A stretch of 64,000 bases of DNA from Bolinopsis microptera. Taxonomy: Eukaryota; Ctenophora; Tentaculata; Lobata; Bolinopsidae. How positions within the stretch are numbered: the first letter of the stretch is position 1; each line of letters begins with the position of its first letter. The translations under genes were made by a program, and so were the position numbers. Below the pieces are notes generated by a model. It had not been told where the DNA came from and did not search any database. It saw only the letters and a program-made list of their open reading frames with translations. Location: assembly GCF_026151205.1 (NCBI RefSeq), contig NC_087084.1, forward strand, positions 10,815,453-10,879,452, read 5' to 3'. This document shows positions 1 to 64,000 of this stretch, piece by piece.

Positions 1-1911
1 CTGAGCATTTAAAAGCACAAACCACAAGGAAAATTGGGTTATCAGACACCGAATTAATAAAAGAATCGACGCCATACACGAGTGGGAATACGGGTCTAGG
101 GGTCTAATGGGTAATCACTGAAGCGATAAATAATTAGGGCCGGAATAAATCCGACCTAGTCATTAGTTGGTGTCTTCTTTCGATTTCATAACAGGTCTAG
201 AAATAAACTGTCTCGATCAGTTAAAACCCTTATTATTGTATTTGTCATCACTGAGTCTATCCAGAAAAAAGCAGAAACTGAGACTGAATGAGACTGAATA
301 ACACGACTTAATCAGATTAATCTGTTAATAAGAACTCTAGAACAGTCGGAAGACACTCTCTAGTATCTATGAAAGAGACTAATGAGACACCACTACATCA
401 TATATAATCACCCCTTCACAACATCATCTCCAGCTGAAGACGATTTACACACGTATTTTTAATATAATCCCCCTCCAGGACTAATGAGAAGTGTTCCTCC
501 TTTTATAAGTATAAGGAAAGAAATGGAACTGATTTATCAGGATTTACAAGTATAACTTTAGAGAAAGAGAAAATGATGAAGAGGCCCAAACACTGAATGA
601 CATACCAATCAGAAAGTTAGAGTCGAAATGTTACAGACCTTATTTTCTTGTCCACTCTATGAACCATAATTACCTCCAATAACCCGTTGCTAGGAAATAT
701 CAAGGATACGACACCGTTCATTATGAGAGTAGAATAATAAATGAGCTTTCGTACTAAAGACAAGTTCCTTCCAAAGAGACAGAAACCATTTCAGTCTTCA
801 GACTTCATGTTTAGACTTCATGCTTAGACTTATTACCCTGACTTCAGACTTCATGCCCTCTAGAAAACGGATCTTTCTTCCCGAGTTCTCTGAATCAGTT
901 TAAGCAGACAGTTTAGTATTATGAAAGTGTTTCGTCTATTAGTCAAATGGTCGTCCAAGAATATGCTAATTGTAGTAAGTGCTTGTTTAAATTTCCATCG
1001 CATTCTGATGTATGTGACGTTTAGCTAGATAGAACAAATACTCTATCACGAACCAATAACAATGTATGCAAACCAAACAACGGGTTAAAAACACAAATTA
1101 GCCGGATATCCGGCAGATGTTTAAACTTTAAAACAAAAATCCTGCAAAGAGTGATGTGGTAACATTGTTATATTTCAATATTTGGTAAAGAGCATCATGA
1201 CGGCCCTCGACGGAAACAGCTAAGGTATAAAACAGCATGAAACAAGTAACCAATTTGAAGGAGGAAGTAAGGAGTACTTATTTAGTGATACCTACAAAAT
1301 ATCATGACCACGTTTAAAACAAGTAGACTAATGTGACGAATGTGACCGAGTGTAGAAGACAACAGATCCTAATATCTGGTGACGTAACGCAAAGTATTTT
1401 CAACAAGCACAAATCACACACGTCACAAGTCTGCCTCTACTTCTAAAAATACCAAAAATCGTCTAGAAAATGCGGAAATAAATAGAAAATAAAGATAAAA
1501 TTCACCGCAGCCTGTCAAACTTAGGTTTTACAATGCATTTAAATGGCAGGTAAGTCGATTTAACTGATAAAAGTATTGTCATATGAGAGCTATTTGACAG
1601 ATTTACAATCAAAATCGATAGATATTTTAAACTAAAATGAGATGTTTCAAAGTTTCAAAAGTATGGGAGGCTTGTTTACGATTGTTTGAAATGAAAATAT
1701 CACATTCATATATCACCATGTTTGAAATGAATGGAGTTTTTGGTTTGAGGCTTATGCCGCCCTGATAATGCAAATTTTGGTTTTGAAAGTCGGATTTTAA
1801 TTTTTGTTTGCAATATAATTGATTTATCCTCAATATAGGAGTAGATATTAGGGAACAACAATAACCAACAACTAACCAACAACTAACCAAAAATTAACCA
1901 AAAACTAAGGT
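1..1911. other. No gene recognised
   Basis: AT-rich non-coding sequence without convincing open frames. Short direct repeats of AGACTTCATG lie at 797-855. Confidence 0.6.
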
Positions 1912-1976
1912 ACTGTGACTGTGACTGTGACTGTGACTGTGACTGTGACTGTGACTGTGACTGTGACTGTGACTGT
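1912..1976 (+). repeat. 6-bp repeat CTGTGA, about 11 copies
   Basis: Perfect hexanucleotide run, preceded by AACTAACCAAC repeats from about 1860. Confidence 0.95.
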
Positions 1977-2321
1977 TTTGACCATGTGCCTTATAATTAA
2001 CTTCCTTTGACATTAAATCTCAAAAAATTCATCATAAATTCTGCCATAGATCCTTAATTTATCAATACATCACTACCAATCGAGCACAGTATTTAATTTT
2101 AAAAATTTATAAATGTAAATGAGTTATAATTCCAAACATTTCGTTAATGTTAACTTAGTGTAAACGAATATTGATTAGATGACAATGTTAAACAGTTGGT
2201 TCATGTTTACTAACAACTTGTTTGTGAGTTTGATAACTATGACTCCTTATCTTAATATACAATATATATAATAACATCTATAAACAAAAGAGCACATAAA
2301 GAGGCTCAGCAAAGTGCTGGC

Positions 2322-2741
2322 CTATTTACGCTTTCGAAGACTCCTTCGTTCAATATGTCTCAAAGTAAATAAACTCCTCCATCCTACTCTATCTCTTGCT
2401 AAGTTCACTAAGTTGGTAAAATCATCTTCGTTTTTCAAATAAATTTGTCTCTTAAATAGGTCCTTTTTCACAATAATATCATACAAATTAGTCCTGTGTC
2501 TACCCACTCGTCCCTTTAGCGTTTGACATCCTAGTGTAGCAAATAACAGAGACTGGTAGGCAGGCGTGTCGTTGTCACTGCGTAGAACATGACCTAGCAT
2601 TGTCCACCTTGCCTTTCCCACTCTCTCGGAAAGGGGCCTGGTCTGGGTACGAGCGTAGAGGGCCTTGTTGGATATTGAGCTAGGCCAATAGATGTGTAGG
2701 ATGCGCTTGAGGTGCTTTCTCTGAACAAAATCTACAGACTC
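2322..2741 (-). pseudogene. LINE C-terminal fragment
   Basis: About 140 codons on the minus strand: VDFVQRKHLKRILHIYWPSS, then RVGKARWTMLGHVLRSDNDT and LKGRVGRHRTNLYDII. The R..W...GH..R....TPA...L......GRRGRP..T pattern is the C-terminal tail of many animal LINE polyproteins. No RT catalytic domain adjacent. Confidence 0.8.
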
Positions 2742-3039
2742 TATACAATATACAGTATATAAAGCGAGACGATAACTATTCTTTGGCAGTTTATTATTTA
2801 GCTTTCTAGCAGTATATATTTTGTTTTCTATATTCTTTCAGACTTTTACTTAAGTCTAGTTATACATTACTTTATCATATTTTATCGAACTAAGGTGTAG
2901 TATTGCCAGATCCCAGTTCATTTTGTAACGGAGTTTTATATTAACAGGAAACGATGTAACAGAGTCGATATATTTTAATGTTGCCATGGGGTGGCAAGTC
3001 CCCATACATCGTGGTCCAGTAGTTTCATTGCGTCCTAAT

Positions 3040-3330
3040 ATATATATTTATCCGTACCATTTTACTGACACCACGGCATCAACGTTAGCACGACTTTCCG
3101 CAAAAACCGTAAAAGATATACAACTTAAACGTTTTTGACTGGTTCAAATGCTTTAAGTTTAATGGCCTTCAAATCAGCATGAAAAAATAAATAATTGACC
3201 AAAGAATAAGAATTTTAGTGCCCAAAATGTGGACCCCCAAGTGGTGTCAAAAACACGAATTAAAATTAAATAGGTAATAATTATTTTAAGATTTTAGTCT
3301 CTTGAGTCTTGACACCACGAGACTAATTAT
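3040..3330 (+). repeat. Dispersed repeat family, copy 1
   Basis: Shares CCATTTTACTGACACCACGG, TTTCCGCAAAAACCGTAAAA and GACCCCCAAGTGGTGTC with 49733-49980, and in inverse, more diverged form with 55640-55800. Non-coding. Confidence 0.85.
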
Positions 3331-4145
3331 TAGAATGTACTAGAAAAGCCCTGTAAGTGCGCCGTAATAAAGTTTATTAATAAAACCACAGTTCTCATTA
3401 CCTAACTGTGGTTGTTTGTTTGTTTGTAGAACCCGTCCCCAATCTCGTATTGGATAATGACTAAACTCAGTTCTGAAATCTGAGTGTGAATACGGGTGGT
3501 ACCTGCAAGCAAGGACAAAAGAAAATCACAATTATTTTGGCTAAAAATCGCGGCACCGCGACAAGCGGTCCACTGTTCAATAACAAGCAAAACACAAATC
3601 AATAACTATAGATCCGACGACGTTTGTGACAAGTATCTAACAAGTGACAATCAATAACAACACTGATTTCACCTACTGCACGATTTCATAATCCACTGTA
3701 TGTCTAGTGGTCAAGTTAATGTCTAATGGTCAATTTTATGTCTAGTGGTCAAGTTTTATATGTCTAGTGGTCAACTTTATGTCTAGTGGTCAAGTCTTTG
3801 CCTTTTTAGCGTTTGCTATCTTATTTATTTTTGCATATTGAGCTGCTGAGTGCTGTGTTAACTGTTGCCGATCGGGAGATACTTGAGGAATGAAGATCGA
3901 GGGACAATAGTCTTAGTCTTACATTCTATTAGTTCACAGTTCACACACTACACATTCTCGACAATTTCGATCCAGTCCCATACTATTACCTTATAACTAC
4001 ACGCTACACAGTACACGTTCTTAAATGATATCAATAAATTTCTAAACGCACTCCATGCCATGTGATGATCGGAAAGGGGAGTTCTGCCTTCAGAGGTACG
4101 TATCGAGGATGACTCGAACCGAACATTTTATCAAGTTTTTTTTGT
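3331..4145. other. Intergenic, repeat fragments
   Basis: TTGTTTGTTTGTAGAACCCGTCCCCAATC at 3412-3452 is found inverted at 39095-39125. Five TGTCTAGTGGTCAA words lie at 3699-3796. No gene. Confidence 0.6.
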
Positions 4146-6692
4146 AACTACTTTTGTTCACGATTCATGCTATCCTGATCATTATTAGCCGAAAATGTTT
4201 TTTCGATTTTCGAAGTCCGTACCTACATTCGGAAGTGTGTGGACTGTGGACGTGCTCGGTTCCATACCTATTCTTATAGAGAACGTGATATTTGACCAGC
4301 AGATTTAAAGGAAAATACGCGATTTGTCGCAGCGAGAACTTTAAAAATCGCGATATGTCGCGAGGATCTGAGAAAATCACAATTTGTCGCGGCAAACGTA
4401 AAAAATCGCGATTTGTCGCGGAGAATGAGGAAAATCGCGATTCCGCACGTGCCGCGGTTTTCTTTTGTCCTTGCCTGCAAGTGTATTCATTAAGTTAGTG
4501 ATTAAGCATTTGGAATTGGAGTCCTGTAAAACTGCAGTTACAATTATAGAATTATGTGCTAGAGTATTTTCAGTAATTGCGATCGATATCGGATACATAG
4601 TTCCAAAATTTAAATCTCCAACTTTCTGCACAATGTACTGGAATGTTTTTTAAGTGGAATAGGAATAAAATCAACGATTTAATCTTTAGGAAAGTAAAAT
4701 TAATTCCCTGGTTTCTTAGTCATGAGCTTCAAAGTATGTAACGTCGATACCAAACCGATTAATGATTATTGACTTTGAGCGATGATAGCTAAGTAGTTGA
4801 CTCCTGGGTTGCATAATTTTCCTGATTCCTCAGTTTTTTAATGTGGTTTTTGTTCTTGTTCAGTTCTGTCCATATTTACTCGTGTTAAGTTTTTTAGTGT
4901 CATGTTGTCCTCAAATTATTTGTTACGACTTACGCGACTTATGCTGGTTCAGGAAGGAAATCATGAGGTGGCCCCACGTGTTTTAATCATGTGATGCAGG
5001 CACGTGAAATATCGTAGGGGAGCGGACGATATAATATTTAAATAATGAGAGGGACGATAATAAGATAAATAATTTAAATAGTTCACAAAAATATAAATAT
5101 TCTATTGTATCAAATGCATATCAGATGTATATATCAGTATCTATATCCTCATATCATAAGCATTAAATAGCCATTACCCCATGTAGCAATGGTTATTTTA
5201 ACACGTCTGCAGTTCCTGTGACGCTCCCTTAGAAGCCTCCCTTCTTAATATTAGTTTTATATAATACTAATGTTAATGAGGCGTCCTAAAAATGGTTATT
5301 CAATATCCATTTGTTAAGCACGTTTATGTTAATGTCTAAGTTAAAATCGGTAGCCCTTTTTTTGGGAAGCCCTGGATGATGCTTTGGATTCTTGATGAGA
5401 TTCTTTTTATTTTTGACAAACTAAGTTCGATGTTGTATTAAAGTATTAACGTGATAGACGACCTAATTATCTTTGGGTATAGGACACAAAAACCGTCCTG
5501 AATGATGGTTGTTTTAACTGAGAGGATTGATGGTTTGAAATTGAGTGTACACACCTCAGTGATTAATTCGTCTTGCGTCTGCCTAAAAGTAAAACTCGTC
5601 TTGGAACGTATTAACTACATGAATCACATTAACATGGACAAACGGATATTGTTACGGTTTTTTGGTTCCACCCTCGTGTCCATGCTAAAATGATTGATGT
5701 GATTCGCTCTCGTGTCTACTTTTTTAGGAAAGTACCGCCCTGGGTGTCCTCCACGAAAGTTATATCGTAAGTTATATCGTATACTCTAAGATCGATCGTA
5801 ACTTTACGATCGCGCCTAAAAAGTGTCCACGAAACATTTTGTACTCTGAGATCATGTAATTTAATTTATTTTGCCTCCGGAATTTTGTCCACGAAACTCA
5901 ATTCAAGGTTGATCGTAGAGCAAATTGTTTTATCACGTGACGCAGTACAATGTACATTGACCAATAGCAGATTCGCAACACAAGTTAATTCACGCAGTCG
6001 GAACGCGTAGCTCTTCCTGCTAAACTGTCCAAAGCAAGGATTTCCACCTTGCTGAGAGGGGGCACCGAGCTGGCGCCACAGACAGTCTTTCGCTGCTCGG
6101 TGCTCCTTTTCAATGTTGCGAAGCTTGGTCCTAGCAAAGCATGATTTTCGATCCAAATTCCTCCCTAACATCCCACCATTCTCTGTCTCCTTTACCGTTG
6201 ATCGCGTTCACCGACTTCGTTATTAGTAACCACAATTTCTCCTTTGCCTCGCTGGTTACAGTATAGGGGTAAATCGACCTTTGATGATAGCTGTGTTCTT
6301 CCCCGCCTCCTGCATAATAACTTGCACCTCCTCCGAGGTCAAGGTCAAAAGGAAATCACGGCACCTGCAGAATCGCGATTTTTCCCACTCTCCGCGACAA
6401 ATCGCAATTTTAGACGTTTGCCGAGACAAATCGCAATTTTTGACGTTTGCCGAGACAAATCGCGATTTTCTCAGATTCTCGCGACAAATCGCAATAATTC
6501 CAGTTCTCTGAGGATAAAATGTGCGCATTCTCTTTTGAGTCCGAGGGCCAAATAACAGTATGACGTTCTTTATAATTATATTTATATGGAACTAATCACA
6601 TCCACAGCCTTCCGAATGTAGGTACGGACCGAAAAAGTATTTTCGGCTCAAAATGATCAGTTTAGCATGAAACATGAACAAAAGTAGTACCT
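4146..6692. mobile_element. Non-autonomous element with ~310-bp terminal inverted repeats
   Basis: 4146-4455 and 6345-6692 are inverted copies sharing ACTACTTTTGTTCA, GCCGAAAAT, CCGTACCTACATTCGGAAG and then a run of CGCGATTTGTCGCG words. The interior (4460-5741) has no recognisable gene and is followed by the deleted Harbinger copy. The repeated palindromic CGCGATTTGTCGC words look like transposase-binding subterminal repeats. No superfamily assigned. Confidence 0.7.
5742..6343 (-). pseudogene. Internally deleted Harbinger copy with Myb-gene remnant
   Basis: It starts with the same GGGTGTCCTCCACGAA end and follows the left end of the intact element to about 6015. It then jumps to sequence equivalent to 7917-8240, the Myb-domain coding region, which is frameshifted here. 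It ends abruptly at about 6343, where the right repeat of the surrounding long-TIR element begins. No transposase gene. Confidence 0.8.
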
Positions 6693-7445
6693 CAATATGT
6701 AAGTTACTCTCCTTGTTTCTATATAAACATAACTTTTATAATAATTATAATTCTTACGTATAATATAGTAATTATTAAACTTAAAGCAAGCTTCTAAATT
6801 CTACATTATCACTAAAAGCCGCACAGACTTACTATCTATACACTTACCTGGGTGTCCTCCACGAAAGTTATATCGTAAGTTATATCGTGTACTCTAAGAT
6901 CGATCGTAACTTTACGATCGCGCCTAAAAAGTGTCCACGAAACATTTTGTAATCTGAGATCATGTAAATCAATTTAATTAGCCTCCGGAATCTTGTCCAC
7001 GAAACTCAGTTCAAGGTTGATCGTAGAGCAAATTGTTTTATCACGTGACGCGGTACATTGACCAATAGGAGATTCGCAACACAAGTTAATTCACGCAGTC
7101 GGAACGCGCAGCTCTTGTATAACGCCATTTTAATCATAAATTGAACTCGTTTTGCGTTGTGTTAATAGAATTGATGGCGGTCTTTATTTCTTGTTCTTAC
7201 TTTATTTCAAGTGTATCTAATGTAATTCTATCAAGTTTATTGATGTGTTATAAAATGTAATTTAAATCGTTTTAAATCATTCATCAAGAGCTAGAGACAA
7301 AAATAAACAAGTATGTTACAACAATATAAAATAATATGATAAATTCCATGCGTACCATGTAACTTAACTGTAAGATTAAAGATTATATATACCATAATAG
7401 ATCAAACGTTTATAATTATATGCTCAGTCACTGAGATATGTACAA

Positions 7446-8549
7446 CTACCACAATGAAATGTATTTCACTGATCGTTTATTTTTCGCTCGTTGCAGTCTA
7501 AGCATGCCTTCCTGGATGTCGTTTGTCCGTTTCTGTTCTGCCAGCAACTGCTTAAACTCGTCGTTTCGGACGTCTCTTGTCACCGTTCTGCTTGAGCGGA
7601 TCGAGCCAGTTGTAGCTCTAGCAGGAGGATTCTGAGAGGAGGTTTGTGTGGCTAGTGGAGAGGGTTGCAGTTGAAAGGAGGATGGTGGTGTTGATAGAGA
7701 GAAGGGACTCTGAATAGAGGAGTCGGGGGAGGGAATCGGGGTGCTGGATCTCGGGGTGCTGGATCTCGGGTTTCTGTTCAGGTCAAAGGATATTTCCGAG
7801 TCGTTACTGTCGTTTAGCACCAGGTTTGAGTGAGCTATCAAACTTCCAATGATTCCACAAGAACGTGACACATCTGCAGTGTCGATTCCTCCTGGAATAC
7901 CCCGAACAGTTGTTCCTGATATACTGTCCAAAGCAAGGGTTTCCACCTTGCTGAGAGGGGGGGCTGAGCTGGCGCCACCACCAGTCTTTCGCTGCTCCTT
8001 TTCAATGTTGCGAAGCTTGGACCTAGCAGAGCATGAAGTGTCGATCCATTTCTTCCTAACATCCTTCCATTCTCTGTCTCCTTTACCGTTGATCGCGTTC
8101 ACCGACTTAGTTATTGCTAACCACAATTTCTCCTTTGCCTCGCTGGTTATAGTAGGCGTGAATCGGCCTTTGATAATAGCTGTGTTCTTCCCCGCTTCCT
8201 GCATAATAACTTGCACCTCCTCCGAGGTGAAGTTCCGTGCTCGTTCCTTCTTGACAACTGCAGTTACGGGCTCCGCCTTCTGTTTCTTTCTTTTCCTTTT
8301 CCCTAGTGAGGCATTGATGATGGTTATCGGCGGGGTTATTCCATTATCCGAAGTAGTGAGGTCGCCATCTGATGTAATTCTAGCGAGTTCAGTGTCTAAA
8401 GTAGCGAGGTCAGCGTCTAAAGTAGTTAGGTCAGTGTCCAAAGGAGGTCCTGTCGAATCCGATGAGATCTGTTCAGTATTGGATGAGGAAGGCCGGTCTA
8501 TAGGATCAGAAGGTGGAGTAATAGCGGTAATATCAGATACGGTCTGCAT
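7446..8549 (-). CDS. Harbinger Myb/SANT-like DNA-binding protein
   Basis: 367 residues. After an acidic Ser/Thr/Asp-rich N-terminus and a basic stretch (LGKRKRKKQK, a likely nuclear signal) comes a Myb/SANT-like domain: NFTSEEVQVIMQEAGKNTAI, then WLAITKSVNAINGKGDREW and VRKKWIDT. Such proteins bind the element's subterminal repeats and bring the transposase to the nucleus. The C-terminal half is Ser/Pro-rich. Head-to-head with the transposase gene; about 800 bp lie between the start codons. Intact reading frame. Confidence 0.9.
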   Translation of the reverse strand: MQTVSDITAITPPSDPIDRPSSSNTEQISSDSTGPPLDTDLTTLDADLATLDTELARITSDGDLTTSDNGITPPITIINASLGKRKRKKQKAEPVTAVVKKERARNFTSEEVQVIMQEAGKNTAIIKGRFTPTITSEAKEKLWLAITKSVNAINGKGDREWKDVRKKWIDTSCSARSKLRNIEKEQRKTGGGASSAPPLSKVETLALDSISGTTVRGIPGGIDTADVSRSCGIIGSLIAHSNLVLNDSNDSEISFDLNRNPRSSTPRSSTPIPSPDSSIQSPFSLSTPPSSFQLQPSPLATQTSSQNPPARATTGSIRSSRTVTRDVRNDEFKQLLAEQKRTNDIQEGMLRLQRAKNKRSVKYISLW

Positions 8550-9352
8550 GATGAAGGTTGATAACTGATAATTATAACAGAAAACAAATTTGAGCGAAGA
8601 ACGGGCGGGCGGGATAGATTCTGATAATCCCGGCTCCTGCTGTTAGTTTTTTCCCGCTTAAATTACCCCGGCACAGTTTCTATAATGGACAGAATTTTAA
8701 ACGTGTGGACTTCACTATTTTATGTAATACCAGTATTTAATTACCGGAGTTAATTATTTAGCTCTTTCCATTCATATACTCACTTTATCGTCTATCATGA
8801 GGCATGGTTTGTAGTTATTATCTCACGATCACCATTTATCCCCTTATAGTAGTTTAATTTCCTCATGTTACTTTGCTAAGTACTTTTCTCGGTAGCACAT
8901 TATACAATTAGATCCATTTTAGACCTTCTTGACTTTAACCTCATGGTTGTGGCACTTAATTCTAGGATGTTTAAGTCATTAACAGTTTTTCTTCCGGTTT
9001 TTATGGTCTGCCAAACGTTCACTCAGCACCTGTACTGATTACCAGCATAGTTAATCACTAATCTCCATCTCTTTGTTTTTCCCAGCCGCTAATCTGTAGC
9101 TCACTTTTCAATCGACCCAGTTTAGACCTCACGTCTAAGCTCTCTAAACCAAACCAAACCAAACCAAATTCAGTGTGTGTGATTTTGCTTACATTACTTG
9201 AATTCTTACATTACTTCCAGGATCAGTTCCAGCACTTTCTGAGTTGATTACCTATTATAATTATTATATATATATATTTCTCTTTCATATATATATATTG
9301 TATATATATAATAAGGAATTTTAACTAATAAATACACATATGACTATAATTT

Positions 9353-10561
9353 ATGACACCACACTCCCTCAACAATCAACTTAATTTATTTGCATTTAAG
9401 GAATTCACGAAATCAATAATGGCATTTTATCATTGGTATAGCAACAGGGTCACCGTCCAGAGCCATCCGGTCGTCAGTCGAACTCATCAGTCTGTTACTG
9501 ACTTTCTTGACCGCTCTACTGATACTTCAATAATAGATAATTTTCGTTTAGACAAAGTCGGAATCCATCATTTCGCAGAAAAAATCAGAAAACACGAGTT
9601 GATTGAGCGGAAGACTCAATCTGGCCTCCCTGTTGAGACTCAGCTCATGGTTGCCCTTAGCTTCTATTCCTCTGGCAACTCACTTCGCTCACTTCGCAGC
9701 ACTGCCGACCTCAAACTGTCACTTGGTTCTGTCGAGAATTGTGTAAAGAATGTTTCGGTTGCCTTGTCGTCATTGGCGAGTGAGTATATCACTAACTCGT
9801 GGGAAACAAGCTCGGTTGTTGCGACTAAACAAGGTTTCCTGGATTATGGTGGGTTTCCAGGGTGTCTTGGGGCAATTGATGGGACTAAGATAAAGATAAG
9901 AGCCCCGTCAGTTGACGAAGATGCGTATGTGGGTCGGCATCCCGGACACTACATTAACTGTCAGGCAATTTGTGACCATAGATTAAAGTTTTTGGAAGCA
10001 TCTGTTCGGTGGCCTGCGAGCGTAAATGATTCTACAATATGGGAGCATTGCTCTTTCAGAGAAGAACTGGGGCTTTTCCTCGCTTCAAAACCCTCTGACT
10101 ACCAAGGTTGGCTCATTGGGGATTCGGGGTATGCTCAGAGAGAAGAAATGATGATACCGTATCTTGAACCGGACTCCACGGCAAAGGTAAAATATAATGG
10201 ACGCCACAAGAAGTCTCGGTGTGTAATTGAGCGGGCATTTGGGGCACTAAAATCTCGCTTCAGATGCCTCTGCAAGGAGAGTGGGGGTGCCCTGATGTTT
10301 GCACCTGATATGGCATGCGCTATAATCGTGAGCTGCATGGTGTTGCATAATTATTGCATTGAGCGGAATTTCCCGATGACAACTTCAGAGCATGTGAAGA
10401 AGAGCATAGAACTTGAGAACATTGCTAATGTGTCGATCCGACCACCACCTACTATCTCACAATCCGATAAGACGCTCAGCATCCGCGGGATCGTGGCAAG
10501 AAACAAACTAATGGTTACTCACTTCAGCTCCAAGAAAAGGTTAATTTCAATACACCTTTAA
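9353..10561 (+). CDS. PIF/Harbinger transposase (DDE superfamily 4)
   Basis: 402 codons without a break. Catalytic blocks are visible: D in GCLGAIDGTKI, D in WLIGDSGY, and E in CVIERAFGALKSRFR. Between the first two lie the conserved YINCQAICD and WPASVNDSTIW stretches. These mark the nuclease (HARBI1-like) of PIF/Harbinger elements, which works with the element's Myb/SANT-like protein. The gene diverges from the Myb gene at 7446-8549, and both lie between 16-bp terminal inverted repeats. Intact length and motifs suggest recent activity. The start may be the second ATG (residue 23, MAFYHW). Confidence 0.95.
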   Translation: MTPHSLNNQLNLFAFKEFTKSIMAFYHWYSNRVTVQSHPVVSRTHQSVTDFLDRSTDTSIIDNFRLDKVGIHHFAEKIRKHELIERKTQSGLPVETQLMVALSFYSSGNSLRSLRSTADLKLSLGSVENCVKNVSVALSSLASEYITNSWETSSVVATKQGFLDYGGFPGCLGAIDGTKIKIRAPSVDEDAYVGRHPGHYINCQAICDHRLKFLEASVRWPASVNDSTIWEHCSFREELGLFLASKPSDYQGWLIGDSGYAQREEMMIPYLEPDSTAKVKYNGRHKKSRCVIERAFGALKSRFRCLCKESGGALMFAPDMACAIIVSCMVLHNYCIERNFPMTTSEHVKKSIELENIANVSIRPPPTISQSDKTLSIRGIVARNKLMVTHFSSKKRLISIHL

Positions 10562-11383
10562 GTTTAATATAATTGTATTTTATTTGATGACTATAACACA
10601 TCATATCACATGGTTCAAAATAACCATATTTCTATGAAAATTCGACAAAATATTAATCATGGTAAAATTTTTACTATCTACTAATAAATTTACGCGCAGG
10701 GTCAGGCAGTGACAAAGCGACAGTGGCAGTGCAGCAGACTGATACTTGAGCAATTAGTACAGCACAGAGTCAGAATGATTATTCTTTGGTTAAATGCGCA
10801 ATTATATTTTGTTAACTGTGAGGTCATCATATTTTTATCATTACCCGTATGAGCAGAATGGTAATAATTTTTAATTTCGTTCAATGGGTATATTAGCATG
10901 TCCTCTATTGTTATTGAAATAATATAACTATAAACACTTTTATCCGATCACAGACTATTTTGATCAGTACCATTTAAAGTCATTAAACGTTTAAGAATAT
11001 AGGAAGAAGATTCGGTAATAGCGTAATATCGACCTCTAAGTTGATCGTAAGTCCCTAAAAGTTGACAAATAGGTGTCGTGAGTTATATCGTAAGTGGCCA
11101 TTTCTACGATCAACCAAAAGTTCAACTTACGATCAAATTTTGAATCTACGATCGCGTGATTCACCTCACGCAACCATCACGCTCCTTATTTGGGTTAATA
11201 AGGTGGTAGTAGGATATCATATGTAGATCGTAAAGTTATATCGTAAGTAGCTAAAGTTCAATCGTAAGGCTTAAATCGATTAACGTTTCGTGGACAGATT
11301 GATAGTAACTTTGACAGTGGATGTCTCACGATCGTAAATATTACAGCCTAAGTTTGATCGTAACTGCTTCGTGGAGGACACCC

Positions 11384-12185
11384 TGGGGACCCAAGGCTAT
11401 TATATGTATTTATGTTCATAATCACATAGAGATTATCGAGTAGAGATTCGTCAGAGCGCCGCCAGCACAGTAATCTAATTCTACACACAAAGCAACTAGC
11501 AATTGTCATTACCCTAATCCTATGAACCAGTGCATCCCTAATTCATAAAGTCATAATTCGTGTAACGATGAAAAAAACTTAGGCTCTTGGGCTTCGTCAG
11601 AGTTTGTGGGCACTATACCGAAAAAAACCAGCCACGAACCTCTTACCGTTTTCTAACTTGACAATAATCAATCGTAGGCATCATGAAGAAGAGTCTGTTT
11701 AGATCTTAACACTACTAATACTATAGCTGATCAGTACACACTAATTCTAAAGATTATTAATATAGATGTTATTGTTTTTCCTGACGAGCCTGTCGCTCCC
11801 TAATCTAACTAGACTTACAAGCTAGTTACCGAATTTATGACATCTAACTTAGCTCTGCAAATACATTATCAATATCTTTCGCCGCAAATTCACCGCGATT
11901 TTGCCTAGTTTGACTTGTCGCGGCAAATAATTTCGCGTTCAACACCGTTACCATGGTTATTATGCAACCTTTTACTTTTTACCTAATTTGCACGTGGGCG
12001 ATCGTACAGACAAAAAAAATAATTCTTTGAATTATAAGTAAGACTAGAAAGCCCGTGGTCACAGAAAGGAAGCTTATAGTATTCTTTGGTAGTCAGTTTT
12101 ATCGCATCAAAAACTATGCGAGTATACAGCCCATTAAAATGTAGCTCTCACTCATCACTGAACACAACGTAATTACGGGTATATG
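11384..12185. other. Intergenic
   Basis: No coding signal. A third copy of the repeat word CGTCAGAGTTTGTG..CTATACCGAAAAAA (11594-11630) matches copies at about 28760 and 30000. CGCGATTTTGCC..TTGTCGCGGC at 11895-11935 echoes the long-TIR element. Confidence 0.6.
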
Positions 12186-13116
12186 CCTCACAGAATGGCC
12201 AAAAAAAGGAAGGTCTCTCAAAATCACAAAATACACTTTATTCCAGTTTTTATCTCATAAGAAGCTAAGTTGACACTCATATTTTTCTTCCCCGGGGTTG
12301 ATTTAATCTCATAAACATCTTTTCTTTGAGAAAAATTGGCCGGAAAATCTTCCTCAAAAAAAACATGCCTCACAGAATGGCCAAATCTGAATTTCTATAA
12401 TTTTTTGATGGAGATACTTTTTAAATTTCTATCACCACACGTTGTTAGAAAACCTATTAAGGAATGGGGAAATAACCTCAAACTCACGAAAAAACTGAGC
12501 TGCGAAAAATTATCTCACAAAAAAAAAGCCTCACAAAATGGACAAAAAAAATGAAAACGAGAAAATTCTATTTTTCTAAAACCTTTGGCTTTTGTTTCAG
12601 GCATGCTGCTGGTAGAAATATGCCTTGTTAACACCCCCATATATGTGAAATTTCTTAGAACTGAATAAAAAGGGCATAATTTGCTACACCAAAAATGGCT
12701 ATTTTGTGAGGCGTTGTTCATATTCCCTGATTTCATGATTTATAACCTTCATTCGGCTAGATTGGGGTGTTATTGTATGATAAATAGCTTGTGAATACTT
12801 TAGACCATCAAAACTAACATGTCTACATCAATAAAAGGAGTTTTAAATTTTGGCCATTTTGTGAGGCATATTTTGGCCATTTTGTGAGGCGTGTAGCCAT
12901 TTTAGCATTTTTTTGTGAGGCGTTGTTCATATTCCCTGATTTCATGATTTATAACCTTCATTCGGCTAGATTAGGGTGTTATTGTATGATAAATAGCTTG
13001 TGAATACTTTAGACCATCAAAACTAACATGTCTACATCAAAAAAAGGAGTTTTAAATTTTGGCCATTTTGTGAGGCATATTTTGGCCATTTTGTGAGGCG
13101 TGTAGCCATTTTAGCA
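12186..13116. mobile_element. Repeat element bounded by GCCTCACARAATGGCC words
   Basis: The left part has three GCCTCACA(G/A)AATGG(C/A)C words (12186, 12365, 12531). The right part carries the inverse GGCCATTTTGTGAGGC several times, within a tandem duplication of about 210 bp (12700-12912 and 12913-13125). No coding content. Confidence 0.7.
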
Positions 13117-13994
13117 TTTTTTTTCTTCCTATATTGAACAATGTTCGTTTTGTTTGATTAACACTATTCTTTAAACATCTTCTGTCATACTGGTGCCAGA
13201 AGTTCTCACCAAAATGCAAACTTAGTTCAAAAATTTGAAAACAAATTTTCAGTGCTCAAAATTTCTACATAAACAGTCATATTTATGCCAGAAAATGTGG
13301 TCCTAGTTAATGATTTCACCACAGGAAGTGTTGCCAGAAGACTTTTGTTTCATATGGTATCCACAAAACCTACCAGTCTTATATAAAAAATTAGTTACAA
13401 AAACAATTTTAATTCTCCTGTTTGCCACTCAGTTCTGGTCTAGCTAACAGGAAAATATATTGATATCCGACTGTTTTTGATTCAGTAGCCAAATCTCTAG
13501 ACCTAGTAACCGGTACTCGGTTACTAGTCTTTTGTGATAATATAAAGTGTGCGTATGTGGTAGATATTTATAAAGCGTACTCTACAATCTAGATCTATAA
13601 AACCGAGTACGAGTTAATAGTTATACGTTAGTCTTTTATCTCTTCGCTAAGTCTACAATTCTGCTACCTAACAATTGACTTACGAGAATAAGGACAATTA
13701 AATGTTCATAGATGTTCATTAATAATTATCAGTTGGGGAAATTGAGATTTCAAAAAGTTTATTTTCATGAATTTTTGTTTTTGATAATCACTGACGTTCA
13801 CTGTTCACTACAACTAAGAAAAAAAGAGAAAAAATTCGGATTTTTGATGGTTTTGAATGCCTTCTAGGGATCATATTAATCATTAATGTCCGTTCATAAT
13901 TATGTCCGTTCATTTAATGTCCGTCCAAATAAGGTCCGATAAGGTATTTATATAATATAATATAGATTATAGTTTGCAAATAGTGCAATCTCAT

Positions 13995-14270
13995 ACCTGC
14001 CTACAATTATTTTATGTGCAGCAAATTTGGAGTAAAAAACACCGCAATTAACCTAAATAACCTGTACAATTAGGCATTAGCCAAATTTGAAGCATTTTGG
14101 TAGTGGTACTCTTAGGTTGGAATATTCAACACAGTAGTATATAACGTTGCAATACACGATTTTTTAGTTTCATATATCTAATAACTTACAAGGTGAATGT
14201 ATTACACCGAGTTTCCCAACAACTGAAGCAGAACATTCTAGAATTAACCTCATAGAAGATAGATTGGCAG
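13995..14270 (+). repeat. Direct repeat, left of sulfotransferase gene
   Basis: About 276 bp, nearly identical to 16042-16301 and in the same orientation. It starts ACCTGCCTACAATTATT and ends AGATTGGCAG. No coding content. Confidence 0.9.
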
Positions 14271-14485
14271 ACACTGGAGATCTAAATGTAGCTTACGAGG
14301 AGTTATTCATTCGCCAAGATTCATCCTCTTTTGTTATTTCTCAATTATCGATATTGTTACTTGCCATCTGGTAATTATTGTATATATATATATATATATA
14401 TATGAAAAAACCGCTTTTTTTATTGTGTAGAAGTTCAGCAATGAAATATATATATATATATAATATTGATAATATAGGGGTCCTG

Positions 14486-14625
14486 GGGTCCGGACTCTGC
14501 GGCGTAAGACTCTTCGGCGTACGACTCTACGGCGGGTTTATAGGGTTAGGGTTAGGGTTAAGATTATGGTTAGGGTTGGGGTTAGGGTTAGAGTTAGGGT
14601 TAGAGTCTTACGCCGTAAAGTCCTG
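14486..14625. repeat. Interstitial telomere-like TTAGGG array inside an inverted repeat
   Basis: An imperfect (TTAGGG)n run at about 14538-14603 lies between GGCGTAAGACTCT (14501 on) and its inverse AGAGTCTTACGCC. A second CCCTAA-type stretch is at 25487-25540. Confidence 0.75.
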
Positions 14626-14852
14626 GACCGGCGGACCCACATTTGGCTCAACAAAGCGCGTATCTTTAAATAAAGTGAACTTTATTTTTTACTGTTACCG
14701 TTCAACATGAGCATTTCAATTTATTCGTTCGCTTGTTTTAAAACTGTTGTCAGTTTGTTCGAGTATAACAGTTATATATTTGCATTGAATGGAGAGTTAA
14801 TTTTAGTTGTAATAATTTAAATTTTCAGACCAGAGTCCAGAACTATTTGTCC

Positions 14853-15899
14853 ATGGCAGAAGGTCGTAAACATAACCGAAAGATAGATAAACTGTTCAAA
14901 ACTCTCCTTTTTTGGACTCTTGTCTTTGTTGGTTTTATCCTCTTCTTGAAACCAAACGTTGGGTATATTATTACCAGCGAATATTCAAAAGGCAGTGTTA
15001 CCAATGATCTTCATCTCACTCCACCTTCTCACCAGTGGATCGAACAGCAAATAAACCGGACTATGGCTATGTTAAACTATGAGTATGAAGCTCTCAGTCC
15101 ACCCAACATGTGGATATGCAGGAATCCAAGACAAACTTACTATTTCCCTAAAATCAAGACCATATTTACAGGCATCCCCAAATCCGGGTCTTCAAACTGG
15201 AAAGAGTTCCTAATGAGAGCGGAAGGTATCTTGAATGTGAGTTTAGGATCAAGTCAAGTCAATACCATTCACAGGTTGTATTCCAATCAGTTCCGGTTAG
15301 GCCGAGGCGCTCATTCAAAAGCTGATGACGTTAACAAGGCAGTTACAAGAGGTGAAAATATTTTCAGTTTTGCAGTGGTTCGCAACCCCTGGACCAGGTT
15401 AGTCTCTGGGTACAGAGACAAACTGTCCGGCGAGGCGACACCTGGGAGACCTGCTTTTCCAGCAATAGCCCGGATGATAGCACATGAGATGGACCTGCAA
15501 GATAACATGACCAATAGCGGAACACACCCCACTTTTAACCAGTATCTGAGATGGCTGGTGGACAATCCTAATATGTTAAATGACCACTTTACACCCCAGC
15601 ACCTCCAACTGTGCATCCCTTCAGCTAGATACGACTACGTCATACCTTTAGAGTACAGCGGTGTTCTCAACAAGGACATTAACCAGAAGATAAACACTAC
15701 TCTGCAGCTGTCTGGTGCATATGACTCTGTTAGTGATCCTAGATTGCAGTCCTCAGCTGTTCTGGCCAGGGAGTGGCTATCTCAACAGGATCACCAGGTC
15801 ATTGATAGGTTGTACCACATTTACAAAGCGGATTTCGCTTTAATGGACTACAGCAACTTCTCCCACCCTGATTTTCCTTTACCGATGCATAGAAAGTAA
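14853..15899 (+). CDS. Golgi carbohydrate sulfotransferase, HNK-1ST/chondroitin-4-ST type
   Basis: 348 residues, intronless in its coding part. Type II membrane protein: basic N-terminus, then the signal anchor LLFWTLVFVGFILFL (about 18-32), then a lumenal domain. PAPS-binding motifs of the Sulfotransfer_2 family: 5'-phosphosulfate loop GIPKSGSSNWKEF at 107-119 and 3'-phosphate segment FAVVRNPWTRLVSGYRDK at about 173-190; a later YDYVIPLEYSG corresponds to the family's conserved F-E segment. It would transfer sulfate from PAPS to a glycan in the Golgi; the exact glycan cannot be told. I chose the ATG in CCATGG. An AG acceptor (ATTTTCAG) about 25 bp upstream suggests a separate 5'UTR exon. Confidence 0.88.
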   Translation: MAEGRKHNRKIDKLFKTLLFWTLVFVGFILFLKPNVGYIITSEYSKGSVTNDLHLTPPSHQWIEQQINRTMAMLNYEYEALSPPNMWICRNPRQTYYFPKIKTIFTGIPKSGSSNWKEFLMRAEGILNVSLGSSQVNTIHRLYSNQFRLGRGAHSKADDVNKAVTRGENIFSFAVVRNPWTRLVSGYRDKLSGEATPGRPAFPAIARMIAHEMDLQDNMTNSGTHPTFNQYLRWLVDNPNMLNDHFTPQHLQLCIPSARYDYVIPLEYSGVLNKDINQKINTTLQLSGAYDSVSDPRLQSSAVLAREWLSQQDHQVIDRLYHIYKADFALMDYSNFSHPDFPLPMHRK

Positions 15900-16041
15900 A
15901 ATAATTTCCTTTGCTCACTTTGGCATGAAGAAAGTTTTGGCATGTATACTTTTAGCCAACTTTGGGGATTTTTATTGCAAAAATGGCGCTCAATAATTAT
16001 TGTAACTGTATATTGATTTAACTGCTCAAGTTCCTTCTATT

Positions 16042-16301
16042 ACCTGCCTACAATTATTCTATGTGCAGCAAATTTGGAGGAAAAATACCGCAATTAACCT
16101 GTACAATTAGGCATGAGTCAAATTTGAAGCATTTAGGTACTCTCAGGTTTCAATATTCAACACCGTTGTATATAACGTTACAATACACGATTGTTTAGTT
16201 TCATACATCTAATAACTTACAAGGTGAATGTATTACACCGAGTTTCCCAACAATTCAAGCAGAACATTCTAGAATTAACCACATAGAAGGTAGATTGGCA
16301 G
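16042..16301 (+). repeat. Direct repeat, right of sulfotransferase gene
   Basis: About 260-bp copy of 13995-14270 with small deletions. The two copies bracket the whole sulfotransferase gene. It is followed by three copies of GCAACATTAGATTCCA (16353-16425) and a sequence containing CCGAAATGTCGACATC. Confidence 0.9.
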
Positions 16302-16598
16302 CCATGATGAGCTAATAGAGATAATATAAGATGAGCTGGCGATGAGCATACATGAGCAACATTAGATTCCAACAACAACAGCAACATTAGATTCCAAGAA
16401 CAACAGCAACATTAGATTCCAACACTATGTGTGTGTCCATGACAAAGGCATGTCGCCGAAATGTCGACATCTTATTTGTTTTGAAACACTGAGTGGAGAT
16501 TCTCACTTCATCACCAACTATCAACAAAATATAATTGTATATTAATTTAACTGCTCAAGTTCCTTCTATTATCTTATCATTGACTCTTATTTTTTAAA

Positions 16599-16853
16599 TT
16601 ATGGTCGTGTTGAGGGTTTCATTCCATAACGAGAAAGAAAACCTGAGACGTTCCGCACTCCTTTGATGTGATGCATAGTGAAGTTGAAGGCTGCTAGCTC
16701 CTGTAATCGTCGTATCACCGTGGGGTTAGCTTTGAATATAGTGTCCAGGTGGAGGAGACTCTTGCAGTCGGTAATCACTTTAAATGTCTTAGCTCCTCTA
16801 AGATAGACATCCCAGTGTTTCAAAATTGTCTTCAGTGTTTCAAACTTGCACAT
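16599..16853 (-). pseudogene. Ty3/gypsy polymerase fragment (RNase H region)
   Basis: 85-codon open fragment reading HWDVYLRGAKTFKVITDCKS, then TVIRRLQELAAFNFTMHHIK and NVSGFLSRYG. This is the RNase H part of Ty3/gypsy retrotransposon polyproteins, where H-W..YL.G..F.V.TD.KSL and H..G..N..AD.LSR are conserved. The D of the usual ADxLSR is changed to G. No LTRs, protease or integrase nearby; a dead fragment. Confidence 0.8.
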
Positions 16854-17195
16854 AACGACTCCAATTCAAGCTTTGTTGGACCCCATTATCTCTTGTGTTG
16901 AGGAACTGTATGCTTAATAGATCTGATTGCTAACAATACTCATATAATTATAATGGTTAATAAATGCAACTGATAATTCAGGGGGATATAAAACCATCCG
17001 CGTAACGGTTAAATTGAGGATGTTACATATCGCCAAAGATTGTCCTTTCCTCGCGTTTTAATTGCTTACCAATTACTTGTTTGTGAATTGTGAGTTTAGT
17101 AACTATAATCCTTAACTATAGTTATCTTATTCTATAGTTAACTATCGGGGAGTGCACAGGAGAAACCTAATCCTGTGAAAGCATCCAACTACTCG

Positions 17196-17437
17196 TGTGC
17201 ACGTGGTAGTGCACGTGGTAGTGCACGTGGTGGTGCACGTGGACGTGCACGTGGTAGTGCACGTGGTAGTGCACGTGGTGGTGCACGTGGACGTGCACGT
17301 GGTAGTGCACGTGGTAGTGCACGTGGTAGTGCACGTGGTAGTGCACGTGGTAGTGCACGTGGTAGTGCACGTGGTAGTGCACGTGGTAGTGCACGTGGTA
17401 GTGCACGTGGTAGTGCACGTGGTAGTGCACGTGGTGC
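17196..17437 (+). repeat. 12-bp minisatellite GTGCACGTGGTA, about 20 copies
   Basis: Nearly perfect 12-bp units, with variants GTGGTG and GTGGAC. Each unit contains the palindromic E-box CACGTG. All six frames stay open because the unit is a multiple of three and lacks stops, so the long open frames here are not genes. It lies 125 bp upstream of the secreted-peptide start at 17563. Confidence 0.95.
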
Positions 17438-17562
17438 ACACAGAGACATCCTCTAATGAGGTCCGGGAACCATTCGAGTATTAAGCACCAGCGGTCGTAG
17501 AGACCCTATCAGTTCTTTGCACCTTCTCTTGAGGATCTATCTATTGGCCGACATCACTGAAG

Positions 17563-17739
17563 ATGAGGTATGCGCTCCTGCTGCTGGTTCTAGTCTTCAC
17601 TCTCAGCTTCTTCGTGGAAGCTAAAAAGTGCACAAAAACGTTCAAACGTAATATATTTAAAAAGCACCATCAATGTTTGATCAAGGGATTAAAGTCAAAA
17701 ATTGGATGCCCCTACAGCAAAAACCCAGAGATAAGATGA
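17563..17739 (+). CDS. Signal-peptide exon of a small secreted Lys/Cys-rich protein
   Basis: The ATG opens MRYALLLLVLVFTLSFFVEA, a strong signal peptide with predicted cleavage after residue 20, followed by a lysine-rich segment with three cysteines (KKCTKTFKRN...) and a stop after 58 codons. Two readings are possible. It may be a complete short secreted cationic peptide. Or it may splice at AAAC|GTAATA (17647) in phase 1 into the Cys-rich exon at 18127, which also enters in phase 1. The second gives a normal secreted modular protein. Family not recognised. Confidence 0.55.
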   Translation: MRYALLLLVLVFTLSFFVEAKKCTKTFKRNIFKKHHQCLIKGLKSKIGCPYSKNPEIR

Positions 17740-18126
17740 AATTTTTGACCCACCTAGAGTGAACTAGGGTCGAGCTTGCGGTAAGAATTGCACACAGGGT
17801 GAGTGATTTGTAAGCTTTTTGGTTGATACAAGTTGTTCTTTAGTCGTAAAGTAAGCAACATTTTTCCAAGATTCTTTTGCTATTAACTGAATATAAATGA
17901 GGTTTTCAAGGTAAATGTTGCTTCATGAGTTGTCTTTAAACATGGCCTTTGCTTGATAAATGTGCGTATTTGGTCCATCTAAAAGTCTCTATGACCTTCA
18001 GAAGCTGATAGTAATGTCCTCCGTACAACTTTAGCTGCACATTCTTCTAATTCTTTTATGAGAGTGGTCATTCTACTCGATGGTAGGGAAACTGTGTGTG
18101 GATTACTTCTAAAACTTTCAATGCAG

Positions 18127-18310
18127 ATGCAGCAAAGAATTGGAGAGATGACAAGCGATGTGGAGCAAAGTACCGTCTAGGTAACGGTTCTCAAGCCCAG
18201 TGTGACCCCAACAGTTCATCTCGATGCTGTTCCAGCAAGGGTTACTGTGCGAACACCCGACTACACTGTAATTGTCTCAACAGGTGTGTTGACTATGGGG
18301 TATGGGGGTG
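18127..18310 (+). CDS. Exon encoding an animal hevein-like Cys-rich domain
   Basis: Reads AAKNWRDDKRCGAKYRLGNG then QCDPNSSSRCCSSKGYCAN and LHCNCLNRCVDYG. The spacing C-x(10-13)-QCDP..CCS..G.C....HC.C..C.DY is a short module I recognise from many marine-animal secreted proteins; it resembles chitin-binding hevein domains (CCS..G.CG). Acceptor TCAATGCAG; two donors possible, GGG|GTATGG at about 18299 or GG|GTGAGT near 18308. Probably secreted and possibly glycan-binding (inference). Which exons it joins is unresolved. Confidence 0.65.
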
Positions 18311-18521
18311 AGTAACTTTTTAGATTGATATCTTCTAAAGAGGAAGATTACCTCGGTAACGCCCAATTAAAATCCTCTCATTCACAGTATCCTTGTTATT
18401 CCTTGCTCTGAAGCTCCTATAGTTAGTTCTGAAGTCTTTTAAAAATTTCGTCTTTGTCACCGAATTTCCTCGCACATTATTTGCTGACCTGCCGTTTTTC
18501 TGGATGTGGGGTGCTTAGCGA

Positions 18522-18932
18522 TTGTGTGGATGGAAAATCGAAAACATCCGTCAACTAAACAGACACCCTTGCTCCGACTCCATCAAGTTCAAACTCTGGC
18601 TGATGGGTAAAGATGAAACGAAATACCATGTTGTAGCTGCACAAATGAGGATTCCTCGCTCATCCAACATTGCAGAAGGTTGGCATCACGGATTCCATTC
18701 AATGCTGTCCTGCTCGAAGCCCACAATTTGGAAGTTCCTTGATTGCCTTAAAGCAGAACAAGCCCTTACAGACGTGAAGAAAACCAAGAGAGACGGGCGG
18801 GAACTACCTGAGCCACGTGCACCCAAATGGATCCGTTATGATCGACAACTTCAGAGAATTGTAGATGATTACGACAACTACAGCAACCCTATGGATTTCC
18901 TTAAAGCTATCGGAAATTTGACTATGCTTTAG
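18522..18932 (+). pseudogene. MULE-like transposase, C-terminal fragment
   Basis: About 136 codons: IAEGWHHGFHSMLSCSKPTI, WKFLDCLKAEQALTDVKKTK, then a C-terminal LDYL-like end, here MDFLKAIGNLTML. This matches the C-terminus of MULE/FLYWCH-type transposase-derived proteins in animals (N..EGWH..F......P..WKFI..L..EQ). A stop codon lies directly upstream and the catalytic domain is absent, so it is a truncated remnant. Confidence 0.65.
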
Positions 18933-19651
18933 ATTTGATTCTGTTATATAGTATTATATTGAATTAATTTATAACATTTAAATAACATTGAAACTATTGT
19001 CCAATTTATCGACATCAAATGAAAATAAACTGTGGTAGTAAACTATGGCTCAGATCATATCTCAAATTGGACATGTTACGTATACAATTTAGCAAGTAAC
19101 AGTTTAGATCATGTCTCTAATTGGAAATGTGTCGTATTGAAATCAGGTCACAATTTCGGACAGATGTCGTTTTTTTCTGGTACCCTGATTCGGACAGGAG
19201 TCGTGTTACACATGTGGGGAGCGAAGTTAGGATTGGTGGTTGATGTCCCGATCCAAGTGTTTTCGTAGTATGAAGCAAACTCAGCCATGTCTGTTCGTAA
19301 CCCAATCCACCGACTGCTTCAGATACGAGGTATTTCGTCGGTTGATCTCCACCAGAAGCCTTTCTTTTCAAGTTCTGTTTGCTGACGTGGACGGTCGTTT
19401 CAGCTTGGTGGACAGGGTGAGTGTGGTCAGGGACAGGAGTAGGAGTGATCAGTTGTTTGTCCACGGTACGGATGCGGGCTCTGCAACCCTTTCGGAAATC
19501 CGAACATTTCCAGTAGGAGGGATTACACAGGATTTACACAGGATTAAAATTAAATTATAGATCCATTATCATGGACCGTCATAATTGTTTACAGAAGTTA
19601 ATGAAAACAATCATCTTTGCTTGAAGTCAGGGCCAGGGTTATCCTTGAGTC

Positions 19652-21436
19652 TTAATTATGACTAACTCGCGAGGTTCTCACCAAATTGATAGTAAAATTG
19701 TTTAAGTTTCGTGCATTTGAATTACGCTGACGCGTATCTTCGGTGAAGCTATTTCGCTCATCGGAGCAGCGAAGGAAAAAAGTGCACACACAGTTGACAG
19801 CATAGGAGCGCCTTTCTTGAAATTGAGTATACTGTGGGGTGTTTGGTTGAATATCAAGTGAGCGGTGGCAGTGAATATGGAGGCTCTGGTGATTTTGAGG
19901 AATTACAGTTGAGTAAGGAGACAAAATTTCCATGAGATGCTCTTTGAGATTTGTTTCATTGATATTGCTGGAGTCGGTGATTTCATTGCTTATTTCAATG
20001 ATTGGCATTTGAGAAAGATTTTTGACTAATTTCGACCTCTGTTTTGAATACAAGTCACATATGTAAAGAACATGCGACTCGTCTTCGATGGTCTCAACGC
20101 CCATACTTGATTGGCACCAACCACATAGTCTTTGCTCACGGGGTGTGTTGGAGTATCTGCCTCTTTCAATATGGAGATCATGTGCGCTGATTCTAAGTTT
20201 TGTGGTACTGTAACGACGAGAAAAGCCTTTGCATAAGTATAAGTAGGGCTCTCGGTTGAAGGTGTGTTTGATTGAGTGATAGAATGAGAGTTTAGAGGAA
20301 GTAGATTTTTGATATTGCCAACATTTTTTGAATTGATTGGTTAGAGCTTCGATGATTTTAGGAATTCTATACTTTTTGCTGCATAGTGGTTTGATGGATT
20401 GACTAAAATTTGACTGATTTATGAGGGAGTCTTTTAATAATTTGTGATCACTTACAGGGTTGGGCGCGGCTTTGTTAGCTGCATTTGTATTGAGAATTCG
20501 GTGCGCAGTTACGTGATCTAGTTTGTAAATTTCATCTAGTTCAAGGAGTGGTTTTATGTATCGATACCAAGGTAAGTTTAGTGATTTTTGTTCTTTTACG
20601 GCTGCAGTGACAAACGAATTCGACTTTGATTTTGTATTTAGCCTTTTGAAGTAATTTAACGTTAAGCGAATTGATTGATAAATCAAAGGAATTCTTCCTG
20701 TTTCTCCCCAAACACCTACATTTGATGCTTTACGATGGACTCCCAATGCCCATTTTAGGAATGAAATATGCACTCTTTCTTGCAGAGAGGCGCTGATTTT
20801 TTTAAGTAAGTTAGTAGCGGTTGCTTCTGTCGAGTTAATCGTTTTGCAAAGAGATTCATTGATCGTACTAGTGGGTGTCCATATCGGAGCACCATATAAT
20901 AGAATGGGCTTGATGAGAGAGTCGAACAGTGTAAGGAGTGCTTTAAAAGATAACTTTGAACGCATGACAACCCTTTTCAGGCCAAAAAATGCACGCATTG
21001 CTTTGGTTTTAAGGTTTTGTTGAGCGATCTGTACTTGACCCGATTGATGAAGTTCAAATCCAAGGTAACAATAACTGTCAACAATTTCAAGATTAGATCC
21101 GTTGAGTGTAAATTTGATGTTTTGTATGTCCTGTTTTAACGTTTTCTTACCAAAGATGACTGCTTGAGTTTTGAGTTCATTGATTTCAATGCCCCACTCC
21201 TTACAAAAATTACCGAGAATATTAAGTTGCTTTTGAGTGGTTTCCTGGTCGAGTGAAAGGAGTATAAAGGTGAAAGGAGTATAAAGGTGTCGTCTCTTCG
21301 CTTGTCGAAGACGTATCTGAAGCCATTTAGGACAGGGTTCTCCGAGCCTTGTTTGCGTCCAGGGATAAACTGAAGATTGGTTTCCATTGTGGATTGCGAT
21401 AAGTGATCTCCATACTGCTGTCCTATATGTACTCAT
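19652..21436 (-). pseudogene. Dead non-LTR retrotransposon (LINE) reverse-transcriptase 3' part
   Basis: A 594-codon open stretch on the minus strand covering the RT thumb and C-terminal region. ILGNFCKEWGIEINELKTQA, VDSYCYLGFELHQSGQ and FDSLIKPILLYGAPIW are standard LINE RT blocks; later, CGWCQSSMGVETIEDESHVL with C/H residues is the C-terminal zinc-knuckle-like part. The active-site YADD is damaged: a neighbouring frame reads RRDDTFILLS, and a short duplication (GTATAAAGGTGAAAGGA, 21257-21286) shifts the frame there. The finger/palm region is deleted and no endonuclease domain is present. Confidence 0.85.
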
Positions 21437-21604
21437 GTCCTGTGATGTGATCGACAGCTTGTTAGGGTACGGCTAGCACGATCCTGTTCTCAACTAGTCA
21501 CTCACGTATCGATGGATCAGATCTTAAGCGATCACATCAGCTTTAGAACGTCACGAGATTACCTGTGAGCTTGTGAAATACGAATGTGAACCGAAATTAC
21601 AATA

Positions 21605-21720
21605 TGATCCAAATTTCGGACAGATGTCGCCAAAAACGATTCCTGTCCGACAGCGACATCTGTCCGAAATGCCTAATTCAGCTTTCGGACAGATGTCGCT
21701 GTCGGACAGATGTCGCCCAA
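21605..21720. repeat. Inverted and direct TTTCGGACAGATGTCG words
   Basis: Four copies (two direct, one inverse, one partial) within 115 bp; one more at 19155 on the other side of the dead LINE. Could be ends of a small element that received the LINE. Confidence 0.65.
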
Positions 21721-22054
21721 TTCTCTGTAGAACTAGCGGTGACATTTATTGTAACAAAGTTGGGAAGAGGAGCATATATACGGTGGAGAAGTAACATATT
21801 TCAAAATCAACACATAGTGAAAGTGTGAGGACGATGTACGGTTCATGGTTGTGGAGTAAGATGCAAATTGTTATTAGCGTCTAAGTGCGTCTATTAGCGT
21901 CTAAGTGCGTCTAAGTGCAATAGAACGTAGCTTGTGTTGTACAATACCATGCAACTGATAACCGCTAATACAATTGAAAGTACCAATTATTATATTTGAA
22001 TGCCGAATATGATATACTTTACACAAAAAACATAAAATGGTTGTGTGTTATTCG

Positions 22055-22528
22055 TACTATTACAAAACTTTATATCCAGTTGATGGAGGATGGAGTGACT
22101 TTGGTGATTGGTCAAAGTGCTCTGCTGACTGTGGTGGAGGAACAAAGAAAAGGGACAGGACCTGTACTAACCCTGCACCTGAACACGAAGGAGCTGAATG
22201 CAAAGAAGAGGAATCAGAAATCCAGGATTGTAACACTTATGACTGTCTATGGCCAGATTTTAAAGTAACAGTAGTCGATAAGACATTCCCCATGCACGCA
22301 GGTATACGTGCGACCCTCACCTACGCTATCACTGAACTGACAGAAGAAGTAAATATCTTCTGGATGGATGAATTTGGCAGAGAAATATCGTTAGCACGGG
22401 AAAGTGAACCATACAACGAAACTACCCGTAGACAGGTGTTAGTGCTGAATTTACACCGGTTCGCCGACAGTACCTTCACCTGCGTGGTTACCGCAGGATC
22501 GACAGTATCCTACTGCTCAGTCTTTTGA
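22055..22528 (+). CDS. TSP1 repeat plus Ig-like domain (terminal exon of a secreted/surface protein)
   Basis: Following acceptor TATATCCAG the exon reads GGWSDFGDWSKCSADCGGGT then KKRDRTCTNPAPEHEGAEC and IQDCNTYDC, a complete thrombospondin type-1 repeat (W..W..C...CGGG...R.R.C, six cysteines). An Ig-like domain follows: WPDFKVTVVDKTFPMHAG ... TLTYAITELTEEVNIFW ... ADSTFTCVV, ending in a stop after SYCSVF. It may be the last exon of the gene beginning at 17563 or 18127, now interrupted by two transposon remnants; the phases do not prove it. Confidence 0.75.
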   Translation, partial: YYYKTLYPVDGGWSDFGDWSKCSADCGGGTKKRDRTCTNPAPEHEGAECKEEESEIQDCNTYDCLWPDFKVTVVDKTFPMHAGIRATLTYAITELTEEVNIFWMDEFGREISLARESEPYNETTRRQVLVLNLHRFADSTFTCVVTAGSTVSYCSVF

Positions 22529-22678
22529 AGAGATTTTAAAGGTCAACTTTTACTGTAAGTTTCTAGCCAGCATATGAGCACAGAATCTCCTTCTTTTATT
22601 TAGTTCACCTATGATATATTTTGTGTTTCTATATTAACTATTCATGATGAATGCCTTTAATATTTAAAATTTCCTCAG

Positions 22679-22756
22679 CTGTAAGGAACTAAGGACGGAT
22701 ATAATCCCTATCACCTGCACCATCCAAGGATTGACCGAAAAAGCAAATATAATTTA
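22679..22756 (+). pseudogene. Decayed second Ig-like exon
   Basis: After CCTCAG it reads CKELRTDIIPITCTIQGLTE then KANII and a stop. IPITCTIQGLTEKANI parallels RATLTYAITELTEEVNI of the Ig domain 350 bp upstream, so this looks like a duplicated, now broken, Ig exon. Confidence 0.55.
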
Positions 22757-23483
22757 GATAAATTAAGCAGGTGAAGTAAAAACAGCAACAGTTGAGAGTA
22801 AATTGATCAGACATAATAGTGAATTTCAGCGCTCAAACCTGAGAATAACCAAACCACAAAAAATACAAAGTACACCTGTGAAGTTGGAGTCAAACGAAAT
22901 GATCCCAATCGAGATTTTATGCCCCTTACAACGACTATTGATGTTGATGTTGACGTTAAGTTTTAAATCAACATATTATTATGAAAATATGAACCACAAT
23001 TCTAATATTTATTCATTGTTGGTCAAAATGAAAAAGAATCGAAAGTTTTCAATTCCATCTGCGAGCTCAAATTACTGACAACGACAGCTACATGTCAATT
23101 TAATAATATTAATAACTGATTAACGATAACAAGTTAAATGATTTAGTTAAATAACAGCCACCAAAACTTTAGATACAAGGAAATAAAAATGATTCGAACA
23201 AGAGGAAACAGGAAATACAGAAACATGTTTGACGGAATTTGAATAAAAGGAGGATCTCACCCCAGCAAAACCTATTGATAGACAAAAAATTGAAATTTAA
23301 CGGTTTTATTGATTGTTGCTTTATGTTCTAGATTTGATATTACTGTTAGTATAGTTATTTACCACCAAAAGGAAAAACGAGGTCTGATCGTCATCTTCTT
23401 ACAGCGTTCGATGTCTGTGTGAAGGTAAAATGATGACATCCTCTGGATCAGACAGAGGTCGAGTATTATATCGGGATTACTTC

Positions 23484-25326
23484 TGTAGTAGTTGTACAGC
23501 AATACTAAGGTAATGGGACTGCTGCGGACCTCTACCAGCCAAACCTTGTTGACAAAGCCGCAGTCAAGGTTCGGTGAACGGTAGTTAAAAGCGCTTAAGG
23601 GACATAAGCTTCAAAGTGGTAGAGCAGCATTATATATACATCATGTAGTGGCCATCTTGAGAAATGAGTAATAGGTAGAATGTAAGATTGTTCCTTCATA
23701 AATAGCCTTTTCCTCACTCTCAAACTGTTCTACCTATTACTCATTTCTCAAGATGTTCACTACATGATGTATGTATATAATGCTGCTCTACCACTTTAAC
23801 TCTACCACGGGGAGATACACCAAAAAAGTTTTTGCTCCGAACATCGATTTTATTTTATATTATGGTTAAATAGAATAAAATAATAAGAGGTTGCACACCT
23901 TAAAAATTTTCTAAAAATAGTCCCTCATCGAGAAAAAATATATTTTTCTTTTTCAAAAATGTTTAAAATTTGGAGAAGTCTGTCACTGTAATACCGATAG
24001 TTCGGCCATTTTAAAAGTTTTTTTGGTTGATTTTTTTACTGAACATTACTTACACTCCGTACAAGAAGCCCTTAAAAGGATTTTATAATTCAAACATAAA
24101 TGACAAAGTTACAGACCAAACAAGGTCGAGAGAAGCAAAATTGAAATTTTTGTAAAAATCAAAGTTGTATATTTTACCATTCACCCAGGTCATAAGATAT
24201 CGCTTCAAAAATTCTTGTGAGTGTAGCTGATGATCATATCCAACTTTTTGGAGCAGGATTTCTCTCAATGCCGAGTTTTAAGGTATGAAATGTAGCCTCA
24301 AACGACTTAGTAAAATTCATCGTAAAAAAGGGCCAAACATGGCAGATTTAAGGCTTAAAATGCGTATAACTCAAAAAGTGTCAGTTTTTTTGAAATAATT
24401 TTTACAGGATCGTAATCAGCTTGGTAAGAAGAATCTTTTAGTACCAAATTTATAATAGTTAAAGACACTCAATTTGTAAAAAAATGTGTTAAATTTGTAC
24501 AAAATTGATACAAGGTGGGACCCTTGTGTTCGAGCTGGAAAATTATTTAAAACAATTTGTCTTCTAAAATCACCTATTTGGTACTAAAAGATTCGTCTTC
24601 TCAAGCTGATTACGATTCTGTAAAAATTATTCCAAAAAACTGATACTTTTTGAGTTATACGCATTTTAAGCCTTAAATATGCCATGTTTGGCCCTTTTTT
24701 ACGATGAATTTTACTAAGTCGTTTGAGGCTACATTTCATACCTTAAAACTCGACATTGAGAGAAATCCTGCCATAAAAAGTTGGATATGATCATCAGCTA
24801 CACTCACAAGAATTTTTGAAGCGATATCTTATGACCTGGGTGAATGGTAAAATATACAACTTTGATTTTTACAAAAATTTCAATTTTGCTTCTCTCGACC
24901 TTGTTTGGTCTGTAACTTTGTTGTTTGTCATTTATGTTTGAATTATAAAATCCTTTTAAGGGCTTCTTGTACGGAGTGTAAGTAATGTTCAGTAAAAAAA
25001 TCAACCAAAAAACTTTTAAAATGGCCGAACTATCGGTATTACAGTGACAGACTTCTCCAAATTTTAAACATTTTTGAAAAAGAAAAATATATTTTTTCTC
25101 GATGAGGGACTATTTTTAGAAAATTTGTAAGGTGTGAAATCTTATTCTTTTTGTCTATTTAACCATAATATAAAATAAAATCGATGTTCGGAGCAAAAAC
25201 GTTTTTGTTGTATCTCCCCTTAACTACCGTTCACCGAACCTTGACTGCGGCTTGGTTACAAGGTTTGGCTGGTAGAGGGTCCGCAGTAGTCCCATTATCT
25301 TTAGTATTGCACTGTACAACTACTAC
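23484..25326. mobile_element. 1.84-kb palindromic (foldback) element
   Basis: The left arm (23484 to about 24446) is the inverted copy of the right arm (about 24575-25326), with an unpaired centre of about 130 bp. Ends read GTAGTAGTTGTACAG / CTGTACAACTACTAC. The left arm is interrupted at 23590-23815 by a smaller palindrome. Open frames in it are symmetrical shadows. Part of the arm (AAATAATTTTTA..GTAATCAGC) recurs in the element at 47238-48321. Confidence 0.85.
23617..23808. mobile_element. Small palindromic MITE nested in the foldback arm
   Basis: Arms of about 80 bp beginning AAAGTGGTAGAGCAGCATTA and ending with its inverse; absent from the opposite arm of the host palindrome, so it inserted after that formed. 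Confidence 0.8.
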
Positions 25327-25599
25327 AAAAGGAAAACCGTAAGTTATGCACTTTTTAGACGGCATGTTTATTTAAGTTCAACTTGGATTATAGACGTACT
25401 TGGAGGGATGATAATTAATAACCCTACACTCGACTGTCACGTGATTTTTTCATTCCGTTTTCTAGCTGGCCCTGAACGACTATTCGAAACCCTAACCCTC
25501 TAATCTGATCCTAACCCTAACCCTTACCCAATCCCTAACAAAGGCATATGCTGAAATCCTAACCCAAACGAGAAATTGGACCAACTTCCTTAAACGGTC

Positions 25600-26710
25600 A
25601 TATCAGTAACGGTCTGCAGCAATCATAAGCGGAGTGCCACAGGGTACAGTTTTGGGCACGCTGCTTTTCATTTTGTTCATTAATGACATGAAGCTGTGCA
25701 TCACAGGATGTGTCATTAAATTCTTTGCTGACGATACACGGATTTTGAGGCACATCTATACACTTGAAGATGCAAGTATACTGCAAAATGATCTCAACTC
25801 TGTCATCGACTGGGCAAGATGCAATAACATGTCATTGCATGAGGATAAATTTGAGTTACTCGTGCACAAACACTGTCCCCGAAACAGCTTGCAAGACCTC
25901 CCTTTTGCCATCCAACTTATCAAGTTTCGCATGGTAACATAATGTACCCTACGGATGCAGTCAAAGACCTGGGGGTTTTGATTTCGGCGGACTTGTCTTA
26001 AAGCTCCCATGTTACTATGATAGCAGATCGTGCCCGTAAAGTTGCCTCTTGGGTTCTGAGCGCTTTTAGATCAAGAAACAAGATCACTATGCTGACCCTC
26101 TACAAGTCATTAGTCAGAAGCCATCTCGAGTACTGAATTGTCCCCTCTGGAATTCAACTAAGCAAGCTGATATCGCGCTGAGCTAGAGGGAGTACAACGT
26201 ACATTTACGTCCAAAATACATGGTGTGCAACATCTGAACTATTGGCAGAGATTGAAGGCCTTAAAATTGATGTCACTTCAACGGAGGAGAGAACGTTACA
26301 CTATCATTCATATGTGGAAGATTCTACACAAGAAGTGTCCTAATGATGTCAACGTTCAGTTTACAGATACACTCTGATATGGCCAGAAAGCAGTAGTCCC
26401 TAGCTTGTCAACGTCCAGTAGCCAAAGGAATCAAACGATCTTTGACAGCTCATTTGCAGTGATGGGGCCTCGATTGTGGAACATCATTTCCGCAAACCTG
26501 CACCTTATCGAGGACCCCCTACGCTTCAAGTCATTGTTGACGGAGTTTGTTACATCTATTCCGGACGAACCTCCTGTTACTGGATATTGTTGCCAGAACG
26601 GGAATTCGTTATTGAACTGGAGCGCAGAAAAGACAGCAACTTCGCTGCACGGGTGGTCAGCCGTTCTGATGACCCGATAGAGGATCTATGAAGCAACCCC
26701 AAGTAACCCA
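25600..26710 (+). pseudogene. 5'-truncated, frameshifted LINE reverse transcriptase
   Basis: Starts inside the RT domain: GVPQGTVLGTLLFILFIND, then FFADDTRILRHI with the FADD active site kept, and DWARCNNMSLHEDKFE. Further 3' blocks (DLGVLISADLS, TLYKSLVRSHLEY) continue in other frames through several stops to about 26700, ending with the usual LINE C-terminal fragments (NQTIFDSSFAVMGPRLWNII). It differs from the LINE at 19.6-21.4 kb. Non-functional. Confidence 0.85.
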
Positions 26711-27889
26711 AGTAAGTAGTATCACGTGATCGAGATAGTTTTTCGCCAATATCTCGCCAGGATCAGGGGGGAGGCATTTTAATCCTATGTCAAGGGGGTG
26801 ATTCGGGATCAGCGTCCGAAAATAAATCGATCCGATCCGGGTTGGTTTCAGCTGTCGGGGGCCCTTTTAGAAAAATCTCGAAGATCGAGTGTAGAGTGAT
26901 TTAGCACGCTCGTACATGGAGTAAACCAAAGTAAACAAGACTTCAGGTTCCGTCAAGCATGAACAGGCTCGGTGTTTGGTTTTGACTTTGTGAACTACGA
27001 ATTTATCACTTTTGTCTATCCATTACATTATATGTATTTAATAAATATCAATCGTAGTTTTGAAATTAGTTTGATTGCCTGAAAACTTGTTTCATCCTCA
27101 ACAGTACAGACTAAAATAACATATTCAATATTCAAATCAACAGTAAAAGTAAAATTGTGATGAAACATTTATAGGAAAATGTAACGATCACATGATCACA
27201 TCTCATAACGATTCGTGGCATTATACTAATCATATGGTGTAAGCGTTTTATTGTTTAAAAAATAGAAAATTAAATTTGATTATCAGTAGTTTTTTTCAAT
27301 AAATCATCAATCGCGCATGACTTCAATAAAGTCTTTACTCATTAACGTATGTCGTAGAAATAAAACGTGTTCGACAGAGAGCATGCAGCTTAGTAACTTT
27401 GTAGATTATAAAACTACAAGGGATAATAAAAAACAACGCCCAAGTCTAATCTTTTCCTGAAACAAATGAGTAAATGTAAGTAAAAATTTCACTGCAGTTT
27501 CTGCCAATATTTCTTGTCAGCTAAATTACGGAGAAAATACAGATCAAAAATATCATTAAGACTTTGAGAAAAATGTTTTGTTTAAATAAATCGCGCACAA
27601 TAAGCGAGAATAAATTGCTTTGGGTTTGATTGGTTTTTAATAGATAATAGAAATTAATGAACAATAGTTTTTTTTCCAATAAATGATTAATCTGAATCAC
27701 CTATATAATATCCTTCTGGAATGTGGCGAACTTTCTTGTCTGTACTGACTGAAAAGTTAACTTAATATTGTTCAACTGTGTCACTTTATCAGCTTATCAA
27801 ATCACATGAGAGATGATAGAAACAACCATATTTATCAGCAAACAACAATAATAATATGGTGAACCTAGCAAGCTAGGAAGGAGGGGCCG
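26711..27889. other. Intergenic, nothing recognised
   Basis: AT-rich, no open frame with family features; two TTTTTTTCCAATAAATCA-like stretches near 27290 and 27670 are weakly repeated. Confidence 0.6.
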
Positions 27890-28160
27890 ATTTTCTTAAT
27901 GTGTGGCGTTCCACTACGGTACAAATTTCCCTGCAGCATAGTCGTGAGTTGGAACGCAACCCCAGGTATATCACTCGTATATGCACTCGTGTTATTTTCG
28001 CAGCTCTAATGAGAGCCACTGTCATTTTGATTCACACCATGGTTTGGTGAGTGACGGCTGCCATTCAGTTTTGAGATCTTGGCCCAATTCGGATTCGAAC
28101 TCGCAACCTCGCCAGTAGACAAGCGGACTAACCGACTTAGCCACTAAGCCACTAAAGCAC
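27890..28160 (-). mobile_element. tRNA-derived SINE (minus strand)
   Basis: Read on the minus strand the head has an A-box-like TGGCTAAGTCGG and a B box GCGAGTTCGAATCC, spaced as in tRNA genes. The body does not fold as a full tRNA cloverleaf, and no tRNA-sized unit can be closed. Confidence 0.65.
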
Positions 28161-29033
28161 GACTTAACAAATAAGATTGGATTAAATAATTACGATAAAA
28201 TTAACTGGTTGATAGCAAATTATGTGTACTAAAAGGTTAACAGAAACCGAACCAATCTGATTTGAACAGGGTAATCACAATTTACAAATTGTATAACAAT
28301 CTGTATGCTAGAAGTACAAGTGTTGGGCCGGAAGAACGCCTTCAATTACTCCTAATCGGGTGTATTCAACACTTTGATTTGAACAACTTGCAACGCCAAT
28401 TTCTTTCCATGAATGTATCGGCCGGGACTTTAAGTTCACTATCGCAGTGGAAATGCAAAAGTATAAACCCGCCTACGTAATATATTTGAAAACACACATA
28501 ACACTGTCGTATGAAAGTATGAACTCTCTCTACAGTCCAAACAGACCGCTTATATGAGTGCAATTCGCCTTAATAAGCTTATAGTATTAACTTATAGTAT
28601 AACCTGATTATGATTCATGTACCAACGTGCTACATAACATGCAGTATTGGGAGAGAGAGCGAGGAGGGAGAAAAAGAAAGTCATTTTATGTTACATTTGT
28701 GGTAGAAAACCATCAATTAGACCACTTTACAACCGACTAATTTGAAAAACCTTATTCATTCGGCTTTGTCAGAGTTTTGTCGAAACTATACCGAAAAAAC
28801 CAGTCCCGTAACTCTTACCGTTTTCTTGATTAAGCCGCTCGGCAATTTACCGCACACACACAGACAGACAGACAGACAGACAGTTTGCTTGTTTGGGGAC
28901 TGGTTTGTAAGCCAGTCAATGTTTACGAATATAATAATTTTATTACATAATCATAAATGCATATCATAAATAGATCAAATCTGAAACAGAAATTTGCACG
29001 CAGTTAATAAATTAAAAATTAAAAAAAGACAGA

Positions 29034-29373
<340 letters not shown>

Positions 29374-29375
29374 TC

Positions 29376-29700
29376 TGAGATTATTGTTTAAGTACTATTG
29401 GATACCAGAGGGCACTCCGGATAGAATTACTCACCTAATGCGACTCAGTAGGTAAATACTAAATACTCCTACCCTTTTTAACTGGGGCAGTGAAATCTCG
29501 ACCGAAAGCCGTGTTACACTATTATATATATACTAGTGTAACCCGGCCTCCGGCCGGGATTTCACTGCCGCAGTTAAAAAGGGTAGGAGCATTTACCCGT
29601 TGAGTCAACACCCGCATTAGGTGAACAATTCTATTCGGAGTGCCCTCACGTATCCAATGGTATCTTAAACAATAGTAATAGTATCTTAAACAATAATCAA
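29376..29700. repeat. ~320-bp imperfect hairpin repeat
   Basis: Two inverted arms centred near 29522; the inner part is CTCCTACCCTTTTTAACTG / inverse. The outer part (GGCACTCCGGATAGAATT) pairs with 29620-29645. Flanked by two copies of a dispersed repeat (28750-28880 and 29945-30110) containing ACTCTTACCGTTTT and GACAGACAGACAG. Confidence 0.8.
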
Positions 29701-30170
29701 TAGAAATTAACCCTTAACACCACACCCGCCTATCATATTTGTGAACATGCATAACATTGTCGTATGAAAGTATGAACTCTCTCTCTCTGCAGTCCAAACA
29801 GTGCCCCCTCCCCTAATAAGATTATAGTATAGACAGCGAATCTTACCCGGGTAACTCAATTACACTAATTATGCAGCTACATATGCGAGCCCCGTAACTC
29901 TTACCGTTCTGCTCAAGCCATTTTATGTAACATTTGTGGTACAAAACCATCAATTAAACCACTTACCAACGACCGATTTAAAAAACCTTTATCATTTAAC
30001 TTCGTCAGAGTTTTTTCGGCACTTTACCGAAAAAATCAGTCCCGCAACTCTTACCGTTTTATTGATTAAGCCGCTCGGAAATTACAAACAGACAGACAGA
30101 CAGACAGAAAACACACATTCTGGGATTATTAGTTAGATATAGTAGTAATACTAGTAGTAACTTAATAATC

Positions 30171-32281
30171 AGGGAACAAGCACTAAAGTGCTTGGTAAAG
30201 CACAAGTTTACGATTTTAATTAATCAATTTAATCAATTGAATGTCTTTAAACCTTTTCAATTTCAATATTCTATGGAGTTATTCTGTAGGTAAATAGATA
30301 TTACTATAACAACGAGACAGTTAAACCACTGTCTCTATGGTGAATGGTGATCCCATATAATTGGGAACGGTGAACTCAGCTGCGTACACGTTACGTTACC
30401 ATCGTTACTATTGTACCAGTACACATTACCATTGTACACGTTACCATCGTTTGCTGGCATAATCGGCATTTGATGGAAACATTCAGTTACGTCGAAGTCG
30501 ATCTTGGCCCAGACTCATGCTCTAAACGGATAGCTCATAACTGGCAGCAGTTTAGAAATACGCTGACGTGGTGTATTCAACAAGTCTAGGCAAAAGTTTT
30601 TTTTAAAACAGGGCTGTTTATGCAGCTGAGGAAATTAATTACTGTGCTAAGACGCTATAATTAATTAAATGAGACACTGAAAGTGGTACAAAGAACAACA
30701 TCGACATGAACCGGAGATGAGATGAAAACCATTTTTATTAACTTTAAGCGATAAATATTAAATATAAAGATAAAAATAACGATATATCGAGCAAATCAAA
30801 ACAGCCGAGAAAGAAGAAAAGAAGTAAATCACATACCTATTACCTATATAAACCACAGTAAGTAGAGTAAACCATACAATACTGAACACTTGAGCGATGT
30901 GCTCATCACTTATAAAATATAAAGTTTCATTAAATATACACCATCCGCTACTCATCTGTGGAGCCGTGAAGTGAGAAGAAGAAGGAATGCTGCCACCTAA
31001 CACATTTTTGCGACATTTAACAACCATGTTTAATTACAGAAGGTTGGAACTCGCGGCAGAACAATGTGTGCTGTGTGTGTGAGCTGGATACTGGATAATA
31101 ATGACGGTGACTTAAAATTTTGTAGTCCGAAAATATGTTTTTTTCTTCCGCGACGATAAACCGCCGAATTTCGTTCCAATTAAATATGTCGTGTGTGTGT
31201 GTAACTGAGTGGTCGTGAGGGAGAGATTTGAGGGGGCCTATAGAAGAGAGATATGTGTAGAGCTCCTAATTGGGTGTCTTTCGGGAATTTGTGGAAAACT
31301 CAAACTTATTTTATTTTTAGCGTCAGGAGACTCAACCTCAGATACGGAGGGCAAAATGAAAGTATGCAGTATAGAATATAAATGTACTCAATTTTTAGAT
31401 AAATCTAAATCTCCACCTGCTACGTGACAAAGCTAGCGAAAAACCATTATAGGCGGCGCCCATCGGAACTCTCGAAGAAAGTATACAGGGTGTTTTATAA
31501 ATACTAAATGATGTCCTGTTTTTGGTTATAATGCACAAACAAAAAAAATATGAATATGACGAGTCACAACGTTCCTACCCTTGCATTTAGACATCGCGTT
31601 ATTGTGGTATGTTAGAATATAGACTTGAGGAGCCAATAATAATTGTTTGGTATATATAATTGTATGTGACTATGTCAAATGAGGGAACTAAAAATCATGA
31701 AACCTGCTTTAACTTCACTTAATGAGCTTTAAGCGCGACTATAAACAACTCAAGAAATGAACGAGGAATGCGCGTAGGGCTGGGTTTACAAACAGCTATG
31801 ATTTTCTAAATTAATGCTGCATCCTTGTTAAGTTATTATATGTATTATTACTTTATTATATGTAATAATTTCTGTATGATGCTTGGTATGAAGCTAAACT
31901 CAATTAAGCGGAGTTCCGGTAGAAGCGCTGCTAAATGCTGTACCATCCTACTTCTTATAGTTACACTACAACTTCTACTGCTAATAACTTCCGTTTACCA
32001 AGAGTTAATTTGTCGAGAGCAAATGGAATGTGGGTATTAGAGGGTATTATAATAGTGGTTCGTCTCTTCCTATAAAATGCAATAATTTGATAAGTTACGA
32101 GCAAATCAAATAACTGATCAATTAATTAATTAATCAATTAAGATGTCATTATCTAATTGGCGTGTCAACACACTCCAGAAGCTGTACATCGCTATAAGAC
32201 TATAGCAGGAAACTTTTTTAGGAATTTTTTAATTAGCCCGGCTTTTTGTACGAAAATAAGGTAAAAAAGTAAGGTATTGAT
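30171..32281. other. Intergenic, nothing recognised
   Basis: Short open frames here lack composition, motifs or splice contexts that would support genes. Confidence 0.55.
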
Positions 32282-32645
32282 ACTGATTGAGTAGCTTACT
32301 CAGTAGCACTCAGCATTGAGTAGCACTGAGTGGTACTGTATAGCACTGAGTAGTGAGTAGCACTCGGTAACACTCAGAAACACTCAGTAACACTCAATAA
32401 CACTCAGTAACACTCAGTAACACTCAGTAACACTCAGTAACACTCGGTAACACTCAGTAACACTCAGAAATACTCAGTAACACTCAGTAACACTCAGTAA
32501 CACTCAGTAACACTCAGTAACACTCAGTAACACTCAGTAACACTCAGTAACACTCAGTAACACTCAGTAACACTCAGTAACACTCAGTAACACTCAGCAA
32601 CACTCAGTAACACTCAGTAACACTGAGTAGCACTGAGTAGCACTC
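32282..32645 (+). repeat. 10-bp minisatellite CACTCAGTAA, about 35 copies
   Basis: Nearly perfect in the middle, with CACTGAGTAG variants at both ends. Confidence 0.95.
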
Positions 32646-34385
32646 TGAACTTAGAAGAACTCAATAGTTTGTCTGTTAAATATCTCCAATTCTGATGTGA
32701 AGTAGCTATGGTACTCACCATTGGTACTGCCCACTATAAAAGCCCCTCAATATAAAGCCCCTCAAAATAATCAATTAATTAATTACGGCTCAAGTCTCAA
32801 GTGAGCATCTGATATGGACCACCAATCATGATCCATACAAATTCATCTCCTTGACATGCTTAGAAATTTTAACGATTTAAATCATCTTAGAAATATTGCT
32901 TTTTATTTGACAGAACAAATTGGCGCACAATCCAAGCCTAATAATTATTTTTTCAGAGGAAGATTAGATAGCAGCGTTTACACTATCTATTATTTAGAAC
33001 TTTAGTATGTATAAACATGCAAGTAAGCCCAATTATAAACCAATTTTGTAATTATTTAAATCAGTGACAGCCGCTTTTTACAAACCTGTCATCGTTCAAA
33101 TATGGAGCACTGTGTAAGAGTGATATTTTCTCTACTTACACCTCAGTTCTACACTTCGTCATTATTATTTCTGTTTGGGGTTTTTAATAAATTTTAGAGA
33201 TTAGAATATCGTACGGTGTGTTTTAAATTTTCATGTGTTGCATCATGAGTTTTTTGTTTGGTCATAAGGGTTTTCTTGCTTCCGGCGAGGAAGCGACTAT
33301 TGAGATCAGATGCAAACGTAATAAGTATAATAATTGTAAACACAAGCGCGGTAGCTACTATAATTTCCACATTTCTGTGATTAGGCAGGTTTTAAACGTA
33401 TTCTTTCTGTTTCTCGATTAAATTTTATGGATGTTTTTTGTGTTTTCCTAGCTATTAGAAATACACAGTTGGCCTGATTGTGTTCCTGTCCAGCAAATTT
33501 CTACAGTTGAATATACTCTGATCCACCGATGTCAGTTGTAAACTCAGCAACAATTAGCAGTCAATTTAAGTCATAACATCCACTGTCAACAATAATAATA
33601 ACCATATTATTACGTGGGGTTTTGGTCAAAAAATCTTGATCAGCTGAAAAAAGGCAATGAAATTGTTGATCAGCAGCAAATCTAAACCGCCCACATTTTA
33701 GCCGCCCATATTCTAGCGGATAATTATGCGTCATCATAATGTAATGTTATAGTCAGTTCACACGGAAGCAAATGGTGATGTGTAGTATTATTGTTATTGT
33801 TTGTGTATTTAAATATAAGTATCTGTTAGCACCTACTTGCTTATTTGTTCAGGGAATACAGTAATTGCTCTTAATAATGCCTTCTGTTCACGGTATTTTT
33901 CATAATTGCATATTCTATGGCATTGGTAAGCTCGTTTTGCTTCCGTTTCCTGAAGTTACGAACTTTTAATAGTAGATTTTTCATTTTACAGGTGTTTATA
34001 GTTACTCATTGGTCCTCTAACATTCAATTAAGTTAAGTTGTTTCAAGTTAATCACAATTGCAATTGTATTACGTCCTATTATTATGGCAATATAGTGTAA
34101 TTATAGTGTAATTATAGTGTAATTATAATGTAATTATGATTAAATTATAGTTTAATCATTAATTACACTACTCAATTGATAGATGTTTAGTAAAAATAGC
34201 ACTAATGAGTGACAAACGTGAACCTCCACATGATTGAACGCCGTGTTTCCGTTTTTTATAAAATACTAAACAGTGTTTCAAACAAACACCCATAAAATAC
34301 TAAACAGTGTTTCAAACAAACACCCATTACTCCTCACAGATGGCAAACTAAAGATGGACAAGAATAAACCCAGCTGGTAATAATA
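32646..34385. other. Upstream region of the fusogen gene
   Basis: No coding exon found. Immediately upstream is TTTTTTATAAAATAC at 34251-34266 and a direct repeat of AATACTAAACAGTGTTTCAA (34262 and 34294). It may include the promoter, unproven. Confidence 0.5.
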
Positions 34386-34508
34386 ATGTCTAGATTTATA
34401 ATCCCCCTGGTGTTATTTCTCTCACAGACACACCCGGCTCTGTCTGTGTCGGGAAACTGTGCTAAAAACGTGCTCTGGGATACTGAGATATCTCAACATT
34501 TTAATCAG
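34386..34508 (+). CDS. Fusogen exon 1: start codon and signal peptide
   Basis: Residues 1-41. The ATG opens a hydrophobic leader ([13 protein letters not shown]) with a likely cleavage after residue 22, before the first ectodomain cysteine (GNCAK). The exon ends CAG|GTAATT in phase 0. A TATA-like stretch lies about 130 bp upstream, around 34254, next to a duplicated 32-bp sequence. An untranslated upstream exon cannot be excluded. Confidence 0.8.
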
Positions 34509-37500
34509 GTAATTATTCTTTAAAACAAATTAGGTTGTGATTTAATACAAGTTCTAACCAAATCAAGTATTTATTTGTTACTTAACCATATAAAGCTTTG
34601 ACGGATGGTCAGAAACATTGCTGCACTAAAATACCATGATAAAAATAATTCGCGGGTCTGGCGTGGCCCAAGAGAACAGCAAGAGTTGCAATTAACACGG
34701 CACTAGATATAGACTCTCGGTTTCGCCATTCGAGCTGAAAAATTTTGACGGGCACCATTGGTTTTGGCAGGTTTCATCTTTAAAAAAACGGATTGCACAA
34801 TAACAGATAGGTACACACAGATAATTAAACTAAGATGGCAGTGGTACCCACTGGCACTACCGTTAACACTTCATCAAATAACAACCTGACACCGACATTA
34901 CGGAGGTTGGCAAATTTAACACTTCCGCCATTATACGTTATTTGATCGGCCATAATCATTTATTTTTTGACCTTATTAGGAAATTTATTACGTTTATGAG
35001 CATGCCTGATCAGCCGTGAGAGTCGCGCTGTATAGTGTATAGCAGGATAAAGGGTCCAGTGAATAGTGATTACTCTACCGGTTTTAAAGCTCAACATTTA
35101 CTAACTCTTAAACTGTCAAGAATAAAAGTTAGCGTCGCGTCGGATATTGCAAGACAAGGTTCAAAGATTACACGTTTATCTCAAATGTCTTATGACAAGT
35201 AATCGCTAATTTAATTGCTCGAACCAATTAAGATTTGACACCTTGTAGTAACGAAGACAAACCCTCGCAGGATACCCAGAAATACGTATCAGAAACAAAG
35301 ATATCCTTCTCGATAGGTACTGATAATCCTGTGTTGTTATTGACTGCAGATAAGAAATTTCTTTAATTTTATCACAGATTTTTATAACACGATTTTTTTT
35401 GTTAAGGTGTGTGATCTAGGACTAGAGGTCACTCCGTTTGATTTATTTTTTTACGATCTGACACAATTATTGCATTGTATGATCTATAATTCTAATTCTT
35501 CTAATAACAGGTCTTCACGAGACGGTTTGTTTCGAGATAGAGGGTAAGAATGGTATGACAGAGGACCCCAGCGTGGATGGAAGACAGTATTTCTTCTCCT
35601 TTGAGGATGTCCAGACTATATTCAACTACAAAAACGCTTACACATTCGGGTTGGGAGAACCCAAAGTGAAATGTTTGTGTGATTGTCCGGGAGTTGAGAA
35701 CCATTGCAGTCCCTCCAGGTTAGTTCTGAGAAACGGTCATTGTGATGAGGTGAAATGTTGAACTAAGGGCCAGCTGACCGAATAATCTGTATGTCTAGCA
35801 ATAAATATGAGTATCTCAGTTCACTCAGTTTACTAAAGGTCCCGTACTAAAGTTCCCGTACTAAAGGTCCCGTACTAGGTCCCGTACTAAAGGTCCCGTA
35901 CTAAAGTTCCCGTACTAAAGGTCCCGTACTAGGTCCCGTACTAAAGGTCCCGTACTAAAGGTCCCGTACTAAAGGTCCCGTACTAAAGGTCCCGTACTTA
36001 AGGTCCCGTACTAAAGGTCCCGTACTAAAGGTCCCGTACTAAAGGTCCCGTACTAAAGGTCCCGTACTAAAGTCACTCTCCCCTGTCTGGAGAGTGGATA
36101 CGACCCAAACCTACACCATTCAAAAATTGAATATAGGCGTACAGTGTACACTGTACACGTACTAAAGCTAAAGGTCATGTAACTATAGTGTATAGGCAGA
36201 TTCCCAAACAATCTATACAATGGAGATAATAGCCAATAAGGTAACAATACTTGATGGTGTGTTCAGCGCAATAAAATGTTTCGCAGGATGACTTACAGTT
36301 ACAGTCATCAATGAGGGGATGACAATTAATTAATTGTACGTGTTGAGGCTGGGGGTGGGATATGTTTAATGTTTAATGTAATGTTTGAGGGGTCATAATC
36401 CTTTTAGCGTCTTAAAATGGTGTTTTCTCTGACTAGAGTGGGATATGTTTAATGTAATGTTTGAGGAGTCATAATCCTTTTAGTTCAAGGGGGCTATGTT
36501 TATGAGTCGCATTTAAACTTGATTTCTCTTGGAGAATTTCTCTTTAGACTCTTAACTTGCGAACAAATTGAAGCAGCAAACTTTAGGCTAGAAACTTTAT
36601 TGAATTGAAATAATCATTCCACGTAACAACGTCTTCTTCAGTTCTGTAATAAAATTGTTAAACATGTGTAAAAATTAACGACGGAAAGAAATTTAAAATA
36701 ACATTAAAACAATTTTTTTTTTACACCTGGTAAGAAGTTACAGGACATCTTCTGCCGCTCTCGTCCACTGGATAAGAAGACTTGTGACCTTGGTAACCCT
36801 AACAATTGTGAGATCTGCCCTAGACTCACAGGAACAACATGCTCAACAAAAGGAGCTATTTACTTAGTTACTTGCGAGTTATGTGGTAAGAGATACTGTG
36901 GGGAAACTGAGAGAAGCCTCCATGCTCGTCTGATGGAGCACAGACAGGCTGCTAGGAATCCTAGAGCACATCCAGAGAATGGGGTTGGACAGCACTACGC
37001 ATCTCTACATCCTAACCGAACCCCAGTTTTATCTTTTAAGTTACTTGATTTACAGAGTAAAACTGTTCGTAGAAAGATTGTAGAAGCGATGTATATATTG
37101 AGATTAAGTCCTGAAATGAATGATCGTTCTGAGTTGAGTTATTTGTACAAATATTTAGTCGATGTTTAACTAGTAAATAATGTATTGATAGGACTATCTT
37201 GGATAGTAACCATGACAACCGAGTTATCGTTGCTTAAGTGCTGATTTTATCATTAGTTTTTACACATGAACTGTGAATTCTGAACAACCAGTTTTATGTT
37301 TACTAATTAGTTTAGTATCATGAGTAGTACAGTATTTAGTTGTATTAGCTTACATTTCTTCTTGTCGTATTTTTTGTTGTTTTGACATTTTTTGCAATTA
37401 CATTTTTGGGTCATATTTCGTAAATTTTATTTCTCTGTTTTTGTTTTAATGTTATTTTAAATTTCTTTCCGTCGTTAATTTTTACACATGTTTAACAATT

Positions 37501-40500
37501 TTATTACAGAACTGAAGAAGACGTTGTTACGTGGAATGATTATTTCAATTCAATAAAGTTTCTAGCCTAAAGTTTGCTGCTTCAATTTGTTCGCAAGTTA
37601 AGAGTCTAAAGAGAAATTCTCCAAGAGAAATCAAATAATCCTTTTAGCGTCTTAAAATGGTTTTTTCTCTGACTAGTGGGTGTCTACCAGGCCATACAGT
37701 TATACAGTAACCATGTCGCTGAATTTATCTGTATGTATTCTTCTTTTTCACTATAATAAAGCCCTTTTTACCCTCAGGGAGAACTGTAAGGAGGATGGTA
37801 ACGCAGACAGCAGCTGTTTTAACTACTACAGTGATGATCAGTCAACTGAGGGGTGTGGGATCACATCATTTCTGGGCACTGGAGAGGTTAGTCAACTGAG
37901 GGGTGTGTAATCTTTGTGATCCTTGTGATCCTTGTGATCCCTGTGATCCTTGTAATCCTTGTACTCCTTGTAATCCTTGTAATCCTTGTAATCCTTGTAA
38001 TCCTTGTAATCCTTGTAATCCTTGTAATCCTTGTAATCCTTGTAATCCTTGTAATCCTTGTAATCCTTGTAATCCTTGTAATCCTTGTAATCCTTGTAAT
38101 CCTTGTAATCCTTGTAATCCTTGTAATCCTTGTAATCCTTGTAATCCTTGTAATCCTTGTAATCCTTGTAATCCTTGTAATCCTTGTAATCCTTGTAATC
38201 CTTGTAATCCTTGTAATCCTTGTAATCCTTGTAATCCTTGTAATCCTTGTAATCCTTGTAATCCTTGTAATCCTTGTAATCCTTGTAATCCTTGTATAAT
38301 CCTTGTAATCCTTGTAATCCTTGTAATCCTTGTGATCCTTGTAATCCTTTTGATCCTTGTAATCCTTGTATCTCAGGTTTGCTGTTCAATCAGCGTGGCT
38401 CCGACCTCCCAATCTAAATACACCGCCTTTGAGATAGCGAACCCGGTCACTAGATCTTTGTTCAGGATCGAGAAAGACAGCCCTTTTGAGTCTAGGTTTG
38501 TATTTTTCAAATACTTTATAACATTAATTTAACTAAATTTTTTCCGTACTTTACAGCAAAAATTAATGTTGATAGATATTACAATTATAAAATCTGATTG
38601 ATAAAATCGAATTTACGTCTTGGCCAAACTTTTTATTTCAGATTTTTTGCTTCAGATTTAGCATCTGGAAGTCCACATTTTGATGGGGAACTACAGATCA
38701 CATTTTTAAACCCCGGCAACGTGAATCCTCTTCCCAACGGGTAAAGATTGAAGTCATTAAATTATCTTTTAGAGTGTCTATTTTTACTTTTTTTACCTGT
38801 TATATTAGTTAGTATTATATTAGTTAGTATTATATAAGTTGTAGAGTAGTGGTTATTTTTGCAATAAATCTTACATTCGTGGTTGGCGTCTAAACTCACT
38901 CTAAAGGCCCTAGCACATGTAAGTTAGAGCAGCTTCACATAATTACAGTGCGCAATTCAATTTCTTTCTGATAATTTAGCTGGAATTTAAATCTGAATAC
39001 GTAACATGCAAAGTAAACTCAAGAAATCACAAACCTGTCGAGTTGCTGGATGAGTGATTGGGTAGTCCGAAGTTGGATAGTTTTCCAATAAAAGATTGGG
39101 GACGGGTTCTATAAACAAACAAACAACCACTGGCTGTATAAATACGAGCACAAAATATAGCTGATTGTATCTTCATAAGTAACTATATGTTACAACTAAC
39201 TAGACTGAAACAGAGCAATAAGACAAACCATTCTATGATTAATCAATACTGCAAATAGTAACTTATACAGTTAATCAGTGAAATAAAAAGTATGCATAGA
39301 ATAAACTTAAAATGTACAAAAGTTAAAATAGACAGGTCCATTAAACCATTTAACCTGCAACTACTGTCTGAGAACTAATTAAGACGTTGAATTAGTAGAA
39401 AAAGGTTATACAATATTAATATTGAAAATAAATGTTATTGATCAAATTAAAGGTACGGCCGCCCTGCAGTTGGGAAAAATGCAGAAACAAAAGCACAATA
39501 ATAAATTCAATCTTTATTTACTCATTTATTCAGACATGAAATAGCATGTAACATCTTGATCGATTGTTGAAATTACAAAAATGCTCATTATAGCTCAATG
39601 ATTATACAGGAACCATCTGGCTATGCGGGAGGGGGGGGGGGGCATCAGATGGGGGGGAGGCGGGCTTTCCTTTCGAGTTGTAGGTATTTTTAAGGAGCAC
39701 CAAATTTCAGGAGGGGGGCAATGGTAACGCCACTGGAACCATCCAAAAACCCACAAAAAGACGCTCCACGCCTCCACTGGTTTTACTTTACATTAAAATC
39801 ATACCAAATGAAATAGGATTTAAAAAACCTTACAACCCGGATTTAAAACAACAATAAACCTAAACATTGTCCGGAAAAGTATAAGGCAAATCGAATCAGA
39901 GAAATTCTGAAATTAGAGACAACTTTTAAAATGTATTCGTACAACTGTCAATATGATTACCACCATTAGTCACTAGTCAAAGTATGATCGGTGGACACTG
40001 GACAGATTGATCAATTGATCAGTGATTTGATCAATTATTGATGTATAATCGGTTTCTGGTGTATTTAAGGGGGCATACCCCAAAACAGTGGTTTGTGCCG
40101 TCCAGACCAAATGACCTCATAGGCAGTTCAGTGACCTTCTAGCGCATCGTTTCCACACAAAAAAAAATTATTTTGAGAATTCCCATTTTTGTAATCGAGC
40201 ATTTCCTGGTTAAGAGTGCAATTTTCGGAAAAAATTATTTTGTGGTTGAGACGCTATAAGTTAATCATTTCTTGCGGTATCGGGTTGAAATTTTGCTCGC
40301 CGTTTATTCACATCTATGTCAAGGTGTGTGTAAAATCTTGATATCGTATCTAAAAAGGCTGGTGTGTTATGAATTTTTAAAGTCAAAAAGCTAAAATTGT
40401 CCTTTTCAGGCTTATTTTAACAAAAAGTCAGTCAGGGAAGATCGGATTATTTGATACTTGACATCAAATTGTTCTCTGAATTCTGGCGCAGTTTTTGATG

Positions 40501-43500
40501 CCCTCAAAAATGTTTTTACTCATTCACCTTCTGATCTATTGGACCTCAAAGCCAAACAACAAATTTAAGCACATTTTTCGTTTTTTTATATTTACTGATT
40601 TTTCTAAAATTTTGATAGGAATGTGCTAGTGACTTTTTGAAGGGTGCAAAATAACCGCAACTAGCACATTTATATATAAGTTATGAACAACAAAACACCC
40701 TAGAATGCTTCCCTTTGAAGTTATGGGAGAAAATGTGATTTTTTATCTGCAAAGCCAAAAAATCACATTTTCTCCCATAACTTCAAAGGGAAGCATTCTA
40801 GGGTGTTTTGTTGTTCATAACTCATATATAAATGTGCTAGTTGCGGTTATTTTGCACCCTTCAAAAAGTCGCTAGCACATTCCTATCAAAATTTTAGAAA
40901 AATCAGTAAATATTAAAAACGAAAAATGTGCCTAAATTTGTTGTTTGGCTTTGAGGTCCAATAGATGAGAAGGTGAATGAGTAAAAACATTTTTGAGGGC
41001 ATCAAAAACTGCGCCAGAATTCAGAGAACAATTTGATGTCAAGCATCAAATAATCTGATCTTCCCTGACTGACTTTTTGTTAAAATAAGCCTGAAAAGGA
41101 CAATTTTAGCTTTTTGACTTTAAAAATTCATAACACACCAGCCTTTTTAGATACAATATCAAGATTTTACACACACCTTGACATAGATGTGAATAAACGG
41201 CGAGCAAAATTTCAACCCGATACCGCAAGAAATGATTAACTTATAGCGTCTCAACCACAAAATAATTTTTTCCGAAAATTGCACTCTTAACCAGGAAATG
41301 CTCGATTACAAAAATGGGAATTCTCAAAATAATTTTTTTTGTGTGGAAACGGTGCGCTAGAAGGTCCCTGAACTGCCTATGAGGTCATTTGGTCTGGACA
41401 GATTTGGGGTATGCCCCCTTAAGGTAAAGTTAAACGAACCAATAATTGACGTCAGAACGTGAGACAAGGAATTATCATCGGAATGTTAATAATAATTAAG
41501 TTCAACCCAATTAACAATATACATTCTATCGATATCACTGGATTCTACAATTTCAACACTTCCACTTCCAGGTTCATTACCTATTCTCTAAAAAGAAAAT
41601 GCGGTTTATAATATCTCCTGCACAGAAAGCACACTCCCCAAATGAATCAAGCAATACTCACTCAATACTCTGACAGGTGGTATTTTGGGAATGTCGGCTC
41701 CAAGGAAGCCTACACGAACGTGGAAGTGAACGGGCTGATAGACTGGGACGTGAACAAACTAGGCTGGTACAAGTACCAGAACGGCAGGTTCGCGCTCAGT
41801 CAGACGGCAGTGAAGAACGCGTTTAGTAGCTTCGTGCTGAACTGTGATGATAGTGCTATGAACGTCAGCTTTTACAGTGAAGTTAATGTGGGTATTTTTA
41901 TTTGATTTGAAAATTTCATCAAATAATACAGAATTGTAAAGCAACAAACTTAAATAAAAAGAATGGCAAAGAATGTTTATGATGGGGAAATGCTCAGACT
42001 AGTCAGGGCAGGCACAATTAAACAGGATTTTACTGTACTTTATGATTGGGGAAACCAGTAACATCCACGTTAGAACACATGTGCTGGACTCTTACTCTGG
42101 ATACAAATTAGATTTATGATGAAGATTGGTACACGTACTCTAGTTCGATACGCACTCCACTTCGACACATACTGTAATTCGACAAGCAATCGAGTTCGAC
42201 AATATTCTAGTATTGTCCAAAAATACCAGGGTATTGTTTACTACCACTTCGAAGGAGTCCAACAACAATAAGGAATTTAACTCCATTATTTGATTCCAAT
42301 TGTTGTTTTCTTAATTCGCCATGCCTAGTAAAGGTATAAGTAATATCAGCTCTATCGACCTTCGCAATTTGAAAAGAGCGACAATTCATGGTCGAAATTA
42401 TGTCCAGTCACGAGTATCGAACGTTCCGATGTACCAATATAGTACTTGTTAAAAAACATTCAAACAGGGATACAGTTAACAATTGACATATTACTTATAG
42501 TTAATCATTAGCTATAAGTTAACTAACCAGCGTAATTAATTAGATAATCAACTAACAACCTTGTGTAACTGTAATGCGCTACGTTTAACCATTTCTGACG
42601 TCATTATCATCACATTATGACATCATAAAATCAACGCGAATAATTCGACAGATGACCTATGCAAAGGCACTGGAAGAGTTTTACGCCTCTACTATCAGTA
42701 AAGCGGAGAGGGATGATGACGAGAGGACACTGTCGTTACAGTACTTTGACTTTTCTAAGATTAACGTCATGATTACAGGTAGGATAGCAAGTTTAGCAAA
42801 TTTAGCAAGTTTAACTAGTTTAGCAAGTTTAGCAAGTTTAACAAGTTTAACAAATTTAGCTAGTTTAGCTAGTTAAGCAAATTTAGCAAGTTTAGCTAGT
42901 TTAGCTAGTTTAGCTAGTTTAGCAAGTTTAGCTAGTTTAGCAAGTTTAGCAAGTTTAGCAAGTTTAGCAAGTTTAGCTAGTTTAGCTAGTTTAGCTAGTT
43001 TAGCTAGTTTAGCTAGTTTAGCTAGTTTAGCTAGTTTAGCTAGTTTAGCTAGTTTAGCTAGTTTAGCTAGTTTAGCTAGTTTAGCTAGTTTAGCTAGTTT
43101 AGCTAGTTTAGCTAGTTTAGCTAGTTTAGCTAGTTTAGCTAGTTTAGCGGCTGTAGGACTATTGAGCGGAGGACTGTTGAGCGTAGGACTGTAGGTCGGT
43201 GAAGGTCGGAAGTAGGACTGTAGAGCGGTGTCAAATCGCCAGGGTAGGACTCTAGAGCGGCCGCCCTTATAGATATCACAACATGAGGACTTTAGAGCGG
43301 TACGATCCTAAAATGAGGACTGTAGAGCGGTGGACTGTTGAGCGGTGGACTGTAGGCCGGCGAAGGTCGGAAGTAGGACTGTAGAGCGGCCCTCCCTTAT
43401 AGATCCCATAACATGAGGACTTTAGAGCGGTACCCTCCTATAACATGAGGACTCGGTTGAAAATTTGAAGATTGAACACTCAACGAAGCTAAGTTATACA

Positions 43501-46500
43501 TTGTAACTCGTGGTTGATTATGGTCATGACATTCTAGGATGACAACTTTATTAAAGAGTCATGGAGTTAATGAACATTTTCATTTACTTATTATAAATAT
43601 TTTCAAATTTCTAGAATGTCATGACCATAATCAATTACGAGTTACAATGTATAACTTAGCTTCGTTGAGTGTTCAATCTTCAAATTTTCAACCGAGTCCT
43701 CATGTTATAGGAGGGTACCGCTCTAAAGTCCTCATGTTATGGGATCTATAAGGGAGGGCCGCTCTACAGTCCTACTTCCGACCTTCACCGTTCTACAGTC
43801 CACCGCTCTACAGTCCTCATTTTAGGATCGTACCGCTCTAAAGTCGTCATGTTGTGAGATCTATAAGGGCGGCCGCTCTAGAGTCCTACCCTGGCGATTT
43901 GACACCGCTCTACAGTCCTACTTCCGACCTTCACCGACCTACAGTCCTACGCTCAATAGTCCACCGCTCAATAATCCTGCTTCCAGTTTAGCAAGTTTAG
44001 CAAGTTTAGCAAGTTTAGCTAGTTTAGCTAGTTTAGCAAGTTTAGCTAGTTTAGCTAGTTTAGCTAGTTTAGCTAGTTTAGCTAGTTTAGCTAGTTTAGC
44101 TAGTTTTGCAAGTTTAGCAAGTTTAGCTAGTTTAGCTAGTTTAGCTAGTTTTGCAAGTTTAGCAAGTTTAGCTAGTTTAGCTAGTTTAGCTAGTTTAGCT
44201 AGTTTAGCTAGTTTAGCTAGTTTAGCTAGTTTAGGAAACTGGACTTGAAATTTCGAGCGTTCAGCGGCCAGCTTTTTGAGGATAAACTACCCATTGTACT
44301 TAAATAGAAACGAGTTATTATAAAAAGTAATTTCCAGTTTCAGGAGAAAAAAGAGTGGTACTCAGATATAATATGCCTTCTTTTCTTGATTTCAACGCAG
44401 CTGCAATGTTCGACAAACATTCAAACAGGTCGGATACACTTACATTTGTATTAATTTTAAACTAATTCATTTCAAATAAGTTGTATACCATTTTGTCCTA
44501 TTTTTGTACAACTTTTGGGACCTCCTGATAATTTTTCATTTTCCTAGGCTTTCTCTGGAAAATTAGCCTAAATGTTGTCTTGTGCCGTCCACAGTGGAAT
44601 CGTTAATTGGTCACTGACCAATAATTTCGTCAAAATGGAGGAAAGCTTGTAATTGAATACGTAGTTGAGGTCTCAGAAAGTTTGAGTAATCTTATGAGAA
44701 TTTTGAGGAAAATTTCGTGATCACAAATATGGACAAATTGTATCAAAATTCGGTTAAGAGAATGAAAATAAGATGACAAACTTTTATAGTCTTCTAGTAT
44801 ACATATAATACAACACTTTATATGCGACACTAAGTACTTCTGAACAAGAATATGAAATTGAATACAATGGACATGGAATAGACTATGCATCGAGCTGTAG
44901 GGTGAACAGGAATTGTTGCGACTTGTGGGTGTACTTGAGGGGAAGTTTAAGAATAGCGGGTGATGCCTTGACCAATGAGGTTGGAGCCACGTGGTGACCA
45001 AATTTGGGCTGATTGAGGTGACTTGAGAGGTATTGTCCACAAGAGGACGGACGAGGACGAAAGGAAATAATAGAAGATTGAGCAAACAATAAAACCTTTC
45101 GTATCTTTACACTTTTATAAGTTTCCCAACAATAGATATGGATTCTAGTAGGGAGGTATTGTTCTAATACTAAAGTTGTACAAAAGTCGGCAGTGCACAT
45201 GTTATAAAACCCAACGTACTACTACTAACTTTTGGCCCCCTAGGTTAGATAGGACACGTACACAATATGATAGTATAACATGGTAGTTAGGTAGACAGGT
45301 AGTGTAACAATATTATGTGGGTGTGTAGAGCTGTACTATAAAACTATTCATTTGTGCGACGAATCGTCGAATCTGTGCGATTTTCATACCCCCAAAATTT
45401 GTGTAACGAAATTTATTTCTTCTAACTGATGTCTCCATTGAATCATTTAAATTCGCAAAAAAACTGATCGCGAGAAGATGATTCTCTTTTAGAAAATCAC
45501 GAAATTGAGTGCCCGCAAAAATATTTGTTTTAACATTATTTCTTCTACACAGACAGTTAAGGCTAACACTGGAATTGGCTTACTTCAGGTTTCTGAATGT
45601 GACTGTTATTTCGGGTAAAGGAACGCTGTACGGATCACTGAGGGTCGGAGTGGAGGAGTCTAACTTCGACTTTATCATCCCCTCTGAAGGTACGGAATTA
45701 CGTGTAAAAACAACCAAACCCCCGGAATTACATGTAAAAACAAACAAAACAGCGTATCGGAAACCAGAGAAGAAACATTAACACGAGTTTTAAGTTCCTC
45801 CCTGCCTATACAGTTAACCAATTAACTAATTATCTTATCAATTTATCAAATTCCCCCTAGTTTTAAGTTTTAAGTTCCACGAGTTTCAAAGGTTACTAAT
45901 TAACCAATTAACTGATTAACAATCAATTTATCAAATTCCCCCACCAGGTGGTCAAGCAATAAACTATACAAACTACGTGCAAGTTACACACTGGTGCAAC
46001 GAGACTATGATGGCGGATTTGTGTTTCCATGCTGGAGACAATCAGGAGGTAATTAAGTAATTAAGTAATTAAACAACTAATTTGCTAATTAACTTATAAA
46101 TAAATTAATTTACAGTTTAACCTCGGAAGAACTGTTCAAATCCCCCGGTACAGTCGCGTAACGTTGCCTGTTGGCACAAACGACGATTTGGCGCCCCCTA
46201 AGATGGTGCCCCCCTCACAGCGGGGTCGGCGGGGCCCTTCGTTACGCCACTGCCCGGTACATCGACCAGTTCGACTGTACCTATTAACTTTATAAATAGG
46301 TTGCATTTGTAAAAGCTTTTTAAAACTCACTCAAAAATATGTTTTATTACTTTTATAACAGGCGTACAGTGTTAATGAATGTTAATAAGCTTGAATAATG
46401 AATATTCACGGTAAAATGCAGTGTGCGTCAGCACGGCGTTAATTTCTTGACACCTGACAGCGATTAAACCATTTCATTAGTCAGTACATAAGAAATACTG

Positions 46501-49500
46501 ATTGGACATTTTTTAATTTTCCCAGTTGAAACAAAAAAGTAACAGTGTTGACTGGGTGAAGTTTTCCACTTTCAGAACAAATGTAAGTCGCCTTCTGGCT
46601 TCTACAAGTTGTCAAGTCTATATAAGTCTACGAAACTGCACACAGGAACACGTACCATTAAAAATAAGCTGAATAAGTAGTATAGAAGACACGTACAGGG
46701 TTTTGTAAAGCTGAGGCCGAAAGTATGATACAATGGGTTATTATACTTTCCTTATCGGTCATAATTACCACGGACTGAAGACCTATCGTGAATAATTATG
46801 TCCGTGAAAATAATGTCTGTGGCATTAAGGTCCGTGAATAATAAAGTCCGGTAATTATTTCCATTAATTTGTGTGTGTCCCTACATAATATGCGTAGATA
46901 TGTATGTACCCGATTACTATATTAGCTTATTGGTATACTAGGACAAATATGATCACTCCTCAGTCACATTCTAGAGTTCAGAAAAAGAGTAAAACGCTTA
47001 TTAAAAAATCACCAAAAATCTTCACAATTTATTGAACATTTTTGGGTGGTCATGAGCGTGAATAATTATGTCCGTAAAAAATTTGGTCCGTGAAAAACTT
47101 GTCCGTGGCAATTATGTCCGATAAGGTATATACGGAATTGAACGTATCTGAGAAATTCAGTGAAAGATCATTAATTATGCAATCTAGTTTTATCAGATGG
47201 TACAATCAAATCAGCATCTGCAGTGCCATGACAGATTATACTGCCGTTCCCTGAGAGAAGGCAGTAAGTCCATTTTTCGAAATTTTGAGATATTGGTACC
47301 AAAATTTTCAGGAGAAGATTCTCTACAACATAAGCTATGAATCACGTTATAAAAATACTGTTTTAGCTGTCACGAAAGGCAGTAAGTCACACATAACTTG
47401 ACAATTTGGCACGTAATCCCAAAACTTTCCCTGAGAAAAGGCAGTAAGTCCATTTGTACAGCCTTCTCTGAGGGAACTTTTTCCGTGAGGGAACTTTTTC
47501 CCTGAGAAAAGGCAGTAAGTCCAGATTTATTTGCATTTATTATAGTTTTTGGACTATAACTTCCACAGTTTTAGTTATATCGAAATAATTTTTATGTGGT
47601 CGTAATCAGCTCAGCAAGCAAAAAATTTGGGTACTAATAATTCAAAATTTAAAAAAATATTATTTTCAAAATTTTTGAACCTGAACACAAGGGTCCCCCC
47701 TTGTGTGAATGATTGAAACATTTTTTGAAAAATTTTGTGCTTTAAATATTGTATGTTCAAATGTTTTTTTTTTCAAATTAATGCGTCTGACCAAGCTAAA
47801 TACGATGCTGTAAAAATAATTCCAAAATATTCGATATTTAAGGAGTTATATGCATTCTGAGCGAGAAATTATCCATTTTTCGTCAATATTACACACTTGC
47901 AATGCACAGGAGGCCCACATAATTATATTGCAAGGATATGATCAAAAATATAGAAATGTTGTATTTTTTGTGTTGAATTTATCTGAGGAAAAATGGACTT
48001 ACTGCCTTTCTAGAGAGGAATCGGTTGAAATCGATCCTAATAAAAGGCAGTAAGTCAGTCTCAGAAAAGGCAGTAAGTCCAATGCGGATGGGAAAATAGT
48101 TCAGTTATTCTGAAGAAAAATGGTTTTTATAGATCAGTGTTGGTGAATTTATGCTTTTAAGCATGTTCAGGACATATGACAATGATTTATTTACACATAG
48201 ATGTCAAATTTAACCCCGTTCATACGAATAATATTACCTAAAAAACTACAAACACGTTTGTCCCATTTTCTCAAAATGGCATCGATGTGACTTACTGCCT
48301 TTTCTCAGGGAACGGCAGTATAGCCCTGTTGTTGTTGCATTATAAGTCATTTTGAATCTAAGGTAGGTGGTCTCCTGCACCTTTTCAGCCTCGACATGGT
48401 GAAAAAACATAATCTGCAACATGTAATCTGAAGGTAATTACAGTCCTTATTGAAGACTATAAGGTTTGGTCTTCATTTTCATATAATAAAAGATACGATA
48501 ACTAGAAAACTCCAGAAGTTTCCAGTATCGTTATTAACACTTACTGAGCCTGGTGTCATAAAGCCATGAAGAAAGCTGGGGCAGTAGTGCAGGGGGCTGG
48601 CTTAAAATTTTATAGAAATGAATGGCCGTCGTAACATTTATTCCTCTAAATCAAAACGGGAAAGGGCGTGAATCAATGTATTTACTGCGGTACTGTGGTG
48701 AGAATAAATAGCGTTACTATGGTTACTATGGTTACTATGGTTACTATGCAGCTCAGATAAATGCAGATGAGGACTGTGCATGATGGTGCAAAATACAGCA
48801 ATACTAAACTTACTGTAATCTGGATGGTGGTTCCTTGAACATACATGTTACGATAGTTTGTAATAAAATAAGCTATCAAAAAATCATGTGCTTAACGTCT
48901 TCATTAGTAACTTTGACAGTCATTAAATACTTACAGGGCAAAAAGCGTTTATCTTACTGTCACACGTGTTACCTGTTCTGTTTACAGTAAAACCCCGATT
49001 TTTAATAAAAAAACCGCGTTCATTCGGGATTTTAATTGTTAATTTTATGTATAATTTAAATATATATGGCCACGGTAAAATCGGGGCTTTATAACTGCAC
49101 TACCGAAAGCACAGTCTAGCAGTATACAGTATACAGTACCTATCAGGCAACATGGGATTGTCAACTGAAAATTCCATACCTTATCAGACTTTATTTGATT
49201 GGACATTACTTGAGCGCTGGAGGGCTTGGTGCTCACGTAATGTCTGCCCAAACTTAAGTCTAGCCACCACGACGTGGTCATCGTGGTGGCAGCATGTGCG
49301 TTCAAAGCCAAAATAACGTCCGATTTGGTATTATTATTAAAGCAAGCTTCTAAATCCGGAATAGCCTGTGGCAAGCAACGCCCGATTCTAATGCTTCTAC
49401 AGACCTACACAAGTGCAAGTAAGTAGGTAAATATTTCATGCTAGGCATGTGGCACCCATTACGGTAACCATCCATTGAGTTTTTGCTTTTTGCTGTACTA

Positions 49501-52500
49501 TTGCACAGCTCCCCATTTAACCCTCACACACGATTTGGTATGATATTAAAATTTCAATAGAATTATGTCACCATTATTCTTTTGATTTAGCGGATTCAAT
49601 AAGTTGTAAGCTGCTTAGACCAGCTCAGACATCGATTAACAAACAAAACAAACGCTCAAATGTTGCAAATATCAGAAACAATTAAACATCTTACTATATA
49701 TAAAGCGAGACGATATATATATATATATATCTGTACCATTTTACTGACACCACGGCATCAACTTTAACGCGACTTTCCGCAAAAACCGTAAAAGATATAC
49801 AACTGAAATTTTTTTGACTGGGTCAAATGCTTTAATGGCCTTCAAATCAGCATGAAAAAATAAAAAATTGGCCAAGGAATAGGAGTTTAGAGCCCAAAAT
49901 TTGGACCCCCAAGTGGTGTCAAAAACGCGAATTAAATAGGTAATAATTATTTCAGTCTCTTGAGCCTTGACACCATTTTAGGGTTATACGGGTTCCTGCT
50001 AGTGAATATAATAGCAGAGCCCTGCTCCATCATTTCATCATGAGAATTTCCAAAGATGTAACATAAAAGATTAAGTTTCACACACAACTATATGGTGTGG
50101 GAAGACTGTGTAGACCAGGTACGGGTAATACAGATAATTGGTCATTATTCCTCATTATTACTGCTTTTATAATTAATGACCAGGTACGGGTAATACAGAT
50201 AATTGGTCATTATTCCTCATTATTACTGCTTTTATAATTAATGACTAAGTGCCTGTTAAGAGTTCCACCAAACTTTAGTTAGGAACGTGAACTAGCGGTA
50301 GCAAGTCAAACTAAAGGTAGTAACCCAGATTTACATAAGTTCTTAAGAATTCACGAAAAATTGCCGTTTGTTTCACTCTTTATATATCAATAAGGTTCAA
50401 TAGGTAGGTAGGTTCTTTACCGTTGATACCTTTCCATTCTGGTAGGGATCCAAAACTAGAAATTGCGTGAGAGTTATTAAAGTATTGTAACGAGAATAGA
50501 AATCTTACACACTATTATAGTCCGGAATGAAATGTGAATAGTATGGTGCACGTTTTCTATAACAAACTAAATTCGAACATTTCTCAACTTGCAAATTATC
50601 ATGCGGTCTGATCACTGCCGACACGCCAATTACACGGAACTGTACATAGACACCCATTAAAACAAACTCTCCACAATTGTATAAACACCCTCCTCACGAA
50701 ACAATGAGTTGCTAATAACGTCATCTTATCGCTTTCACTTGTTCAGCCATTGTGTAAGTTGAGATAATCGATTATAACGAATTATAAACGGAGTTCAGCT
50801 GAACACGAAGCATTGCCATGTAACAAACTCATCAACTATATGAACAAAAGTAATAGAGGAATTCCAATACGGTTAAGCTGTTTTTTATGAAGAGGGTATT
50901 GTTTCACAAGCGATTTTATGGTTCCCAAACCTGATGATATTGGTTTGGTCAGGGCTCGATTTGGTTTAATTTGAGTACATTTGACAGCTATAAATATGTG
51001 CGTCCCTATAGATTCACAGTTAGACAGACTCCTCAGTTCGACTAAAAAACCAAATATTAACTTCAGATGTGCAAAGTGATAGACAGACTCCTCAGTTCGA
51101 CTAAAAAACCCAATATTAACTTCAGATGTGCAAAGTGATAGACTCCTCAGTTAGACTAAAAAACCAAATATTAACTTCAGATGTGCAAAGTGATAGACTG
51201 TTCAGAAGAAGCCCTAATGGATTTCGTCCTCCCAGAGTCTGCGATAGACTACGAGGTAATCCAGAAACCCAACATATTTGGAATGGAAACTTGGTCGAAA
51301 TATATGAACCCTCTTGAATGGTAAGTGAAAAACTTAAGTAAACCAATCGAACAACTATGTGATATACTTATTCAGGGGAGTTATTCCACTCTCATTTTCA
51401 CGTGGAATCTTATCACTTGTTTCACTTTCACTTTCACTTTAACGTTCACTTTCGTTTTATCACACTCGACACCACCCCAGGTTTAACGGTATAGACAACT
51501 GGCAGGAGGGGGTGATAATGTTGATATCTATTGTTTTGTACCTAACCCTCATAAGTATTCTCGCCAAACTCTTCACTTGTTTCAAATGTGGGGCGGATCT
51601 TTGCAGTAAGGTAGCGGGCTTCTCATGCTGCTTCTGCTGCAAGAAAAAGAAGACGACCGATAAAAAGGATAAAAGAAAAGGTATGGAAACTTCACGTGTT
51701 GAGCACTGAGCACTGTCCACTTTAATTACGTTAATTTAATAAGAGAAAAAATATCAAGAGATTTTGAGCATAAAGAATTAAGAAGGTTATGTTTAATTTT
51801 ACACAGAAAAGTAGTAAATCGATGAAATCATTGTAATCATAAGACCGATGTTGCCCGCCGGCATTATTAAAATGCAAAGATAAGCAAATTGGACGGCTTC
51901 CAGCATTAATGAAAGACTGCATTTGCCACCAGTAAGTTTAGCACGGGAAAGAAATCTTACGATCGCATAAAAGTATGAATACAATAATGAGAATATACGA
52001 AATATATTAGAATTCTCACCAAACAGATAGCCGCACTGGTTAATGGTAGCCGCACAACGAAATAGAAAATAGGACACGATTAAAAGTTGGCATGCTTCGA
52101 TAACCATGATATTGAACTACGTGACCAATCCTGTGTTTATTATCAAAATCACGTGACGCACTATTGGCCAATCCCAGGCCACCTGCGCACTCTCCTGAGA
52201 TGCTTATCTTTTGTTTATATTTCTTATCGGCGTTACCGAGTTTGATACTCCCATTTGTACACGCAGATATCGGTGTATTTATCAGATAGAAGATAAGTCA
52301 CCAGTTTAACTCAGCGTGAAAGTTGAAATGAAACACACTTTTTAAAATATTTTACCGGCGTATCGTCTAAAATCACCTAATTTTTCCATTTTTACTATTA
52401 TTAACTTTTGGTCGCAGATAAATGGATAAACATTTATTATATAAGGACACGTTCATTGAAGTTTGAGGATATTGGTAAATTTCTAAAATAGCGTTTTCGA

Positions 52501-55500
52501 CGATAGTGGCTTAATTTTAGAATCTATTAATCTAGCATGTTCATAAGTTCTGAACATTAGCCACGTGACCCATACTCCCATATGCACCGCTCAGAAATAA
52601 AATGTATTGTTTTTAGGCACTATAATGTAAAAAATGTCACATTTTTGTGACATTGTTTACCATAGCTGCCCGATTAGCATTTTTTGGTCTAAAATATAGT
52701 AGATTAGGTCAATATAACAATTATGATTCAACATTGGTTAAAGGGCAGTGATCGAACGGCTTTAAGGCAATATTTCGTAAACTTTGTCACACTCAGAATA
52801 CGAGACCTCTTTTCTACTGTGAGGTGTCCTCAAAACCCTTTCAACTCATTATTTGATGGTTCTTCTGCCAACCATAGCCCTAAAATATGTTGTTTTGAAA
52901 AGTTAGCAAATATATTATACACTTGGTTATTGGGAAATGATGTAAATTCTGTCACATAATATGGAATTTGATATATAATCTGAATTTATATCTGATTTTG
53001 GTTCGGAAGGCGGGAAAACTCTATATAAGGAAGATACACGGATACAGTTGATTCAAGTATAGGGCAGTTGTTGTAAACATCGTCACAAAATGATACGACA
53101 TCGTAAATAGGTTACATTTTGCGGGAAAACTCTATATAAGGACCATACACGGATACAGTTGATTCAAGTATAGGGCAGTTGATGTAAACATCGTCACAAA
53201 ATGATACGACATCGTAAATAGGTCACATTTTGCGGAGAAACTCTATATAAGGACGATACACGGATACAGTTGATTCAAGTATAGGGCAGTTGATGTAAAC
53301 ATCGTCACAAAATGATACAACATCGTAAATAGGTTACATTTTGCGGGAAAATTCTATATAAGGACCATACACGGATACAGTTGATTCAAGTATAGGGCAG
53401 TTGATGTAAACATCGTCACAAAATGATACAACATCGTAAATAGGTTAAATTTTGCGGGAAAACTCTATATAAGGACGATACACGGATACAGTTGATTCAA
53501 GTATAGGGCAGTTGATGTAAACATCGTCACAAAATGATATACGACATCGTAAATAGGTTAAATTTGGAAACAATGATTATAGTATAGAATGAAATAGTCT
53601 GTGATTAACATAATATTACGTACATTATAAAATGGGCAGTGGTTTTTATATTTCCTCTGTATTAATCATTTCAGACTGTAATTAGGACTGTTAACGTGAA
53701 AGAAATTGTATCTAAATTTTACAATGACGTACGCGTATGTGACGAAATTTACATTTCTTGCCCCTATTTTGAAGAACCATACCTGGCCTCGGATAGAATT
53801 CAATGTTCTTCCTGGAATTATTGGTTGATTATTGTTCAGCAAATTATAACTCAAGTTTAACAATGCTGAGTTTAATTTTACTAAGTTACTGAAATGTGAC
53901 AGAATTCACCTTTTCTGCCCCAACAGTACAATAATTTCAATGTGATGAAAAATTGGCATGGGTTTCTACATTTCTTGTATAAATGCATTCCAACTATAAT
54001 AAGGACTATTGATATGAAAGAAAATCTATCTAAATTTTAAAATGACGTATGTGACGAAATTTACATTTCTTGCACCTATTTTGAAGAACCATACCTCAGT
54101 TAAAACTCAATTTTCTTCCAGGAATTATTGGTTGATTATTGTTCAGCAAATTAGAACTCAAGTTTAACAATGCTGAGTTTAATTTTACTAAGTTACTGAA
54201 ATGTGACGAAATTCACTTTTCCTGCCCCAACAGTATAATTTCAATGTGATGAAAAATTGGCATGGGTTTCTACATTTCTTGTATAAATCCATTCCAACTA
54301 TAATAAGGACTATTGATCATACCTCGATTATGATATAATGTTACTTTATCACCATGTCGATAAACTAGTTATTTTTCCAACAAATAGCAAATAAAGTTAT
54401 CATATTTTTTTTGTGACGAAATTTACAAATTTTTACCCTGTTCAGGTGTTGAAATTTATCCTATGTTAACATATCACTGCCATATAATAATTTATATGAC
54501 CGGCGTATGGTTGAAATATTGTTAATTGATCCATAGTACGTAATATAGGGTGTTTAAGTTGGTATACTAATATTTACTCAATTTCACACATGTGTTGAGA
54601 TATCATACAAATTTATGTGACTAAATTTACCTATTTCTGCCTTCTGTATTTGTATTTGCCTATAACAATGAAATATGTGAACAATTCCAAACACATTCAG
54701 CTCACAAAATAATGCTAGATTTTTCGGCATTTCTTGTCAGGATGTCATAAACATCCCTCATATAAATTTCTTAAATGTGTGACAGAGTTTACATGATGCT
54801 ACCATTTAACGAAAAAAGTCGCTAAATATGTAGATAATAGTCATATGCAACTATCCTATAAATTGGAAATTCAAAAATTTGGTCAAACACGGCAACAAGG
54901 GGTCCATATAAACTCTGTCACGTTTTTATAGTGTGACAAAGTTTACAACTCACTGCCGGCCGCATTTAAGCGATATCTTATCGTCTGATAAAGATATCGT
55001 TATGCGACAAAGTTTTATCTAGAGGATGAAACGATTATCCTAACCATGGAGGGTTTATATAGTGTCATAGTGTGACACATTTTACATCATCGTGCCATTC
55101 AGTAGGGTCACTAATATTTACCAATATCCTCAAACTTCAATGAACGTGTCCATAACTGAAACTTTAAAATGTAAACCATTGACGATGGTTTTAATAATGG
55201 TGGTTCAACTACATGGGATTTTGTTTTCATTTGTTCAAAAATTTCCTACCACTTAGTCTGAAGTCTCCTTAGGTATTCCTAATAGAAATAACATTAAGTT
55301 AATGTCATTAACCGCAACAGCAGCCTCATGGATTATAAACTGCCCGTTTATAAAAGATAAAGTGTTTATACATTTTTGTGTTCCGCAGTTATTAATACTA
55401 ATTAACTAAGTGATAAATCTAAACCAGGGAGAAAGGAAAACTATTATGAAGAAATAGAGTTTGATGCTCCCAGGGCTAAATCAGGACGAAGAAAAGGGTC

Positions 55501-58183
55501 TAAACTGCCTAATTCTCCAACTTTTTCGGTCAAATCAAGTAGATCAAATATCTCTCAGGTAAATTAACAGTTAATTGCCTGTACTTTACCTACTGACCAT
55601 TTCTATTAGCAGTAACCCGTCTAACTTTTAAATGGTGTCTTTATTTTATACTTTGTGATTATGACACCACTAACCACTTGGGGGTCCAAATTTCGGGCCC
55701 TAAAGTTCTTACTCTAATAGGCCATAAAAGCATTCGACCCAGCCAAAAAAGATTCAATGGTATCAATGGGTAAATCTCACGGTTTTTTTGCAGTAGAAAC
55801 TAACTGTTACATTTTAATAAAACATAAAAAGTTAGTACCATAAAAAATATTTTTTTAATCATTTCTCTGGCTACCTCCATAGAGACACAGAAAAGTAACA
55901 AGGAACCGAGGATTGGGTAACCCTGGTTACGTAGGATCCAGCTTCAAATCTGCACAGAGTAGTTTCAGGAGTGCACGCACTTCTTTTAGAAGGGCTTCTC
56001 AGCGGTCTAGGAGACTTATAGAGCAAGTTAGTGTAGTTTTTCGGGATGAGTTTTAAAAACAATTCGATGTTTTAATCTAAGAGCTAACATAATTCGATAT
56101 TTTAATTTAACATTTTACGCTCAATTTAATATTTTAAGCAATCTCAAATTTAATAATTTATTTAATTTTAATTTAATTGCTAAGATTAGCAGCGTCGTTG
56201 TATACACATTTATTATTTGTCATTCAGATCGTATCACAATCCTAACATTTCGACTTTAAATGTTAAAAGTCCTCTTCGCACGTGGGTATACCTTATCGGC
56301 CCTAAATATTCAGGGCCCTTAGTTTCACGGTCTTTCAGAACTCAGGCTTACTTAGTGCCTCAGACTTTTCAAAAGAAAGGTTAATAGTAGGTTAAGAGAG
56401 AAGAGTGAGGATCTGTCGTGAAGATCCTAATCTCTGCAGTATTGTTGGGTACCAATTAGTCGGGTTTTTGAAAAATGGGCTGATAAGATCGTTCAAAATA
56501 ATCTGTAATTATCCCTGCTTATTCAGACGCTGTCTTATTCGGACAGTGAGTTAATAAAGGAACCAGAACAGGGGAGTACAGTGATACTTAACACGTTCAT
56601 TGAAGAGGTGCGAGCATGGCCTGTATGTGTCGCGTCTGTTGCATGAGTCGCATGAGTCGTAATCGCATGAGTCGCATGAGTCGCATGGTGAATTAATTAT
56701 GATGACTTTATTATGTACTTTATTTGTCAATATTAAATATGTAACAGTTAGCACTTACTCCGAGGAAATAAAATTATAAAACCTATTTATAACAGAGAAA
56801 AAGTTTGATTAGAGTTTGCGCTCTGCAAGTACAAGAATCTCCTTACCTCGTAGTGAAGCATGGAATGCTTGATGCAACGAAAGTCGACTGAGTATCTAAT
56901 TATACTAAATTGTATTATATGATCAACAACAATCTTGAATGAATCAACAGCATAGTAAATATATTCAAGAGCAAGATTAACTCTGCGAGAAATTGCACGG
57001 AAATATGAACTAAATCGCTGTAATTTCAAATTAATAATTGTATCGTGTATTGAAGTACAAACTAACTAATAGGCGTCACCACTCACCACCGAGCAGTAGC
57101 TAAGACAAGATTGGTTTTATTGCTAGAATTTTCAGTGTTCTATTCAGAAAAATGTTGTATCTGATATTTACTATCTACTCATCACACGAATTCATTCATT
57201 AATCAATATGGATACGAATCTATAGACTTTGATACTGTCGGCACGTGACATTGATTGACCAATCAGCTTCAAGCAGCTACCGATCAAATCCATCAATCTG
57301 CAATGCCACGTGTCAGGACAAATGTGGTTCACGTCTCGACCTCCAAACGAGTATTCGAGTATTTCGTTCGTGATATTTCCTTATCACTTTAATTTTAACT
57401 TTCAATAGTTTGAATAATTGCCCGATACGTTGTCACCTTTATAATTAATTACCATTGGCATTGCCAAAAGTAAGTAAAATTGCAACGTTAGGGCCGTTAA
57501 GGTATACACTAACACAACTATTCATTACGTTATTATCTTTACGAATCTTCAACTGACTGACCAATGGAGAAAAGGGCTACTATAACACATCCGCTGCAAA
57601 AATTTTTCTTCGAAATTTCGAGCCCTTTGGATTAATTTTATTATACTGTTTTTAGCAGCTGCAGATTTTGGCGTTTTTTAATAATCTGTATAACTATCAA
57701 CATAATTCAAATTGTATTATTATTCATAATACCTCAGTTCGGTAAGAGAAAATACGAGCTGTTCCAGACTATGTGGAACGAGTACGGAATGCCTCCGCAA
57801 GACATCTGCCCAGAAGAGTAGGTCTTTTAGTAAATCTACGAGATGTTAATCAAATATTATTATCGTATTACTATTTCAAATCCAACATAAATGCTAGCTG
57901 ACAATATGAAATTCCATCTGACAACCAAGAAAGAGGATTAGAGAATTAAAATACAAAGAACTTCAGACTTTGTGAACCATTATCTTTGCTCTGCGCGGCT
58001 ATAATTAAACATGGAAGAATTTTCTATTTAAGCTAAGTGGTTCCGTACAGACTTGAAACCCAAATCTAGATAAATAAATCTTCATATAACATTTAGTACT
58101 GAGATTTGGATTTGGAGACCTTACTTCAACACACGTGACGAGGACGTTTGTCTAGATATCCCCTTTTCACTTTACTTTTACTT

Positions 58184-58214
<31 letters not shown>

Positions 58215-60204
58215 CATTTTCACTTTCACTTTCAGTTTCACTTACACTTTCATTTTAATTTTCACCTTTACTTTCACTTAACACGAGGTTATCACAGGGA
58301 CGGTGGAATGAGACCTCACTACAACATACGTGATGAGGAGGTGTGTCTAGATATTGACAGCGATGAGCGTTTAGATCAGAGGAACATGTTCACCGACCCT
58401 CATAAGCACAGTGAGTTATACTTATAAGTGTTGCTTTAATCCTGATTGTTTCACTTTCACTTAATTCACTTTCACTTGTTAACGTTTTTTAGATGGTGCG
58501 AGTCTGCGACATGTTTTTTGCAGGTTTAATCAAGAATATTAACAATATTTTTCTCCGCTTCAGAACGACAACAAAGCAGTCAACAAAGCAGAAGACCTCA
58601 CAAAGACAGAGCCCTCTCCCCCTCCTCCCGGTCTGAACGAGGATTCTCACCTGCAGTCCGGAGTAAACCACAGTACAGCAGCATGCCACACCGCCACAAG
58701 GCTAAGAAACATAGCAGGGATCATGATCGCAGCTTCTCACCCAGAGGGTGAGGGATTGTTGAAAATTAATAATGATTGAAAATGAAATTACATAAACCCC
58801 GATTCACCGTGGAGCTTGGAGAAAGAAAACATATTCAGCTATTCGCGATAATTCGATAAAGCGTGGTTCGTGGTAAATTGGGGTTGTGGTTGTTTACATA
58901 ATGTAAAATTTCAGATCAGAAGATCATGGCAAACTAACAATAGGGAAGCGAAAGGGAGAAAAACTACAAAAAACTCTAGATCACAGGAATCACGAGTAAG
59001 GGAATTACAGAAACTTTATTTGTTATGTTATATTATTTTATTTGTCCTATGTGAATCCACTGCTAAAAGCTGGTCGCTAAAAGCTTGATATCGTATTGAA
59101 ATCTCGATATTAAGCCTCGCTAACTCGCTTTTCAAAAATTAATTAGCCAGCAAGGTGGCAAATGGAATTGTTGGTTTTGGAACTAATTCAATTTCATGTT
59201 CTATCAACGATAATTTGGTGGTGAAAATAGTGCAGACAAGCCAAAATATTTGATGGACAACCAAGCACATTTGATGGCCAACCAAGCACAGTAAATATTC
59301 TAAGGTTCGGTTCATCAAAGATTTAACTTTTCTGAAAGAAATGTTAAATTTGAAGAAGTGGAGTACGTACCGTCCGCTTTAAATTGCGTGAAATTTCTCT
59401 TGAAGTTCACTTATGCTACCTTTTCGGCAAACATTGTGAGGTTTTATAATGGTCTTAGCGTCCACTGAGTGGTGTCAAAAAGTAGCATAATACAACTATA
59501 CGTGAACTTCAAGAGCAGCAGCAAGCAATATCACACGTCATAATTTCAGATATTAGCTACCTTTTTAAGCAATCATGAATTGTGATTTTGGTTTTTTCCC
59601 GTCCGAAAAAGGGCCTTTAGAATGTATCCAGCTTCAGCCCCGTTTCAACTTAGTGAAGCAACCATAATAAGCACTTAGCATAACTACTAGGCATTATTTG
59701 TGGTCTTACAGAGTTGATTTTTAGGCGAGACCTACCACGGAAATGGAAAGAAGAAGACAAAAATGGAAACACAGAGGATTCCTCAAGTACCAGCTCTCTT
59801 CAAGAGTAAGCAGACACACTTTTATTTACACTTTTATTTACAGTTTCACTTACAGTTCCACTTACATTTCCACTTACATTTCCACATTCACATTCACTTT
59901 CACTTTCAATCTCATTTTCACTTTGAACGCGTAATTTTCCATGATTTATCCGCGAAGATCTCATACTGCAAATATTTGATAACTCAAACTGTCAACTGAC
60001 TAAGATACTCTTCCTCTCAGATCTGACCCCATTAAGAACACCAGTGTGTACGAGAATGAGAGTGTGAAATTAGTCCGTGAACCTCTGTCAGACTCTAACA
60101 AGCATGATAAAGAGAGTGATAAGAGTGATATGAGATGTCCGGAGGTGGACATGTCCGGGATTGTGAGAAGTGATAATGACTGTAGTGACCTAGCTGTTGT
60201 TTAA
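34386..60204 (+). CDS. EFF-1/AFF-1-family cell-cell fusogen (whole gene, 21 coding exons, 900 aa)
   Basis: Spliced gene assembled from exons whose splice phases agree at every junction (2703 coding nt including the stop). Predicted order: signal peptide (residues 1-22), Cys-rich ectodomain (to about 511), one transmembrane helix (about 513-535), a Cys cluster, then a basic Ser/Arg-rich tail of about 365 residues. Family evidence: CLCDCPG (111-117), a CC pair (164-165), [11 protein letters not shown] (257-267), and NPLEW followed by NGI just before the membrane. These match the nematode fusogen EFF-1 as I remember it. EFF-1/AFF-1 proteins are class-II-like fusexins that merge plasma membranes when present on both cells. 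Sequons include N297, N305, N391, N427 and N439. The ectodomain has the family's usual length; the tail is several times longer than I recall for nematode members. HAP2 is a distant alternative, but its signature segments are not seen. The exon chain is inferred, not supported by transcripts. Confidence 0.9.
35271..35316 (+). CDS. Fusogen exon 2 (46 nt microexon)
   Basis: Residues 42-57, [16 protein letters not shown]. Acceptor CCTCGCAG, donor G|GTACTG. It is needed because exon 1 (phase 0) cannot join exon 3 directly without reaching a stop codon; this small exon converts phase 0 to phase 1 and restores the frame. It is the shortest exon and so the least certain of the ectodomain set. Confidence 0.7.
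35511..35718 (+). CDS. Fusogen exon 3: N-terminal Cys-rich ectodomain
   Basis: Residues 57-126. It contains VCFEIEG, then [18 protein letters not shown] and [13 protein letters not shown]. The phenylalanine-rich strand followed by C-x-C-x-C-P is the same order I recall from the EFF-1 ectodomain. Acceptor ATAACAG, donor CCAG|GTTAGT, phase 1 in and phase 2 out. Confidence 0.88.
35834..36071 (+). repeat. 14-bp minisatellite AAAGGTCCCGTACT
   Basis: About 17 units with occasional loss of the leading AAA. Lies in fusogen intron 3, about 115 bp after the donor. Confidence 0.95.
36519..37636. mobile_element. Penelope-like fragment between ~195-bp inverted repeats
   Basis: 36519-36714 and 37441-37636 are near-perfect inverted copies (TTGATTTCTCTTGGAGAA at the left end). 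They enclose the GIY-YIG coding fragment. ATAATCCTTTTAG occurs on both sides, so the insertion site is duplicated. The unit sits in fusogen intron 3. Confidence 0.85.
36720..37169 (+). pseudogene. Penelope-like retroelement GIY-YIG endonuclease fragment
   Basis: 149 open codons ending in TAA, no start of its own. [19 protein letters not shown], a Cys pair region ([12 protein letters not shown]), then [20 protein letters not shown] and LHARLMEHR: the GIY-YIG pattern (here IYL...RYCG, with R and E further on) preceded by a CCHH-like knuckle is the C-terminal endonuclease of Penelope-like elements. The RT domain is missing. Confidence 0.85.
37778..37886 (+). CDS. Fusogen exon 4
   Basis: Residues 126-162, starting RENCKEDGN and ending FLGTGE, with three cysteines. 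Acceptor TTTACCCTCAG, donor GAG|GTTAGT. It joins exon 3 in phase 2 and exon 5 in phase 0. The end of the exon (GTCAACTGAGGGGTGTG) is repeated just inside the following intron, which suggests a local duplication at the donor. Confidence 0.87.
37907..38372 (+). repeat. 9-bp minisatellite AATCCTTGT, about 50 copies, filling fusogen intron 4
   Basis: Units are nearly perfect; GATCCTTGT variants cluster at both edges. It occupies nearly all of the 490-bp intron between exons 4 and 5. The long open frames in every phase are repeat artefacts. Confidence 0.97.
38377..38495 (+). CDS. Fusogen exon 5: CC motif
   Basis: Residues 163-202. It opens [12 protein letters not shown] and continues [18 protein letters not shown]. 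The adjacent cysteines followed by a short strand and a (G/A)NPV turn correspond to the same position in EFF-1 as I recall it. Acceptor TATCTCAG lies directly after the intron-filling 9-bp minisatellite; donor TCTAG|GTTTGT. Confidence 0.88.
38642..38740 (+). CDS. Fusogen exon 6
   Basis: Residues 202-235: [20 protein letters not shown] and [13 protein letters not shown]. Phase 2 in and out. Acceptor TTATTTCAG, donor ACGG|GTAAAG. The following 2.9-kb intron holds the 1.36-kb palindrome, yet the codon split by the intron (GG+G) still joins cleanly to exon 7. Confidence 0.86.
40065..41422. mobile_element. 1.36-kb near-perfect palindrome in fusogen intron 6
   Basis: Ends TTAAGGGGGCATACCCC / GGGGTATGCCCCCTTAA; arms of about 660 bp meet near 40749 with only a few unpaired bases. 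Differences between arms are scattered substitutions. No coding capacity; foldback or MITE-type element. Confidence 0.9.
41677..41887 (+). CDS. Fusogen exon 7: [11 protein letters not shown] signature
   Basis: Residues 235-305, starting [24 protein letters not shown] at 257-267 is the strongest family signature in the window and matches the nematode protein as I remember it. It continues through FVLNCDD and a sequon at N297 (NVS); a second sequon, N305-M-T, spans the junction to exon 8. Acceptor CTGACAG, donor AAT|GTGGGT. Confidence 0.93.
42652..42778 (+). CDS. Fusogen exon 8
   Basis: Residues 306-348: [20 protein letters not shown], then [17 protein letters not shown]. Acceptor TTCGACAG, donor ACAG|GTAGGA. 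The next intron begins with the TTTAGCTAG minisatellite only a few bases after the donor. Confidence 0.85.
42783..43148 (+). repeat. 9-bp minisatellite TTTAGCTAG (left block)
   Basis: About 40 units, with TTTAGCAAG variants in the first third. Begins directly after the exon 8 donor. The same repeat resumes at 43985 in the same orientation. Confidence 0.95.
43149..43985. mobile_element. Foldback element inserted in the TTTAGCTAG satellite
   Basis: Left arm 43149-43537, right arm 43611-43985 inverted, 73-bp spacer. The arms are themselves built from repeated GTAGGACTGTAGAGCGG words, the modular subrepeat structure typical of Foldback transposons. Confidence 0.85.
43985..44233 (+). repeat. 9-bp minisatellite TTTAGCTAG (right block)
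   Basis: Continuation of the satellite beyond the foldback insertion, with TTTAGCAAG and TTTTGCAAG variants. Ends about 110 bp before fusogen exon 9. Confidence 0.95.
44344..44428 (+). CDS. Fusogen exon 9
   Basis: Residues 348-376: [20 protein letters not shown] and MFDKHSN. Acceptor CAGTTTCAG, donor ACAG|GTCGGA, phase 1 in and 2 out. In nematode EFF-1 this position is a beta-rich ectodomain stretch ending in a similar A-x-x-MF segment. Confidence 0.83.
45553..45689 (+). CDS. Fusogen exon 10
   Basis: Residues 376-422: [18 protein letters not shown] and [15 protein letters not shown]. Alternating hydrophobic residues suggest beta strands; N391-V-T is a glycosylation sequon. The G-x-x-x-G-x-(L/I) pattern corresponds to a strand pair preceding the domain III-like part of fusexins (inference). 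Acceptor CTACACAG, donor GAAG|GTACGG. Confidence 0.86.
45948..46048 (+). CDS. Fusogen exon 11
   Basis: Residues 422-455: [20 protein letters not shown] then [12 protein letters not shown]. Two sequons (N427, N439) and two cysteines that probably pair with those at the start of exon 12. Acceptor CCCACCAG, donor GAG|GTAATT. The 5.1-kb intron that follows carries two TIR elements. Confidence 0.87.
46749..47126. mobile_element. MITE with 26-bp TIRs in fusogen intron 11
   Basis: CCTTATCGGTCATAATTACC and inverse ending GGACATAATTGCC...; 26 bp with two mismatches. Subterminal AATTATGTCCGTG words repeat inside. Related words (TTATGTCCGTTCAT) occur at 13890-13950. Confidence 0.8.
47238..48321. mobile_element. 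1.08-kb element with 33-bp TIRs in fusogen intron 11
   Basis: Ends ATACTGCCGTTCCCTGAGA / inverse, then AAGGCAGTAAGTC; the words CCCTGAGAAAAGGCAGTAAGTC recur at 47430, 47500 and 48060. The interior resembles the arms of the 23.5-25.3 kb palindrome. Non-coding. Confidence 0.8.
48322..51024. other. Rest of fusogen intron 11
   Basis: Non-coding. Contains five GTTACTATG words (48712-48750), a SINE fragment near 49445-49545, dispersed repeat copy 2, and a 64-bp tandem duplication at 50117-50245. Confidence 0.6.
49733..49980 (+). repeat. Dispersed repeat family, copy 2 (fusogen intron 11)
   Basis: Close copy of 3040-3330. A preceding TATATAAAGCGAGACGAT is also found before the first copy (2757). 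Followed at 50117-50245 by a 64-bp tandem duplication (GACCAGGTACGGGTAATACA). Confidence 0.85.
51025..51196 (+). repeat. Tandem triplication of the fusogen exon 12 splice boundary
   Basis: Three units of 55-59 bp (GACTCCTCAGTTCGACTAAA...TTAACTTCAGATGTGC). Each carries a usable AG acceptor and the first coding bases. Confidence 0.92.
51181..51320 (+). CDS. Fusogen exon 12: membrane-proximal ectodomain
   Basis: Residues 456-502: [20 protein letters not shown] through the membrane-proximal [11 protein letters not shown]457 and C462 follow the exon 11 cysteines, as in EFF-1. The acceptor and first 16 coding bases occur three times in tandem (exon starts at 51067, 51126 and 51181); only the last copy keeps the frame open into the transmembrane exon. 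Donor GAATG|GTAAGT. Confidence 0.88.
51481..51680 (+). CDS. Fusogen exon 13: transmembrane helix and Cys cluster
   Basis: Residues 502-569. [11 protein letters not shown] leads into the membrane helix [19 protein letters not shown], followed by seven cysteines (535, 538, 543, 551, 552, 554, 555) and a KKKK run. Juxtamembrane cysteines beside basic residues are typical palmitoylation or membrane-trafficking sites (inference). Acceptor CACCCCAG preceded by CTTTCA repeats; donor AAAG|GTATGG. Confidence 0.92.
52441..55153. mobile_element. 2.7-kb element with perfect 36-bp TIRs in fusogen intron 13
   Basis: Terminal repeats 52445-52480 and 55116-55151 (GGACACGTTCATTGAAGTTT...). Inside are five tandem 120-bp units (53012-53573), a two-fold repeat of about 330 bp (53660-54310), and many GTGACRAARTTTAC words in both orientations. 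No coding region recognised. Confidence 0.78.
53012..53573 (+). repeat. Five tandem ~120-bp units containing CTATATAAGGA
   Basis: Each unit holds GCGGGAAAACTCTATATAAG, CGGATACAGTTGATTCAAGT and ATGTAAACATCGTCACAAAA. The TATATAAG word looks like a TATA box, but nothing shows promoter use. Confidence 0.92.
55428..55558 (+). CDS. Fusogen exon 14: cytoplasmic tail
   Basis: Residues 569-612: [19 protein letters not shown] then [26 protein letters not shown] offers possible tyrosine phosphorylation sites in an acidic context. Acceptor AAACCAG, donor CTCAG|GTAAAT, phase 1 in and 0 out. It is separated from the transmembrane exon by the 3.7-kb intron holding the 36-bp TIR element. Confidence 0.78.
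55640..55800 (-). repeat. Dispersed repeat family, copy 3 (inverse, fusogen intron 14)
   Basis: GACACCACTAACCACTTGGG and CCATAAAAGCATTCGACCCA correspond to the inverse of the first two copies; strongly diverged. Confidence 0.65.
55883..56026 (+). CDS. Fusogen exon 15: cytoplasmic tail, Ser/Arg-rich
   Basis: Residues 613-660: [20 protein letters not shown] then [14 protein letters not shown]. Very basic, with alternating serine and arginine. I chose acceptor CCTCCATAG because the AG six bases downstream would put the exon in a frame with an early stop. Donor CAA|GTTAGT, phase 0 in and out (144 nt), so skipping it keeps the frame. Confidence 0.75.
57738..57817 (+). CDS. Fusogen exon 16: cytoplasmic tail
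   Basis: Residues 661-687: [18 protein letters not shown] then PPQDICPEE. Acceptor TACCTCAG, donor GAAGA|GTAGGT. Without splicing the exon would stop at once at TAG, so use of this donor is required for the longer tail; a short isoform ending here is possible if the intron is retained. Confidence 0.75.
58115..58160 (+). pseudogene. Diverged duplicate of fusogen exon 17
   Basis: In one frame this intron sequence reads [15 protein letters not shown], against [15 protein letters not shown] in exon 17. The amino acid substitutions are conservative and no stop interrupts the match. A clear donor is missing: the copy runs straight into CTTTCA repeats. I read it as a dead or cryptic duplicate exon. 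Confidence 0.7.
58298..58410 (+). CDS. Fusogen exon 17: cytoplasmic tail
   Basis: Residues 687-725: [20 protein letters not shown] then [17 protein letters not shown]. Acceptor ATCACAG, donor CACA|GTGAGT. A second, diverged copy of its core lies about 190 bp upstream in the preceding intron. Confidence 0.78.
58564..58747 (+). CDS. Fusogen exon 18: cytoplasmic tail, RS-like
   Basis: Residues 725-786. [19 protein letters not shown], then [20 protein letters not shown]: rich in Arg, Ser, His and Gln, probably disordered. Acceptor CGCTTCAG, donor GAGG|GTGAGG. Such arginine/serine stretches could bind RNA, acidic lipid or kinases; nothing in the sequence decides between these. Confidence 0.75.
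58915..58995 (+). CDS. Fusogen exon 19: cytoplasmic tail (81 nt cassette)
   Basis: Residues 786-813: [19 protein letters not shown] then KTLDHRNHE. Phase 2 at both ends and 81 nt long, exactly like exon 20, so it can be skipped without frameshift. Acceptor AATTTCAG, donor CACGA|GTAAGG. Confidence 0.72.
59725..59805 (+). CDS. Fusogen exon 20: cytoplasmic tail (81 nt cassette)
   Basis: Residues 813-840: [20 protein letters not shown] then STSSLQ. Phase 2 in and out. Acceptor GATTTTTAG, donor CAAGA|GTAAGC. Another reading frame is also open across it, but only this one continues from exon 19 into either terminal exon. Confidence 0.68.
60021..60204 (+). CDS. Fusogen exon 21: terminal exon A
   Basis: Residues 840-900 and stop [23 protein letters not shown], then a Ser/Asp/Lys-rich end finishing SDLAVV. 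Acceptor CCTCTCAG. It contains no phase-2 donor that could join the downstream exon at 60927, so it reads as a true last exon. An AATAAA lies at 60576-60581. Confidence 0.75.
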
Positions 60205-60926
60205 CTCTAGAGGGAGTGAGAAAAAGAATATTAGATGTGAGTGTGCGTAGAGGGTGATATATTTTACGTTGAATTACTTGAGCTTTAACACAATGAGACA
60301 AACGTCCGCACGTCGACATTTCGACAAACAAAGCCCACCTGACATAGTTTAAAGTGACCAAGGAGCGAAGATTATAATTGGAAATTAGTGTCGTGTGTGG
60401 CTCTGGCAACGAGTGGGAATGTGGGTAAATGCCATTGTTCTGACACAGTGACAGTCAAGGGAGGAACAATGACAGTACGACGATTTCAAAGTTTAATTGT
60501 CGAGCAGTGCAACAGTTTAAACTGAATTAAACGTTCAAATTTTGTCAACTATTGAGATGTCAAATACAAGAGAACAATAAACGACGGACAGCTCTCAAAT
60601 GTTTATAACACCCATATGTCATCTGAGATCAACAATGATAGTAGCGTATTATACGTGTCCTCATCGGTTGATTTGAAAGTTGATTACAATTTGAAAAGTC
60701 GGTTGAAATGATGATTGGATATATTTGATCAATATTAGTTCTAGATTTGCACTGTCCCACTATTATATTGGCAATCATTATCAATGGTGAACATACATCT
60801 TAGAAAAGAATACACCATTTGTATTGAGCATATAGGGTATCTTTCGATCATCCTTGATCCTTTTTACAAACTTTTCAACTGACCTTTAAATTTACAAACG
60901 AAGACGTAAACTCGTCACACCAACAG

Positions 60927-61050
60927 CAAACGACAAAAACCTCGGAAAGTGACTCGAGCAAGACCGGTCAGCGACAGTGACACAAACAGTGACAGTGACA
61001 CAGACAGTGACAGAGATTATTCCTCAGATGACTCACGACCACTCTGCATG
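60927..61050 (+). CDS. Fusogen alternative exon 22: acidic SD repeats
   Basis: It joins exon 20 (or exon 19, 18 or 16) in phase 2 and skips terminal exon A. The peptide KRQKPRKVTRARP leads into SDSDTNSDSDTDSDRD, a classic casein-kinase-2-type acidic Ser/Asp run. Acceptor ACCAACAG, donor CATG|GTACTA in phase 0. The open frame runs on into the intron but becomes low-complexity ATTTTACAAATTTATAAC repeats, which I treat as non-coding. Confidence 0.62.
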
Positions 61051-61352
61051 GTACTAGGGACTAACCAGAAACCTGGTTTGGTATCCGGTTACATTTTACA
61101 AATTTATAACATTTTACAAATTTATAACATTTTACAAATTTATAACATTTTACAAATTTATAAATTTTATAAATTTTATAAATTTGAACATTTCATAAAT
61201 TTCACACTCGTTAGACTGTCAGCACATTTTGATAAATTATCCGCTACAGACAATAACGAGATTTGTATTTAAACGGCTGAACCTTAAAGTTTTCAAGCAA
61301 AAGCTTTAACATGTTCACTACAGATTAGTATCAATAAAATGTCAAATTTCAG

Positions 61353-61451
61353 GATTTGGGAAGACCTCTTGAGTTGGAAGATATTGTACCGGAAGATACC
61401 CCAGTACCAGAAACACCTATCTTGTCCCGTCAAAAAAGAAAGGATCAATGA
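61353..61451 (+). CDS. Fusogen alternative terminal exon B
   Basis: DLGRPLELEDIVPEDTPVPE then TPILSRQKRKDQ and stop TGA. Acceptor AAATTTCAG in phase 0, matching exon 22. With exons 1-20 and 22 this gives a 913-residue isoform. It could also be the only C-terminus in some transcripts; cDNA would decide. Confidence 0.62.
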   Translation, partial: DLGRPLELEDIVPEDTPVPETPILSRQKRKDQ

Positions 61452-62235
61452 TATTATTATTTTTTTACTCTGCTTCGTTTAACTTTAATTAAAACCGAAA
61501 CAATTAACTTAATTTACCCGAGCCAATTAATTGCAGATATTATAAAGCCGAGAAAAACTTTTGCAAAACTCCGTTTATTTTATTTGAGTACAGTGATCTT
61601 TATTGTTTTTGATTATGTTTGACTGGTTTTTATGACGGTTTTACTTTTGTAATAATGATGTTTGTTACTAAATCTTAAAACAAGTAAGCTGACTAGTGAA
61701 TGCATTTTAAGCTAATTCTGTATAGTAAACGATTTGCATTTTCATGCTAGGTATGAACTCGTTTCTGGGTTTTAATTACTAGTAAGTATAGGTTGGTATA
61801 GTAGTATAGGTTCCTTTCAAATTAACGGACCTGTGCTTGTGCCACTTTGATTATTAACCCACAAGCAGCTTGTGGGTTAATAATCAAAGTTAAAACTATT
61901 AAACAATTTTATTAAAAGTTAAACGACGTTAAATGGTACAATTTTAACTTTTTTAGAAAAATCCATTTAGAAGACTTTTAAATTTCTTATCATATTTCAA
62001 ATTAGAAATTCATCTACCTTATGTCATAGTTATTAGCTGTTGTGGGTCATAAATTACGACTGTTACTCATATGTCGCCTAATATAAAATCCTAATCTTGG
62101 TAATTATATTACAGTATTGTAGCAGTCAGTATGAGAACTATTTGACAGGCATTCTGAACTCTGAATCAATTTGTCAGATAACAATATTGTACTTTATCTA
62201 GATTAGAACGTTTAACAACAGTAATCCCAACTAGT
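61452..62235. other. Gap between the convergent fusogen and lectin-receptor genes
   Basis: AT-rich; probable 3'UTRs of both. A perfect short inverted repeat AACCCACAAGCAGCTTGTGGGTTAATAATCAAAG lies at about 61856-61890. No exon recognised. Confidence 0.55.
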
Positions 62236-62350
62236 CGAGTTCTATATCTCTAATTTAAAGTATCTACTCAACATAGAACTCAATATCTCTAATTTAAAGT
62301 ATCTACTCAACATAGAACTCAATATCTCTAATTTAAAGTATCTACTCAAC
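62236..62350 (+). repeat. Three tandem ~39-bp units
   Basis: Units of ATATCTCTAATTTAAAGTAT plus CTACTCAACATAGAACTCA, just beyond the stop codon of the lectin-like receptor, so probably in its 3'UTR. Confidence 0.85.
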
Positions 62351-62360
62351 TAAAACACAA

Positions 62361-62534
62361 CTATATCTCCACCTCCGAGTACAACTCGTGATCTGCAGTA
62401 TTCTTCTTATCAGAAGTGTCTGCCTTGCTCTCTACATCGTACCTGTCTCCCGTCTCCACGGGGAGAGGGTTCGTCAGAGTTAGTCCATTGTTAGTGAGAT
62501 CCACTTCCTTTACTGAGCTTCTGCTCATACACAT
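62361..62534 (-). CDS. Lectin-like receptor, last exon (cytoplasmic tail)
   Basis: 57 codons plus stop, read on the minus strand: MCMSRSSVKEVDLTNNGLTL through YDVESKADTSD and ending HELYSEVEI. The acceptor CTCTCAG is phase 0 and matches the donor of the transmembrane exon. Two tyrosines in acidic context (DRYDV, ELYSEV) resemble signalling or sorting motifs, but neither fits the strict ITIM consensus. The reading frame also stays open upstream of the acceptor; I prefer the spliced form because the phases agree. Confidence 0.72.
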   Translation of the reverse strand: MCMSRSSVKEVDLTNNGLTLTNPLPVETGDRYDVESKADTSDKKNTADHELYSEVEI

Positions 62535-62847
62535 CTGAGAGATCGAAATTAACAATGGTGAACTTATAGCACTCAACCGTCAAACCGTGCACTTATAGGC
62601 TATAACACTGGTCTCAACCGTGCACTTATAGCACTTTTGCGAAATAACTGGTCTCAAAATTTATAGCTGTTAATCATGCATAATGTAATTATATTAAAAT
62701 TTTGGGCTTTTCACGGCCTGCTAAACTGACAAAGTTAAAGGGTTATACATTAACATATGTTATAAGATGGCTTCAAAATGATTTGTCCGCCCAATTAATT
62801 GAGGTAATTTAATGTAAGTTACTAAATAATGCTACTCGAGTAAATAC

Positions 62848-62942
62848 CTCTTTTCCCTTCTTCCGATAGATAAGAAGGAGAACCACCCCAATTATAAGCA
62901 TAGGTCCCACAACTAGGGCTATTACTATCGCGGAACTGGATG
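62848..62942 (-). CDS. Lectin-like receptor, transmembrane exon
   Basis: Minus-strand exon encoding SSSAIVIALVVGPMLIIGVV then LLLIYRKKGKE: a textbook single-pass helix closed by a basic stop-transfer run. Acceptor ATATTTCAG, donor GAG|GTATTT. It enters in phase 1 from the lectin exon and leaves in phase 0. Confidence 0.8.
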
Positions 62943-62960
62943 CTGAAATATAAGGTACTG

Positions 62961-63377
62961 ATCTTATCTTATCTTATCTTATGAGGATTCGTTGCGACGC
63001 AACAAGGCCATCGAATGAGTCGACCACCTTTGTTATTTTACTTCGGTATTACCTGCATTACAATGTAAACCAGCACTTTCAAGGAAGAGCTTTACAAGAA
63101 GCCGAAGGATCGTTCCTAAGGCCAGCAACGGTTAAGGCACTATGCCACACTTTCTTCGCCCGAGGCTTCGCTGTGTTGATCAAGCACAGCTCCTCATTTA
63201 ACCCTCACACCCGATTTCTCGAGCATTCGGCTGAGTGAACCGTGGGGCTACATAGACCACTCGGGATCCTTGGCAGAGCGTCAACGACGCTCACCCCACG
63301 ACTAGGCAGGCAGTGGGATTCGAACTCGCAATCTTACGATTACAAATCCGATGATCAACCAACTACGCTACCTGGCC
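62961..63377 (-). mobile_element. tRNA-derived SINE in the lectin-receptor intron
   Basis: Minus-strand head GGCCAGGTAGCGTAGTTGG with B box GCGAGTTCGAATCC; the other end is a pentanucleotide tail, (TCTTA)n on the plus strand at 62961-62980, typical of SINE 3' ends. A fragment (CACAGCTCC..ATTTAACCCTCACAC) recurs near 49505. Confidence 0.75.
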
Positions 63378-63700
63378 GTTGATGGCGGCAAACTCAGTCA
63401 CGGATATGTAAATTAGTAATTAAGAAATTAGTTAATAAGGCAGACCATTCACTAAGTTGCAAGTATAAACACTGTTATATTACGCGAAAATGTTCATACT
63501 TAAAATCTCTATTTGAATCACTACACACTATATGTAGACAAATTTAGAAAATCAAGGACGGAGGGTGAAAAGATTTTGATAAATCTCCCGATTAAACGCA
63601 TCGATTATACAACAACGATCTTAGTTCATGGTGAATCATTAAATAACCACATAAAATCTAACAGAAACGATTTAACCGACAAATTAGAAATAACACATAC

Positions 63701-63835
63701 ATGACTCAGATTTCTTGCCTGATTCTTTAGCCAATTTCTCACAAGTGAAATACATCATAGTATTACAGTCCGCTGTTACAAGCTTCCCTCCTATTATCTT
63801 TAAGCATTGCTTTTTAGATTTTATCGTTATTTCTT
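63701..63835 (-). CDS. Lectin-like receptor, C-terminal part of a C-type lectin domain
   Basis: Minus-strand exon: EITIKSKKQCLKIIGGKLVT then ADCNTMMYFTCEKLAKESG. The C...(10-15)...DCNT..YFTCEK pattern is the characteristic end of a C-type lectin domain, where the last two cysteines pair within the domain. The calcium-binding WND motif is altered (VTADCN), so sugar binding is doubtful. Acceptor ATTTTCAG, donor TCAT|GTATGT. Upstream exons lie beyond the window's right end. Together with the two exons above it forms a type I membrane receptor, convergent with the fusogen gene. Confidence 0.72.
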
Positions 63836-64000
63836 CTGAAAATCACATTAGTGGTGTAGATTATGGCCTTGATGATTTGATTGAGTGAGGAGTTGAAAGA
63901 AGTCAGTTTAGATTCACTAACAAATATCTTTTAATTTATTTCAAATTTTAACGCATAAGGTCCGAAAAGAAAAAAGTTATTAAAGTAAGCATCTCCCCAG

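Follow-up and report, generated by a model that had tools for sequence, protein, structure and literature searches.

The locus raises two questions: whether a gene for a cell fusogen of the EFF-1/AFF-1 type is present in an animal other than a nematode and, if so, what its protein would do there. Few animal proteins are proven cell–cell fusogens; EFF-1 and AFF-1 are two of them, and the functional work that we found on their family (FF, somatic fusexins; Pfam EFF-AFF, PF14884) concerns nematodes; the original report of the family is said to have appeared in Science in 2011. The window, by which we mean the whole 64 kb stretch of DNA analysed, had been read in an earlier note as containing such a gene in 21 exons, with an unusually long cytoplasmic tail.

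The gene from start codon to membrane helix

Pieces of an EFF-1-like protein are visible on three-frame reading of positions 34386–60204. Two lone ORFs match Pfam EFF-AFF (curated cut-off 25 bits), one with E = 1.7e-11 (43.9 bits) and the other with E = 1.9e-5 (23.9 bits, slightly below the cut-off); a third gave E = 0.1. The ectodomain exons were joined by splice-aware alignment with three paralogues as guides, and exon 1 was added afterwards. The 13 exons between 34386 and 51680 are consistent in phase, with GT and AG at 12 of 12 joins:

Exon 1, 34386..34508, + strand: start codon and signal-like peptide, 41 residues; in-phase join to exon 2 with a GT donor
Exon 2, 35271..35316, + strand: guided alignment and phase; paralogue L010 has a matching QDTKRYTEETQVHFNIGL
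Exon 3, 35511..35718, + strand: Cys-rich CLCDCPG region; the surrounding ORF alone matches EFF-AFF (E 1.7e-11, 43.9 bits)
Exon 4, 37778..37886, + strand: guided alignment, in-phase join
Exon 5, 38377..38495, + strand: guided alignment, in-phase join
Exon 6, 38642..38740, + strand: guided alignment, in-phase join
Exon 7, 41677..41887, + strand: 11-residue motif at 41741; EFF-AFF match of its frame E 1.9e-5, 23.9 bits
Exon 8, 42652..42778, + strand: guided alignment, in-phase join
Exon 9, 44338..44428, + strand: guided alignment, in-phase join
Exon 10, 45589..45689, + strand: guided alignment, in-phase join
Exon 11, 45948..46048, + strand: first Cys of an extra pair
Exon 12, 51181..51320, + strand: second Cys of the extra pair and membrane-proximal NPLEW (51307)
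Exon 13, 51481..51680, + strand: transmembrane helix and beginning of the tail

The guided alignment also proposed a 6-base microexon at 47258–47263; it was dropped, since a direct join of 46048 to 51181 keeps the phase and paralogue L010 has no such exon there. A tandem repeat with a 55/59-base unit in about three copies (51021–51199) includes the acceptor and the start of exon 12 and so repeats the splice site a short distance upstream. The DNA patterns for the 11-residue motif (41741) and for NPLEW (51307) would be expected by chance 0.03 and 0.02 times, respectively.

Carried through to the stop codon, the best-scoring chain spans 34386–60204 on the + strand and encodes 871 residues in 21 exons. 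The EFF-AFF gene at this position is real. The number of exons, the start at 34386 and the stop at 60204 proposed in the earlier note were all reproduced by this chain; the proposed length of 900 residues was not exactly reproduced (871 in the best chain, 885 and 890 in forced alternatives). By sequence and simple hydropathy the protein has type I topology, with a signal-like start, an ectodomain, one strongly hydrophobic helix and a cytoplasmic tail, and the Cys-rich ectodomain, 11-residue motif, NPLEW and single helix noted previously were all found again, as was a signal-like start in place of the proposed signal peptide.

Assignment to the EFF-1/AFF-1 family, also proposed at the outset, is strongly supported by homology. 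The search of the spliced protein against PF14884 that the earlier note had suggested returned a match over the entire profile (488-letter joined protein, positions 1–467 of 467, E = 2.7e-53, 181.6 bits). With phmmer, Caenorhabditis elegans EFF-1A was matched with E = 7e-25 for 4cyl (residues 9–484 against 63–577) and E = 3.6e-21 for 4ojc, the identity being 23–24% (108/460 and 110/449 in two alignments). Within the aligned stretch 13 of the 16 EFF-1A cysteines are kept, and the three unmatched cysteines are found within or close to the membrane-proximal part and the helix. In a 13-row alignment, ten N-terminal Cys columns and one central Cys column are kept in nearly all of the rows that cover them. 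An additional pair of cysteines (386 and 412 of the 488-letter sequence) is present in 11 of 11 covering ctenophore rows, a count that leaves out paralogue L007, which has a gap in this region, and is absent from EFF-1A. The two cysteines are predicted to form an additional disulphide.

Other features of the window, within and outside the introns of the gene, are the following:

GIY-YIG-like ORF, 36708..37166, + strand: outside the protein, in the intron after exon 3; PF01541 E 7.2e-4, 20.2 bits, below the cut-off of 22.6; we presume that it may come from a Penelope-like element
Intronic minisatellites with a 9-base unit, about 28 to 51 copies each: 37906-38370, 42785-43148 and 43985-44234
Myb/SANT-like ORF (− strand) beside a DDE_Tnp_4 transposase ORF (+ strand), 7449-10558: a pair that we take to resemble a Harbinger-type element
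Sulfotransferase family 2 ORF, 14769-15896
ORF with a thrombospondin type 1 domain, 22013-22525

An Rfam search of the window gave no match.

The cytoplasmic tail

Beyond the helix the exons were derived without a homology guide, from codon usage and splice signals, by a dynamic-programming chain:

Probable tail exon, 55428..55558, + strand: in every chain of the main and forced runs
Probable tail exon, 55883..56026, + strand: divided into two smaller ones at both of the lower intron penalties
Probable tail exon, 56527..56607, + strand: codon-usage and splice chain
Probable tail exon, 57738..57817, + strand: codon-usage and splice chain
Tail exon, 58298..58410, + strand: donor at 58340 (best-scoring chain) or 58410
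Tail exon, 58564..58747, + strand: reading frame ambiguous
Probable tail exon, 59712..59805, + strand: acceptor at 59712 or 59725
Last exon with stop codon, 60021..60204, + strand: end of the chain at all but the lowest penalty

The long tail scores as coding: it reaches 48.4, whereas the reverse strand reaches 8.9 and the highest of 25 first-order Markov shuffles 12.2. By the same method the two strands of the long intron (46060–51180) yield 4.0 and 11.3, and four further regions of the window range from 6.3 to 73.4, several of the high scorers containing ORFs with Pfam matches. The chain has eight tail exons at the two higher intron penalties and smaller, more numerous exons at the lower ones, and at the lowest penalty it stops at 60219 instead of 60204. 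Forcing the donor at 58410 gives a protein of 885 residues with a score of 56.9, compared with 61.4 for the best chain; forcing in addition the Ser/Arg-rich frame at 58564 gives 890 residues and a score of 48.8. The tail past the helix is 348 residues long in the best chain and 14 or 19 residues longer in these alternatives. Because the chain is not unique, and because the codon table (18 ORFs, 33,504 bases before duplicate removal, many of them receptors) may be biased against disordered tails, we give the length as a range of about 348–367 residues, with the exact internal exons uncertain. The pI of 8.65 (best chain) makes the tail basic. The 365-residue basic tail of the earlier note thus stands as to its charge and its stop at 60204, and its exact length was not reproduced (348 in the best chain). 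A diverged duplicate of the tail exon segment 58312–58354 is found at 58117–58159, each encoding 15 residues.

Aligned on the unspliced tail of L019, the window tail scored 138.5 versus 117.4 and 113.6 versus 86.6 for a reversed-tail control, a modest margin, and the exons picked differ from those of the codon-usage chain; tail pieces matched loci L001–L011 weakly (best E = 0.010). Past the helix, L001 has 297 residues and L019 has 363, each in one ORF, while L002 has 208, L004 has 77 and L008 has 36. Since the tails of L001 and L019 lie in single ORFs, long tails are real in the FF family of this genome, and they are variable; an NCBIfam search of L001 and of the last L019 exon found no match. 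These long single-ORF tails are natural variants with which the intracellular control of a fusogen could be studied. The earlier note had taken tail-based regulation to be undescribed for the nematode proteins; this point falls, as an influence of the EFF-1A cytoplasmic domain on fusion is already in print (excerpt of PMC4723337).

The host genome and its FF genes

The glutamate receptors of the genome place the host, very probably, among the ctenophores and close to Mnemiopsis, in agreement with the earlier description of the fusogen as non-nematode. A stretch of the Mnemiopsis leidyi receptor ML032222a gave 27 matches in the genome, three with 75–80% identity and the rest with 33–56%; one of these three, receptor L015, scores 407 bits against ML032222a versus 226 bits against 4zdm and 243 bits against kainate receptor 2. 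We take ML032222a to be from Mnemiopsis and 4zdm from Pleurobrachia. Clusters of glutamate-receptor genes on contigs C3, C6, C8 and C12 account for 32 profile matches, 22 of which lie in ORFs of more than 400 residues. The genome searched comprises 264.65 Mb in 232 contigs; the receptors were used for its placement because a search of the assembly for cytochrome oxidase I (PF00115) gave no match. For Bolinopsis microptera about 254 Mb in 13 chromosome-scale scaffolds is reported, and n = 13 is stated as ancestral for Hormiphora and Bolinopsis (excerpt of PMC10232365).

Searching the contigs with the Pfam EFF-AFF profile gave 13 matches at ten loci, and the window protein as query added two (C7:13.387–13.391 Mb and C1:1.042 Mb); queries with L004, L003 and L008 found no further loci in the genome. 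There are therefore at least 12 EFF-AFF loci, the window gene included, and all 12 pass the Pfam cut-off, eight at 77 to 199 bits and four at 54 to 240 bits. The eleven others are L001, L002, L003, L004, L006, L007, L009, L010, L011, L019 and L020. The first four are unspliced through the ectodomain and helix; by the exon models built in this analysis L006 has one intron and L009, L010, L011, L019 and L020 have several. L007 adjoins L003, and its ORF lacks much of the membrane-near ectodomain; it may be degenerate. The window gene groups with L010 and L019 (support 95/97; identities 206/484 and 195/447) and then with L001 and L002 (88/94). Support at the deep forks is weak and the EFF-1A branch is long, so the tree is not used to place the root or to judge whether the ctenophore copies are a single clade.

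The intron positions hardly coincide among the paralogues. In one alignment the window gene, with 12 introns, and L019, with 13, have two exact positions in common. Six spliced members were mapped, and none of their 14 remaining pairings has an exact coincidence; in one of these, the window gene and L009, two introns of equal phase are no more than four columns apart. The pattern points to separate intron gains in a family that had few, or else to bulk loss. It is a lead only, as the paralogue exon models are our own constructs and some of the short L019 exons are doubtful.

The unspliced copies, together with the existence of class II fusogens in viruses (excerpt of PMC8784728), might be taken to mean that the window gene is not a host gene but the envelope gene of a virus or transposon, captured recently. 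We consider this highly improbable: the window copy has 12 introns ahead of its tail, L001, used as query in one scan of viral contigs, had no relative there, and intronless FF copies are not special in a genome where 22 of the 32 glutamate-receptor matches also lie in ORFs of more than 400 residues.

Proposed action and relation to known fusogens

The reading that we prefer, with a probability of roughly 0.8, is that the window protein is a type I membrane protein of the FF family in a ctenophore and acts like the nematode FF proteins. These are needed on both membranes and end as trimers (excerpts of PMC4050280 and PMC8784728). By analogy, we infer that the window protein would fuse cells: its ectodomain, to which homology assigns a three-domain, class-II-like fold, would meet a partner in trans from the opposite membrane, trimerise and draw the two plasma membranes together, leaving a lasting cytoplasmic bridge between the cells. 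The tail, which is long, variable and rich in Ser and Arg, probably controls placement and turnover, given the influence of the EFF-1A cytoplasmic domain on fusion. It would also govern surface delivery and endocytosis, acting through kinases, adaptors or cytoskeletal elements that bind to it. The paralogues would act in different tissues or at different stages.

A conserved ectodomain fold can outlast the loss of fusion, and the window protein might instead be an FF-family protein that works in homotypic adhesion or exoplasmic scission, with a paralogue carrying out fusion. The at least 12 diverged loci leave scope for new functions, the identity to EFF-1A is just 23–24% and a role of AFF-1 in endocytic scission has been reported (excerpt of PMC5931541); the full-length match and the retention of the cysteines and the membrane-proximal segment argue the other way, and we judge this alternative unlikely. 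It is quite unlikely that the protein is a gamete fusogen and not a somatic one, given that EFF-1 and AFF-1 act in somatic tissues (excerpt of PMC9259645). A HAP2 profile found no match in the genome, which might have favoured a gametic role, but it likewise found none in any of the 14 control genomes and so says nothing about absence.

With these FF genes, active fusion of ctenophore cells, perhaps including neurons, becomes testable. Mnemiopsis has a syncytial nerve net, for which Burkhardt et al. ask whether it arises by incomplete division of neurons or by fusion of neurites (excerpt of PMC7617566); the at least 12 FF loci are candidate proteins for this question. One possible, though doubtful, scenario is that of this large and diversified set (at least 12 loci) one or more members, controlled by the tail, would make the nerve net a syncytium through active fusion of neurites and not through incomplete division, in a family that grew from intron-poor copies gaining introns independently.

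What is new here is how large the FF family is, which was unexpected, and what this means for the question of the syncytial nerve net. Among the matches listed in a search of titles and abstracts, none dealt with a ctenophore FF family of several genes; most subscription journals lie outside the coverage, so that this is weak evidence of novelty. Excerpts of PMC8987731, PMC9816575 and PMC10730927 treat EFF-1 or fusogens in general or via cited work and contain no ctenophore FF gene. The presence of the family outside nematodes is already on record: members are listed in other nematodes, a few arthropods, a ctenophore, a chordate and a protist (excerpt of PMC4723337).

With HAP2/GCS1 and the class II viral fusogens (fusexins) the window protein would have the superfamily fold in common, by way of EFF-1 (excerpt of PMC8784728). 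The tip loop of EFF-1 itself is acidic rather than hydrophobic (excerpt of PMC4050280). The closest comparison is with C. elegans EFF-1A (4cyl and 4ojc), with which the window protein shares the whole ectodomain, the cysteine framework, the membrane-proximal NP-x-x-W segment and the single helix. It differs in its sequence, at 23–24% identity, in the extra Cys pair, situated where the ectodomain approaches the membrane, and in a tail that is about four times longer (∼348–367 residues past the helix, compared with ∼80 for EFF-1A as estimated from a 658-residue chain, possibly including tags, that aligns to residue 577).
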